Source of the DNA: Owenia fusiformis
Taxonomy: Eukaryota > Annelida > Polychaeta > Sabellida > Oweniidae
DNA: 64,000 nt
Direction: 5' to 3'
NCBI GenBank assembly: GCA_903813345.2
Contig: CAIIXF020000008.1
Coordinates: forward strand, 35,116,867 to 35,180,866
The position numbers and the translations under genes were made by a program. The notes under the pieces were generated by a model that worked only from the letters and a program-made list of their open reading frames with translations, was not told the DNA's origin and ran no database searches. Below are positions 1 to 64,000 of this stretch, piece by piece. The number at the start of each line of letters is the position of its first letter. Position 1 is the first letter of the stretch.

Positions 1-336
1 AAAATATTGACAGAAAATAGGCCAATTATACAAAAAATTCTAAAAATGATAATTTGCATAATTTTTCTGGATGAAATTTTGGGGATACTTAATTAATGTG
101 ATACAACTTGCTCCTGCAATATATGAGATGGTTACACTATCACAACTTTCCCAATAATACAATAATGAATGTCAATCTAAATGTAGCTCACACATTCTTT
201 GCATAAATGGTATTGAAAAAATAAGATTGAAATTCTGTGTTCTTAGGAAAATGTTTTCATTTGTAGTTATGAAATTTTAAAATATGTGATTGGTTAAGTC
301 GTATAATATAATATAAATGACGGGTTATGTAATTAC

Positions 337-423
337 CTATCTAATCCTATGTCAAGCTTGTTCTCCATGTGTTCCATCAGGTCTTTCTTCTTCTTGGCAC
401 ATTCACTGTGGTATTGAGTTAGG
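337..423 (-). CDS. EXOC5: EXOC5 exon (fourth of the four in the window)
   Basis: An 87-nt minus-strand exon with a good acceptor (TATTACAG) and donor (TAG|GTAATT). Read after the exon at 1086-1209 it gives S-LTQYHSECAKKKKDLMEHM and then ENKLDIGLDR. From memory this aligns with human EXOC5 (SPKLSECLQKKKEIIEQMEMKLDTGIDR). EXOC5/Sec10 is a helical-rod subunit of the octameric exocyst, which tethers secretory vesicles to the plasma membrane. The exon enters in phase 2 and leaves in phase 2, so the next exon must lie left of the window; I see none in 1-336. Too short to stand alone as an ORF; the call rests on phase continuity and sequence match. Confidence 0.9.
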
Positions 424-599
424 CTGTAATACAGACATGATATAGTGTAGTGTAATACTAGAGAGAGGTGTAAGATCAGTACATAACATGGGTCCAACAC
501 TGATTGTAAATTATTAATGGTGCTTTTGCAAAATATTGAGACAATTTTTTAGTAGATTTGCATCAGCATAGACACTTGTAAAAGATGGTAATGGAGGAG

Positions 600-1078
600 T
601 GTGTATTGGGGAGGGAGCAATGTGTAGTTAGGGAGGGATCGATGAGTAGTGGGGAGGGAGCATTATGTAGTGAGGAGGGAGAAGTGTGTGGTGGAAGAGG
701 AAGCAGTGTGTAGCTGGGGAGGGAGCAGTTTGTAGTTTGGGAGGTAGCATTATGTAGTGGGGGAGGGAGCAGTGTGTACTCAGGGAGGGACCAGTGTGTA
801 ATTAGGGAGGGAGCATTGTGTATCAGGGGACAGTACAGGAGGAGGAGGCATTGTGTAGTCAGGTAGGAAATAGTGTGAAGTGGGGGAGGGAGCAATAATG
901 AGTCAGGGAGGGGAGTGTGTAGTGGGGGAGATAGCAGGTGAGTAATGAGGGAGAAAGCAATGTAAAGTGGGTAAGAAGGGAGCAGTATGTAGTCGTAGCT
1001 GGGGAGAGAGCAGTTTGTAGTGGGGGAGCAGTGTATACTGGGGAGGGAGCACTCATGTTGGTAGGGAGGTATGTATGT
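600..1078. repeat. GA/GT-rich minisatellite in an EXOC5 intron
   Basis: Irregular tandem copies of a roughly 20-30 bp unit resembling GGGAGGGAGCAGTGTGTAGT. Strand asymmetry is strong (purine-rich on +). The long reading frames on the minus strand here are by-products of the composition (Pro/Leu/Thr-rich) and show no protein features. The intron stretch from 1210 to 1440 to its right shows nothing recognisable. Confidence 0.85.
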
Positions 1079-1085
1079 GACTTAC

Positions 1086-1209
1086 CTGACAAGTGGCACT
1101 AGATTATCACTGAACTGTTTCTCAAAGAGGTGGAAGATTGTGTTGGATTGGCCAACCACGTCAAAGAAATAAATCTCAGGCTGCTGTTTGGCATCTGGTA
1201 AGGGTATGG
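1086..1209 (-). CDS. EXOC5: EXOC5 exon (third of the four)
   Basis: A 124-nt minus-strand exon bounded by a TTCTACTTCAG acceptor and a CAG|GTAAG donor. It reads IPLPDAKQQPEIYFFDVVGQ followed by SNTIFHLFEKQFSDNLVPLV, matching human EXOC5 (IPSSDSRNANLYFLDVV..ANTIFHLFDKQFNDHLMPLI). The first codon is completed by the last base of the exon at 5554-5662 and the last codon by the first base of 337-423. It sits just beside a GA-rich minisatellite in the next intron. Confidence 0.95.
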
Positions 1210-1439
1210 CTGAAGTAGAACATTATAATAAAGTAATAGCACATGCATACAATAAACAATAAAATGCTGACGCTGTCTGTCAAACACCAGACTTTTAATG
1301 ATACATAGACTTCAAAAATATTTTTGCTGGAGTGTTGTTATCAAAATGGCATACAGATATCTCGGGGAATCTCTGAATAAGAGACATTAACAGTAGAAAG
1401 CATGTAAATGCAAATTTGAGTGATATAATTTCTTTCAAG

Positions 1440-1735
1440 TGATTTTGGGCCAAAGTTGTCAAATGTGAACTCCCCTAGAATTTTGGAAAAGTGACCCCCT
1501 TGACAAAATCTGACCATGGATCAGAGGGAACATTGGGAAAAAGTTGTCAAATGTGAACCCCCTGGAATTTTTTAAAAAGTAACCCCCCCCCCCTTAGCAA
1601 AAGCTGGCTAAGGGCCTGTCTGGGGGAATATTGGGAAAGAGTTGTCAAATGTGAACCCCCTGGAATTTTGGGAAAAGTAACCCCCCCCCACCCTTAGCAA
1701 AAGCTGGCTAAGGGCCTGTCTTGGAGAACATTGGG
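1440..1735. repeat. Relic tandem copies of the CAGGCCCGTAGCC MITE family
   Basis: About three head-to-tail pieces containing GTTGTCAAATGTGAACCCCC and AGCAAAAGCTGGCTAAGGGC, the same interior as the complete elements at 17396-17589 and 41501-41706. The terminal repeats are decayed here. Confidence 0.7.
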
Positions 1736-2245
1736 AAGAGTCATAATGATATTCTGAAAGCATGTCCTCATGAAAAATGAATAGAATCACAAGACAAATG
1801 AGTAAGATAAGATGACAAAAAACTTGATCAGAACATGGGCTTTCAACTAATTGAAAGCCCATGATCAGAATCATAAAAAAATGTGGTCAGGGGAAATCTG
1901 CAGGAATGAGGAAGCTTACTCAAAGATCAGGGTTCGGGAAAGTGCGTTAGATCATAAACTTTTCTTTAATGTTTGCTTATCTTATCATAAACAGAATCAG
2001 AGACTATTTGATTTCTGGCATTTTTCATTCAGATCTGATTTTCTACCTGTCTGATAAATTTTTCTTGATGTTGATCTAGTTCGTTAAATTATCCTAGGGT
2101 TCATAATATGTATAGTTCTGGTCTCAACTGTATGTAATGTAACTGTCTTATTAGATGGAAATAAATTATACACACATACTATACACTCCAAACATTCCAA
2201 TTTAAAAGTACCAAACGGAATATGTATCTCTGACAGACTGAAACT

Positions 2246-2318
2246 AGTCTTGCTTCAAGAAACTGGTCCCCCTCCCCTATCTATGAAATAGGGGGGGGGG
2301 GGTTGAAGCAAGACTAGA
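2246..2318. repeat. Short hairpin repeat
   Basis: Arms ACTAGTCTTGCTTCAA (left) and TTGAAGCAAGACTAG (right) face each other around a C-rich then G-rich centre that can also pair. It may be a miniature inverted-repeat element. The rest of 1740-3280 shows no gene. A single fragment of the 'AAGATGGCTGCCAAAA' repeat family lies at about 2773-2845. Confidence 0.6.
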
Positions 2319-3289
2319 CTCAAAGATATTCATCTGGTCTTAATATTTAATACACAACTTTCCCATCAAATAACGCTTTTCGCGATCAATATTACAATAG
2401 CTACATCTCAAGGAAAATCTATTTTGAAATCTACGCCATATTTGAAATTGTTTTGACCTGCCATGTTTATGTTTGTAATTGGGATGTCTTTTTCTAAATC
2501 AGTCTTAGGTTTGTTAAATACCTACTTATATTGTGCCCTTAAATCTAGAAGAGGTAAGTAGCAATTTCTAGACTCTGACTAGAATAGATGACCCCAATAG
2601 CAGCTGCCATGTCTTTACATGGGGATTTAAATGTTAAATAAATGACAGCCACTTATGAAAGCATAAAATTAGGTAACTGAAAATTCTGAATTGGTAGCAA
2701 ACTATTGAACAAGGCAAGGGTGAACAATGTCAAACCTAAATATAGCAGTGTGGGCTTGCTGACCCAGAGAGCAAGATGGCTGCCAAAAAGTGAATCAGCT
2801 CTCGAACTTCTTACCATGTAACATGTGTAAAAATATTGTAACAAATTTTTACTTTTCAAATTTTCTGTTCTTTGTAGTCCTGTGCCATTTTATCAGTTCG
2901 CTTACAGTTAACACATTTAGAAAGTGTTTTCCAGTTTGGTTGATAAGTAGTATACTTACATGAATGTATGTGACACTAAAGGAGTAGGCAGAATCATGTA
3001 AACTGTTCGATTTTGTGAGATTTCTTTTTGCTTTCATTTGTTTACATTTTTCTCACCTTACTTTTGAAGAGCTATCTTGACCTACATTCAATTACTCGTT
3101 TTTTCGGTCAATTTCGGCATGATAATAACCAATGAAGATTGGTTTATGTTATATTTATTTAGTTTATACATTTATCTAGTTAATTATATACTAAACATGT
3201 ATTAATGTTACATTAGATAGCACAGCTTATGAGTTCTAAATGAAGCCAGTTATTTTGCACTATTCATATCCTGATTGCATCATAATAAT

Positions 3290-5428
3290 TGTACACCAGT
3301 CTTGTCCTGTCCAGGGGCCTAGGTATTGCATCAGCCCATTAATCACTTGATAGGTTCGTGTGCAAAACCTAGTACATGTTATACATGTCGGGGTATAAAT
3401 AGAGACGACCAGGTGACTCAGGAGGCACTTTCTAGCTGGAACTGAGAGAGGACAGACCTGTGTGCCTCCAGGGATTGACGCTTGATGGACTTAGGCTAAT
3501 TCTAAGCATATATCTGATGGACTTAGAAGATTTCCATCCCATATATTGAGGGACTTAGATGATTTTACCCTGATGTACTTAGAGGATCTTAGGCAGATTC
3601 GACATACCCGTAGAGGGACTTAAAGGATTTTACCCTGGTATACTTAGAGGATCTTAGGCAGATTCGACATACCCGTTGAGGGACTTAGAGGATATTACCC
3701 TGGTATATTTAGAGGATCTTAGGAGGATTCGACAAACCCAGTGAGGGTCTTTGAGGATTTTACCCAGAGGTATTTAGAGGATCTTGGATAGATTCAACAC
3801 ACCTGTAGAGACTGAGTGGATTTTTAGGTAGAGGTATACTTAGAGGCATACCTGTAGATGGACTTAGCAGATTCTAGGTTGATGCACTTAGAGGATATTA
3901 CCTTGAGGGACTTAGCCAATATTCACCAAAGTTGCCTGGAGTTTGATGCCCAGAGGAACTTCGTAGATCTCATACATCCATAAGTTGATGGACTTAGAAT
4001 ATTACCAGCTTGAGGGACTTAGAATATTCATAGCTGGCTAGAGGGACTGTAGATTTCTTACATCTATAACTTGGTGGACTTAGAATATTCGCCAGCTTGA
4101 GGGACTTAGAATATTCATAGCTGGCAGAGGGACTTTGTAGATTTCCTACATCTATAACTTGGTGGACTTAGAATATTCGCCAGCTTGAGGACCTTAGAAT
4201 ATTCATCGCTGATTAGAGGAACTTTGTAGATTCCCTACATCTTCAACTTGGTGGACTTAGAATATTCGCCAGCTTGAGGGACTTAGAATATTCACTGCTG
4301 GTTAGAGGAATCGTAGATCTCACACATCTATAACTTGATGGACTTAGAATATTCACCAGCTTGAGGGACTTAGAATATTCATCGCTGGCTAGAGGAACTT
4401 TGTAGATTTCCTACATCTACAACTTGATGGACTTAGAATATTCGCCAGCTTGAGGGACTTAGAATATTCATCGCTGGCTAGAGGAACTTTGTAGATTTCC
4501 TACATCTACAACTTGATGGACTTAGAATATTCGCCAGCTTGAGGGACTTAGAATATTCATCGCTGGCTAGAGGGACTTTGTAGATTTCCTACATCTATAA
4601 CTTGGTGGACTTAGAATATTCGCCAGCTTGAGGAGCTTAGAATATTCATCGCTGATTAGAGGAACTTTGTAGATTCCCTACATCTTCAACTTGGTGGACT
4701 TAGAATATTCGCCAGCTTGAGGGACTTAGAATATTCATCGCTGGCTAGAGGAACTTTGTAGATTTCCTACATCTTCAACTTGATGGACTTAGAATATTTG
4801 CCAATTTGAGGGACTTAGAATATTCACTGCTGGTTAGAGGAATCGTAGATCTCACACATCTATAACTTGATGGACTAAGAATATTCACCAGCTTGAGGGA
4901 CTTAGAATATTCATCGCTGGCTAGAGAAACTTTGTAGATTTCCTACATCTACAACTTGATGGACTTAGAATATTTGCCAACTTGAGGGACTTAGGATAGT
5001 CATCACTAGTTAGATGAACTTTATACTTTGGTTGATGGACTTAGGATATCCATTGCTCGTCTGAGGAACTTATTAGAATTTCATGCAACTTCAGTTAGAG
5101 GACTTAGGATAAATGTGCATATATGAGGAATACTGTTCAGGACAAGACAATAAACATTTGTGATAGACACTTTACTATAAATATACAAGTAGTTTTACAT
5201 AAAGGACTTTGATAACAGCATCTTTGAAACTGAAATTTAGTATTAACTATCGATTTATATTGTATTATTTTGAGGCGGAAGAAGCCAGAATATATGTTGT
5301 TAATTTTATATTAAATATTGTGTCTCTTTATTCATGCGTACATTTAACGTGTACCAAGTATCCTACGAAGTAACCTGGTCTGATTAATAACAACATCCAC
5401 ACTACCACAAATTAGGCCAGACGTTACA
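3290..5428 (+). mobile_element. Possible solo LTR-like fossil enclosing the GGACTTAG repeats
   Basis: The block begins TGTACACC and ends GTTACA. It holds a TATA-like TATAAA at 3394-3399 about 30 bp before a plausible start region, then the tandem repeats, then an AATAAA at 5149-5154. An 11-base motif at 3299-3309 recurs inverted at 5138-5148. This order (promoter, transcribed repeats, polyadenylation signal) suits a long terminal repeat left alone in an intron, probably old. I found no clean target duplication, and a non-viral transcribed satellite is an alternative. Confidence 0.3.
3484..5110. repeat. Minisatellite built on GGACTTAG
   Basis: In 3484-3900 the units are about 66 bp and degenerate. 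From about 3960 to 5030 they become regular 89-bp units, each with two GGACTTAGAATATTC motifs (examples start near 4430 and 4520). No reading frame runs through it. It forms the middle of the larger LTR-like block 3290-5428. Confidence 0.9.
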
Positions 5429-5553
5429 ATATGTAGTAATTCTGTTAATTGGTTTTCATGAAATCTCAATGACAAGAAAGTGAGACTCTGCCTTCCCGTC
5501 CGCCAGGCAGACAATATCATAACTTTTTTAGATAAGATTAAAAAGGTACTAAC

Positions 5554-5662
5554 CTTGTAATCCAATATCTATGGCGTATAATATATGTTCTATACACATA
5601 TACTGCACTAGGACCTCAAATATCTGTACGGCATTTTCAGCTAAACTATTCTGAGATGACAA
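5554..5662 (-). CDS. EXOC5: EXOC5 exon (second of the four)
   Basis: A 109-nt minus-strand exon with acceptor ATTTTCAG and donor CAAG|GTTAGT. It reads LSSQNSLAENAVQIFEVLVQ then YMCIEHILYAIDIGLQ, which aligns with human EXOC5 (LSDPSDLPRNAFRIFTILVEFLCIEHIDYALETGLA). It begins in phase 0 and ends one base into a codon, exactly what the exons on both sides need. The intron upstream of it (5663-62211) is the 56.5 kb intron that contains every other gene in the window. Confidence 0.95.
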
Positions 5663-6198
5663 CTGAAAATACAAAATAAGCATACAATAAATAAACCTCA
5701 TATCCAAATAATTTACTACATAGATACAGTAGGGTTACCTCATTGTAGTGTCATAATTTACTTTGGGTGATATTTCTAGATTTTTCATAGAAAAACTATT
5801 AGCGCAGTACACTGATGAACTTCTTTTTCCAAATTGAGACTTGTATTTTATAGAATCGGTCTACTGCACATTGCCACTTCTTTGGACAATTGTGATATTC
5901 TTACATCTTTTGAATGCCATCTTTTGAATATTCATAATTTGATAAGGGTGATATGTCTACATTTTTCATAAAAAAATTATTAGCCAAGGAGACTGTTTCC
6001 CAAACTGAGACTTGTCCTTTGAAAGAATATTTCTTGTTTTTCATAAAATGTAAAATGTTAACATTGCAAAGTCACTAAAGAACAACAAAAACTCTAGTTT
6101 GAGAAAAAAGTGCCATATAAAGATTTGAGAAGATTTTTTTTGTATGAGAGATTTCAAAATTCTATAGCTCTTTCGATTTTGGACTATACTGTATCTAA
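5663..6198. other. Gene-free intron start
   Basis: AT-rich sequence with a loosely repeated motif about GGTGATATTTCTAGATTTTTC (near 5767 and 5947). I see no gene or clear element. Confidence 0.6.
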
Positions 6199-7077
6199 TA
6201 GAGGTGCCAAGTATTAACCGGTTAACCGGTTAACCGCCGATAATGCCTTAACCGGTCTGTGTTTTTATGGGTGGTTAGTTGACCGTGTATAATTCTGTTA
6301 TTTCCCGCGCTAATATTGCATGCTCATCTGTTTGGTTTTAAAGTGTCAGTTTCACGTAAGCTACTCATACATGTCGTCATAAGTCCGATAACTCCTTACA
6401 AACATCCAATCAGCAACTTTAATCCCTGACACATTGCTTTCCCGAGCTTACTTTGCATGATAATCTGTTTGTTTTTCAAGTGTCAGTTTCATGTGAGCTA
6501 CTCATACATGTGATAGTTCCGATCACTCCTTACAAACATCCAATCAGCACCTTTAATCCCTGCCACATTGCTTTCCCGCGCTTACTTTGAATGTTAATCT
6601 GTTTGTTTTTCAAGTGTCAGCCATGTGTAATCAACTCATATTGCAAAACTATTTCATAAATAAATTATATGCATTTTTTAATTCTTCAGTTTTGTTATTA
6701 TTGTTGTCTATCAACGTCGCCAAAATGTCAAAGGTCAAAGCCTCGCTTTGGTAGTGAGAAAATTAAAATCAAAATAAACACTAATCAGCTGCAATTCTCG
6801 TTGTTATGGTGCGTTCGTGGTTATTCCAAAGGTAAACCAGTGTGGTAATTTAGAGGTACCGGTAGTCAGGTAGTGTATGAATATAACAGAGTAAAGCTTG
6901 ACGAATGTACAAAATAAACGCTGATATATCATTTTTCCAATTTTTTCAACTTTCAAGATCGAAGATGAAGATTTCATTTGAAATTATCAGTTCAAATTTC
7001 CCGCCGGTTAACCGACTTTAACTGGTAAAAACATCCGGTTAACCGGTTAATGCTCAAGCAGTTAATTGACACCACTA
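6199..7077. mobile_element. hAT-type non-autonomous transposon
   Basis: The ends TAGAGGTGCCAA and (inverted) TAGTGGTGTCAA are imperfect terminal inverted repeats, flanked by the exact 8-bp duplication GTATCTAA at 6191-6198 and 7078-7085, as hAT elements make. Sub-terminal clusters of GGTTAACC, itself a palindrome, occur at both ends. The interior carries about three tandem copies of a 130-140 bp unit (6330-6620). No transposase is visible. Confidence 0.85.
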
Positions 7078-7225
7078 GTATCTAAGGGATGTTTCAGAAA
7101 GATATAAGAAAAATTGTTCTGGGACCTTTGCAATACTACTCTTTTTCTCTATTTTTCTGTCACATTTTCAAAGGACTAAAATTCTCATTCTAAACTGTTT
7201 AATGTTTATATTTGCATAACCACAG

Positions 7226-7557
7226 CACTGGCGGATTAGGGGGGGGGGGCCTGGGGGCCCGGGCCCCCCCCCTTGGGTGGGCCCAGAAAAAAAAAATTGG
7301 GCCCAAAAATTTTTTTGGGCCAAACAAGGCCTTCAGGCCCTAAAAAGTAGGCCTTTTTGGTCATTACAGGGCCTTTTAAGGCCTTATTTTTTAATTTCAG
7401 GCCAAATTTTGAAGAAAATGGGCCTCAAAATTTCAAAATTTGGGCCCACTTTTGGATTTTAGGGGCCCAAAAATTTTTTTCGCGCAAGCGCGGACGTTTT
7501 TTTTCTCTGACCTGAAATTTGGGCCCCCCCCCTTGTTGGTTCCTGGATCCGCCCCTG
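7226..7557. mobile_element. MITE with GGCGGAT ends
   Basis: A 332-bp element whose ends (CACTGGCGGATTAGG and, inverted, CAGGGGCGGATCCAGG) form an imperfect inverted repeat, flanked by 5-bp duplications CACAG at 7221-7225 and 7558-7562. The inside is built of G/C homopolymers and GGGCCC palindromes. GGCGGATCCAGG-ended MITEs are widespread in animals and usually assigned to hAT; here the 5-bp duplication leaves the superfamily open. Confidence 0.75.
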
Positions 7558-7689
7558 CACAGTGAGCCTGGTTACAAAAATGATAGGAGGAACTAAACAA
7601 GGCACAGGATGTGAACGAGATCACACCATCAAATAGGCAGACACTATGAACCAGGAAAACTGTTCTCCTATTATGTTTACAAATTTCAA

Positions 7690-8690
7690 GAAGAAGAAAA
7701 CAATTTGGCTGCCCAAAAGTTAATCAGCTCTAGTACTTGATATCCTCTATCATTTGTGTAAATTTGAAGGAGATCCGATGAGCAGTTTTCCTGAAATGGC
7801 GATGACAAGATTTTTTGAAAAACCTTCAAAATGGCCACCAGAAAACAAGATGGCCGCCCAAAAGTTAATCAGCTCTAGTAATTGATATCCTCTATCATGT
7901 GTGTAAATTTGAAGGAAATCCGATGAGCGGATTTTCTGAAATGGCGATGACAAGATTTTTCGAAAAATCTTCAAAATGGCTGCCAGAAAATAAGATGGCC
8001 GTCCCAAAATTTAATCAGCTCTAGTACTTGATATCCTCTATCATTTGTGTAAATTTGAAGGAAATCCGATGAGCGGTTTTCCTGAAATGGCGATGACAAG
8101 ATTTTTTGAATAACCTTCAAAATGGCCACCAGAAAACAAGATGGCCGCCCAAAAGTTAATCAGCTCTAGTAATTGATATCCTCTATCATGTGTGTAAATT
8201 TGAAGGAAATCCGATGAGCGGATATTCTGAAATGGCGATGACAAGATTTTTTGAAAAATCTTCAAAATGGCTGCCAGAAAACAAGATGGCCGCCCAAAAG
8301 TTAATCAGCTCTAGTACTTGATATCCTCTATCATTTGTGTAAATTTGAAGGAAATCCGATGAGCGGTTTTCCTGAAATGGCGATGACAAGATTTTTTGAA
8401 AAACCTTCAAAATGGCCACCAGAAAACAAGATGGCCGCCCAAAAGTTAATCAGCTCTAGTACTTGATATCCTCTATCATTTGTGTAAATTTGAAGGAAAT
8501 CCAATGAGCGGTTTTCCTGAAATGGCGATGACAAGATTTTTCGAAAAACCTTCAAAATGGCTGCCAGAAAACAAGATGGCCACCCAAAAGTTAATCAGCT
8601 CTAGTACTTCATATGCTCTATCATCTCTGCGAATTTGGAGAAAATCTGATGAGCAGTTTTCCTTAAACGGCGATGACAAAAAGCGGGACG
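7690..8690. repeat. 145-bp tandem repeat, about seven copies
   Basis: The unit contains AAGATGGCCGCCCAAAAG, TTAATCAGCTCTAGTACTTG and GGAAATCCGATGAGCGG. The regular 145-bp step is clear at 8041, 8186, 8331 and 8476. The array ends in a (GATCACGACCAC)-type run at 8690-8725. The short frames on both strands simply repeat with the unit and are not genes. Fragments of the same family lie at about 2773-2845 and 20150-20340. Confidence 0.9.
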
Positions 8691-8954
8691 ATCACGACCA
8701 CGATCACGACCAGGATGACGACTATATCCCACCGATGGTGTGATAAAAATTGAAAGAAAATCAAACCAAAATTGCCAAGTGCTTTCTGGTTTCGGCCATC
8801 TTGGGACTATAGCTTCACCTTAGGGCCATTCTTTATGATAGTGTATCTGTAAAACTCCTAAAAAATTCCTTTTTAGGTTATTTTTCATTTTTCATATTAC
8901 CCTTATGTATCAGATGTTATACAAATTAAAATATGTCCAGTAAATACAGAATAT

Positions 8955-9490
8955 CACATCATTTTGAGTGATATCATTTTTATCGCCGAGTTGATATCAA
9001 ATATCAACACGAGTGAGCGAAGCGAATGAGTGTTGATATTTGATATCTACGAGGCGATAAAATGATATCACGAGAAATTATGTGATATTGGGTTTATCCC
9101 ATGATTACAATCATCTTGTGATGTTCTGATCCAATTTCCAGGACATTGGCAGACAATATAAACTAGAAATTAGAGAATATCAATTGAATATTTGAAGCAC
9201 TTTATTTTAACAATTAAAAGTAAATAACATGATATAGTTCGTCATGAATACCATTTTTAATCGTTAGTTAGCAGCCTTCTAATCAAATTATATACACAAT
9301 CGTAATTCAATACACCAATGAAACTTAAAGAGAATAAATTAACAGACTTATGATATGCGTGAGATAAACGATATCACACGCATATGAGTTTGATAAACGA
9401 TTTTCTGGAAAATATCACACGGATTTCAATAATATCAGAAATATCATAAGCTGTTATTGTACAGATAACACATTAATCGTGGGATAAAAG
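8955..9490. mobile_element. Palindromic element
   Basis: Positions about 8960-9085 form a near-perfect palindrome (GTGATATCATTTTTATCGCC facing GGCGATAAAATGATATCAC) whose centre GAGTGAGCGAAGCGAATGAG is itself a stem-loop. A second inverted pair, GGTTTATCCCATGATTA near 9090 and TAATCGTGGGATAAAA near 9472, brackets the right part. I read this as one or two nested MITEs of unknown superfamily. Confidence 0.6.
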
Positions 9491-9661
9491 AAAATATTAT
9501 CTGCCCAACAAAAGAAAAGATATTTCACTCACTCAAGATTATTTCTACTCGCAACTAGCATATTGAATTTAATATCCATTTCAAGGCATCATTTATATTA
9601 TTTACACAATTAAAGCATTTTTCTGAATCCAATAATAAACAAGAACACAAATGTGTACAAA

Positions 9662-11123
9662 ATGTCCCCACCAAGTGGTGATCCCGTGAAATGGTTATCC
9701 TGAAAATGAGTAGACAAGACTTTACCAACACAATTTGAGGATGGAAAATCCAAAGTGGCCACCTTAAAATTTACCCAGAATGCCAAAAATTTAGTCAGTT
9801 CTAGATTTTCATACTAAGAACCACCCCTGAAAATTTGAAATTGATCCGTCACACAGTTAACCAGAAAACATGTAAACAAGACTTTACAGACAAGATTTCA
9901 GGATGGAAAATCCAAAATGGCTGCCTTGACATTTACCCAGAATGTCAAAAAACTAATCTGTTTGTAGATTTTCATACTAAGAATCATCCCTGAAAATATG
10001 AAATTGATCTACCAAACGGTTCACCTGAAAACGGGTAGACAAGACTTTACAGACAAGATTTTAGGACAGAAAATCCAAAATGGCTGCCTTAACATTTACG
10101 CAGAATGCAAAAAAAGTAATCAGATGTAGATTTTCATACAAAGAATCATCCCTGAAAATTTGAAATTGATCTATCAAACTGTTCTCCTAAAAACGCGTAG
10201 ACAAGACTTTACAGGCAAGATTTTAAGACGGAAAATCCAAAATGGCTGCCTTGACATTTACCCAGAATGCAAAAAAACTAATCAGTTCTAGATTTTCATA
10301 CTAAGAATCATTCCTGAAAATTTGAAATTGATCTACGAAACGGTTCACCTGAAAACGAGTAGACAAGACTTTACAGACAAGATTTTAGGACGGAAAATCC
10401 AAAATGGCTGCCTTGACATTTACCCAGAATGCCAAAAAACTAATGAGATCTAGATTTTTATACTAAGAATCATCCCTGAAAATTTGAAATTGATCCACCA
10501 AACGGTTCACCTGAAAACGCGCAGACAAGACTTCACAGACAAGATTTTAGGACCGAAAAATCCAAAATGGCCGACAATAAAAAAGTCCTTATGAGTTTTT
10601 GCTGATTTCTTTTTACAAAATTATCACATATAACTACTGTTAACAATAAAGTAGGCTTTTACAGCAAAGTACATCTGAAATTATTTATAAAGCTACTAAA
10701 TAGTTAAAGTATGAAAACTCAAAAACACCATTCAATATGATACAAAGTATTATCGCGCGCTAACTTTTCTTAAGACATTCAAAATGGCTGACATGACTGA
10801 GCTAGCAGGTCCAAAACCTAATCAGATCTAGAATGAAGTGAGCTGAACAAGATGTTAAAGTTTTAAAAGCAACTGTGAAGCAGTTTTTCTTAAAGTTTGC
10901 AGACAAGGATTTTAGCATTTGACTTCAAAATGGCCGACAGGAAGTAGGTATCGAGTTAATTTTTTTTCATCCACATCTGTATGCACTCATAAGTTATCCC
11001 TGAAAATTTGAAGGTGACATCTGTAGCGGTTTTGGAGAAAACTGCCGGACGTACGGACAGACAGACGGACAGACGGACGCACCTAGGCCGACAATATGGC
11101 CCCACACTATGTGGTGGGGACAT
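9662..11123. mobile_element. 1.46-kb non-autonomous element with about six 160-bp modules
   Basis: Terminal inverted repeats ATGTCCCCACCA (9662-9673) and TGGTGGGGACAT (11112-11123). Between about 9700 and 10570 a 160-bp unit repeats six times (ACAAGACTTTACAGACAAG, AAAATCCAAAATGGCTGCC, AAAATTTGAAATTGATC). The right end has the (ACGGACAG)n run near 11051-11080 that is common in such marine-invertebrate repeats. No coding capacity is seen. Confidence 0.75.
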
Positions 11124-11548
11124 AAAAAGCAAAAGTTTTCTAGGATTTAAAATATTCTCTTGAAAACGATTCTTGATAATTTGTAGAATGCTTCAAGTGA
11201 TTATTTACAAATATGCTTGAGTTATTGATAATAAGCATATATTAGATCAATGCTATGTTTCAAGATATTCTTTCAACGATTAATTGATATCAGTGTCCAT
11301 CAATTCATACACTTGTGTTTATCCTTTAATTCATTGTAACCATTTTGTAAAAAGTCAATATGTATAGTAAATATATATAGTATATATGCAAGTTCTTGCA
11401 TTCATTGTTCACAAATTGATAGTTGATGGTGTATTTTAAGTTGATTTATTTTTAGTTCATTTGTTCTTCATATGTGTAGGATCATATGCTATGTAAATAT
11501 ATTTTGTGTTATATTATTTGAATTTTGTAATAAACAGAATGGCAGTCC
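11124..11548. terminator. TRIM 3' flank with a candidate polyadenylation signal
   Basis: AT-rich. On the minus strand AATAAA reads at 11445-11450, about 520 bp past the TRIM stop, so a transcript using it would carry the 51-bp repeats in its 3' UTR. I see nothing else here. Confidence 0.4.
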
Positions 11549-11955
11549 ATGTATCATAGTCCATATATCAATGCATTGGTCATGTCCATGTTTCACTGTG
11601 TAGCGCCTCTTCCATATATCAATGTATTGATCATGTCCATGTTTCACTATGTAGCACCTCTTCCATATATCAATGCATTGATCATGTCCATGTTTCACTG
11701 TGTAGCGCCTCTTCCATATATCAATGCATTGATCATGTCCATGTTTCACTGTGTAGCGCCTCTTCCATATATCAATGCATTGATCATGTCCATGTTTCAC
11801 TGTGTAGCGCCTCTTCCATATATCAATGCATTGATCATGTCCATGTTTCACTGTGTAGCGCCTCTTCCATATATCAATGCATTGATCATGTCCATGTTTC
11901 ACTGTGTAGCGCCTCTTCCATATATCAATGCATTGGTCATGTCCATGTTTCACTG
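11549..11955. repeat. 51-bp minisatellite directly after the TRIM stop codon
   Basis: Eight nearly identical 51-bp units (CACTGTGTAGCGCCTCTTCC, ATATATCAATGCATTGATCA, TGTCCATGTTT). The length is divisible by three and both strands stay open: the minus strand reads a 17-residue repeat (KHGHDQCIDIWKRRYTV) eight times. The array ends about 10-15 bp from the TRIM stop at 11966. The TRIM terminal codons resemble the unit weakly (CATTGA and CTACACAGTG are shared), so the unit may have come from the gene's own 3' end. I do not call either frame a protein. Confidence 0.9.
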
Positions 11956-11965
11956 TGTAGTTCCT

Positions 11966-13858
11966 CTACTCAATGTACTTGATGATTGCCAGATCTCCTT
12001 TGTATGACCCCACAATGAGATCACCTTGTTGATCAATGGCAACACATTGGGGGTTCTTACCACCATCTTCAGCCACCAACAAGTACTTGATGAATTTCCC
12101 ATTAGGGTCTACCATGTGAACTCTGTGGTTGTTATGATCAGCAATGATGATATTGTCCTGAGAGTCAATGCAGACTCCCTCTGGATGATTCAACTGACCT
12201 ATTCCTGCAACCCTGAAGCCATATGCACCTGGTACCTCTTCACCTTGCATGGTGAACCTCTTCACACAATAGTCACTAACATCAGACACAAACATGATAC
12301 CTTTGTGATTTATTGTTATATAGCGAGGGTCTGCGAGCTTGCCTTTGCCAATAGTAGCCAATACACTCCCATCATTACATTCAACAAGGTAGACACACTT
12401 GGCACCCCAATCAACAACCAGTAGTTTACCATCTGCTGTCTCACATAATCCACAGGGATCTTGAAACTCCCCAATATTCCTCTGATGCTCCAGCTTTTTA
12501 TCAAATACTGCTATGCATTTGTTGTTATTATCAGCAGCTGCATAATATTGAGACTGAATACAACACACATCCCAGAAGTTACCCTGGGCTTTATGTTGTA
12601 GGGTAAAGGAATCAGCAGTATAAGTTGCAAGACCTCCCCAACCATGAGATACAACAATGTTGTTGTTGTATCCTCTTGTGAGGCCACATATGTATTTTAC
12701 TCCTGGGCTCTTATCAGGTAGATGTATCTTTCTGGATATCTGTACTACCCCCATATTAGATGTATCAAGGATGCCAGGTTGATATTTGTAGAGGTCAAGA
12801 GGTACAACATTCTCTTCAGGCATAGTGGACCATTCTTCCAGTTTCTTTAGTACAGTAGCACTATAGTTGAGGACATCTACAGGATGATTATATTTTCTGA
12901 GATTATTAAGTTGAAGCAATGTACTCTCAGTTATCCCTTTGTTAAGTTGGAACTGGTCCTGGTTTGCTTGGATCTTCTTCTTTTTCTCATTGGCAGCAGC
13001 TTTGGCTTTATTTCTGAGCTTATCAAAATGTTCATCCAATTGTTTCCTTTTAGCAGCATGGTCTGCATCTATGTCTCGAAGTAGAGCTTGTGTGTTTTTC
13101 TCACATGATTGAATGGAATCATTGGCTTCTTTGATGAATTTATCGAATATTTCTTTCCTCTGGTTGGCTAAACCAAGCAATGCTGCTATGTTGCGTTCCT
13201 CTCCTTTTGCTGCTTCTTCGATGGCTTGACAGCTGTGACCAGGATGTTCCGTGATAGAACAATCCCTACAAATGACAGCTTTATCTTGCTTACAGAAGAA
13301 TCTGAGAGGCTGATCAGGATGCTTTGGACATTCTATGTTGCGCTTTATATAATTGTCCAGCGCAGCTCTGGCATCTTTCTCAGCATCTCCTGTTAACCCA
13401 TAGATTGTGTGGGATTGGGTTGCTCTCGATCTTCGATGGGCTTTATTGCAGTGTTTGCACATGTGTTCAGCACACTCAACACAACGGGACATGGCAGGTA
13501 CAGCTTCACCTTCTTGAATACAAATATCACAGTTGACATTCCGATTTTGTCCTTTGGTCAGCTGGTTTTCTAGGATCTCTACCATAGACTTGATAGTTAT
13601 GTTTGTGCCATATGCATCAGCGCCATTCTTTGGAATCTCGAGTTGCTCATTGCACACAGGGCATGGATATCGATCATTCCCTTTTGCTTTATGTTCTTTC
13701 ATCCATTTCCCAATACATCCCTTACAAAAGGAATGCCCACAGGTAATTGATTTAGGATCAGTCAATGTCCCGAAGCAAATAATACAGATCAAGAGTTCTT
13801 TGTAGTCATCGACTAAAACTGTTTGGGGATTTGCAGATGCCATATTTCTTTTCATCAT
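11966..13858 (-). CDS. Intronless TRIM E3 ubiquitin ligase with C-terminal beta-propeller
   Basis: A single 630-residue frame. A RING finger lies at about 25-69 (C25xxC28...C40xH42xxC45xxC48...CPVC). B-box 1 starts at C110 (CDIC...CVEC..HMCKHC, to H150) and B-box 2 at C177 (CPKHPDQPLRFFCKQDK, CRDC). A coiled coil rich in K/E/Q runs from about 218 to 330. From about 390 to the end come NHL-like blades (KLLVVDWGAKCVYLVE, GIMFVSDVSDYCVKRF, NIIIADHNNHRVHMVD). This is the TRIM2/3/56/71-type architecture. RING plus B-boxes predict ubiquitin transfer in the cytoplasm; substrate unknown. Such genes are expanded in marine invertebrates, often linked to innate immunity (family knowledge). The start is the first ATG of MMKRNMASAN. 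An upstream AG (TTTGTAG near 13894) could end a 5' UTR intron. Confidence 0.92.
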   Translation of the reverse strand: MMKRNMASANPQTVLVDDYKELLICIICFGTLTDPKSITCGHSFCKGCIGKWMKEHKAKGNDRYPCPVCNEQLEIPKNGADAYGTNITIKSMVEILENQLTKGQNRNVNCDICIQEGEAVPAMSRCVECAEHMCKHCNKAHRRSRATQSHTIYGLTGDAEKDARAALDNYIKRNIECPKHPDQPLRFFCKQDKAVICRDCSITEHPGHSCQAIEEAAKGEERNIAALLGLANQRKEIFDKFIKEANDSIQSCEKNTQALLRDIDADHAAKRKQLDEHFDKLRNKAKAAANEKKKKIQANQDQFQLNKGITESTLLQLNNLRKYNHPVDVLNYSATVLKKLEEWSTMPEENVVPLDLYKYQPGILDTSNMGVVQISRKIHLPDKSPGVKYICGLTRGYNNNIVVSHGWGGLATYTADSFTLQHKAQGNFWDVCCIQSQYYAAADNNNKCIAVFDKKLEHQRNIGEFQDPCGLCETADGKLLVVDWGAKCVYLVECNDGSVLATIGKGKLADPRYITINHKGIMFVSDVSDYCVKRFTMQGEEVPGAYGFRVAGIGQLNHPEGVCIDSQDNIIIADHNNHRVHMVDPNGKFIKYLLVAEDGGKNPQCVAIDQQGDLIVGSYKGDLAIIKYIE

Positions 13859-15170
13859 GTCAGGGGCTGTGTTATCTACAAATACATTAAAATGACATTC
13901 AAGACTTAATCAGTCTCAAGTAGATTTACCATATAAAGTCGATCATCCTTTTTGAAAAACACATATGTGTGACATTATGATAAGACACTTCAAACTTGTC
14001 TTAAAGTAGGGGGCAGTCTCTAAACTGTTAAAAACAAGATAACATCTTTACGAAAAATGGCAGCCATTTTGAATTTCCTATCGACAAGATTTCCTTTGTC
14101 CCTAGGCATCAGCATATAAAATCTAAACAAAATCCATCCACTGGTATTTGAGTTATCAAAGATTATGTTCTTTAATGAAAAATGGCAGCCATTTTTAAAC
14201 TTCCTAAGTTGAACATTTAGCTGAATTTAAGGGTGTTCAACTTACACATGTTTTACTGTACCTGCAAAATATGTTATGAATAAGACCTTACTTTTCTTTG
14301 ATTACCCAAGATGTCTTATAAGAAAAGCTGGGAAATTTTCATAAATAAGCATTTAAAAATAAAACAGTTTTTAACTCAATTACCTTGAATTTGTGTGTAG
14401 CAGGTGATCTATCATAACCCAATGGTTTGGTAGCATTTGCTCTGTCTTTTTGTGATTCACCTCAGTTATCAGTTTGAGTCACTTCAGGGAATTGTAAAAG
14501 TTTGAATAATCCTAAGATATTTGTTGTTGTCTTTGAAGTGTCTGTCTAGATCATTACAAGTCTGAGTAAAACTCACGTGTTAGGTGTTAAATCATTTTTT
14601 ATTTCTTTACACTTTATACCTGATAATACATGCAAATTCTTAATCACTTTTCTTCATACTTGAAGGTTTATTATCATTTGTACCTATTTGGGTTGATATA
14701 TGACTGTCCTAAGTTCAATTAGACGTTCATGGGTGTCAAGTATGATGTGGCGTGTTGTTGACTTCTTAGTACATCCACACTTTCACCTGTATTTTTGTCA
14801 ATTATGGTTTCATTCCAAAAATAAGGATTATTCATATGTGGTCCATGTATATGTCTGATCAAAATGTGATCTTCATGATACAATTATTTCAATAAAGGTA
14901 TTTTAGAGAAATTCTTGTATCCTGGAACATCATTTTGCTTTCGGAATTTTTTATTGCTAACACTACTCATCTCCTAAAGAATTAGTTTGGATTTTTGAAC
15001 ATTTCCTCCATGATAACAATTTCAGCAATTGTACATGTAGTATTCTTCTTTGCAAAAAAGATAAAAGAGGTCGACAAAAAGAGACATATCATTCGAGACA
15101 TTCAGCAGTACAAAAGTCAACGACTGACTCAAGTTAGATTAACCTTTAAAAACTAAATCATATTTGTATA
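13859..15170. other. TRIM 5' flank, no gene seen
   Basis: Contains two copies of a motif around AAAATGGCAGCCATTTT (near 14055 and 14180). No reading frame of interest. The TRIM promoter should be here but shows no clear TATA box or other motif. Confidence 0.5.
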
Positions 15171-15171
15171 T

Positions 15172-15905
15172 ACGAGGGGGGGGGTCAATAAGTAATGGAT
15201 GCTTTTTTACACAGATACTATTTACAGACCAATCCCTTTGATTTTCCTACCAGTGATACATCATTCAATATTCTATCAATTCTGAAGATTTGAAGGCAAA
15301 ATATATAATACCTGTTGATATATTCTTATTTCTGTGAAGGAGTTACAGGTACCCCGGGACCGACATTTACGTCACATATTCAGTTTTTAGCCAGTTTGGC
15401 AAATTTCAGTTAGATTTGAACTTTTTATATGCAACACGTGTTGTGTTGTTTGAAATTTTTCGCTGACTGGTAACACATAGAGAAAGTATTGTAATGTCAG
15501 AGTGTTGTATGGAAGGGGTTTGCAGGTCACTTTGAGAAAGCATTGTGGAAGAAAGGGTGGTGAGAGAAGGGAACACCCTACTCCATATGGACAATGCACC
15601 TGCCCATAGATCTCAAAATGTCCAGAAAACAATATCCCTGGACCTCAAAAAAGAGCCATTGGCCAATGCACTATATTACCTAGATCTGCTCACATGTGAC
15701 TTATTTATTCTATACTACTTATTTCTATAAAGAAAGGACGCAGGTTTATTGCCATTGATGAAATAAAACAACCCTTGCAACTGCATCTTGCTACCATGTC
15801 AGAGAATGGATTCAGCCTTGTCTCACAATCTTGAGTTAAGAAGATGAGGAATTGGGTACATGTAGCACTTGATGGAACCTATGTAGAGGGGCCTGTGGAA
15901 TGAAT
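15172..15905 (+). mobile_element. Decayed mariner-type transposon
   Basis: The left end resembles a mariner terminus (GAGGGGGGGGTCAATAAGTA). At 15575-15800 the plus strand reads LLHMDNAPAHRSQNVQK, matching the HxDNAPAH box of mariner transposases, followed by a corrupted 'YSPDLAPSDYFLF' region. The right end is not clear and much of the interior is missing. Confidence 0.7.
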
Positions 15906-17395
15906 GTGGCATGAATACCACATAGTGATGATAAAATGAGAATTTGCTGGTGAGAATTTGCGCAAACGAAGGTGGTACGCAAGAGACGTATTGTGTCAGT
16001 CATCGCTAAAGCTCTGGGGCTTTCCCCCCTCTTAAACGTGACCTCTTTCTAGATATTGTATATATCCTTACAGAGCTCACCCCTGAAAAATCAACTTATG
16101 AATTTGAAACTGATTTTGTGAAAATGCAAACATAGAAATATCAAATTACAAAAATCAATAAGTCAAGTGAGATACAGCATTTTGATTAGCAATATAATGT
16201 AAGCCATGTGTATTTTTTCAACGACTGATCCAGACATAACTTCCTCGTTGAACTCTGACGTCATTCTAGATTTATGATTTCAAACTCATTTGTTTTTCCT
16301 TAACATAAAAATATATATGCACAATGTATAAATAGTGGCATTTTAGGGACCTCACTTGAGAGAAAAACACATTATGATTTTTAAAATTTTGATATTCCTA
16401 CAGAAGTATAAGAGATTTTTATTTTAAAAAAATCAAGTACCATTACAAAAATTCTCCAGGGAACATCCTTATTCCAGATAAATATAAACAACAATGGCTC
16501 CATATATCCTAAGAACAGCATGGTACAAGGAAATGTATCATATTGCTTCTTTGTGGAATCATCTGCATCTGAATCATACATCAATGTTAAATGATATGAA
16601 TGACCTAACTTAGAAACAAAAATAAACAAAATTAAAGTCTCTTTATCACCACATCATATTTCTAAGACAAATAATTAAAACGACAGTGTTTTTTGATTTT
16701 TTAGAAAATATGAATGTAAGTGGAATTAAGAAATTATAACTCCTTGGAATAAACTTAATTTTTAATTAACTAATTAATCAAATTAATTAATTAATTATAA
16801 CTCCAAGGAATACCAAAATAATCTTAATGTACAAATTCATGAATATGTCATAATTAATTAATTTAATATGTATGATCTGGTAAAACACTCTATTCACACA
16901 CAAAAAAAATTCATTGGTGAAATCTCAAAATTAGTACCAATTAAAGGTTGGATGGCTGTTTAATCTACTGTAAAATGTATTTGATACCTGTGTACTACGC
17001 TTGGCAAAACATTTATGTGAAACAATTTACCACTAATACACATCTTTCCACCAAATATGAAAAAAGCCATCCAGCAGTTATTTTCAAATGAACAGACGAA
17101 TGGACAGACAGACATAGGAATGGAGGTCTTCACTCTATCCCTATTGGACATTGGGATAATAAAGACCCAAAAAACAATACCCAAATATATACAAAAGTGA
17201 TGACTCAATTTCTGGAAAATCTAATTATCTAATCAAGATCCTTTTTCTTTCCTCTTCTTGAAAAATTAATAAAATACAAACAAAGACATATGCAAGATTA
17301 AAATAGCAAGTACTGCTGGCAAAGTATGAAGTCAACACATTCAACCTCAATGCACAAGGGTTTGGATAAGGAACAACAGAAGTTCAGTTGCATAA
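15906..17395. other. Gene-free AT-rich stretch
   Basis: AATTAATTAA-type runs at about 16745-16865, and a repeat tail with (ACAGACAG)-like sequence near 17095-17120. No gene seen. Confidence 0.5.
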
Positions 17396-17589
17396 CAGGC
17401 CCGTAGCCAGGAAGGGAAGTTAGCAGAGTTCGGGCCAAAAATTCTTTCAAAATCATGCAGTTTTTCACCATTTTGAGCACTTCTCAAGTAATTTTAGCCA
17501 TATTTGGGCCAAAATTGTCAAATGTGAACCCCCCCCCTGAAAATGTTTGAAAACTGAACCCCCCTTAGCAAATCCTGGCTACGGGCCTG
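17396..17589. mobile_element. Complete CAGGCCCGTAGCCAGGA MITE
   Basis: A 194-bp element with perfect 17-bp terminal inverted repeats CAGGCCCGTAGCCAGGA. Flanks CATAA (left) and CATAT (right) fit a slightly mutated 5-bp target duplication. It is the same family as the copy inside LRR3 at 41501-41706 and the relics at 1440-1735. The ends look hAT-like; no transposase. Confidence 0.85.
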
Positions 17590-17722
17590 CATATTTTTAT
17601 ATTACTATTTGAGAATGTTTAAGCCAGTTTAATGTTCATATTATTAGAAAAATATAATTCCATGAAATTAATTCATTTTTTCATTCATCAGGTTTCTATT
17701 ACATCGATCATACTTCCAAATA

Positions 17723-18097
17723 AGGGAGCATGTCAATGTAGCACAAAAAGCTATATATTATCAGTTAAGTCCCAGACACCCCCCCCCTCCCCCTGTTAAC
17801 TATATATGAAAAATGTTGACACACACAATTTTTAACAAAAAAATATTATCATCACGCACCTCGTTGACGAGTCTTTCATATTCATTAGATGGGGTTTTAT
17901 ATATTGGCTGTGCCGTGATAGTGAAAAAGAAGTTCAAAATTTGAAAAACTCTGTAATATTTTCAATATGGGATTAAAAATGGCTGGTGCAATACCCCGGG
18001 GATCAATGTCGGGGAAGTTTATTTTTTGTATTCAAACACCCTCCTAACTGATAATATATAGCTTATTTGGCAACATTGATCTTTTGACGTGCTCCCT
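17723..18097. mobile_element. TA-flanked MITE
   Basis: A 375-bp element with inverted ends AGGGAGCATGTCAA and TTGACGTGCTCCCT, and longer inner arms (AGCTATATATTATCAGTTA facing TAACTGATAATATATAGCT). Flanking TA dinucleotides suggest a Tc1/mariner-mobilised element. Confidence 0.75.
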
Positions 18098-19267
18098 TAC
18101 CTTTTTCAGTTTTAGATTCATGGAAAACGAATTGAGCTTTAGTTGTACATATTGTATAGTGGTCAACTGGCTCAAGAGCATGGTTATAATTTTCCTCAGG
18201 CCGATTGAGATGAAGTCACCATTTATAATAAGCATGTTATTTTGCTCTCTAGCTGTACAAATAAATACGCTGGGTCCATTTCTTTGAAGATTTCTTTGTA
18301 ATTAGATTAACCATTCACGGGCAAGTAACCTCAAATATGAGACATTGCAGTAGAAAGTGACAATGACAAAAATAAAGCGTCTTATTAATGGTTACAGAGT
18401 TATGGCTTATAAGCTTCCTCCTGATCGAGTTTTGGCACTTCATATGTTTCTTCGAAGAAAAGTCAAAACCATTTGAGCTTCAAGAGACAGACAACATAAT
18501 ATAGGACAAAAAAATTTCTCCCAAGAACATACAATTATACATAAATATATAATATATTATGATTGTAAGGATAAAGATGAAATATCACATGAAGATAAAT
18601 TTAAAACTGACCAAGCAATAGTGAGATCCAGACAGACTATGAACAAAAGAGAGAGGAAGATCAAATATCACAAGAGGACATATCTAAACTGACCAGGCAA
18701 TAGCGACATTAACAGACTACTACAAATAGCAATGGCAAAAAACATACTGAGGGTTAGTATATCAGAGCTTTTGTAATTCAAGAATTATTTTTTTACTACA
18801 CAATAATCTAGTGTAACATTTTATGATTTTCATAACCTCACTAGGGGAACATCAAATAATTTGAGTCAAATTGTATTGTATTGTATTGTATGACAATGCC
18901 TAGCATGACCATAGTAATGTTCAAATATACTACACTGTCTGCTATCACTGTGACATTTTATATTGTATGTAATGACAATGCCTAGTATAACTGTGACAGT
19001 GTATAAATACAAGCATGACAGTGGGAATATCAAAACATATAGGAATACCTGCCATGATCGTAACAACGTAATATTATGACAATTCCTGTATAAACTTCAC
19101 AATGTTAAAATATATTGTAATGTTAAAATAAAATATATGATTACGACTACTATGACGATTCACCTTGATAATGTATGGCAATGACTGGTATGGCATTTGG
19201 TATTGACATAATGCATGACAATGTAAAGCGTAGCACAACCATATGAGTTTAACGCTGATTATATATA
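18098..19267. repeat. Gene-free stretch with degenerate repeats
   Basis: From about 18870 to 19260, loose repeats of GACAATGCCTAGYATRAC with spacing near 60-100 bp and a TATTGTATTG run at 18871-18890. No gene seen. Confidence 0.5.
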
Positions 19268-19885
19268 CAGTGCTGATATATAATAATTAAGGGTGCGTTT
19301 TCAAACTAAACAGAGTGCTCCTACCAAAATAAATTTGCCTACATACCCCTGAGACTCTTATCTGATAGATAGAATGCACAAATAAAACAAAAGTTTTGCG
19401 ATTATAGGTAAAAAGTTCTCTTGAAATTACGAAGTGATTTTACCTGTTAATTCTGTTCATGGTCCGCCATTTTTGCGGAAGTTACACTGAAACGCAAACT
19501 CCATGAAACGAAACGAAATCACTAGAAAAAACATGGCATACATTGTGCGCATGTGCAGCAAAGTTTTAACCAATCAGATTATTTGATTATTTTGCGCACA
19601 TGAATTATTTGCTTCTGACATGTCTGAGCACTTACAAGCTTACAACAATAAACAAACCTGGCAGAGACTACCCTGAGCCTACTTCATTTTGGCGAAATTT
19701 CAGCTCAAACTCGTGACAAATGAACTATGCATACGCTGGTGTGAAGCCTTGGAGACACTCATTTTGGTAAATATGATTTATGGTGTATACTTTTCTGCAG
19801 TTTGTGTGAGTTTGGGACATTAAATGTTAAAATTCAAGAAAATATGGCAATAAAACGACTAATCAATTAATATATACCAGCACTG
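19268..19885. mobile_element. hAT-like MITE with CAGTGCTG ends
   Basis: A 618-bp element with ends CAGTGCTGATATAT and (inverted) CAGTGCTGGTATAT, flanked on both sides by TATATATA, which would be an 8-bp duplication but lies in AT-rich DNA. No coding capacity. Confidence 0.7.
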
Positions 19886-20353
19886 TATATATATTTCTTT
19901 TTAAACAATTTTATCCTACCCTGATAATATTAAAATCTATTACTATGTCTGGTATAAACGTGACAATATAAAATATTTCATCATGTTTAACAACCTCAAC
20001 TACATGTATGTGTGACTTCTATATTTGTACATTTCTATGTTAAATTTCACATTAATTTCTTTAACCCTCATATTTTATTAATAATTTCCTAAAATTCTGT
20101 TTTTAGTCAAGAAGGTTTGATTCGATAACACACTTCTGTCAGAAACAAGATGACTGCTAAAAAGTAAATCACCTCTAGAACTTCTTACCATGTAAATTTG
20201 AAATAAATCCGTTTAGTGGTTTTCCCGGAATCATGATGATAAGATTTATCTGAGAACTTCCGAATGGCCGAGTGCAAGATGGCAGATGAAAAGTTAATCA
20301 GCTCTAGAACTTCTTATGTATCTGTTAAGTGGAATTCCTGGAATCGCATCCTC

Positions 20354-21235
20354 CTAAGCAGGTGTCCAGAATCCGTACCTCCTTCCTCCCCCTGCTATAA
20401 CCAATTTTGAAGCGCCTGATTTAACTGAATCACGTGATCTAATTATGCGCAATGATTTATACATGATTTCTGTCGCAGTGTTGTGACAGCCAATCAAATT
20501 GAGAGTTCTTAATCGGGAAAATGGTAACTGCTTATCGCAGGGGGTAAAAAGAAAGAATATATTCTGGATTTTGAAGCCAGTTTTGCCTATCGGGACATTT
20601 CTCGCTACATTGGAGTAAAATTCATCTTCTGGAATGCAAACCCTCTCAAAGACTGGAGTTTTCACTACGCCTGGACATAGAGCATTGACACGGACTCCTT
20701 GGCCTCCAAACTCCAATGCTGCACATTGTGTGAACATGTTCATCCCAGCTTTAGCTATACTGTAGAAAGGCATCAGGTCTGATACTTTGCATCCAAACAC
20801 ACTTGAAATATTTACGATATTTCCATTGTTTTGTTTCAATTCTGGCAAGCATATTTGAGACAGATGGATTGGTGCCCGCAATAAGACTTTAACTAAATTA
20901 TCAAACAACTGCAGTGATCCAGATTTTAGCTCACGAAATATACTAATAGTATATCCTGCATTATTCACCAAGATATCAATCTTGCCAAATGTTTTAATGG
21001 CAGTTTCATGGATGCTTTTCAGCACATCATCCTCTTCAATGTCCCCGTGGACATAAGGAAACTTTGCATCATCGACAGCAACCTTTTCACATTCAGCAAC
21101 AGTTTCTTTGATAGTACTTAAATCTCGGCCATGTATCAAAACACTTGCTCCCTCCTTGGCCAATAAGATTGCAGTTGCTTTGCCAATGCCACTACCCGAA
21201 CCAGTAACAATAGCGCACTTTCCAGAAAATCTCAT
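20354..21235 (-). pseudogene. SDR1: short-chain dehydrogenase with a replaced C-terminus
   Basis: From the conserved start MRFSGKCAIVTG (21235) it matches the other SDR copies through the cofactor loop TGSGSGIG, NNAG, the active-site Ser of NISSV and YSIAK, up to VPIGKTG (about residue 215). Then about 50 family residues (IGTMDETAKLIAFLASDDAS onward) are replaced by about 80 residues read through a MITE and flanking repeat, ending in RRYGFWTPA. The lost part carries the last strand of the fold, so the product is probably inactive. An in-frame upstream ATG (21265) would add MKTLQSRINK. It stands head to head with LRR1 and carries the class A 5' flank. Confidence 0.8.
20365..20578. mobile_element. 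MITE inserted in the 3' part of SDR1
   Basis: Imperfect inverted ends TCCAGAAT...CCCCCTGC, about 214 bp. SDR homology stops just beyond its right edge (about 20585), and to its left comes the 'AAGATGGC..AAAAGTTAATCAG' repeat family instead of the SDR C-terminus. The boundaries are approximate. Confidence 0.5.
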
Positions 21236-22920
21236 TTTGTTTATTCTTGATTGCAGGGTTTTCAATTATTTCTTTATTCACTTATAGAGTTTTTATCAAT
21301 AAAGTGATAAAAATACAACACACAACTGCATTTATATGTCCTTTAACGTCGTGTCAAACAAGTAAGATGATGATAGTTCAACTAGTTCATTAATACCTTT
21401 TGTTTCAATTATGTAAGACCATGTAAACAACTTTTTTTCAATAGATATCTAAATGTCAATATGTTTTTAACATTATGTAATGATATACTTCTCTCGAAAC
21501 GAGAGCTTTCAAATTCAAGTAGTCAGTTTAACAGGAACACAAAATATATTGCAGAGTATTCATTTTGACATTATAATTGTATAAACAAGCCTGCAAAACA
21601 TCAAAACCTCACAATCACATCATAATTAAAAAGTTATAGTTGCTTTGAATCATCAATTCTTAAAGGCCCCAGCCAGAGTTAGAAAATATTGTTTAATCAT
21701 CTAAATATAATTTATCATGACTTAAAAAGGTGTATTTGAAATTTTCTGAAAAAGTTGACTTCTGAAAAAAAGTTATTGGTATTCTCATTTTTAAATACTT
21801 GAATTTACCGCCATTTTAGCAGCAAAAGTTTAAAGATATTGACCATCAAATACAACACTTTAAACGATGAAACACATTATTTTCTACACTCCATTGGATG
21901 GATCAAGTAAAAATTACATGATTTCAACAAATATATAATTTTAAATGTGCGCATTAAATTCTATAGCAATTTTTAAAATGTGTTATCCCGCTTTGGCTCT
22001 ACTGTAGAAGGCACTGTTTTATTTGGGGTTTTAAGATTATTTAATCATAGAAATTCGAAAAAAAGGTTGGAAATTTTTTAAAAAAACTCAAAAAGTCCAT
22101 CGATGTATTTTGTCCAAAAATACTATACGAAAGCCTTAATTGAGTTTCTTGAATTTGTCAAACCAGACATATATATGATACATTATATGTTTAAATGCAA
22201 TTGTAGTGCAATAAATGTTTGACCCCCACCCAATACCTTAATTTCAACAGCTTAAAGTTTCTTAATTAAGCTACATTAGCTTTTTAAAGGAACTTTCCTG
22301 GCCAGACCATTTCTCTCCCAATATGGTAGCTATAACGATATATATACTTTCCATATTGAGTAAAACAGGGAAAAATGTTTTAATATAGTCAATATTGATC
22401 ACTTAAAAATGTAGTGCTCAATTCCAGTAGGCTGCCATCTTTTAGAATTTCACTCAGGAAGTGATGTCATCGACTCTCAACTTTGCATATAACATTATAA
22501 GGAGCTATTAAGAATTACAAAAACCAGCTGTGCATTCTTTTTCAATTTTGTCTATGATTTAATCCTTCTATAAGTCTCTTCTATTATTCTAAGCTGACAA
22601 ACTCTGAAAATATTTTTGCACATAAAGTAAGAACCACTTGTCTAGAAGTGATTTTGTGCTACTTCCGTATAAAGTTATATGCAAGGTCATGGAAGTTGAG
22701 AGTCGATGACATCACTTCCTGAGTAAAATTTTAAAAGATGGCAGCTTACTAGAAATGAGCACTACATTTTTAAATTATCAATATTGACTATATTAAACAT
22801 TTCCTGGTGTTTTGCTAAATATGGAAAGTATATATATGATTATAGCTATCACATCAGGATAGAAAAGGTTTGGCCAGGAATGTTCCTTTAACAGCTTACA
22901 TTATGAAATAAACCCAACGA
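21236..22920. promoter_or_regulatory. Divergent region between SDR1 and LRR1
   Basis: A module from about 21640 (CCCCAGCCAGAGTTAGAAAA) to the LRR start recurs upstream of LRR2 (from 29873) and LRR3 (from 39951), and a second module next to the SDR start recurs at SDR3, SDR5 and SDR7. Both promoters should therefore lie here, possibly shared. I recognise no TATA box or known binding site. A 600-bp MITE has entered at 22288. Confidence 0.5.
22288..22887. mobile_element. 600-bp palindromic MITE with TTAA target site
   Basis: Inverted arms of over 200 bp (AGGAACTTTCCTGGCCA at the left end; TGGCCAGGAATGTTCCT at the right). TTAA flanks both sides (22284-22287 and 22888-22891). The empty site is preserved upstream of LRR2 (near 31512) and LRR3 (near 40592) as CTTTTTAACAG, so the insertion is exact and post-dates the duplications. 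TTAA targets point to piggyBac or Kolobok mobilisation. Confidence 0.9.
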
Positions 22921-24492
22921 ATGGCTAACTTAGTAGAAATTTCTTCATTTCAGAATGTAGTGATGATGACACTGATGGTGTTCACCCCAAACATAAGCAT
23001 AATTACATTGACTGATGACACACAATTTACTGTATGGGATGGGATACTGAGACTACCAATAAAGGACCCAAGCATGAAACGGCTTTATCTGAACAACGAA
23101 AGAATTTCAACAATAGGAGCTGGTGAATTTTCTGGTTTACTATCTTTAGAAACGTTGTTCTTGAGTGACAATGAACTATCACAGTTACAAGTTGGTACAT
23201 TCACTTGTTTGGTATCTTTGGAATGGTTGAATATGGACAACAATAGACTATCAGAAATAACATGTAATGATTTTTCTGATTTTCATGGATTATTGAAAGG
23301 GCTATACCTGAATAACAATAGGCTAACAATATTAAGAGGGAATTATTTCTGTAACCTAACATCTCTTAGAGAACTTACCCTTAAAAATAATGAAATATCA
23401 TATATAGAAACCAATGCATTTTCCGATTTGCAGTCATTGGAAAAGCTATACTTAAGTAACAATAAACTCACAATATTAACTAGTGGTATATTCTCTGACT
23501 TGATATCCCTAAAATATCTTCTACTTCCTAGAAATCTACTTTCACAAATAGAGGTTGATGCTTTTTCTGGTTTGCAGTCATTAAATCAGTTAAATTTGGA
23601 GTACAATAAACTTACAATATTAGACAGAGGGTTGTTCTGCAAATTGGAAAGACTGACATTTTTAGAGTTGGCAGGAAATAATCTAGATCCTTCACAGCCT
23701 ACTAACCTTGATGCAATACGGGCGCTTTGCTTGGTATTTATGATTCAACCAACCCAACCATCAACCCAAACAACCCACCCATCTACCAAGGCAACTCAAT
23801 CATCAACTGAAACAACTCAACCATCAACCCAGAAAACTCAAGCATCAGCACAAACAATCCAGCCATCAACCAAGACAACTCAACCTTCAACTGAAACAAC
23901 TTCACCATCAATCCAACTACTACCGACCCAAACAACCCAGTCATCAACTAAAATGACCCCATTATCCAGTCAAACAAAAAGCAAAATTTTCATTATAACT
24001 TCAGTATGTGGGACTTATTCACTCCTTGTAATTATCATGGGTGTGTCAGTTCTTTTATGTAACAAGAAAACCAAGAAGGTTAACCGACAATCAATAGGTG
24101 ACAGAGACCATGAATATGCTTACCCAAATGTCAACAATAGTACTCGTCATACATCTGAGTACAATGAGTATGTCAACACCATTGTGTACAAAAACTCACA
24201 TGACATGACTCATTATACTGGCAAAGGTCACCACTATGAAAATGAAAATTTAACCAGTATTACACATGACACAGTTCAGCATACTGATTTAGATGATCAG
24301 TATCTCGTCCCCACTGTTGACAAGAATGCACATGACATGCATCGAGATTCTGACCCAACCAATCTCTATGACGACATAATGCCAACAACTTTTACACATG
24401 ACACAACTCAGGATGCTGATTACGTTGATCCAGATGTCATGATCAATGAAGTTGAATGTGAACAAAATAACTATCTTCAATTAATAAACTAG
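22921..24492 (+). CDS. LRR1: single-pass leucine-rich-repeat receptor with Tyr-rich tail
   Basis: 523 residues in one exon. Signal peptide: hydrophobic stretch at about 12-30. Then nine 24-residue LRRs (about 53-255; LYLNNERISTI, LETLFLSDNEL, LKYLLLPRNLL). There is no Cys-rich N-cap and only a minimal C-cap (C240, C270). A Thr/Ser/Pro/Gln stalk (276-352) suits O-glycosylation. A membrane helix runs from about 356 to 380, followed by the stop-transfer NKKTKK. The cytoplasmic tail (381-523) has 11 tyrosines, three in Grb2-type YxN contexts (Y401PN, Y417VN, Y439EN), plus YLVP, YDDI, YVDP and YLQL. Tail residues about 417-458 and 461-505 look like an ancient internal duplication (YKNSHDM versus DKNAHDM). 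This suggests a tyrosine-phosphorylated cell-surface receptor; ligand and orthologue unknown. The ATG chosen is shared by all three copies. Confidence 0.9.
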   Translation: MANLVEISSFQNVVMMTLMVFTPNISIITLTDDTQFTVWDGILRLPIKDPSMKRLYLNNERISTIGAGEFSGLLSLETLFLSDNELSQLQVGTFTCLVSLEWLNMDNNRLSEITCNDFSDFHGLLKGLYLNNNRLTILRGNYFCNLTSLRELTLKNNEISYIETNAFSDLQSLEKLYLSNNKLTILTSGIFSDLISLKYLLLPRNLLSQIEVDAFSGLQSLNQLNLEYNKLTILDRGLFCKLERLTFLELAGNNLDPSQPTNLDAIRALCLVFMIQPTQPSTQTTHPSTKATQSSTETTQPSTQKTQASAQTIQPSTKTTQPSTETTSPSIQLLPTQTTQSSTKMTPLSSQTKSKIFIITSVCGTYSLLVIIMGVSVLLCNKKTKKVNRQSIGDRDHEYAYPNVNNSTRHTSEYNEYVNTIVYKNSHDMTHYTGKGHHYENENLTSITHDTVQHTDLDDQYLVPTVDKNAHDMHRDSDPTNLYDDIMPTTFTHDTTQDADYVDPDVMINEVECEQNNYLQLIN

Positions 24493-24506
24493 ACAAACTC
24501 GACAAC

Positions 24507-24618
24507 CAAGACCCACCTAATGCAAGACCCACATAATGCAAGACCCACCTAATGCAAGACCCACATAATGCAAGACCCACCTAATGCAAGACCCACATAA
24601 TGCAAGACCCACCTAATG
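24507..24618. repeat. 16-bp minisatellite just after the LRR1 stop
   Basis: Seven exact 16-bp units alternating CAAGACCCACCTAATG and CAAGACCCACATAATG. LRR2 has a single unit at the same place (near 33061), so the expansion is specific to LRR1's 3' UTR. Confidence 0.95.
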
Positions 24619-24695
24619 CAACTTGCCTGGGCTTGTTATTTTAACAATGTAGATGTTATCCATATCATGCAAATCTTAAAAATCACAAATGGAAA

Positions 24696-24701
24696 AATAA
24701 A
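24696..24701 (+). terminator. LRR1 polyadenylation signal
   Basis: AATAAA about 200 bp past the stop. It is conserved after LRR2 (33155-33160) and absent after LRR3, where the sequence jumps. Confidence 0.55.
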
Positions 24702-26554
24702 CAGGGAGATTAAACTACCCATTTTTTGAGAAAACAGGTACCTGTAAGCATTATACTAGAACACCCAGAGTTCACTGTTACACCCATAATTCTTTTTTCT
24801 GGGACCCTATTAATAGTTTTTCTCATATACCTTTATACTCAATCAAGTTTAAGTAAATAATATAAAGGGGACAACTAATCTTTAGATGACCATAACTCTA
24901 CATGTTCATGAACAAGTTCATTAAATGAGTAACTTAACCTCCAATGTTATTGTAAGAAAGTGGGCCGACAAAACCATTCACCATTTAATCAATAAAGGAT
25001 TTAATTAGGATGATCCAACACCTGCTGGCTACTGGATTAACCTACTTTTTTTATGGCCAACTCATTTGAATATGAAGGGAATAGTGGCAGGTACTATTCA
25101 TATTTAAATTTGTTACCCTTAAAATAGTATGTTAATCCAGTAGCCGACAGGCGTTAGTTGCATTAACGAATACAAGCTAAGATACAAGACACAAGTGATT
25201 GAGTCATCTGCTTAAATTTTTTTCACACATTGCTCTTCATCCTAACTGAACATTGCATTTATGTAAATTATGAATATTATTGTATGTGTAAACCATATAA
25301 AATGTTTCTTCACAAGCCAATAATGTGCAAACCTGGGCTTGTTTCTCCATATTCATGTATTACTGTTTAAATTGTATGTTATATGATTCATATATGGATA
25401 TAAAATAACCTTAAAAATTGCAAGATATTTTGTACAGTATAACTTAAAAGCATTTGATATATCAGGCATAGCTATGTGTGAATCACCTATGGTGAACACT
25501 GGAGAGTAAATAAGCAATGTGATTGGTTGAGATGATTTAGTCATGACTAAATGTAAATACGTATGTATGAATCTTCTGAACTGTTTTGAAAAAGAAACTT
25601 TCAGTAAACTTATATACGACAAAAAAACACACATAAAATATTGTACATGTATTGTGGTGTGGTGGTATTTATAACAACATTGTCTACCCTGTAAAAATTC
25701 TTTCATTATCTATAATAAAAAAAATCTGAAATTGTAGTTTTCTGATGCATTTTATTTTCAAACTGGGATTGTGGTTCTTGAATGATGACAAGAGGAATAG
25801 GGGAAGGGGGTATTTTCACACTATTATTCATCTCATATGTTGGGTCATGGATTTAGAAATGTTGTTGATGTTATGATTCTAATATGTTACATCCATGTCA
25901 TATTTATTATCTCATATAGATGGCAGATGTGTTGATTTTCAAGATTGTCAGGAATAAACTCCCATCATACAAAGACCGTATATAGATAAACTTCCATTTT
26001 ATTACTATATGTCTATCATATACATCACGTTTTAACATAATCACATTTATTGCTCACATTGCTTCAGAAATAAAATGGACGACTCTAGATTGTTTGAACA
26101 TGCTTTGAATAACAAATTTAATAGGGTATAACTTTGCAAAACAGTATCTGAGCTAACCAAGCATTACTATGGTTTGTTATTCTATATTAAGATCACAAAA
26201 ATATAAGGAATATGATAATGCCAAATAAAATATCCTATCAACATATATTCTTTTATATTTCTGAAGATATTATCTACTCCTCTTTCACCGATCCATTGGT
26301 TATTTTTTGATTAAGTGATATTGATGATCCAAATCAATTCAAAGTGAATGTTCAGGCATATATGCACATCGTTTAAGCCATTGAATGTACAGGGTGTCCA
26401 ATAAGAATTGAACCCAAATAAAAATGAAAGTAACTCTTTTTCCAGATGCATAGATATTTGCAATCTTGAATGGAGACAGTCTTGTCTAATCATTGCCTGA
26501 TCTCATTAAGTTAAATGGTCACAGACTTTAAAAACCTTACAATGGTGATCCAGT
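24702..26554. other. LRR 3'-flank module 1
   Basis: No gene. This sequence recurs after LRR2 (33161-35063) and LRR3 (42400-44765). It contains a palindromic MITE at about 25020-25152 (CTGGCTACTGGATTAACCTA facing its inverse), present in all three units (33513-33670, about 42770-42915) and so older than the duplications. Near the SDR2 end (26389-26420) is a mariner-like end, TACAGGGTGTCCAATAAGAA, also found at about 34877, 37555 and 44577. Confidence 0.7.
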
Positions 26555-27366
26555 CTAATTAGTCTTTGCCAGTAAATCATACTTGGCTGCATTTTCCAAT
26601 GTTGCCTTGTCGAGTCCAATCAGTGAATGTCCGCCATCTTGAACAACACATGCACCATTCATCATTGACGCATCATCAGATGCCAGGAATGCAATCAATT
26701 TGGCAGTTTCATCCATGGTTCCAATTTTACCAATTGGGACACATCTTGCTGTATTAGAGCAAAATTCTGCCGCTGCATCATGTGAAATACCTGCTTTCTG
26801 AAAAGCTGGAGTTTTCACATACCCTGGACATACAGCATTGACACGGACTCCTTGGCCTCCAAACTCCAATGCTTCGCACTGTGTGAACATGTTCATTCCA
26901 GCTTTAGCTATACAGTAAAAGGGTGACGTGTCTGATACTTTGCATCCAAACACACTTGAAATGTTTACAATATTTCCATTGTTTTGTTTCAATTCTGGCA
27001 AACACATTTGAGACAGATGGATTGGTGCCCACAATAAGACTTTAACCAGGTTATCAAACAACTGCAGTGATCCTGATGTTAGATCATGAAATACACCATA
27101 TCCTGCATTATTTACCAAGATATCAATCTTGCCAAATGTTTTAGTGGCAGTTTCATGGATGATTTTCAGCACATCATCATCTTCAATGTCTCCTTGGATG
27201 TAAGGAAACTTTGCATCATCGACAGCAATCTTTTCGCATTCAGCAACAGTTTCTTTGATGGTTGCTAAATCTCGGCCATGTATCAAAACACCAATAAGAT
27301 TGCAGTTGCTTTGCCAATGCCACTACTAGAACCAGTAACAATTACACACTTTCCAGAAAACCTCAT
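26555..27366 (-). pseudogene. SDR2: frameshifted short-chain dehydrogenase
   Basis: It starts like its paralogues at the ATG at 27366, but 16 bp present in other copies (TTGCTCCCTCCTTGGC, plus-strand reading) are missing near 27288, shifting the frame at about codon 27. From MIHGRDLATIKE (27286) the rest is open and keeps NNAG, the active-site Ser, YCIAK and the C-terminus. The stop has also been lost (TAG to TAT), adding YDLLAKTN. A protein started at 27286 would lack the cofactor-binding loop. Probably a young pseudogene. Class A 5' flank. Confidence 0.85.
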
Positions 27367-28496
27367 ATTGTTTGTTTTCACTTGCTCGGTTATCAATTAC
27401 TTCTTAATTCCCTTTATAGTGTTTTTACCACTACAGTGATATAACGCAACTGCATTTATGTGTCCTTTATCATGTCAAACAGGTAAGCTGGGTCAACGGG
27501 GTTTCAATAATTAAAAATATCTTTGTTTCAAGTGTTGAGATAACATAAACCATGTCTGACTCAGAACTTTTTCATGAGAGATCAAAAGGCTATTTTGTTT
27601 TGCCAAAGTACTGATATCGTAACACAAGGGCTTTACTATTAACATTATAATTGTATAAATATGTAAAATATCAAAACCCCATAATCACATCGTAATTAAG
27701 ATTTAAAGTTGCTTTGATTTATCAATTCTTAAGGAGCAGTAAAGAGTTTCTACTTATCTACAGGTTTCTTTGATGGAATGTCAATGTAACACAATGGAGG
27801 AACTTCCTGGATACAAGTTTTTTATTTTCTAGATTTAAACCTAGTACTACTCATAAGTCAAGTTGCAGATTATAATTTGATACAAAGCTAGAGAATAGGT
27901 ATGTCTGTTGATGCTATGTAACTTCTGAAAGACAAAAGACTAAGTGACCTTTATGGTACCCACAAAAACTTTAGACATGTGAGAATATTAGCCCATTAAT
28001 GCAAGTAATAATTGAGTTTTATAGCTTGTTGCAAAGGTTCACTTTTGGACCATCCTGTATAATCAGTCATCTTCGGCTTTCCATTTGGTCTAATGAAGTA
28101 AAAAACAACTGTCAATCAAGATGATGTTAAACAATGGTACACCTCATACAAATTTCTCTGAATTCTTCCATTTATTTTGGAAACTGAAGGATCTGGATGA
28201 TGTTTAATGATTTTATTAATAATTTAGTCACTACAACATGATGATATAACTCAAGATGTCAGAAATATGATGGATTTTGTAAAAATCATTAATTTTTTCA
28301 AAAAATAGTTGTACTTTTTAGAAGATTTGAGAAGTTCTACATCATGTTCAGAGAAAATGTTGAGACATAGCAATACTAAAGACATCTCTGCGTAGCATGG
28401 GCTATGTTTCTATGAGAAAGAAAGTCTCCTATTCTGTCAAAACCTTAAAATAAGTGAGTAGTTACAAAAGCACGTTGTCCAGTTCCGTTTATACGA
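27367..28496. other. Class A flank and gene-free stretch
   Basis: 27370-27800 is a diverged copy of the class A SDR upstream module. The rest to 28496 shows no gene; a related copy lies at about 53730-54000. Confidence 0.55.
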
Positions 28497-28926
28497 CGTG
28501 TTGAGAATGTGTGAAACAGCATTGACACGGATACAAACGCCTCCAAACGCTGCACATTGTGTAAACATGTTCATTCCAGTTTTAGATATATGTACTGTAA
28601 AAATACTTTGCATCCAACCACACTTAAAATATTTCCATTGTTTTGTTTCAATTCTGGCAAACAGATTTGAGGAAGTTGGATTGGTTCCCGCAATAGGACT
28701 TTAACCAGGTTATCAAACAACTGCATGGATCCTGATGTTAGATCATGAAATATACCATATCCTGCATTATTTACCAAGATATCAATCTTGCCTAATGTTT
28801 TAGTGGCAGTTCCATGAATGCTCTTCAGGACATTATCATCTTCAACAACCCCTCGGATGTAAGGAAACTTGGCATCATCGGCAGCAACCTTTTCACATTC
28901 AGCAACAGTTTCTTTGATAGTACTTA
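28497..28926 (-). pseudogene. SDR fragment (middle part)
   Basis: Covers roughly codons 40-185 of the SDR (ETVAECEKVAADDAK to the TQCAA region) with many changes: NISS is deleted, the YxxxK region is corrupted and flanking parts are absent. At 28926 it joins abruptly to SDR3 in the middle of that gene, with no intervening DNA, which marks a recombination breakpoint. Confidence 0.8.
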
Positions 28927-29417
28927 AACATGTTCATCCCAGCTTTAGCTATAGAATTGCATCTGGTCTGATACTTTGCATCCAACCATACTTGAAATAT
29001 TTACGATATTTCCATTGTTTTCTTTCAATTCGGGCAAACAGATTTGAGACAGATGGATTGGTACCCGCAATAGGACTTTAACCAGGTTATCAAACAACTG
29101 CAGTGATCCTGATGTTAAATCATGAAATATACCATATCGTGCATTGTTTACTAAGATATCAATCTTGCCAAATGTTTTAAAGGCAGTTTCATGGATGCTC
29201 TTCAGCACATCATCATCTTCAATATCCTCTTGGACATGAGGAAACTTGGCATCATCGACAGCAACCTTTTTGCATTCAGCAACAGTTTCTTTGATGGATG
29301 TTAAACCTCGTCCATATATCAAAACACTTGCTTCCTCCTTAGCCAATAGGATTGCAGTTGCTCTGCCAATACCACTACTCGAACCAGTAACAATTGCACA
29401 CTTTCCAGAAAATCTCA
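28927..29417 (-). pseudogene. SDR3: N-terminal two thirds of a short-chain dehydrogenase
   Basis: Begins MRFSGKCAIVTGSSSGIG at 29417 and is open to DQMQFYS, where a small deletion in the catalytic YxxxK motif shifts the frame. After about codon 168 it runs into the separate fragment 28497-28926. An in-frame upstream ATG gives MITQQSSINK before it. Catalytically dead as it stands. It is head to head with LRR2 and has the class A flank. Confidence 0.85.
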
Positions 29418-31549
29418 TTTTGTTTATACTTGATTGCTGGGTTATCAATTATTTCTTTATTCATTAATAGAGTTTTTAACAATAAAGTGATATAATTACA
29501 ACACACAACTGCATTTATATGTCCTTTAACGTCATGTTAAATAAGTAAGACGATAGTTGAACAAGTTAATCAATACCCTTTGTTTCAATTATGTAAAGAC
29601 CATGTAAACAACTTTTTTCATAAGAGTTCTAGATGTCAATATGTTTTTGACATTATGTAATGATAAACTTCTCTCGAGACTGTGTATCATGACATACAGT
29701 ATTGGATGAGGGCTTTCAAATTCTAGTAGTCAGTTTTACAGGTACACAAAATATATTGCAGAGTATTCCTTTTGACATTATAATTGTCTAAACAAGCCTG
29801 CAAAATATCAAAACCTCATAATCACATCATAATTAAAATGTTATAGTTGCTTTGAATCATCGATTCTTAAAGGCCCCAGCCAGAGTTAGAAAATATTGTT
29901 TAACCATCTATATATAATTTATCATGACTTAAAAAGGAGTATTGGAAATTTTCTGAAAAAGTTGACTTTTGAAAAAAAGTTATTGGTATTCTCATTTTTG
30001 AATATTTGAATTTACCGTCATTTTAGCAGCAAAAGTTAAAACGATAAAACACATTATTTTCTACACTCCATTGGATAGATCAAGTAAAAATTACATAATT
30101 TCAACAAATAAATAATTTTAAATGTGTGCATTAAATTCTATAGCAATTTTTAAAATTTGAAATCCAAAATTTTTGTGAAGACATAGAAAGTATCAATCAT
30201 GATATGATTCCTGTATTACGAACAAAACAAAAGATATTGAGGCATTCAAAAACTCAAAAAGTCCATTGATGTATTTTGTCCAAAATACTACGCGAAGGCC
30301 TTAAGGAAGTTTCTTGAACTTGTCAAACCAGACATATACAGGGTGATCACTAAGTTCTGGGAATTTATCTGTCATTTCATTATTTTTCAACCAATTTACT
30401 TGATATTTTCAAGGTAAATGGGGAACGTAATTTTGGGTTGGATAAAACAGTCTCATTGTCATCTGATGTCACAATGGATAATTGTTGTTACTATAGCAAC
30501 ATGACAAGTGGCGTAGCGGGTCAAGTAAAATAAAAATGAATTCAGATTTTGCTTGATCCAAAAGTATGGTTAATAAATACCTATTTGGTGGACATATTTC
30601 TGTGATTTTTCATATTTTCAAATACTTCTAACTTTAGTTTCCAAAGTAACATCTGTGTTGTTATATAAGAGTGCACTTGGTCTATTTTCGTATCATTCAT
30701 CAGCATCTCAAAGTCACAATCATGATTCAAAATAGCGTGGAGTTATCTTCCATTACGACTATGCTCCTTCCCATTACTCAAGCTGCCCATACTACTCTTG
30801 AAGAATTAGGGTTCACACAAGTTATTACTGCCCCATATTCCCTAGACAATATTCACAAGATGAAGCTAGGCTAGACCACTAGACTTCACTACAGTTTGGG
30901 TGCTAAAGCATTATATGAGAGGTCATAAGTTTGATTCCGATAAGGGACTGATTTCATCGGCTTGAGCAAATCTTCAAGGGATACCAAAGGGAGGACCGGA
31001 ACACATCTTTATGGACTAAGTTTGTCAACAATGCATGTGTGTCCAGGCTAATGGAAACAATTATAAATGAAATGATCCTCTCAGCGATGAAGAATACTTC
31101 TGAATAAATGACTTCAAGAGTACTGTTCTGCCTCTAGTACAAGTAGTTTGAAGCAACCATCTAGGCAAGATGAATATGTTTTGGCAGGAAATTTTCAGAT
31201 CAGCATCAGTCAAAAATTGTTGACCCGCGGACCACTTTTACTTTTTTTGTAATTACAATAAAATAAATTGTAGATGTGATATGTATATGAAACAGTGCTT
31301 GTCAATTTAGAATTATACAATGTACACCTGCTGAAAATTTCAACTCAAATGGTTGAGAAATCTTGAAATGGCAGACCAATTCCCAAAACTTAATGATCAC
31401 CCTGTATATGAGACATTATATGTTTAAATGCAAGCGTAGTGCAATAGTTGTTTAACCCCTTCCCAATACCTTAATTTCAACAGCTTAAAGTTTCTGAATT
31501 AAGCTACATTAGCTTTTTAACAGCTTACCTTTTGAAACAAACCCAACAA
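29418..31549. promoter_or_regulatory. Divergent region between SDR3 and LRR2
   Basis: Same two upstream modules as the SDR1/LRR1 region, here interrupted by a mariner at 30339-31404. The TTAA-flanked MITE seen before LRR1 is absent, leaving its empty site. Confidence 0.5.
30339..31404 (+). mobile_element. Mariner-type transposon, decayed
   Basis: Inverted ends CAGGGTGATCACTAAGTTCT and (inverted) CAGGGTGATCATTAAGTTTT, flanked by TA. The uninterrupted site is seen upstream of LRR1 and LRR3 (CAGACATATATATG). Inside, the plus strand carries a broken transposase C-terminus (AAHTTLEELGFTQVITAPYS), followed by corrupted mariner-like sequence. Internally deleted; not autonomous. Confidence 0.85.
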
Positions 31550-32410
31550 ATGGCAAACTTAGGAGAAATTTCTTCATTTCAGAATGTAGTGCTGTTGACA
31601 CTGATGGTGTTCACCCTAAACATAAGCATAATTACATCAACTGATGCCACACAGTTTACTGTAAGGGATGGGAGACTGACACTACCAATAAAGGACCCAA
31701 GCATGAAACAGCTTTACCTGATCAACAAAAGAATTTCAACAATAGGAGCTGGTGAATTTTCTGGTTTACTATCTTTAGAAACGTTGTTCTTGAGTGACAA
31801 TGAACTATCACAGTTAGAAGTTGGTACATTCACTGGTTTGGTATCTTTGGGATGGCTAAACATGGACAACAATAGACTATCAGAAATAACATTCAGTGAT
31901 TTTTCTGATTTTGATGGATTATTGAAAGGGCTATACCTGAGTAACAATAGCCTAAGAATACTGAGAGGGAATTATTTCTGTAACCTAACATCCCTCAAAG
32001 ATCTTACGCTCAACAATAATGAAATATCACATATAGAGGCTAATGCATTTTCTGGCTTGACGGCATTGGGAAAGCTATACTTAAGTAACAATAAACTCAC
32101 AATATTAACTAGTAGGATATTCTCTGACTTGATATCCCTAAAATACCTCCTACTTCCAAGAAATCTACTTTCACAAATAGAGGTTGATGCTTTTTCTGGT
32201 TTGCAGTCATTAAATCAGTTAAATTTGGAGTACAATAAGCTTACAATATTAGACAGAGGGTTGTTCTGCAAATTGGAAAGACTGACATTTTTAGAGTTGG
32301 CAGGAAATAATCTAGATCCTTCACAACCTACTAACCTTGATGCAATAAGGGAACTTTGCTTGGCATTAATGATTTTACCAACCCAACAATCAACCCAAAC
32401 AACCCAATAA
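31550..32410 (+). CDS. LRR2 ectodomain: signal peptide plus nine LRRs, ends in stalk
   Basis: Starts at the same ATG as LRR1 (MANLGEISSFQ). 286 residues with the same signal peptide, nine LRRs and the start of the stalk (TQQSTQTTQ), then TAA in frame. LRR1 continues at this point through its stalk, membrane helix and tail. The sequence after the stop stays open in the same frame to 33046. As read, the gene would give a secreted LRR protein without membrane anchor; a sequencing error, stop read-through or splicing around the stop are alternatives. LRR3 has the same stop, so it was inherited through the duplication. Confidence 0.8.
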   Translation: MANLGEISSFQNVVLLTLMVFTLNISIITSTDATQFTVRDGRLTLPIKDPSMKQLYLINKRISTIGAGEFSGLLSLETLFLSDNELSQLEVGTFTGLVSLGWLNMDNNRLSEITFSDFSDFDGLLKGLYLSNNSLRILRGNYFCNLTSLKDLTLNNNEISHIEANAFSGLTALGKLYLSNNKLTILTSRIFSDLISLKYLLLPRNLLSQIEVDAFSGLQSLNQLNLEYNKLTILDRGLFCKLERLTFLELAGNNLDPSQPTNLDAIRELCLALMILPTQQSTQTTQ

Positions 32411-33046
32411 TCAACCCAAATATCTGAACTATCAACCCAACCAACAGTTCAAACAACTTCACCATCAATCCAACAACTACTACCTAACCGAACAACCCAG
32501 TCATCAACTAAAATGACCCCATTATCAAGTCAAACAAAAAGCAAAATTTTCATTTTTACTTCAGTATGTGGAACTTATTCACTCCTTGTAATTATCATGG
32601 GTGTGTCAGTTCTTTTATGTAACAAGAAAACCAAGAAGGTTAACCGACAATCATTTGGTGACAGAGACCATGAATATGCTTACCCAAATGTCAACAATAG
32701 TACTCGTCATACATCTGAGTACAATGAGTATGTCGACACCATCGTGTACAAGAATTCACATGACATGGCTCACTTTACTGGCAAAGAAAATTTAACCAGT
32801 ATTACACATGCCACAGTTCAGCATACTGATTTAGATGATCAGTATTTCGTCCCCACTGTTAACAAGAATGCACATGACATGCATCGAGATTCCGACCCAG
32901 ACAATCTCTATGACGACATAATGCCAACAACTTTTACACATGACACAACTCGGGATGCTGATCAAGATCAAGATTACGTTGATCCAGATGTCATGATCAA
33001 TGAAGGTGAATGTGAACAAAACAACTATCTTCAATTAATTAACTAG
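32411..33046 (+). pseudogene. LRR2 stalk, membrane helix and tail, cut off by an in-frame stop
   Basis: Open in the same frame as the upstream LRR part. From MTPLSSQTKSKIF (32513) it carries the membrane helix (IFIFTSVCGTYSLLVIIMG), stop-transfer KKTKK and the Tyr-rich tail ending NNYLQLIN. Changes against LRR1: YVNT has become YVDT (losing one YxN), Y439 and its neighbours are deleted, and QDQD is inserted near the end. Despite the stop upstream, no further stop or frameshift has accumulated. Confidence 0.75.
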
Positions 33047-35063
33047 ACAAACTAGACAGCCAAGACCCACCTAATGCAACTTGCCCTGGGCTTGTTATTC
33101 TAACAATGATGATGTTATCCCCATCATGCAAATTTTAAAAATCACCGATGGAAAAATAAACATCTTTTTAAGTCTGTTAAAACTTCCCTATAGCTTGTCG
33201 ACCTGGAGTCGATGTACGCCATGTAGCGTATTGGCGACAAAAGTCGCCTGAGCGCGCAAATGATTTAAGTAAATAATATAAAGGGGACAACTAATCTTTA
33301 GATGACAATACCTCTACATGTTCATGAACAAGTTCTTTAAATGAGTAACTTAACCTCACCTATGTCATTGTTAGAAAGTGGGCTGACAAGAACCTTCACC
33401 ATTTCATCAATAAAGGATTTAATTAAGCCCAGGACTCAATGAATTGTAGGATGATCTAACAAGAGACTTTGAATGAGGGTGGTAGCCCAACTTTGTCTAA
33501 CCTTGTATTCCCGAATGCAACTAATGCCTGCTGGCTACCAGAATAACCTACTATTTTATGGCCAACTCATTTAAATATGAATGGAAAAGTGGCAGGTACT
33601 ATTCATATTTAAATGAGTTACCCATAAAATAGTAGGTTAATCCAGTAGCCAACAGGCGTTAGTTGCATTCACGGATACAAGACAAGAGTGATTGAGTCAT
33701 CTGCTTAAATTTTTTTGACACATTGCTCTTCATCCTAACTGAACATTGCATATATGTAAATTATGAATATTATTGTATGTGTAAACCATATAAAATGTTT
33801 CTTCACAAGCCAATAATGTGCAAACCTGGGCTTGTTTCTTCATATTCATGTATTACTGTTTAAATTGTATGTTATATGATTCATATATGGATATGAAATA
33901 ACCTTAAAAACTGCAAGAGATTTTGTACAGTAAATTATTAAAAGCATTTGATAATTCAGGCATAGCTATGTGTGAATCACCTATGGCGAACATTGAAGAG
34001 TAAATATGCAATGTGATTGGTTGAGATGATTTAGCCATGACTAGATATAAATATGTATGTATGAATCTTCTAAACTGTTTTGACAAAAATGTTTAAGTAA
34101 ACTCATGTAGAACACAAAAACATAAAATACTGTACATGTATTTGGTGTGAATAACATTTTATTACAATATTGTCTACCCTGTAAAATGATTTTGTTATCT
34201 ATAAAAAAAGAAATTCTGTAATTGTAGTTTTCCTGTGCATTTTATTTTCAAACTGGGATTGTGGTTCTTAAATGATGACAAGGAGAATGGAGAAAGGGGG
34301 TATTTTCACACTATTATTCATCTCATATGTTTTGTCATGAATTAAGAAATGTTGTTGCCGTTATAAATCTAATATGTTACATCCATATTATATTTAATAA
34401 CCAATATAGATGGCAGATGTGTTGATTTTCAAGATTGTCAGGAATAAACTCCCATCATACAAAGACCACAAATAAATAAACTTCTATCTTATCATGTATG
34501 TCATATACATCACATTTTAACATAATTACATTTATTGCTCACATTGCTCCAGAAATAAAATGGATGACTCTAGATTGTCTGAGCATGCTTTGAATAACAA
34601 ATTTAATAGGGTATAACCTTGCAAAATAGTATCTGAGCTAACCAAGCTTTACTATGGTTTGTTATTCTATATTAAGATTACAAAAGATATTAGGAATATG
34701 ATAATGCCAAATAAAATATCCTATCAACATATATTCTTTTATATTTCTAAAGATATTATCTCCACTCTTTCTCCGATCCATTGGTTATTTTTTGATATAG
34801 TGAAATTGATGATCCTAATCAATTCAAAGTGAATGTTCAGGCATATATGCACATCGTTAAAGACATTGAATGTAAAGGGTGTCCAAAAAGAATTGTACCC
34901 AAATAAAAATGAAAATAACTCTTTTTTCAGATGCATTTATATTTGTAATCTTGCATGGAAACAGTCTTGTCTAATCATTGCCTTATCTCATTACGTTAAT
35001 TGGTCACAGACTTTAAAAAGCTTACGATGGTGATCCAGTTTTATTAGTCCTTGCCAGTAAATC
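33047..35063. other. LRR 3'-flank module 2
   Basis: Homologous to 24493-26554: polyadenylation signal at 33155-33160, the palindromic MITE at 33513-33670, and a mariner-like end near 34877. A GC-richer segment at about 33190-33265 (GTCGACCTGGAGTCGATG) is specific to this copy. No gene. Confidence 0.65.
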
Positions 35064-35867
35064 CTACTTGGCTGCATTTTCCAATGTTGCCTTGTCGAGT
35101 CCAATCAGTGATTGTCCACCATCTTGAACAATACATGCACCATTCATCATTGATGCATCATCAGACGCCAGGAATGCAATCAATTTGGCAGTTTCATCCA
35201 TTGTTCCAATTTTACCTATTGGAACACATCTTGCTATATTGGAGCAAAGTTCTGCCTCTACATCTTCTGGAATACCTGCCTTCTTAAAGGCTGGAGTTTT
35301 CACTGTGCCTGGACAAACAGCATTGACACGGACTTCTTGGCCTCCAAACTCCAATGCTGCACACTGTGTGAACATATTCATCCCAGCTTTAGCTATACTG
35401 TAGAATGGCATCTGGTCTGCTACTTTGTGTCCACCGATACTTGAAATATTTATAATATTACCATTGTTTTGTTTCAATTCTGGCAAGCATATTTGAGAAA
35501 GATGGATTGGTGCTCGCAATAAGACTTTAACTAAGGTATCAAACAACAGCAGCGATCCTGATGTTAGATCATGCATTATACCATATCCTGCATTATTTAC
35601 CAAGATATCAATCTTGCCAAATGTTTTAATGGCAGTTTCATGGATGCTTTTCAGCACATCATCATCTTCAATGTCTCCTTGGATGTAAGGAAACTTTGCA
35701 TCATCGACAGCAACCTTTCCGCACTCAGCAACAGTTTCTTTGATGGTTGTTAAATCTCGGCCATGTATCAAAACACTTGCTCCCTCCTTGGCCAATAAGA
35801 TTGCAGTTGCTTTGCCAATGCCACTACTCGAACCAGTAACTATGGCACACTTTTCTGAAAACCTCAT
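35064..35867 (-). CDS. SDR4: classical short-chain dehydrogenase/reductase
   Basis: 267 residues, intronless, intact. TGSSSGIG at 11-18 and GRD after strand 2 (favouring NADPH), NNAG at 91-94, active-site Ser143 (NISSI), Tyr156 and Lys160 (YSIAK). The Asn expected about 27 residues before the Ser in the SDR tetrad is replaced by Leu116 (VKVLLRAP), as across this family. The start is set at MRFSEKC, shared by all copies; an in-frame ATG at 35969 would add 34 residues of class B flank, probably untranslated. Predicted oxidoreductase of FabG-like fold; substrate unknown. The C-terminus shows no membrane or targeting signal. Confidence 0.9.
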   Translation of the reverse strand: MRFSEKCAIVTGSSSGIGKATAILLAKEGASVLIHGRDLTTIKETVAECGKVAVDDAKFPYIQGDIEDDDVLKSIHETAIKTFGKIDILVNNAGYGIMHDLTSGSLLLFDTLVKVLLRAPIHLSQICLPELKQNNGNIINISSIGGHKVADQMPFYSIAKAGMNMFTQCAALEFGGQEVRVNAVCPGTVKTPAFKKAGIPEDVEAELCSNIARCVPIGKIGTMDETAKLIAFLASDDASMMNGACIVQDGGQSLIGLDKATLENAAK

Positions 35868-36243
35868 TTTACTAACTGTAGAATGCTTATACATTCGAAA
35901 AAATCTAATATCTGATGGCCTTATTTCACTGTCTGTATTTTCAAATAGCGGAATTATATGCATTCTCATAAGGAGTCATGTTGACCTTTTTTGTAAATAC
36001 ACTTACGTCAAAACTGCTTCCAATTGAGCCTGAATCCTTGTCATGTTCTGCACTTACTTTGTGTAAATATGAATCAGAAATAGGAGTATTTACCTTATTT
36101 GAGGTAACAAGTTGATATAGTATTGGCAGTATTTCAAGTAGCCTTTTTTACTCATATGATGGATGAAGCAAGGTCATAGAAAGGGCTGGTTTTAAGGCCA
36201 GAGTGCACTTTGGATTTGTTTGCAATTTTGAAAAGTAAATGGA
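35868..36243 (-). promoter_or_regulatory. Class B SDR 5' flank with a likely 5' UTR intron
   Basis: On the minus strand a donor AAATAAG|GTAAATAC (junction 36094/36093) and an acceptor ATTCTACAG (35876-35884) placed a few bases before the ATG would define an intron of 218 bp in the leader. The same pair of sites recurs upstream of SDR6 (donor near 45787, acceptor near 45580) and SDR8 (near 59157 and 58962). This is inference from conserved sites; there is no transcript evidence. Confidence 0.4.
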
Positions 36244-36441
36244 AATCAACCTTGCCAAATGTTTTAGTGGCAGTTCCATGAATGCTCTTCAGCACATTAT
36301 CACCTTCAACAACTCCTTAGATGTAAGGAAACTTGGCATAATCGGCAGCAACCTTTTCACATTCAGCAATAGTTTCTTTGATGGTTGTTAAATCTCGGCT
36401 ATGTATCAAACCACTTGCTCCCTCCTTGGCCAATAAGATTG
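36244..36441 (-). pseudogene. SDR fragment joined to LRR 3' flank
   Basis: Codons about 20-85 of an SDR (ILLAKEGASGLIHSRD-like through HGTATKTFGK) with an internal stop. At about 36441 it changes without a gap to sequence that in other units follows an LRR gene (compare 25815 on). A whole LRR gene appears to have been deleted between these two points. Confidence 0.8.
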
Positions 36442-36454
36442 GTGTATGTCATAT

Positions 36455-36472
36455 GGGGGGGGGGGGGGGGGG
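36455..36472. repeat. 18-bp G homopolymer
   Basis: A run of G at the SDR-fragment/LRR-flank junction region. In the homologous module at 25803-25809 only AAGGGGG is present. Run length in such tracts is unreliable. Confidence 0.9.
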
Positions 36473-37742
36473 ATTTTCACCCTATTATTCATATGTTAGA
36501 TCATGGGTTTATGGTCACAAATGTTGTTGGTGTTATAAATCTAATATGTTACATCCATATTATATTTAAGGACTCATATAGATGGAAGATGTATTGATTT
36601 TTTCAAGATAATCAAGAATAAACTCCCATCATCCAAAGTCCATATAAAGATAAACTTCTATTTTATTACTACATGTCTACCATATACATCATGTCTTAAC
36701 ATAATTACATTTATTGTTCATGTTGCTTTCAGAAGTATAATGGATGACTCGAGATTGTTTGAACATGCTTCAAATAACAAAATTAAAGTGGGTATAACCT
36801 AATTAATCATTATGGTTTGTTATTCTATATAAAAGGGATTTTGGGAGATACAAATGACAAAATATTGCTTCTATGACGAGATCAAATGACTTTGACATGT
36901 TGTTTACCCTGCCTATTTTGTAATTTAACAATCAATGCAAGTAAACCGCCCACTGCAGATTCATAAAATTCAAATACAAATTCATGAAAAAAATTTGTTT
37001 TGATTGATAAAATCATTGATTATAAAACCGGAAATGTGTTCTGTGACGTCGGTGTGTGAATATTTCAATTATTCAGATTTTGCTGTGGATTCGACTTTAA
37101 ATGCTTCTAAATGATCTTCTAATGCTTACTATGATTTCTATTAGTAATGTTTTGACTCCCCCACTTCATTAAAACAACATTATCACCATTTACTTGACTC
37201 TAAAATTCACTTCCAGTCTATCGCAATAAAGATGAGCTGAAAGTTGTCATGATCACCTTTCAATCCTCAGACCAAATATGGCTTTTCAAGGTTCAGTAGA
37301 CTTTGAATGGACCTTCGTGCATAGTTCGAAAATAGAATCATCATAGAAAGTTTAAAACCATGAAATCAACTGGAATACGATAATGCCAAATAAAATATCC
37401 TATTAACATATATTCTTTTTTTATTTCAAAAGATAATATCTCCTCCTATTTCCCCGATCCATTAGTTATTTTTTGATTTAGTGAAACAAATGATTCAAAC
37501 AGATTCAAGTGAATAATCAGGAATATATGCACATCTTTTAATCCATTGAATATACAAGGTGTCCCAAAAGAATTGTACCCAAATAGAAACAAAAAATAAC
37601 TCTTTTCAGATGCATTTATATTTGCAATCTTGCATGAAGACAGTCTTGTCTAATCATTACCTTATCTCATTAAGTTAATTGGTCACAGACTTTAAAAAGT
37701 TTACAATGGTGATTCAATCTAAAAAGTCCTTGCCAGAGAATC
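36473..37742. other. LRR 3'-flank remnant with an insertion
   Basis: 36475-36825 and 37376-37742 match the LRR 3'-flank module; about 36826-37375 is extra (starts AAAGGGATTTTGGGAGATAC), has no clear terminal repeats and no gene. A mariner-like end lies near 37555. Confidence 0.6.
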
Positions 37743-38546
37743 CTACTTGGTTGCATTTTCCAAAATTGCCTTATCGAGTCCAATCAGTGAATATCCACCA
37801 TCTTGAACAACACATGCACCATTCATCATTGATGCATCATCAGACGCCAGGAATGCAATCAATTTGGCAGTTTCATCCATGGTTCCAATTTTACTTGTTG
37901 GGACGCATCTTGCTACATTGGAGCAATGTTCTGCCTCTAAATCTTCTGGAATACCTGCTTTCTTAAAGGCTGGAGTTTTCACCAAGCCTGGACATACAGC
38001 ATTGACACGGACTCCTTGGCCTCCAAACTCTAATGCTGCACACTGTGTGAACATGTTCATCCCAGCTTTAGCTATACTGTAAAAGGGTGCCATGTCTGAT
38101 ACTTTGCATCCAAAAATACTTGAAATATTTAAGATATTTCCATTGTTTTGTTTCAATTCTGGCAAACACATTTGAGACAGATGGATAGGTGCCCTTAATA
38201 GGACTTTAACCAGGACATCAAACAACAGCAGCGAACCTGATGTTAGATCATGCATTATACCATATCCTGCATTATTTACTAAGATATCAATCTTGCCAAA
38301 TGTTTTAATGGCAGTTTCATGGATGCTTTTCAGCACATCATCATCTTCAATGTCTCCTTGGATGTAAGGAAACTTTGCATCATCGACAGCAACTTTCTCA
38401 CATTCAGCAACAGTTTCTTTGATGGTTGATAAATCTCGTCCATGTATCAAAACACTTGCTCCCTCCTTGGCCAATAAGATTGCAGTTGCTCTGCCAATGC
38501 CACTACTAGAACCAGTAACAATTGCACACTTTCCAGAAAATCTCAT
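37743..38546 (-). CDS. SDR5: classical short-chain dehydrogenase/reductase
   Basis: 267 residues, intronless and intact. TGSSSGIGRA (11-20), NNAG (91-94), Ser143 of NISSI, Y156SIAK160, then CPGLVKTPAF, the family's C-terminal block LIAFLASDDASMMNG and VVQDGGYSLIG. Catalytic-tetrad Asn replaced by Leu116. Uncommon local change VPTSKIG where paralogues have VPIGKIG. It stands head to head with LRR3 and has the class A flank, into which a Tc1-like element has inserted. Enzyme activity is likely, substrate unknown. Confidence 0.9.
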   Translation of the reverse strand: MRFSGKCAIVTGSSSGIGRATAILLAKEGASVLIHGRDLSTIKETVAECEKVAVDDAKFPYIQGDIEDDDVLKSIHETAIKTFGKIDILVNNAGYGIMHDLTSGSLLLFDVLVKVLLRAPIHLSQMCLPELKQNNGNILNISSIFGCKVSDMAPFYSIAKAGMNMFTQCAALEFGGQGVRVNAVCPGLVKTPAFKKAGIPEDLEAEHCSNVARCVPTSKIGTMDETAKLIAFLASDDASMMNGACVVQDGGYSLIGLDKAILENATK

Positions 38547-40629
38547 TTTGTTTATTCTTGATTGCTGGGTTATTAATTATTTCTTTATTCACTATTTAGT
38601 GTTGTTATCAATAAAGTGATATAAATACAACACACAACTGCGTTTGTCCTTTTACGTCGTGCCAAACAAGTAAGATGATGATAGTTCAACTAGTTAATCA
38701 ATACCTTTTGTTTCAATTATGTAAGACCATGTAAACAACTTCGTTTTCAATAGATATCTAAATGTCAATATGTTTTTGACATTATGTAATGATATACACT
38801 GTTGCTCATAAATATTGAATATTACATTTGTCAGATCAGTATTCAAGATTTGGAGGAAGACAACATTTATTTGGAGTCGTTTAAGCAATTTATTTATTTT
38901 CTAGGCAAATCATAAACAAATCATCTACAAATCAACATTTTTAGGAAAAAATATTCACATTTAAGTTTAGAAATTTCCTGTCGTTTAAAATGGTAGTCTA
39001 AGGGTAGTCTAAAAAAATTGCATTTTCAAAACAACCCGACCCAAATTTTAATGTAGAGCGGATCAAACAAACTAAGATGAATAAGTCCCCTATCCCATAG
39101 CAGCACGGTGGTATCTCTTCCTAGTGCTGCAATCAGAGCATCCATCCAGCGGGGCCTGGTGTCATTTAGATGTCTGACCTGTCTAAGCGAAATAAGGTCC
39201 CACTACTCACTCAGAGGAGTATATAACTCTGCTAAATTTTGAGATAGGGGATCCATGTCACGAATTGCGCTATCACTCTCATCCCACATGTGCTCTGTAT
39301 GAGCCTGATCAGGTGACTTTGGTGCCTATGGTAGCTTCTCCACATTGCCTGTCCTGGGGAAATCTGCATAATGCAGCTATAATGCTCATGAGTTTCATCA
39401 TGCTGCAGTTGAAAATTACGCCCAGACACTCTGTTTGCATGTGGTACTAGATGTAGGTCCAAAAGGTCACTGTATCTCTCACCGCTGACAGTACAGTTGA
39501 GACTCACCAAGGGGGTGCAACTCTCCTTGGTGAACACCACCTCAAATATGAACAGAACCACCTCCACGATCTACTTTTAATAACAATCAGTTTTATGTGC
39601 AAATATGTAGAGGAAATCGGGAGTCAACAAACATTTTTCAAACTATTATTATCATTTGTAAGAATTATACCAAACAATTAAGATATATAATAAAATAAAA
39701 TTTTCAACTGCAGCATGATGAAACTCATGAGCATTATAGCTGCATTATGCATATTTATGAGCAACAGTGTACTTCTCTCGAAACGAGAGCTTTCAAATTC
39801 AAGAAGTCAGTTTTACAGGTACACAAAATATATTGCAGAGTATTCCTTTTGATATTATAATTATATAAACAAGCCTGCAAAATATCAAAACCTCATAATC
39901 ACATCATAATTAAAATGTTGTAGTTGCTTTGAATCATCAATTCCTAAAGGCCCCAGCCAGAGTAAGAAAATATTGTTCAATCATCAAAATATAATTTATC
40001 ATGACTTAAAAAGTGTTTTGGAAATTTTCTGAAAAAGTTGACTTTTGAAAAAAAGTTATTGGTATTCTCATTTTTGAATATTTGAATTTTACCGCCATTT
40101 TAGCAGCAAAAGTTTAAAGATATTGACCATCAAATACAACACTTTAATCGATAAAACACATTATTTTCTACACTCCATTGGATAGATCAAGTAAAAATTA
40201 CATAATTTCAACAAATACTTAATTTCAAATTCGCGCATTTAATTCTATATAAATTTTTAAAATTTGTAATCCAATCCCGCTTTGGCTATACTGTAGAAGG
40301 CACTGTTTTACTTCAGGTTTTAAGAATATTTAATCAAAGAAATTCGAAAAAAATAAGTTGGTAAAATTTTTGTGAAAACATAGAAAGTATCAATCATGAT
40401 ATGATTCCTATATTACGAACAAAACAAAAGATATTGAAGCATTTAAAAACTCAAAAAGTCCATTAATATATTTTGTCCAAAAATACTACACGAAGGCCTT
40501 AATTGAGTTTCTTGAACTTGTCAAACCAGACATATATATGAGACATTATATGTTTAAATGCAACAGCTTAAAGTTGAATTAAGCTACATTAGCTTTTTAA
40601 CAGATTACCTTATGAAACAAACCCAACAA
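38547..40629. promoter_or_regulatory. Divergent region between SDR5 and LRR3
   Basis: Same modules as before the other two LRR genes, interrupted by a Tc1-like element. About 50-60 bp present before LRR1 and LRR2 are deleted near 40562, which creates in-frame ATGs upstream of the LRR3 start (40558 and 40612). Confidence 0.5.
38797..39769 (-). mobile_element. Tc1-like transposon, decayed
   Basis: Inverted ends CACTGTTGCTCATAAATAT and (inverted) CACTGTTGCTCATAAATATG, flanked by TA; the empty site (GATATACTTCTCTCG) is kept upstream of SDR1. The minus strand reads parts of a Tc1-type transposase (GERYSDLLDLHLVPHANRV, FGRNFQLQHD-like). Near the right end the segment CTCATGAGCATTATAGCTGC repeats the one at about 39370 in reverse, an internal inverted duplication. 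Confidence 0.85.
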
Positions 40630-41490
40630 ATGGCAAAGTTAGAAGAAATTTCTTCATTTCAGAATGTAGTGCTGATGACACTGATGGTGTTCAGCCTAAA
40701 CATAAGCCCAATTACATCAACTGATGCCACACAGTTTACTGTAAGGGATGGGATACTGAAACTACCTATAAAGGACACAAGCATGAACCGGCTTTATCTG
40801 ATCAACAAAAGAATTTCAACAATAGGAGCTGGTGAATTTTCTGGTTTACTTTCTTTAGAAACATTGTTCTTGAGTGACAATGAACTATCACAGTTAGAAG
40901 TTGGTACATTCACTGGTTTGGTATCTTTGGAATGGCTAAACATGGACAACAATAGACTATCAGAAATAACATTCAGTGATTTTTCTGATTTTGATGGATT
41001 ATTGAAAGGGCTATACCTGAGTAACAATAGCCTAAGAATACTGAGAGGGAATTATTTCTGTAACCTAACATCCCTCAAAGATCTTACGCTCAACAATAAT
41101 GAAATATCACATATAGAGGCTAATGCATTTTCTGGCTTGACGGCATTGGAAAAGCTATACTTAAGTAACAATAAACTCACAATATTAACTAATGGGATAT
41201 TCTCTGACTTGATATCCCTAAAATACCTCCTACTTCCAAGAAATCTACTTTCACAAATAGAGGTTGATGCTTTTTCTGGTTTGCAGTCATTAAATCAGTT
41301 AAATTTGGAGTACAGTAAGCTTACAATATTAGACAGAGGGTTGTTCTGCAAATTGGAAAGACTGACATTTTTAGAGTTGGCAGGAAATAATCTAGATCCT
41401 TCACAACCTACTAACCTTGATGCAATAAGGGAACTTTGCTTGGCATTAATGATTTTACCAACCCAACAATCAACCCAAACAACCCAATAA
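40630..41490 (+). CDS. LRR3 ectodomain: signal peptide plus nine LRRs, ends in stalk
   Basis: Starts MAKLEEISSFQ at the position shared with LRR1/2; upstream in-frame ATGs (40612 MKQTQQ, 40558 MQQLKV) arose from a local deletion. Nine LRRs almost identical to LRR2 (a few changes, e.g. EYSKL for EYNKL), then the same in-frame TAA in the stalk after TQQSTQTTQ. Ten bases further a MITE (41501-41706) has inserted. As read, the product is a secreted LRR protein of 286 residues. Confidence 0.8.
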   Translation: MAKLEEISSFQNVVLMTLMVFSLNISPITSTDATQFTVRDGILKLPIKDTSMNRLYLINKRISTIGAGEFSGLLSLETLFLSDNELSQLEVGTFTGLVSLEWLNMDNNRLSEITFSDFSDFDGLLKGLYLSNNSLRILRGNYFCNLTSLKDLTLNNNEISHIEANAFSGLTALEKLYLSNNKLTILTNGIFSDLISLKYLLLPRNLLSQIEVDAFSGLQSLNQLNLEYSKLTILDRGLFCKLERLTFLELAGNNLDPSQPTNLDAIRELCLALMILPTQQSTQTTQ

Positions 41491-41500
41491 TCAACCCAAA

Positions 41501-41706
41501 CAGGCCCCTAGCCAGGGGGGTTCGCAGGGTTCGGGCGAACCCCCCCCCCTGGCCAAAAATTCTTTCAAAATCATGCAGTTTTTGACCATTTTGAGCACTT
41601 CTCTAGTGATTTTAGCCTAATTTGGGCCAAAATTGTCAAATGTGAACCCCCCCTGGAAATTTTTGAAAATTGAACCCCCCCTTGGCAAATCCTGGCTACG
41701 GGCCTG
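41501..41706. mobile_element. CAGGCCC MITE inserted in the LRR3 stalk
   Basis: 206 bp, ends CAGGCCCCTAGCCAGG and CTGGCTACGGGCCTG, flanked by the 5-bp duplication CCAAA (41496-41500 and 41707-41711). The uninterrupted site is intact in LRR2 near 32419 (CAACCCAAATATCTG). It is therefore younger than the LRR2/LRR3 duplication, and it adds 211 bp, shifting the frame between ectodomain and tail. Confidence 0.95.
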
Positions 41707-42355
41707 CCAAATATCTGAACTATCAACCCAACCAACAGTTCAAACAACTTCACCATCAATCCAACAACTACTACCTAACCGAACAACCCAGTCATCAACT
41801 AAATTGACCCCATTATCAAGTCAAACAAAAAGCAAAATTTTCATTTTTACTTCAGTATGTGGAACTTATTCAATCCTTGTAATTATCATGGGTGTGTCAG
41901 TTCTTTTATGTAACAAGAAAACCAAGAAGGTTAACCAACAATCATTAGGTGACAGAGACCATGAATATGCTTACCCAAATGTCAACAATAGTACTCGTCA
42001 GACATCTGAGTACAATGAGTATGTCGACACCATTGTTTACAAGAATTCACATGACATGGCTCACTATACTGGCAAAGGTCATTACTATGATAATGAAAAT
42101 TTAACCAGTATTACACATGCCACAGTTCAGCATACCGATTTAGATGATCAGTATCTCGTCCCCACTGTTGACAAGAATGCACATGACATGCGTCAAGATT
42201 CTGATCCAGACAATCTATATGACGACATAATGCCAACAGCTTTTACACATGACACAACTTGGGATGCTGATCAAGATCAAGATTACATTGATCCAGATGT
42301 CATGATCAATGAAGGTGAATGTGAACAAAACAACTATCTTCAATTAATAAACTAG
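41707..42355 (+). pseudogene. LRR3 stalk, membrane helix and tail, detached
   Basis: Open from inside the MITE to the natural end NNYLQLIN. Carries stalk, membrane helix (IFIFTSVCGTYSILVIIMG) and Tyr-rich tail (YAYPNV, YVDT, YYDNENL, YLVPTV, YDDIMP, YIDPDV, YLQL). Cut off from the ectodomain by both the shared stop and the MITE. The tail is otherwise undamaged, and the ATG inside the MITE (41633) would give a 240-residue tail protein only in principle. Confidence 0.7.
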
Positions 42356-44765
42356 ATAAACTAGACAACCAAAACCCACCAAGTGCAACTTGCCCCGAGA
42401 GAAAACAGGTACATGTAAGCATTATACTAGTACCCCCAGGGTTTACTGTTACACCCATAATTCTTTTTTCCGGGACCCTATTAACAGTTTTTTACTTTAT
42501 ACCTTTATACCCAGTTGGGCTTAAGTATACTAAATAATATGAAGAGGACAACTAATCTTTAGATGACCATAAGTCTACATGTTCATGAACAAGTTCTTTA
42601 AAATGAGTAGCTTAACCCCCCAATGTCATTGTTAGAAAGTGGGTCGACAAGAACATTCACCATTTAATAATTTAAGGATTTAAGCCCGGGACACAATTAA
42701 TTCTAGGATGATCTAACAAGAGACTTTGAATGAGTGTGGCAGCCCATCTTTGTCTAACCTTATATTCACGAATGCAACTAACACCCGCCGGCTACCAGAT
42801 TAACCTACTATTTTATGGCCAACTCATTTAAATATGAATAGAATAGCACGTACTATTCATATTTAAATGAGTTACCCATAAATAGTAGGTTTATCAAGTA
42901 GCCAACAGGCGTAGCTAAGATACAAGACACAAGTGATTGAGTCACCTGCTTAAATTTTTTTCACACATTGCTCTTCATCCTACCTGAACATTGCATTTAT
43001 GTAAATTATGACTATTATTGTATGTGTAAAATCCACTGTATAAAATGTATCTTCACAAGCCAATAATGTGCAAACGTGGGCTTGTTTGTCCATATTCATG
43101 AATTTCTGTTTAAATTGTATGTTATATGATTCATATATGGATATAAAATAACCTTAAAAATTGCAAGACATTTTGTACAGTATAACTTAAAAGCATTCAA
43201 TAATTCAGGCATAGCTATGTGTGAATTACCTATGGTGAACATTGAAGAGTAAAAATGCAATGTGATTGGTTGAGATGATTTAGCCATGACTAGATATAAT
43301 AAATATATATGTATGAATCTTCTGAACTGTTTTGAAAAAGACACTTTCAGTAAACTTATGTACAACAACAAAAAAACACACATAAAATATTGCACATGTA
43401 TTGTGGTGTGGTGGTATTTATAACAATATTGTCTACCCTGTAAAAATTCTTTTATTATCTATAATAAAAAAATCTGAAATTGTAGTTTTCTGGTGCATTT
43501 TATTTTCAAACTGGGATTGTGGTTCTTGAATGATGACAAGAGGAATAGGGGAAGGGGGTATTTTCACACTATTATTCATCTCATATGTTGGGTCATGGAT
43601 TTAGAAATGTTGTTGATGTTATGATTCTAATATGTTACATCCATGTCATATTTATTATCTCATATAGATGGCAGATGTGTGTTGATTTTCAAGATTGTCA
43701 GGAATAAACTCCCATCATACAAAGACCGTATATAGATAAACTTCTATTTTATTACTATATGTCTATCATATACATCACGTTTTAACATAATTACATTTAT
43801 TGCTCACATTGCTTCAGAAATAAAATGGAAGACTCTAGATTGTTTGAACATGCTTTGAATAACAGATTTAACAGGGTATAACTTTGCAAAATAGTATCTG
43901 AGCTAACCAAGCATTACTATGGTTTGTTATTCTATATTAAGATTACAAAAGATATAAGGAATATGATAATGCAAATAAAATATCCTATTAACATATATTT
44001 TTTTATCCTATACCAAGTAGAGTTTTAGGGAGATAAGTTGGTAAGATATATCCCTTATCCTGATTTTGAGGTTTCCATATCCTGAACCTCCATATCTCCC
44101 GCCATATCTCCCGCACCAGGGCATATCTTCCCGCTTCAAATTTTTTTTAAAAATAAGAAAAATTGAAAAAAAAGAAAAAATGTGAATTTTTTTTTTAAAA
44201 AATAAAGAATTCACAAAAGAAAAAAAGAAAAATTTGAAAAATTTGAAAAAAATTGAAAAATATGAAAAAATGAAAAAATGGTATAGGATAAAGCAGTTAT
44301 GTATGGTCGGTTTGGATATTGGGTTCATCCCTCGTGAGATATGTACATCTACCCTCGGTCCCTATGGTCCCTCAGGTAGATATGCATATCTCCCTCTTGA
44401 TAAACCCCATATCCAAAACCTCCCAGTACATAACCCTTATTTATATTTCTAAAGATATTATCTCCTCCTCTTTCCCCAATCCATTGGTTATTTTTTGATT
44501 TAGTGAAAGTGATGATCCTAACCAATTCAAAGTGAATGTTCAGGCATATATGAATATCGTGTAAGCCATTGAATGTACAGGGTGTCCAATAAGAATTGAA
44601 CCCAAATAAAAATAAAGGTAACTCTTTTTTCAGATGCATTCATATTTGCAATCTTGCATGGAGACAGTCTTGTCAATCATTGCCTTATCTCATTAAGTTA
44701 AATGGTCACAGACTTTAAGAAACTCATGATGGTGATCCAGTCTTATTAGTCCTTGCCCGTAAATC
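42356..44765. other. LRR 3'-flank module 3 with an insertion
   Basis: Homologous to modules 1 and 2 except for an extra block at about 44005-44440, absent at the matching sites near 26250 and 34740. The block has inner arms TTTATCCTATACCA and TGGTATAGGATAAA around a poly(A/T)-rich core (44140-44280) and a C-rich right part. No gene. Confidence 0.65.
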
Positions 44766-45569
44766 CTACTTGGCTGCATTTTCCAATGTAGCCTTGTCGA
44801 GTCCAATCAGTGAATTTCCGCCATCTTGAACAACACATGCACCATTCATCATTGATGCATCATCAGACGCCAGGAATGCAATCAATTTGGCAGTTTCATC
44901 CATGGTTCCAATTTTACCTATTGGGACACATCTTGTAAAATTGGAGTAAAATTCCAGCTCTGCATCTTCTGGAACACCTGCCCTCTCAAAGGCTGGAGTT
45001 TTCACCAAGCCTGGACATACAGCATTGACACGGACTCCTTGGCCTCCAAACTCCAATGCTGCACATTGTGTGAACATGTTCATCCCAGCTTTAGCTATAC
45101 TGTAGAAAGGCATCAGGTCTGATACTTTGCATCCAAACACACTTGAAATATTTATGATATTTCCATTGTTTTGTTTCAATTCTGGCAAACACATTTGAGA
45201 CAGATGGATAGGTGCCCTTAATAGGACTTTAACCAGGACATCAAACAACTGCAGTGATCCTGATGTTAGATCGTGATATATACTATAACCTGCATTATTC
45301 ACCAAGATATCAATCTTGCCAAATGTTTTAATGGCAGTTTCATGGATGCTTTTCAGCACATCATCATCTTCAATGTCTCCTTGGATGTAAGGAAACTTTG
45401 CATCATCGACAACAACCTTTTCACATTCAGCAACTGTTTCTTTGATGGTTGTTAAATCTCGACCATGTATCAAAACACTTGCTCCCTCCTTAGCCAATAA
45501 GATTGCAGTTGCTCTGCCAATACCACTACTCGAACCAGTAACAATTGCGCACTTTCCAGAAAACCTCAT
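44766..45569 (-). CDS. SDR6: classical short-chain dehydrogenase/reductase
   Basis: 267 residues, intact, intronless. TGSSSGIG (11-18), NNAG (91-94), Ser143 (NISSV), YSIAK (156-160), and the family C-terminus ending LDKATLENAAK. Catalytic-tetrad Asn position is Leu116. Minor differences: VVVDDAK, and FERAGVPEDAELEFYSNFTR shared in part with SDR7, so the two are close relatives. The class B flank with its candidate leader intron precedes it. Substrate unknown. Confidence 0.9.
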   Translation of the reverse strand: MRFSGKCAIVTGSSSGIGRATAILLAKEGASVLIHGRDLTTIKETVAECEKVVVDDAKFPYIQGDIEDDDVLKSIHETAIKTFGKIDILVNNAGYSIYHDLTSGSLQLFDVLVKVLLRAPIHLSQMCLPELKQNNGNIINISSVFGCKVSDLMPFYSIAKAGMNMFTQCAALEFGGQGVRVNAVCPGLVKTPAFERAGVPEDAELEFYSNFTRCVPIGKIGTMDETAKLIAFLASDDASMMNGACVVQDGGNSLIGLDKATLENAAK

Positions 45570-45868
45570 ATTACTAACTGTAGTGTAGAATGCTTATACA
45601 TACGAAAAAAATCTAATATCTGATGGCCTTATTTCACTGTCTGTATTTTCAAATACCGGAATTATATGCATTCTCATAAGGAGTCATGTTGACCTTTTTT
45701 TGTAAATATACTTATGTGAAAACTGCTTCCAATTAAGCCTGAATCCTTTACTTTGTGTAAATATGAATCAGAAATAGGGGTATTTACCTTATTTGAGGTA
45801 ACAAGTTGATATACAGACAGTATGTCAAGTAGCCTTTTTTACTTAGATGATGGATGAAGCAAGGACAT

Positions 45869-48800
45869 TAGCGCAGTCAGATGTCCAGAAATGAGCCCTT
45901 TATAGTTCGACTTTTTCAGGAAAGCAACAAACTTGGCACAGTTGTAGAAACACTTGATCTGAGTGGAAAATGATTTCGGGGCAAGTGATCCGGAGTGGTC
46001 TTCATGGATTTTTTAGTCGCTGACCCCAACCCCTATCAGGCGGGGAGGGGGTACATTATAAAAAATAAATAAAAATGGTTTTGAAGTAAATTTTTTTAAA
46101 TGACTTCATTTGGTGATTGCTCTGAGCCTTGAAATTGAGACAAACCGATTGTAGAAGTGGTGTTTAGTGAGGAAAATACATTTTGACCCAATTATCTAGC
46201 GTGAATTCATATTTTAAAGGGTCAAATATGGGACATCAAGTTCTGTATTTCAAGAATGTGATGTCTGATCATCTTGGAAAAAATCATACTAATAGGGGTA
46301 TAGGTGTTCATCACAAATATAGAATATGGCTTGGGTAGCTCATGTATTTTTTGAGATAAAAATTATCGAAAATTGAATTTTTAAGCCCTTGCGGCCTAGG
46401 GGTAGCCTTATTCTACCTTAATAATTTTTAAGATATGCAATGTATGGGTCTCATATGAGCTCAAAATGGTGCATTGAGTCTTGTTTTGTCATATTATTCC
46501 TAATTGGATTGAAAAATGATTGGAACTTTTCAAAAAAAAAAAAATTTCATTATCGCTTCTGAAGGGCCAGGGGTAACCATATTTTACCTTGATAACTTTC
46601 AAGGTTTGTAATATATGTATCTCAAATTAGCTCAAGATGGTGCATATAGTTCTGTTTAATCATAATACCTCCAATAAGATGTAGAAAATGATTGGACATT
46701 TCTTAAAATTTGAAATTTTCATTTTAGCTTATGATGGCCTGGGGGGGGGGGGGCTTATTTAATCTTGAACTTTTCTTAATTATGAGATGTATGCATCTCA
46801 AATGAGCTTAAAATGGTGTCATATACTCTTGTTTTGTCATATTATTCCTTAGGAGATGTAAAAAATGATGGAAATTTGAAAAATGACATCTTTAGCTTTT
46901 GACAGGTCAGAGGTGATTTTATCATATATTACCATAATATAGAAGCAAAGGATGGAGTGAGTTTAGCAGCCCCGTCCCCATGACCAATGCCATTGGCAGC
47001 TTGGGTCTTAAAGCATTTATGAACCAAGCTGCAATAAACCATGCTGACCTATTCTCAACCAATCAGCGAGCTTGAAGGAACAAGTGCTAAATGCGTGTAC
47101 ATTAATGATGCGATTTCGTCAAGAGAAAATGACCATATAGAAAGCCGTCCTTATTTCGACAACAAACTCTGATTAGCGCAGTGAGTTCAGAGATTTATTG
47201 AAAACTGATAGAGTGAAGACGAAGCTCTCTTTTGAGAAGGAAAGTCGAATGAATGCAAAGGGTAGTAAGTCCAGTCACCTTAGCCTGATGGGGGGGGGGG
47301 GGGGTTAAGGTGAGCTGCTTCTGTCAAGGATTCTGTCAGTGAATAATGACAGCCAATGATTGGGCACAAGAATGCCAAATGTTATTAATTTTCAAGATAA
47401 AATGATCTCAAAATGGGGAAAATAGTCTGATTTTCACTTTATTCCTACTGAGATAATGATTAACAACAATTAGAAAACTCAGTGACACATTTAAATGTCA
47501 ATCGATTTATTCCATTTTAGCACTACCAATAGCAGTAGAATCCAGTTGTAACATCACATCCAATGATTGTATGAAAAATGGGGAGGGTTAAACTTTGGCC
47601 ATGGGCAGGTAGATATTGATAGGATTTCTCCCTTACCATATGCTATCCAAATTGACTTTTTCAGTTTTTAATATCACATATATGCCAGGATAACCACATC
47701 AGAATTAATTGTAAGGAGTATTATTCTTTCTCTTGAAGGCCATGATTGAAGCAGTCTTACTGAAAATATTGAGAAATATCCTTGAATCTGCTTCTTCGTA
47801 AGAGCAATGGCAGAACCTCACTGTTGGGCTAAAACATTGCATTGCCTCCTTAATTTATGTGGTCACTATCTTCTTTCCATCCATTTCAAGGGTTTCAGTT
47901 TCCTCCTTAGACTATCCTTGTTCCAGTTCCACAAGTCTCTCTAGTGCTGTTTTAAAGGTGCAACAATTAGTGCAAAGGGGCCATTCAACGATCATGGACC
48001 AGTGTCAAAATATATTCAAGTTTGGATATTTCATCAAGACTAACATATATGTTTATTTTTTTCCAAAGAAACCCCCTGGATGAACATTATTTCAGCTGAT
48101 TCCTCTTGAAATGTTTTGGATCTTAAAAATCTATAAGTGGGCCTCCCTTTATAGAAGCTTTGAACTGAATTTACACTTCTTAATGCTAAAATTGATAGTT
48201 TATCCATACATTTTAAGAAAATAGGTATGTCAAAGAAGATGTTTAGCCAAATATTACCCTGATAGCTCAGAAAAAGTAAAAAAATTGAATCTTCTACAGA
48301 CCTTGTTGCCCCTTTAAGCTAGTGTCCTGGTAAACATTCCAGCTGACATCAAGGCAATGAACTATTTGCAGACTTTTACCTGGGTAATATCATATTTGCA
48401 TAATCACCCAATTTTCTTTATATATCACTGTTAACATGTTTAACTATACATGCCCTGTCTATTATTTTGGCATCTACTATGTAGCTTAGTCATTCAACTT
48501 TGATGTTAATGAGCATAGATACAAACAGCACAAAACTGGAACAGTGAGGAAAGTATATCCTACTAATTTTCTTCTGTGGAATTGGCAAGATTTCCTAAGA
48601 TATTTGGAACAAGAGGGAGCTGTTTTCCTTCCAGGCATCAAAACTGAAACCCTGGAGGAAGATGGCAAGAAGATTGTGACCTCAATGAGGTAATGCAATA
48701 TCTTAGCCGGATAGTGAAGTATCTGCCATCACCATTCGCTCGTATGAAGAAGCATGCCAAAGACTGCTTCTGTCATGACATAATAAGAATCATAGTCAAT

Positions 48801-50783
48801 ACAGTTGATTTTGATGTGGCAGTAACTGGCAGTAACTTGTGCTGAAAATGTCAATTTGGATTGCATATGGCCTATGGTGAGGGGAAATTCCTCCAGAATG
48901 TACGACCTGTCTTAGATATTTCAAGGCCACTTGGCCATGAACGAAGTTTAGCCCTTACCGTTTTTCATACAATCTCTAGATGCATTCTGCTACTACTCTT
49001 AGTCAACTGATTTGCAGGAATAGAAGGTGTACCCAGAGGTTACGCAATTGTTCTAAAGCTTTAAATCTTTTTTGATACCCTAAAATTAGAAGACTAGAGT
49101 CCTTATTCATTCTGATGCATTCTTAGCCACAGTTTCTATCACCACATGAATGTGGCTGGCCTACTCCCACTGCTGATACTGAGGCCACAACATAAAATGT
49201 AGGTCATGGGGTAGATACCTGTGTCAAGAGAACAGATGCAAATGTTTGAAAGCAGATCTGATTTGCTCTGAGCTATGTAGCTGTAGGAGAGACTGTCAGA
49301 ATCCATAAATTGTGACTCCTTTGATTAGGTTTGATTAGTATTGCCATTGGTACTAGAAAGGAATAAATGGCTGTTGAGGTTCATTTTTTATAACTGTTAA
49401 TCATTATTGTATATTAATAATATGACAAAACTAGACTATATTCACTATTTTGAGCTCATTTGAGTAGACAATATGATATATCTTTGTTTAAATTTTTAAG
49501 GTAAAATTAGGTCATTCTTGACCTATCATAAACTACACTACCAATCTCAAACTGCATCAAACAGCATGGTTTCATAAACAGTGCTGTAAAAACAGTACTG
49601 TACACAGCTATTTTCTAAAACAGTACTGAGCTGTAAAAACAGTACTGTACTACGCTGTCCAAAACAGATGGTGTTAGAATAGCATTGTACATTGCTATAT
49701 AGTGCAGTACTCTGACTGCACTGTTCAGTACTGTTTACAGCGCTGCAAGAAGATGTTGCGGATTGGGGGTGTAATATGAAAATGTAATTTTCTTATAATT
49801 TCCAATCATTTTTTCACTCCTTGGGAATGATAAAACAGGACTAAATATACCATCTTAAGCTCATTTGAGGTGACTATGTCTCATATTTAGAAAATTATTA
49901 AGGTAAAATAAGGTTACCCCAGGGCCATCAAGAGCTTAAGTGAAAATTTTGATTTTTTAGATATATCCGATCATTTTCTACATCTTATTGGAAGAAATAT
50001 GATAAAACAGAACTATATGCAACATCTTCAGCTAATTTGAGATGCATATATTATATATCTGGGAAATTATTAGGGTAAAATATGGTTACCCCTGGCCCTT
50101 TAGAACCGAAAATGAAAATTTTATTTTTTTTTATTTTCAATAATTTTTTTACATCTAATTAGGAATAATATGACAAAACAATACTTAATGCAACATTTAG
50201 AATTCATATGAGGCCCAAACATCGTGTATCTTAAAAATTATTAAGGTAAAATAAGGTCACCCCTAGGCCGCAAGGGCTTAAATATCCAAATTTCGATAAT
50301 TTATTTCTCAAAAAATACATGAGCTACACAAGCCATATATCATATGAGTGATAAGCACCTATATCTCTATTAGTATGAATTTTTTCAGGATGATCAGACA
50401 TCACATTCTTGAAATATAGTACTTGATGTCCTATATTTGACCCTTTGAAAGATGAATTCACGCTAGATAATTAGGTTAAAATGTATTTTCCTTCCTAAAC
50501 ACCACTTCTAAAATAGTTTTTTCTCAATTTCAAGGCTCAAAGCAATGACCAAATGAAGTCATTTAAAGAAATATACTTTACAACTATTTTTATTTATTTT
50601 ATTATAATGTACCCCCTCCACGCCTGATAGGGGTGGGGGTCAGAGGCTTAAAATCCATGAAGACCACCCCAAATCAATTGCCCCGAAATCATTTTTCATT
50701 CAGATCATATGTTTCTACAACTGTGCCAAGTTTGTTGCTTTCCTGAAAAAGTCGAACTACCAAAGGGACATCTGACTGCGCTA
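45869..50783. mobile_element. 4.9-kb DNA transposon with about 1-kb terminal inverted repeats
   Basis: The ends TAGCGCAGTCAGATGTCC and GGACATCTGACTGCGCTA are exact inverses, and the arms stay recognisable over about 1.0-1.1 kb on the left (to about 46950), slightly longer on the right because of a nested insertion. CAT flanks both sides (45866-45868, 50784-50786), and the related class B flank near 36170 shows the uninterrupted GGTCATAGAA, supporting a 3-bp duplication. The arms contain about four 150-bp subrepeats. The middle has no long frame; two facing pieces encode ETLEEDGKKIVT (plus, near 48640) and ETLEMDGKKIVT (minus, near 47880), perhaps relics of one protein. Superfamily not assigned. 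Confidence 0.8.
49555..49755. repeat. Nested CAGTACTG-rich block
   Basis: Lies in the right arm of the 4.9-kb element but not at the matching place in the left arm. Built from palindromic AACAGTACTGT and CAGTGCTG motifs; probably a small hairpin element inserted later. Confidence 0.55.
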
Positions 50784-51572
50784 CATAGAACATTTTAAAG
50801 GCTGGTTTTAAGGCAAGAGGACACTTTGGAATTTTTTGCAACTTTGAAAAGTAAACCACTGAACATTCTAGATATTCATACATTTTGAAGAATTATCAAC
50901 CCTCAATAAATAGTCTAGGTACACTAATGCATCTTTTGTGCAAGAATGAAAGATATAGATGATGTGTGGAATGAGTTATGTTTATCTGAAAATAACACAT
51001 GCTCATGAAATTTCATCAAAAGTGAACCCTGATCTTAAGTTGCTAGCAACTTCCATTGAAATAGCAGGTTACAGCCATAAAGTCAGGATTAGTAAGTTTA
51101 ATTAACAGCATTGCTAAATACTTGATTTTGATTTGCTAACCTTGAGGACTTTTTAATTTGAAAAATGTTATTTCTGTTTTTAAATGTCCAAATGATGAAG
51201 TTAAAATCTAACTACAGAATATGAACATCAAGCGCCAGCTCGACAACCCCAAAAAAGGTTGTTTTGTTAGTCGATCTGACTAGAGGCAGCTGATGTTAAG
51301 TTGTCAGAATTTGTTACAGATGGCAACCACTATCCGCCATCACAAAAAATCAGAGACCATTACAATATGTAACCACTTTTTGGCAGTGACATAAAAACAT
51401 CTTTGTTTCAAGTGTTTAGATAAAATAAACCATGTCAGAATTTGTTTCACAGATATCAAAAGGTTACAATGTTTTGCCAAAGTAATGATAAACTCATCTG
51501 CTGTACATCGTAACATGAGAGCTTTAAAATAGTCAGTTTTATAGATACACAAAATATATTGTAGAGTATTCC
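50784..51572. other. SDR flank remnants
   Basis: 50784-50880 continues the class B distal flank (GGCTGGTTTTAAGG, compare 36186); 51380-51572 matches the class A flank near 27510. The join implies another rearranged unit. No gene. Confidence 0.55.
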
Positions 51573-53703
51573 CAGGGGGGGGGGAGATTTCCCCCATTCG
51601 GCACGTTCGAAAAACGAATTTCATTAAAAGGCCTCATTTGCCATTGAAATGGATCTCCAAATGTTCGCTGTAGTTTTATGAGTATTCTCTACAAGTAAAT
51701 TCAATGATGATGTTGAACTGATGTTAACGCCATTCCCACGATTTCAAAGAACAGGTCCATTTAACAGACTATTGGTCAACTTAGACTTTTTCCAAAAAAC
51801 TCATTCTTCCATTTACTTTTAAAACCGATTACAAGTTGTAGATAAACTCTTTTTCTTGAAATGTGCAATTTCAAAAAGTGGCATTAGTTTTCAGTTTCTT
51901 AGAAAAATTGGCAGAAAGAACCCCTATCACAAGACTGTCTGAATATGGGTACACACTATGTTTACCATCAAAATAATATCAAAACTTATCATTATATAGA
52001 ATTTATTATATGGAAAATGTAGCATACAAGCATTCGGAGTAGAACATTAACCAAATCCAGCTATGAATGAGGTTTACTCATGCAAATCTGGAAAACATTG
52101 TCATTTTTGTTCACTTTGTCATCAAGTTTTAGCATGGTGCTCATTTCCTTTCATTGAAAATTTAACCATCGGCCCACACTCCCACAAAAAAAGATATTGA
52201 AACTGTATAATGCAGAGACTGTGAAGTAGCTTCCCTGCAAATATCATTGTTGTGGGAGTGTGGGCTCACCACTAAAACTTAAATCTTGTGATGAAAATAA
52301 GGCTGAGTGGTTTATGTTTTCAATATGGCTGCCAACCTAGGCATACATGTACACTACATAACTGTATGTACAGATTAGGCCATTCAAAATTAATTATATG
52401 TTGGGTTTCTGATGAAGGGCCTTTTATTAAAAACTACAAAACCTTTATTAATTTAAAGGGTTTTATATATTATTTAATAGTGAAAATGCAATAACACACT
52501 GTGGGAAGGCAACACACCTCTTGATTCAGATGACCTTGTTAATGAAGACAATACTGAAGCTTTTATACACATAGTTTTTAATAAATCTTGGAACTCATTT
52601 CTTTACAAGATAATCCAAGATCACAATTCTCTTTGTCATTTATATTCATTACAAGTACAGAGTACATGGGAACATTTTGTCTTTTCTGAAAACATAGAAT
52701 TTAGTGACATTAATTATAAAAACATCTTTGAATGGCCTAAGTATTTTTCTAAATAGGGTATAAGTAAAGAATTTGAAGCAATCCTTTGAGTGCCATGCCA
52801 TTTATACATGATGCTGCCTTATATTTTATGATAATATATTAAAAGAGGATTTCTCTCAATTATTTGTATTTCAAATATGGGAACTGCAAATTGGCAAATA
52901 ACTTTAGAATAAAGTGTCCATACAGACATTTAATTTCAAATTACAAAGCAAATGCCAATGGGCATTTATTAAAAGTGACCATATAACTATTTAGAAAATG
53001 GCAAACATGTTTAGAAAACTGGTGAGAAGCAATTGAAATAAGAACATCCATTCTCATGGAAGTGCCCTTGTGTGCATTTAATTGCAGTCATTTTATCCTA
53101 CCTGCCCATGGGCATTAAAACAATAATCACATCCCAACTCTTAAAACATGCTTAGGATAATGTTGGAGTCTCAAAAGGCAACAAGAACATTCATTTTTGA
53201 AACAGGAAAATTCAGTCCCCCTAAAAATGCCCATATGGGGATTTATTCTGAAGATCTTCTTGTAATTGCCCATGAGAATTTATAAAGAATATTTTTTATT
53301 TTCATTCACAATCTTATTATTATCTTATTATCAGTCACAATCAAAATTAAGGCAATTGCTTTCATTTCTTGTATTAGAAAATGGCAAAATTTTGACCTTT
53401 AAACCACCCTAATGTCAAGGTCAAATGTCAAAATTCTCAGAAATCACATTTTAAGTAATAAGTCATACTTCCTCTTCAATTCCATGTCAATATATACTTG
53501 TTTTGAAAGGGGGCTAAAAGAGGGGTTTACCGCCACCTGTCCTTTAACTTTGCGCATGCGCAGCACTGAGAGTGCACTTGCTCATGATTGTCCATGTGAT
53601 CACATCCTGCAATTTGATTGGAGATGATGCGGGAGATGACGCAATGGGGAATCCCCGAATACGATAGAATATGAAAGAATTGTGGGAGCTACTCACTTCT
53701 TCT
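51573..53703. mobile_element. 2.1-kb insertion with GAGTATTCC direct repeats
   Basis: GAGTATTCC stands at 51564-51572 and 53704-53712; in other class A flanks it occurs once (e.g. near 29764, AGAGTATTCCTTTTGAC). The inserted DNA starts CAGGGGGGGGG and ends CACTTCTTCT; counting the G of GAGTATTCC gives an end CTG and an 8-bp duplication, as for hAT. Terminal repeats are poor. No long frame inside. An inverted pair (GCCCACACTCCCACA near 52173, TGTGGGAGTGTGGGC near 52251) and a TGCGCATGCGCA palindrome (near 53553), like a nuclear respiratory factor 1 site, are present. Confidence 0.65.
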
Positions 53704-54019
53704 GAGTATTCCTTTTAACATTATAATTGTATAAATATAAAGCTTGCAAAATATCAAAACCCCATAATCACATCATGATTAAGATTTACAGTTGCTTTGA
53801 TATAACAATTCTTAAGAACCGGTACAGAGTTTTTACCTATCTACAGCATAATCCAGTCTTATCGCTTTCACTGTTCCACAACTAGTTAACTTGACAGAAT
53901 GTCAATGTAACAAAAGGGATGGACTTCCTGGGCATAAGTTTTTTGTTTTCGAGATTTTAACTGACTTATAAGTCAAGTTGCAGATTATATTTTGACACAA
54001 AGGTAGACAATATAGGCTT

Positions 54020-54374
54020 GCTTGTCTACATTGTCTAATATTGCATTATCCATTCTTATCAGCAAATATTACTTGTCAACATTGCCTAATATTTCATCAT
54101 CCATTCTTATCAGCAAATGTTACTTGTCTACATTGTCTTATATTGTATTATTTAATCTAATCAGTGAATATTACTGGGCTGCATTGTCTAATATTGCACT
54201 GACAAGATTAATCAGTGAATATTACTTGGCTGCATTGTCTAATATTGCACTGACAAGATTAATCAGTGAATATTACTTGGCTGCATTGTCTAATATTGCA
54301 CTGACAAGATTAATCAGTGAATATTACTCAGCTGCATTGTCTAATATTGCACTGACAAGATTAATCAGTGAATA
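54020..54374. repeat. 51-bp minisatellite after the SDR7 stop codon
   Basis: About seven units of 51 bp (TTGGCTGCATTGTCTAATAT, TGCACTGACAAGATTAATCA, GTGAATATTAC). Each aligns base for base with the last 51 bp of the SDR coding strand (TTGGCTGCATTTCCTAATGT, TGCCTTGTCGAGTCCAATCA, GTGAATG), so the array is an amplification of the SDR's terminal codons. It begins at the stop codon itself (54375-54377). Confidence 0.9.
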
Positions 54375-56013
54375 TTACTTGGCTGCATTTCCTAATGTTG
54401 CCTTGTCGAGTCCAATCAGTGAATGTCCGCCATCTTGAACAACACATGCACCATTCATCATTGACGCATCATCAGATGCCAGGAATGCAATCAGTTTCGC
54501 AATTTCATCCATGGTTCCAATTTTATACTTACACCAATATGGCTTTAGGAAAAAACATTCAACATACATGGCCCTTTTAAATTTCATTGAAAATATTAGA
54601 AAGTCTTTAGATTCAGGGAAAACTAGTCTTGGTATTTATATTGATTTAACCAAAGCCTTTGACACTGTTGATCATAAAATATTACTTCAAAAACTTGAAT
54701 TCTATGGCATTCGTGGAGTAGCTCTTTCTTGGTTCACAAGTTATCTTGAAAATAGAAGAATCATCACAGAATTTACAAAGAAGAATGTTTCACTCGACCA
54801 ATTTACAGAGACTGATGTGAAATATAGATCAATTGAAAATACAGTTGAATATGGAGTACCTCAAGGGTCAGTAATAGGCCCCCTCTTATTTATAATCTTC
54901 ATTAACGACATATATCTAGTCTCAAATAAACTATCCTTTGTTTTATATGCTGACGACACAAATATTGCGCTTACTGACAAAAATATTGAAAATCTAGTCA
55001 TTGAAATGAATGAAGAATTACAAAATGTCTCAAATTGGATGAAGGCAAATAAACTAACTCTTAATGTTGACAAAACCAAGTTTATGATATTTAGCAATAA
55101 AAAAGATCTGAACAACAAGAATATTATCCTTAAGATTGACAACCAGCCAATTGAAGAGGTGAAAGAAATTAACTTTCTTGGTGTTATCATTGATTCGAAG
55201 TTACACTGGTCTCCTCACATTAACGCTATATGTACAAAAATCTCTAATTTGATTGGTATATTATACAGGACTAGACATCGACTGACTTTGAATGCCATGA
55301 CTACAATTTATTATTCAATGATTTATTCTTACCTGAGCTATGGAAATATCTTATGGGGAAATGCCATAAAAACACTCATTCAGAAATTATATATATTGCA
55401 AAAGAAATTCTTAAGAGTCATTACGTATTCTGATAGCTTTGCCCCTTCAGGTCCACTATTTCAGAAGCTAAAGATTTTAAACGTATTTGATATACATTCC
55501 CACCAAACAGCTAGCTTTGTACAAAAAACACTTTCTGAATCGCCTGAATTCCCTTTTAAAAAATTCAACCATCTTTTCTCATTAAGATCAACAATTCACT
55601 CACATGACACAAAATCAAAAAATGATTTGATTGTTCAACCTTTTAGAACAGAATATGGAAGGAAATCAATTGGGACAAGTGGCCCATCAATTTATAACAC
55701 GTTATCTTCTGATTTGAGAAACTCAGTTCATATTAAGATGTTTCAACGAAAGTTTAAGTTCAATTTGTTAAGTCGTTATTAGTTATTTTGAATCATACTT
55801 CCACTATGTTACATCAAGGTAAAAAAAAGTAGATCCATGCTTTGTAATTTATGTACACTACAATAACTGTTCTAACATTACATGCTTTGTGAATAACACA
55901 TTATATTTTTTCAAAACATGGAATCCATACACCCCGCGGGGTGTCCTTTTCATATCACTTGTAAATTTATATTGTATGAAAACTAGAATTGAATAATAAA
56001 TTGAATTGAATTG

Positions 56014-56044
<31 letters not shown>

Positions 56045-56697
56045 ACCAATTGGGACACATCTTGCTACATTGGAGTAAAATTCCAGCTCTGCATCTTCTG
56101 GAACACCTGCCCTCTCAAAGGCTGGAGTTTTCACCAAGCCTGGACATAGAGCATTGACACAGACTCCTTGGCCTCCAAACTCCAATGCTGCACATTGTGT
56201 GAACATGTTCATCCCAGCTTTAGCTATGCTGTAGAAAGGCATCTGGTCTGATACTTTGCATCCAACCATATTTGAAATATTTACGATATTTCCATTGTTT
56301 TGTTTCAATTCTGGCAAGCATATTTGAGATAGATGGATTGGTGCTCGCAATAAGACTTTAACTAAGTTATCAAACAACTGCAGTGATCCTGATGTAAGAT
56401 CATCAAATATAATATATCCTGCATTGTTTACCAAGACATCAATCTTGCCAAATGTTTTAGTGGCAGTTCCATGGATGCTTTTCAGCACATCATCATCTCC
56501 AATATCTCCTTGAATGTAAGGAAACTTTGCATTATCGACAGCAACTTTCTCACATTCAGCAACAGTTTCTTTGATGGTTGATAAATCTCGCCCATGTATC
56601 AAAACACTTGCTCCCTCCTTAGCCAATAAGATTGCAGTTGCTTTGCCAATGCCACTACTCGAACCAGTAACAATTGGGCACTTTCCAGAAAATCTCA
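54375..56697 (-). pseudogene. SDR7: short-chain dehydrogenase split by a LINE
   Basis: The N-terminal part (56697 down to 56043, MRFSGKCPIVTG to RCVPIG) and the C-terminal part (54525-54375, KIGTMDEIAKLIAF to LGNAAK) flank a LINE that entered at the VPIG/KIG junction. Apart from that break both parts are open. The active-site Ser is changed: NISN where paralogues have NISS (position 143), so it would be inactive even without the LINE. YSIAK is kept. The class A flank lies to the right (56698-57190). Confidence 0.9.
54526..56042 (+). mobile_element. 5'-truncated LINE (CR1/Jockey-like) with open RT frame and poly(A)
   Basis: The plus strand encodes about 418 residues to 55782 without a break: GFRKKHSTYMALLNF, the RT motif LGIYIDLTKAFDTVDHKILL, YGVPQGSVIGPLLFIIFIND, the catalytic FVLYADDTN, then INFLGVIIDSKLHWSPHI and a C-terminal FQRKFKFNLLSRY. 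The endonuclease and the RT N-terminus are missing, as in a normal 5'-truncated copy. The 3' end is an AATTGAATTG-type tail plus about 30 A. Only a 3-bp TTA could be a target duplication. The intact frame suggests a recent insertion. The frame's apparent ATG (54511) belongs to antisense SDR sequence. Confidence 0.9.
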
Positions 56698-57199
56698 TTT
56701 TGTTTAATCTTGATTGCTGGGTTACCAATTATTTCTTTATTCACTATTTAGTGTTGTTATCAATAAAGTGATATAAATACAAAAACACAACTGCATTTAT
56801 ATTACGTGTCTTCTTTTATGTCCATTGTCCTTTATCATAACAATAGGTCAACAGGTTTCAATAGTTAATAAATACCTTTTTGTTTCAACTTTTTAAAGAC
56901 CATGCAAATAACTTTTTTCAAGAGAGATCTAAAGGTCAAAATGTTTCAGGCAATGTACTGTTATACTTATCTTGAAACTGTGTCTCGTCACATACACAAC
57001 TACACAAGGGCTTTTAAACAGTCAATTTTATAGATACACAAAATATTTTACAGAGTATTCCTATTGACATTATAATTGTATAAATGAGCTTGCAAAACAT
57101 TAAAACCTCATGATCACATCATAATCAAAATTTTATAGTTTCCTTAATTTTTCAATTCATCAGCAGAAGTAACGAGTTTTTACCAATTCACGAATTAAT
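56698..57199. promoter_or_regulatory. Class A flank of SDR7
   Basis: Matches the sequence upstream of SDR1, SDR3 and SDR5 (AATAAAGTGATATAAATAC near 56762). No LRR gene follows; instead the SDR8 minisatellite starts. Confidence 0.5.
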
Positions 57200-58149
57200 A
57201 ATCCCGTAACTGCATTTTCTAATATTTGTTTTATTTCTTATCAATATTCATTTACAATTTGCGACAAAAAGCGTGTCTAATATTGGATTATCCATTTTAT
57301 TGTTACACTACATTATTCAGTCTAATCAGCAAATGTTACTTATCTACATTGTATAATTATATCAATATCAATTATAGCCTAATCAGTGAATGCTACTTAG
57401 TTACATTGTCTTATATTACATTGTCCAATCTATTCAGCAAATGTTACTTGACTGTATTGTCTTATATCACACTATCAAGTCTAAACAGCAAATATTACTT
57501 GTCTGCATTGTCTTATATTGCATTATCCATTCTAATCAGCAAATGTTACTTGGTTACATTGTCTTATATTACACTATCAAGTCTAAAGAGCAAATATTAC
57601 TTGTCTGCATTGTCTTATATGGCATTCTTTAGTTTAGTCAGCAAATGGTACTCAACTGCATTATCTCATATTGTATTATCAAGTCTAAACAGCAAACGTT
57701 ACTTGGCTGCATTGTCTTATATTGTATTATCAAGTCTAAAAATGAATGTTACTCGACTGCATTGTCTTATATTGTATTATCAAGTCTAAAAATGAATGTT
57801 ACTTGGCTGCATTGTCTTTTATTGTATTATCAAGTCTAAACAGCAAATGTACTTGGCTGCATTGTCTCATATTGTATTATCAAGTCTAAAAATGAATGTT
57901 ACTTGGCTCCATTGTCTTATATTGTATTATCAAGTCTAAAAATGAATGTTACTTGGCTGCATTGTCTTTTATTGTATTATCAAGTCTAAAAATGAATGTT
58001 ACTTGGCTGCATTGTCTTTTATTGTATTATCAAGTCTAAAAATGAATGTTACTTGGCTGCATTGTCTTATATTGTATTATCAAGTCTAAAAATGAGTGTT
58101 ACTTGGCTCCAATGTCTGATGTTGACTCATGCATTCAAATCAACAAATG
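57200..58149. repeat. 50-51-bp minisatellite after the SDR8 stop codon
   Basis: About 18 units (TTGGCTGCATTGTCTTATAT, TGTATTATCAAGTCTAAAAA, TGAATGTTAC), again aligning with the SDR's last 51 bp. Units nearest the gene are 50 bp and almost identical; those farther away are 51 bp and more diverged (CAGCAAATGTTAC variant). The frames on the plus strand are Leu/Ser/Tyr-rich by-products. Confidence 0.9.
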
Positions 58150-58950
58150 TTACTTTGCTGCATTTTCTAGTGTTGCCTTGTCGAGTCCAATCAGTGAATG
58201 TCCGCCATCTTGGACAACACATGCTCCATTCATCATTGATGCATCATCCGATGCTAGGAATCCAATAAGTTTGGCAATTTTGTCTACATCTCCTACTTTA
58301 CCCAATGGGGTACATTTTTCTACACCAGAATATATTTTGGACACTACTTCTTCTGAAACACCTTCTTTCTTGAAGTTTGCTGTTTTTATCACTCCCGGAC
58401 ATACAGCATTGACACGAACTCCTTGGCTGCCATACTCCAATGCTGCACATTGTGTGAACATATTCAATCCTGATTTCGCTATACTGTAGAAGGGACCGAA
58501 GTCAGATGCAGTGCACCCAATCATGCTTGAATTATTTATAATACTTCCGTTGTTTCGTTTCAATTCTGGCAAGCATATTTGAGATAGAAGGATAGGTGCC
58601 CGCAATAAGACTTTAACAAAGTTATCAAAAATCTCAATAGCTCCTGACAGATCATGAAATGCACCATACCCTGCATTGTTTACCAAGATATCAATTTTGC
58701 CAAATGTTTTTACAGCAGTTTCATGGATGCTTTTCAGAACATCATCATCCCTGAAGTCTCCTTGGATGTAAGGAAACTTTGCATTCTCGACAGCAACTTT
58801 TTCACATTCAGCAACAGTTTCTTTGATAGTGCTTATATCTCGTCCATGTATCAAAACACTTGCTCCCTCTTTAGCCAATAAGATTGCAGTTGCTCTGCCA
58901 ATGCCAGTACTCGAACCAGTAACTATGGCACACTTTTCTGAAAACCTCAT
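58150..58950 (-). CDS. SDR8: divergent short-chain dehydrogenase/reductase
   Basis: 266 residues, intact. N-terminus close to the family (MRFSEKCAIVTGSSTGIG, NNAG), but residues about 96-225 differ widely (SGAIEIFDN with one residue fewer; NNSSMIGCTASDFGPFYSIAK; FKKEGVSEEVVSKIYSGVEK). The last about 35 residues (FLASDDASMMNGACVVQDGG to LENAAK) are again identical to paralogues. Active-site Ser, Tyr and Lys are kept; the tetrad Asn is replaced (VKVLLRAP). The mosaic suggests gene conversion at both ends, and the divergent middle, which includes the substrate loop, suggests a different substrate. Class B flank; stands head to head with SDR9. Confidence 0.88.
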   Translation of the reverse strand: MRFSEKCAIVTGSSTGIGRATAILLAKEGASVLIHGRDISTIKETVAECEKVAVENAKFPYIQGDFRDDDVLKSIHETAVKTFGKIDILVNNAGYGAFHDLSGAIEIFDNFVKVLLRAPILLSQICLPELKRNNGSIINNSSMIGCTASDFGPFYSIAKSGLNMFTQCAALEYGSQGVRVNAVCPGVIKTANFKKEGVSEEVVSKIYSGVEKCTPLGKVGDVDKIAKLIGFLASDDASMMNGACVVQDGGHSLIGLDKATLENAAK

Positions 58951-60525
58951 TTTACTACCTGTAGAATGCCTATACACTCAAAAAATTGTAATATCTGGTA
59001 TTTCAGTGTCTTTATTGTCACGTATGCATTCTTACAAGTGTCATGTTGACCTTTTTTGTAAATACACTTATGTGAAAACTGCTTCCAATTAAGCCTGAAT
59101 CCTTGTAATGTACTGCATTAAATGTGTGCAAAAATGAATCAGAAATAGGAGTATTTACCTTATTTGAGGTAACAAGTTACTGGTAACAAGACAGTATTTC
59201 AAGTAGACTATAATTTAACCAAACAATTTGACAGCTGAAAATGAAACTGTGTAATCCAGCAACAGTATAGATTGTTCAGACTTGTATACAGGACAGCTTC
59301 TCTTACCTTTCGGTGCATTTACGGTGCATTATTCAGGCCTGCAGCCAGATTTTGTCAAGGGGTTGAAATTCTATGGGTTTCAAAGGTCAAAATAGTGAGT
59401 CGGGCCCTGACTAGGGGCTTAAGTATTTAAAAGTTTCACTTCAAAAGTCTACCTTACTTGAGAATCTTTAATTCTTTAGGGTTTGTCAAAAAATGGGTAC
59501 TGGGACCTGAATCGTCCATGCAGGGTTCAAGTTGGGTACACTGTACCCTGTTGAAAAAACTGGGCGACCAAAAATGGGTACTGTAAATCTAGTCTCTGTC
59601 TATATTTCAAAATGAAATTCCTACGGATTTTTGTCTAGTGGGATAATCTTGATTGAAACATGGCTCCTGACAGATCAGACAGATCCAACAAAAAAATTTA
59701 AAAAATAAATTCTGCAAATTACTAAAAAGCATGCATGTGATATCTAACTGTACAGCTCATAAAATCTAAGTATAACATGTAATGTGTCTTGAGATCACAA
59801 CCCCAAATGTGGACCTAAAGTACATATATGCTTAGCCCTTTTAAACTGAGAGGAAAATTGCTCATAACACCATCATTCTGTCGTTGTCTTCATTTTAAGG
59901 TACAAACACATAATGTTTTATTTCTAATTTGTTAGAGGACAGATTTCATTCTAATAAGAATACAGGCTGAAAAAGGTTCAAATAATTGATACCCAGTTTA
60001 TATGTACCCATTTTTTGGGTACCCAGTTTTTTCAACAGGGTCATTAAATTATATTGAAAGTTCTTAAAAATATTGAAATTGATTGATGATATATTCAGTT
60101 CAGATAACCCAAATTTTTAATTCTGAAAATAAGTTTTGTAAGTAAATCTGTGACAAATTGTTAAAGCCTTTTTTACTCAGTTGAAGGATTTAGCAAGGTC
60201 ATAGAACATTTTTTGACGATCTTTTCTCATGTTATCATAGTAACCGATTTTGTGATGGATGTCAAACCTGTACAAAGATCAAAGTGAGTGAATGAATTGC
60301 AATGAAAACGTTATTTCACCTTCTTCCAAACTGAAAATACATTTGTAATAATGCATGTAGCTAAACAACTTAGCTTTAATAAGACAAATATGCTAGTTTC
60401 TGCTTCCTTTTTCCACTGAAAGATACTTAGCATCACAACAAGGTTAAAAGGTTAAAACTAAAAAATTGCAGATATGACTTTAAACATTAAACAGTAATAT
60501 AGATAGCCAAATACAATTTTTCAAT
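58951..60525. promoter_or_regulatory. Divergent region between SDR8 and SDR9
   Basis: Class B flank to about 59205, with the candidate leader-intron sites near 58962 and 59157, then about 1 kb of extra DNA including the element at 59546-60040. The class B distal flank resumes near 60168 (CCTTTTTTACTCAG). No other gene is seen. Confidence 0.5.
59546..60040. mobile_element. 495-bp MITE with CCCTGTTG ends
   Basis: Perfect 19-bp terminal inverted repeats CCCTGTTGAAAAAACTGGG (59546-59564 and 60022-60040), with inner TGGGTAC motifs also inverted. No target duplication is obvious and no coding capacity. Confidence 0.8.
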
Positions 60526-61329
60526 ATGAGATTTTCTGGAAAGTGTGCAATTGTTACTGGTTCGAGTAGTGGCATTGGCAGAGCAACTGCAATCTTATTG
60601 GCTAAGGAGGGAGCAAGTGTTTTGATACATGGACGAGATTTATCAACCATCAAAGAAACTGTTGCTGAATGTGAGAAAGTTACTGTCGATGATGCAAAGT
60701 TTCCTTACATCCAAGGAGACATTGAAGATGATGATGTGCTGAAAAGTATCCATGAAACTGCCATTAAAACATTTGGCAAGATTGATATCTTGGTAAATAA
60801 TGCAGGATATAGTATATTTCATGATTTAACATCAGGATGTCTGCAGTTGTTTGACGATATGGTAAAAATAATGTTACGAGCCCCAATGTGTCTGTCACAA
60901 ATGTGCCTGCCTGAGTTAATAGAAAATAAAGGAAATATTGTAAATATATCTAGTGCTCTAGGGGTGAAAGCTACAGATATTTTGCCATTTTATGGCATAA
61001 CCAAATCTGGATTGAACATGTTTAGCCAATGTGCAGCTTTAGAGTTTGGTCGCCAAGGTGTCAGAGTTAATGCTTTATGTCCAGGTCTGATAAAGACTGA
61101 TTTTATAAAGAAGGCAGGGGTTCCCGAGGAAAAAGAGACAGAACTATACTCAAAGAAGACAAGATGCGTCCCAATAGGTAAAATTGGAACCATGGATGAA
61201 ACTGCAAAGCTGATTGCATTCCTGGCTTCTGATGATGCGTCAATGATGAATGGTGCATGTGTTGTTCAAGATGGCGGACATTCACTGATTGGACTCGACA
61301 AGGCAACATTGGAAAATGCAGCCAAGTAA
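60526..61329 (+). CDS. SDR9: short-chain dehydrogenase/reductase, the only plus-strand copy
   Basis: 267 residues, intact. Residues 1 to about 100 and 218 to 267 are nearly identical to SDR5/SDR6, while 105-215 diverge (MVKIMLRAPMCLSQMC, NISSALGVKATDILPFYGIT, FIKKAGVPEEKETELYSKKT). TGSSSGIG, NNAG, Ser143 and YGITK are kept; the position of the tetrad Asn holds Met. Its own leader is AT-rich and unlike class A or B close to the ATG. After the stop, the last 51 bp are duplicated once almost exactly (61330-61376 region). Likely active; substrate unknown. Confidence 0.9.
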   Translation: MRFSGKCAIVTGSSSGIGRATAILLAKEGASVLIHGRDLSTIKETVAECEKVTVDDAKFPYIQGDIEDDDVLKSIHETAIKTFGKIDILVNNAGYSIFHDLTSGCLQLFDDMVKIMLRAPMCLSQMCLPELIENKGNIVNISSALGVKATDILPFYGITKSGLNMFSQCAALEFGRQGVRVNALCPGLIKTDFIKKAGVPEEKETELYSKKTRCVPIGKIGTMDETAKLIAFLASDDASMMNGACVVQDGGHSLIGLDKATLENAAK

Positions 61330-61405
61330 CATTCACTGATTTGACTTGATAAATATGACAATTTGGACAAGCAATATTAACTAATTAGACTGGATAATGC
61401 AAGTA
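61325..61405 (+). repeat. Single post-stop duplication of the SDR9 terminal 51 bp
   Basis: ACATTCACTGATTTGACTTG starts right at the stop and repeats the coding ACATTCACTGATTGGACTCG 51 bp earlier; the copy is also 51 bp, followed by a partial third (ACTAATTAGACTGG..GCAAGTA). This looks like the starting state of the long arrays after SDR7 and SDR8. Confidence 0.8.
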
Positions 61406-61427
61406 ACATTTGCTGACATATTTAAGG

Positions 61428-61433
61428 AATAAA
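61428..61433 (+). terminator. SDR9 polyadenylation signal
   Basis: AATAAA about 100 bp after the stop codon. Confidence 0.5.
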
Positions 61434-61539
61434 GCTAAAGACCTAGATTTTATGATTTTTTAAAAGACCGAAATAGCGAATGAGAATAAAATTTGAGGTC
61501 ATATATTTGACATAAATCATAAAACACCAAAGCGTAGCA

Positions 61540-62170
61540 AATCCAATCGAACAGCCATGGATGGCATTTTTACAAACAAAGTATATAGCGAAAATGGCAG
61601 CCATTGTTCAAAATGGAGGCCTTCTACCAAAAGTGTCATGAGACAGTGTGCCATGCTTATAGTATTTATATACCAAATATGAACAAAATCGCTCCACTGC
61701 TTTTTCGGGTCATAATGAAATATGTTAAAATGGCGGCCACTTTTCAAAAATGGTGCCCATTTTTCAAAATGGCTGCCTTCTACCAAAAGTGTCATTAGAC
61801 AGTGTGCCATGCTTAAAGTATTCACATACCAAATATGAACAAAATCGTGCCACTACTTGTGCTTCTTTAATATCTACATTTCTAGCTTTGATAATGTCCT
61901 ATATAATTTTTTACATTTAAAACATATTGCTATTACAGTTTTACATATTGCACCTAAATTACTGTAAAATCGGCACTAAAATGGCCATCATTTTTGAATT
62001 AGCGGCCATTTTGAAAATCGGCTTTCGAGAAGAACTTGTATCCCCATAGGGTATATGTGTACAAAATATGAACAAAATCGGGCCAACTGTACTTGAGTTA
62101 TTGCCCGGACTGACGGACTGACGGCACGGACGGACGGATGGAGGCGTTCCCTATATCCCTCTGCCCTCAC
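61540..62170. repeat. Tandem repeat block ending in ACGGACGGACGG
   Basis: Two copies of an about 180-bp unit (TTCTACCAAAAGTGTCAT, CAGTGTGCCATGCTTA, CAAATATGAACAAAATCG) at about 61618-61850, a third degenerate copy, and a terminal run of GACGGAC repeats (62107-62140). It resembles the other 'AAAATGGCNGCC' repeats in architecture. It abuts the EXOC5 exon within about 40 bp. Confidence 0.8.
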
Positions 62171-62211
62171 CCTTGGCAAAAGCTGGCATGCTAGCATTTC
62201 AAGTAACTTAC

Positions 62212-62374
62212 CGCTTGGCATCTCTTGAAAGCAAACTTAGTCTCCTGAAGAACATTGATGACAGTTTCATGCGACAAGAAGGTCTCTCCACCGTAATTCT
62301 CAATAGATGGCCCAATGTTGATGTTTGCCTTCTGACCAATCACAGCTTGGAATTCTCTCCGAAAGTCGTGAATC
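62212..62374 (-). CDS. EXOC5: EXOC5 exon (first of the four)
   Basis: A 163-nt minus-strand exon with acceptor AAATTACAG and donor GCG|GTAAGT. It reads IHDFRREFQAVIGQKANINI then GPSIENYGGETFLSHETVIN then VLQETKFAFKRCQA. Human EXOC5 has, from memory, GPSIDTHGETFLSQEVVVNLLQETKQAFERCHR at this point, immediately followed by the LSDPSDLP segment carried by the exon at 5554-5662. So no coding sequence is missing between the two exons although they lie 56.5 kb apart. The upstream exons of the gene must lie beyond 64000; I could not find one in 62375-64000. Confidence 0.95.
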
Positions 62375-64000
62375 CTGTAATTTAAATCACCATATTTAGT
62401 CATGTTCTTGAATTCCCATATCCTGGATATATCCATAGATATTATGTTATTCGCATTTTACTTTAGCGATGTCATATTTTATATGTCAATTTATATGTTA
62501 TGGTTTCTAGATACTTAATGTCTAACGTGAACATATACTTGCCCGCTGGAGCGAGTTTTAAGCCATGACCTTGAAAGCTATCTCAAGGTCATTCAATTTA
62601 TCAAAGTTAATATTAATAAAATTTAAATGTTGAATATGTTTGTGAGTAGTAACATGCGCATTCAAATATCTAACATTTCGTTATATAAAATGGCAAATAC
62701 CAACAAAGAATATCATACAAATATATGTTAGAGTATTATGCAATTCAAAGATTGTTATTGTTAACAGTAACCTGTATCTGAAGACCTCTCTAATCTGAAC
62801 ACCTTTCCACGTGAATGCTTTTTGGGTTTAATATTCTTAATACGATTAACATGTAAAGAAGGCATTAACATGCAAAATGTTACCACCTGCCACTTGTTAC
62901 AAATACTGACCGCAGAACACCACCCACTGAATGATGAAAATGTCACCACTTCTGGCCATGACATATAAACCTTGAAATGTGAACACCTATCTATCAAAAC
63001 ATTTTGGTAAGTCCCAGTGGTGTTCAGGTTAGACAGGTTTTACTGTAGTCAAAACAGCAACTGTCAAGGGGAGATTTAAACATATAAGACCCTTTAAACA
63101 TAGAAAGATGTTCAGAACATATGCATGAAGCCAAAGTATAAGAACCTGATTCATGCACAGTGTAGGCCCTAAGGGCCAGTTTGCTGGTCATTACCAGGTT
63201 AATTTTAAAACGGAAGAGTTGAGTAATGCCATTTTGACCAGCATGTTTGAGATCCTTAAAGCCTACACTGTTCATGCATATTATTCTGTTACGCCCAGTC
63301 AAAATACAAGGTCTATGAGATAAGACCATACTTGGAAACATTAATATAAAAAAACTGCATATCCTGCAAATGCCCAGATGTTAGTATAATTAAAAAATCA
63401 ACCCGTACAGATACATACAAGATGGTGGTTGCACAGCAGGACAAGATATGTACTTCTTTGAATTCATTACACTTCATTTTCTCACTAAACAAGCAAGAAG
63501 GTGTTCACCAGGTTTTTGTTGACTTGGGTTGATTTCCAAAGTTTCTTGGCCTGTTGATCTCAATCATGCCTAATTTTAAATGATTTTAGGAAATCTTAAT
63601 CAAAATATGTATTAATTGTTATTTTTCGCACAATTTTCTTTAAGTGTGAAACAAAAAAGAAAGGAAGGAATATGTCTGAGGCGGTTCACCTCAATACAAG
63701 AGCCCTTCGAACATCCTGAACTGAGGCATTTTCACCCAATATGTATCTGCATGGGTCAGAAATAAAAATTGAAAATACAAAAAGAAACCCTTTTGCCATA
63801 CCCTACCTCTGACCAGGTTTTACTTGGCTGTAAATGAAATGAATCACTACATAATTATCATTAATGCACAACTGAAAGCAACATATCTATCTAAATAAAA
63901 CACTAAATTAATGAACATTAAATTTGCATAAATTCTTGAGAACTGTATAATGTATCTGAAAATACTGGCAGAAGATGACAACAAAGTTCAGTTCAAAATT
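62375..64000. other. EXOC5 intron, no further gene seen
   Basis: AT-rich. An imperfect hairpin of about 130 bp lies at 63152-63281 (ATGCACAGTGTAGGCCC facing GCCTACACTGTTCATGCA; GCTGGTCA facing TGACCAGC), probably a MITE. I could not find the preceding EXOC5 exon here. Confidence 0.55.

Follow-up and report, generated by a model that had tools for sequence, protein, structure and literature searches.

In the 64,000-nucleotide stretch of Owenia fusiformis DNA analysed here (the window), a single-copy EXOC5 gene very probably holds an array of other genes inside one intron, the SDR-LRR-SDR part of which grew there by segmental duplication. The intron (5663..62211, minus strand) spans 56,549 bp in phase 0, with donor gtaagt and acceptor tttcag. 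Its contents are those given in the initial annotation, namely one TRIM gene, ten SDR loci and three LRR loci, where the ten SDR loci are our own grouping of 14 tblastn pieces. Five of the ten SDR loci and one of the three LRR loci are intact.

EXOC5 and its large intron

Our model of EXOC5, on the minus strand, has 15 coding exons separated by 14 GT-AG introns, a count that is partly by construction, since the exon ends were placed by eye at GT and AG. The large intron is the eighth of the 14 and 13 times the size of the next largest, the remaining 13 measuring 175-4,344 bp. Four of the exons lie within the window and 11 in its flanks (seven upstream, four downstream), all collinear and on the same strand, and the model reaches 66933 at its 5' side. 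The exon upstream of the large intron (62212..62374) is bordered by acceptor ttacag and donor gtaagt and the downstream exon (5554..5662) by tttcag and gttagt; further exons follow at 1086..1209, from the exon model, and at 337..405, from the exon model together with genome matches.

Across the intron junction the protein reads ...FAFKRCQA|LSSQNSLAENAV..., and the joined protein aligned to PDB 5h11_A with 567 bits (query 131-636), gap-free at the junction. This chain carries the label 'Uncharacterized protein' and we take it to be fish Exoc5. Yeast SEC10 (5yfp_E) was matched with 77 bits, and Sec10 homology spans most of the modelled protein, identifying it as a Sec10 exocyst subunit. The base-exact splice sites and the gap-free alignment to 5h11_A bear out, at the sequence level, the earlier proposal that exons 62212-62374 and 5554-5662 flank one phase-0 intron. 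Details of the model away from this junction may be wrong, because the first 14 residues of exon 62212-62374 have no counterpart in 5h11_A and six residues are missing at the 1086/405 exon junction in the same alignment. Profile PF07393 matched in five places, all at the EXOC5 locus. No second EXOC5 was found among the matches of the joined protein in the 498-Mb genome (525 contigs), because all 15 fell at C8:35.1114-35.1838 Mb. On these matches EXOC5 is present in one copy, and its modelled coding sequence is open.

The nested genes

The TRIM gene is a single-exon open frame (11966..13909, minus strand) in which RING, B-box and NHL domains were all detected, making it a TRIM-NHL gene. It has four close relatives at C8:34.34-34.51 Mb, against which dN/dS was 0.24-0.33.

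Four of the intact SDR genes, S4 (35064..35867), S5 (37743..38546), S6 (44766..45569) and S8 (58150..58950), are on the minus strand, and the fifth, S9 (60526..61329), is on the plus strand. The SDR and TRIM genes had been described as running with EXOC5 and the LRR genes against it, which holds for TRIM, nine of the ten SDR loci and all three LRR loci, and fails for S9, the sole SDR locus against EXOC5. The full-length SDR profile PF13561 matched S5 (E 3.4e-52), S9 (3e-51) and S8 (1.3e-49); S4 and S6 are each 91% identical to S5. Classical SDRs are recognised by the motifs TGxxxGIG, NNAG and YxxxK, and S5 bears TGSSSGIG, NNAG and YSIAK, which places it among them. Among solved structures the best match was chain 1spx, whose label, 'short-chain reductase family member (5L265)', names no substrate. 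Within the intact set dN/dS was 0.17-0.33 in all ten pairs, clearly under 1, as it is for the TRIM gene.

The other five SDR loci, all on the minus strand, are not intact: some are truncated or frame-broken, one is a fragment and one is interrupted by a retrotransposon. S1 (20576..21238) is in frame over its 5' part and has its 3' end swapped for sequence that recurs near C8:35.83 Mb. The frame of S2 (26579..27369) is broken near codons 26-32, S3 (28515..29421) is broken with part of it repeated internally, and a further fragment (36242..36445) is a tblastn piece. S7 (54378..56698) is split by a reverse-transcriptase element on the plus strand (54439..56042), made up of a reverse-transcriptase frame at 54439-55782 and a 29-A run at 56014-56042. 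This is probably a 5'-truncated non-LTR element.

All three LRR loci lie on the plus strand. LRR1 (22921..24492) is an uninterrupted single-exon LRR gene, and by eye we noted a Thr-rich stalk, a transmembrane-like segment and a tyrosine-rich tail. PF13855 matched LRR1 with E 1.3e-47 and the ectodomain of LRR3 with 3.1e-41; LRR2 was assigned by its 82% identity to LRR1. LRR2 (31550..33046) is interrupted within its stalk by an in-frame TAA (32408-32410), beyond which the frame is open again. LRR3 (40630..42355) has the same TAA at 41488-41490, so that two of the three loci have this stop in common, together with a repeat insert of ~200 bp at about 41500-41706 and an open tail whose frame differs from that of the ectodomain. 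Set against the hydrophobic stretches noted by eye in LRR1, the stop in both LRR2 and LRR3 comes ahead of the transmembrane-like segment. An intron that would remove it was rejected by eye, as the surrounding DNA showed no convincing donor.

Outside the named genes the intron was mostly read by eye as short frames. The Rfam search gave no match, ARAGORN found nothing, and a mariner-looking fragment had no match in Pfam.

Growth of the array and its outside relatives

The core of the array consists of three tandem modules, each an SDR on the minus strand, an LRR on the plus strand and an SDR on the minus strand (20576..45868), in the order S1-LRR1-S2, S3-LRR2-S4 and S5-LRR3-S6. Block 22887-27369, which takes in the LRR, the opposite-strand SDR and the DNA between them, matches 31516-35870 at 84% over 4.6 kb, and 31471-32420 matches 40554-41500 at 97%. 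With its core built from one module repeated three times in tandem, the array grew in place by DNA duplication, and its expansion within the intron by local DNA copying is supported by these alignments. The earlier picture of two alternating families growing inside the intron is thus kept as regards growth, whereas the alternation resolves into three tandem copies of a single three-gene module. We propose that the EXOC5 intron became a site for single-exon genes, with the arrival of TRIM-NHL, SDR and LRR genes, and that segmental duplication, perhaps through unequal crossing-over, then enlarged the SDR-LRR-SDR part about 9 kb at a time.

Each of the SDR, LRR and TRIM families has its nearest outside relatives far from EXOC5, with open frames, and the genome has further SDR arrays, among them those at C3:8.05-8.12, C12:7.43-7.45, C2:19.67-19.69 and C4:26.76-26.82 Mb. 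An SDR copy with an open frame, L015 (C8:35835516), lies 0.65 Mb away and groups with S3 (99/96) among the intron copies in the SDR tree; residence in EXOC5 is therefore not required. On the same tree the label 'intron' needs three changes, at least two of them forced by starred branches, with the S8 fork open, and the tree does not show one single arrival of the SDRs in the intron. Ahead of the start codon, about 235-300 bp of L015 recur at S5 and S7. On the TRIM side, relative L044 shares 0.8 kb of downstream flank with the intron gene, and in the other three relatives the unbroken similarity downstream of it runs for only about 50 bp. The flanks shared with L015 and L044 could be untranslated regions. 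In the downstream DNA examined, no A-run of at least 8 followed L015 or any of the four TRIM relatives, which would favour DNA-based copying only mildly.

The array, its host and other nested genes

Each nested gene would be transcribed from a promoter of its own, and splicing would remove the 56.5-kb intron from the EXOC5 pre-mRNA in the usual manner. Co-transcription with EXOC5 is possible, and nothing that we found requires it. From what is seen at other loci, we would guess that same-strand nested genes, when active, may cost EXOC5 through intronic polyadenylation or interference. The mouse H13/Mcts2 pair shows how activity of a nested gene can lead to intronic polyadenylation in the host (PMC13309782); there a single gene is nested, and at EXOC5 such an effect would be hypothetical. 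Same-strand SDR transcription might in this way cut EXOC5 transcripts short through intronic polyadenylation behind exon 62212-62374; the truncated exocyst subunit would end in ...KRCQAVSYLKC, and SDR copy number would so tune EXOC5 output between individuals or tissues, an idea we regard as a long shot.

That the array is tied functionally to EXOC5, being co-regulated or expressed from its transcript, we consider very unlikely. The TRIM gene and nine of the ten SDR loci do lie on EXOC5's strand, but the opposite strand carries one SDR and every LRR locus, and the nearest outside relatives of all three families are open far from EXOC5. Depletion of the poly(A) hexamer on EXOC5's strand, considered as an adaptation, was not seen, AATAAA occurring 67 times in the intron against 65.7 expected (a figure without a spread); with the count as expected, there is no hint that the intron has adapted to readthrough. 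On the opposite strand of the intron AATAAA occurred 90 times against 68.8 expected, also without a spread.

Slighter still is the chance that the assembly has wrongly placed the array between two EXOC5 exons that are truly close. The array is repetitive, and assemblies fail in DNA of this sort, but there are 0 N in 124 kb around the locus, the EXOC5 exons on either side are collinear on one strand, and neither half of the gene matched elsewhere in the 525 contigs. Least credible is a split EXOC5, its halves being separate transcription units or joined by trans-splicing. The intron does exceed the next largest 13-fold and is crowded with other genes, but it has a canonical cis donor and acceptor in matching phase and the conserved protein is gap-free at the junction.

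An array nested within one intron of a continuous EXOC5 is the reading we keep. The claim that such an arrangement is rare was too strong: intronic nested genes are common in animals, one ctenophore having 2,357 of them in 1,654 hosts (PMC8527503), and an intronic cluster of related genes is classical (PMC10835880). In the latter case an intron of Drosophila dunce, a phosphodiesterase gene, houses a cluster of glue genes, Sgs4 with four ng genes. Like the EXOC5 array, it places several genes together in a single intron of a host unrelated to them, the ng genes being short and intronless (PMC10835880); unlike it, the EXOC5 array joins two unrelated families in a repeated three-gene module, plus TRIM, in an exocyst-subunit host.

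LRR genes recur in such settings. Vertebrate LRRTM genes are nested antisense in alpha-catenin introns, and 12 of 19 nested structures that were not found in frog or chicken have an LRR-superfamily nested gene (PMC3933685). The EXOC5 array likewise has LRR genes, putatively transmembrane, antisense in a large host intron, but with three tandem copies alongside SDRs in place of one LRR gene per host, a likeness of arrangement (PMC3933685). Drosophila 2mit, an LRR transmembrane receptor gene antisense in a timeless2 intron as the EXOC5 LRRs are in theirs, is described as the only protein-coding nested gene of timeless2, in contrast to an array (PMC3786989). The rodent C2MC cluster in intron 10 of Sfmbt2 resembles the EXOC5 array in tandem duplication within one intron, and differs in consisting of imprinted microRNAs and not protein-coding genes (PMC6346411). 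Among the papers listed in our searches of open-access literature, none was on an EXOC5-nested array.

The EXOC5 array is a large, real example of the well-known arrangement of genes inside an intron, and not a new kind of system. As a protein-coding array of two families that expanded within one intron of a conserved gene, itself single-copy, it is clear and well-bounded, and would serve as a natural test of how much gene load, on both strands, an intron tolerates before expression of the host suffers.

The EXOC5 host gene and its outlier intron

The window, C8:35116867-35180866, belongs to a genome of 498,259,871 bases in 525 contigs. Forkhead genes match on nine of contigs C1-C12 (C1, 3, 4, 5, 6, 8, 9, 10, 11), tightly grouped in a set of four on C8 and one of three on C10. 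For Owenia fusiformis, Fox genes are reported from nine of 12 chromosomes, with foxQ2 tandemly duplicated on two (PMC9539403); the chromosomes named there (1, 2, 3, 5, 6, 7, 8, 11, 12) differ in number from the contigs here, and this annelid or a near relative is the probable source. A model of EXOC5 was seeded by Sec10 profile matches on either side of the window. In window coordinates the model runs on the minus strand from 66933 to -5428, with a 5′ end that may lie further upstream, and comprises 15 coding exons for 641 residues and 14 introns, all GT-AG, partly by construction since exon ends were set by eye. Thirteen of these introns measure 175-4,344 bp. The single outlier, of 56,549 bp, lies on the minus strand between the exons at 62212-62374 and 5554-5662, and the phase 0 that the initial annotation had assigned to it was borne out by the exon model. 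The joined protein aligned to the PDB chain 5h11_A with 567 bits over residues 131-636, and the next match was yeast SEC10, with 77 bits. We take 5h11_A, whose label reads 'Uncharacterized protein', to be fish Exoc5. The alignment is gap-free across the junction of the two exons. The model may contain errors at two places: 14 residues that begin exon 62212-62374 are unmatched, and the junction of exons 1086/405 lacks six residues.

The intron could be an artefact of misassembly, or its two exons could belong to different genes. Both possibilities are countered as far as an assembled sequence permits. All 15 matches of the joined protein in the whole genome fall at the EXOC5 locus and no N bases occur in the 124 kb examined around it. 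On the EXOC5 strand of the intron AATAAA occurs 67 times, against 65.7 expected from dinucleotides, and poly(A) hexamers have therefore not been purged. On the opposite, plus strand of 5663-62211 it is commoner than expected (90 vs 68.8).

Genes nested in the intron

The TRIM-NHL frame (11966-13909, minus strand) has 647 codons from stop to stop, runs with EXOC5 and contains RING, B-box and NHL domains. Fourteen tblastn pieces were grouped by us into ten SDR loci, of which five are intact: S4 (35064-35867), S5 (37743-38546), S6 (44766-45569) and S8 (58150-58950) on the minus strand and S9 (60526-61329) on the plus strand. The 3′ end of S1 has been replaced by a sequence that recurs twice near C8:35.83 Mb, the frame of S2 is broken, and S3 and the locus at 36242-36445 survive in broken or fragmentary form. 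A reverse-transcriptase element carrying a run of 29 A (54439-56042) interrupts S7. Tandem repeats of 50-51 bp lie directly downstream of S8 (57387-58168) and S7 (54021-54401), and similar sequence occurs downstream of L015, an SDR copy outside the intron at C8:35835516. LRR1 is uninterrupted. LRR2 (31550-33046) and LRR3 (40630-42355) have a common in-frame TAA in the Thr-rich stalk, and LRR3 carries an extra insert of ~200 bp and a tail whose frame differs from the preceding part. It is possible that LRR2 and LRR3 are dead, or yield the ectodomain only. Past the TAA more than 200 codons are still open in both, in the same frame in LRR2 and another in LRR3, covering a membrane segment and a tyrosine-rich tail.

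The proposal that SDR and TRIM genes run with EXOC5 and LRR genes against it held for TRIM, nine of the ten SDR loci and all three LRR loci, and failed for S9, which opposes EXOC5. Judged from sequence, the SDRs and TRIM look to be in use. Simple pairwise dN/dS estimates, made without tests, were 0.17-0.33 in all ten pairs of intact SDRs and 0.24-0.33 for TRIM against four close relatives. When LRR1 was compared with LRR2 or LRR3, the ectodomain gave 0.35-0.38 and the tail 0.34-0.41. Between LRR2 and LRR3 the changes are too few to judge, at 1.18 (16 and 4 changes) for the ectodomain and 0.48 (13 and 7) for the tail.

Several other features were observed. Between S6 and S7 lies a 4.9-kb element (45869-50783) with inverted arms of ~1 kb that are 84% alike, and directly upstream of LRR1 is an imperfect palindrome of ~600 bp and 75% (22284-22891). 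A short frame in 14030-20350 contains the motif HMDNAPAHRS and resembles a mariner transposase remnant; Pfam gave no match for this frame.

Growth of the array and its relatives elsewhere

Three modules that repeat one gene order emerged from self-comparison: S1-LRR1-S2, S3-LRR2-S4 and S5-LRR3-S6. The similarity spans opposite-strand genes and the DNA between them (22887-27369 vs 31516-35870, 84% over 4.6 kb; 34738-36177 vs 44440-45868, 90%), and the module part of the array therefore expanded in place through DNA duplication. As LRR2 and LRR3 are 97% identical over 950 bp, including their stop, either their split would be recent or this stretch has been converted.

A DNA tree of the SDRs was built from nine intron and eight hand-picked outside rows (17 in all), omitting the 36242 fragment, part of S3 (28515-28928), the 3′ piece of S7 and the bulk of the outside matches. 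Both S8 and S9 split off early, with the fork at S8 left open. L015 is nested with S3 (99/96) among the intron copies, which suggests that one SDR copy left the intron. The label 'intron' requires three changes on this tree, starred branches forcing two or more of them, and a single arrival (one label change) was seen in 0 of 200 bootstrap trees.

The SDR query gave at least 145 genome matches, including 12 pieces within the window, and the relatives nearest after L015 include an array at C3:8.05-8.12 Mb. The LRR query gave at least 176; among the matches listed, five are in the window and the closest outside is at C8:38224112. This region (C8:38222000-38227000) holds a single 802-codon frame whose STQTTKP stalk is very long and whose tail is different and shorter. 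For TRIM there were at least 86 matches, of which one is in the window; the next four, 87-89% identical, lie at C8:34.34-34.51 Mb. All three families have their closest outside relatives on C8. Comparing the matches listed by eye, we saw no adjoining SDR and LRR relatives elsewhere, and the nearest outside pair noticed was ~0.2 Mb apart on C4. Ahead of its start codon, L015 has 235-300 bp in common with S5 and S7. The flanks that L015 and the TRIM relative L044 each share with their intron counterparts could be untranslated regions. No A-run of eight or more was found after L015 or the four TRIM relatives.

Probable expression of the nested genes, and precedents

Most likely each nested gene would have its own promoter, since the frame of L015 is open away from EXOC5 with its upstream stretch retained, and since EXOC5 transcription cannot serve genes on both strands. 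With such promoters, EXOC5 transcription would have to traverse the array and its splicing to bridge 56.5 kb. We would guess that nested genes might interfere with EXOC5, by analogy with mouse H13/Mcts2, where interference is reported as demonstrated (PMC13309782); the product might then be an EXOC5 protein ending ...KRCQAVSYLKC, a frame read from the sequence.

Nested intronic genes are already widespread, and the EXOC5 array belongs to a known arrangement. One ctenophore is reported to have 2,357 in 1,654 hosts (PMC8527503), and in Drosophila they are given as ~6% of genes (PMC3786989). Like the EXOC5 intron, dunce is described as holding several clustered genes, Sgs4 and ng, within one intron (PMC10835880), and the Sfmbt2/C2MC array is likewise attributed to tandem duplication inside a single intron (PMC6346411). 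Vertebrate LRR genes are described as recurrently antisense in large introns (PMC3933685), similar to the LRRs here. What the EXOC5 case adds to these is its size and its repeated module of two families.
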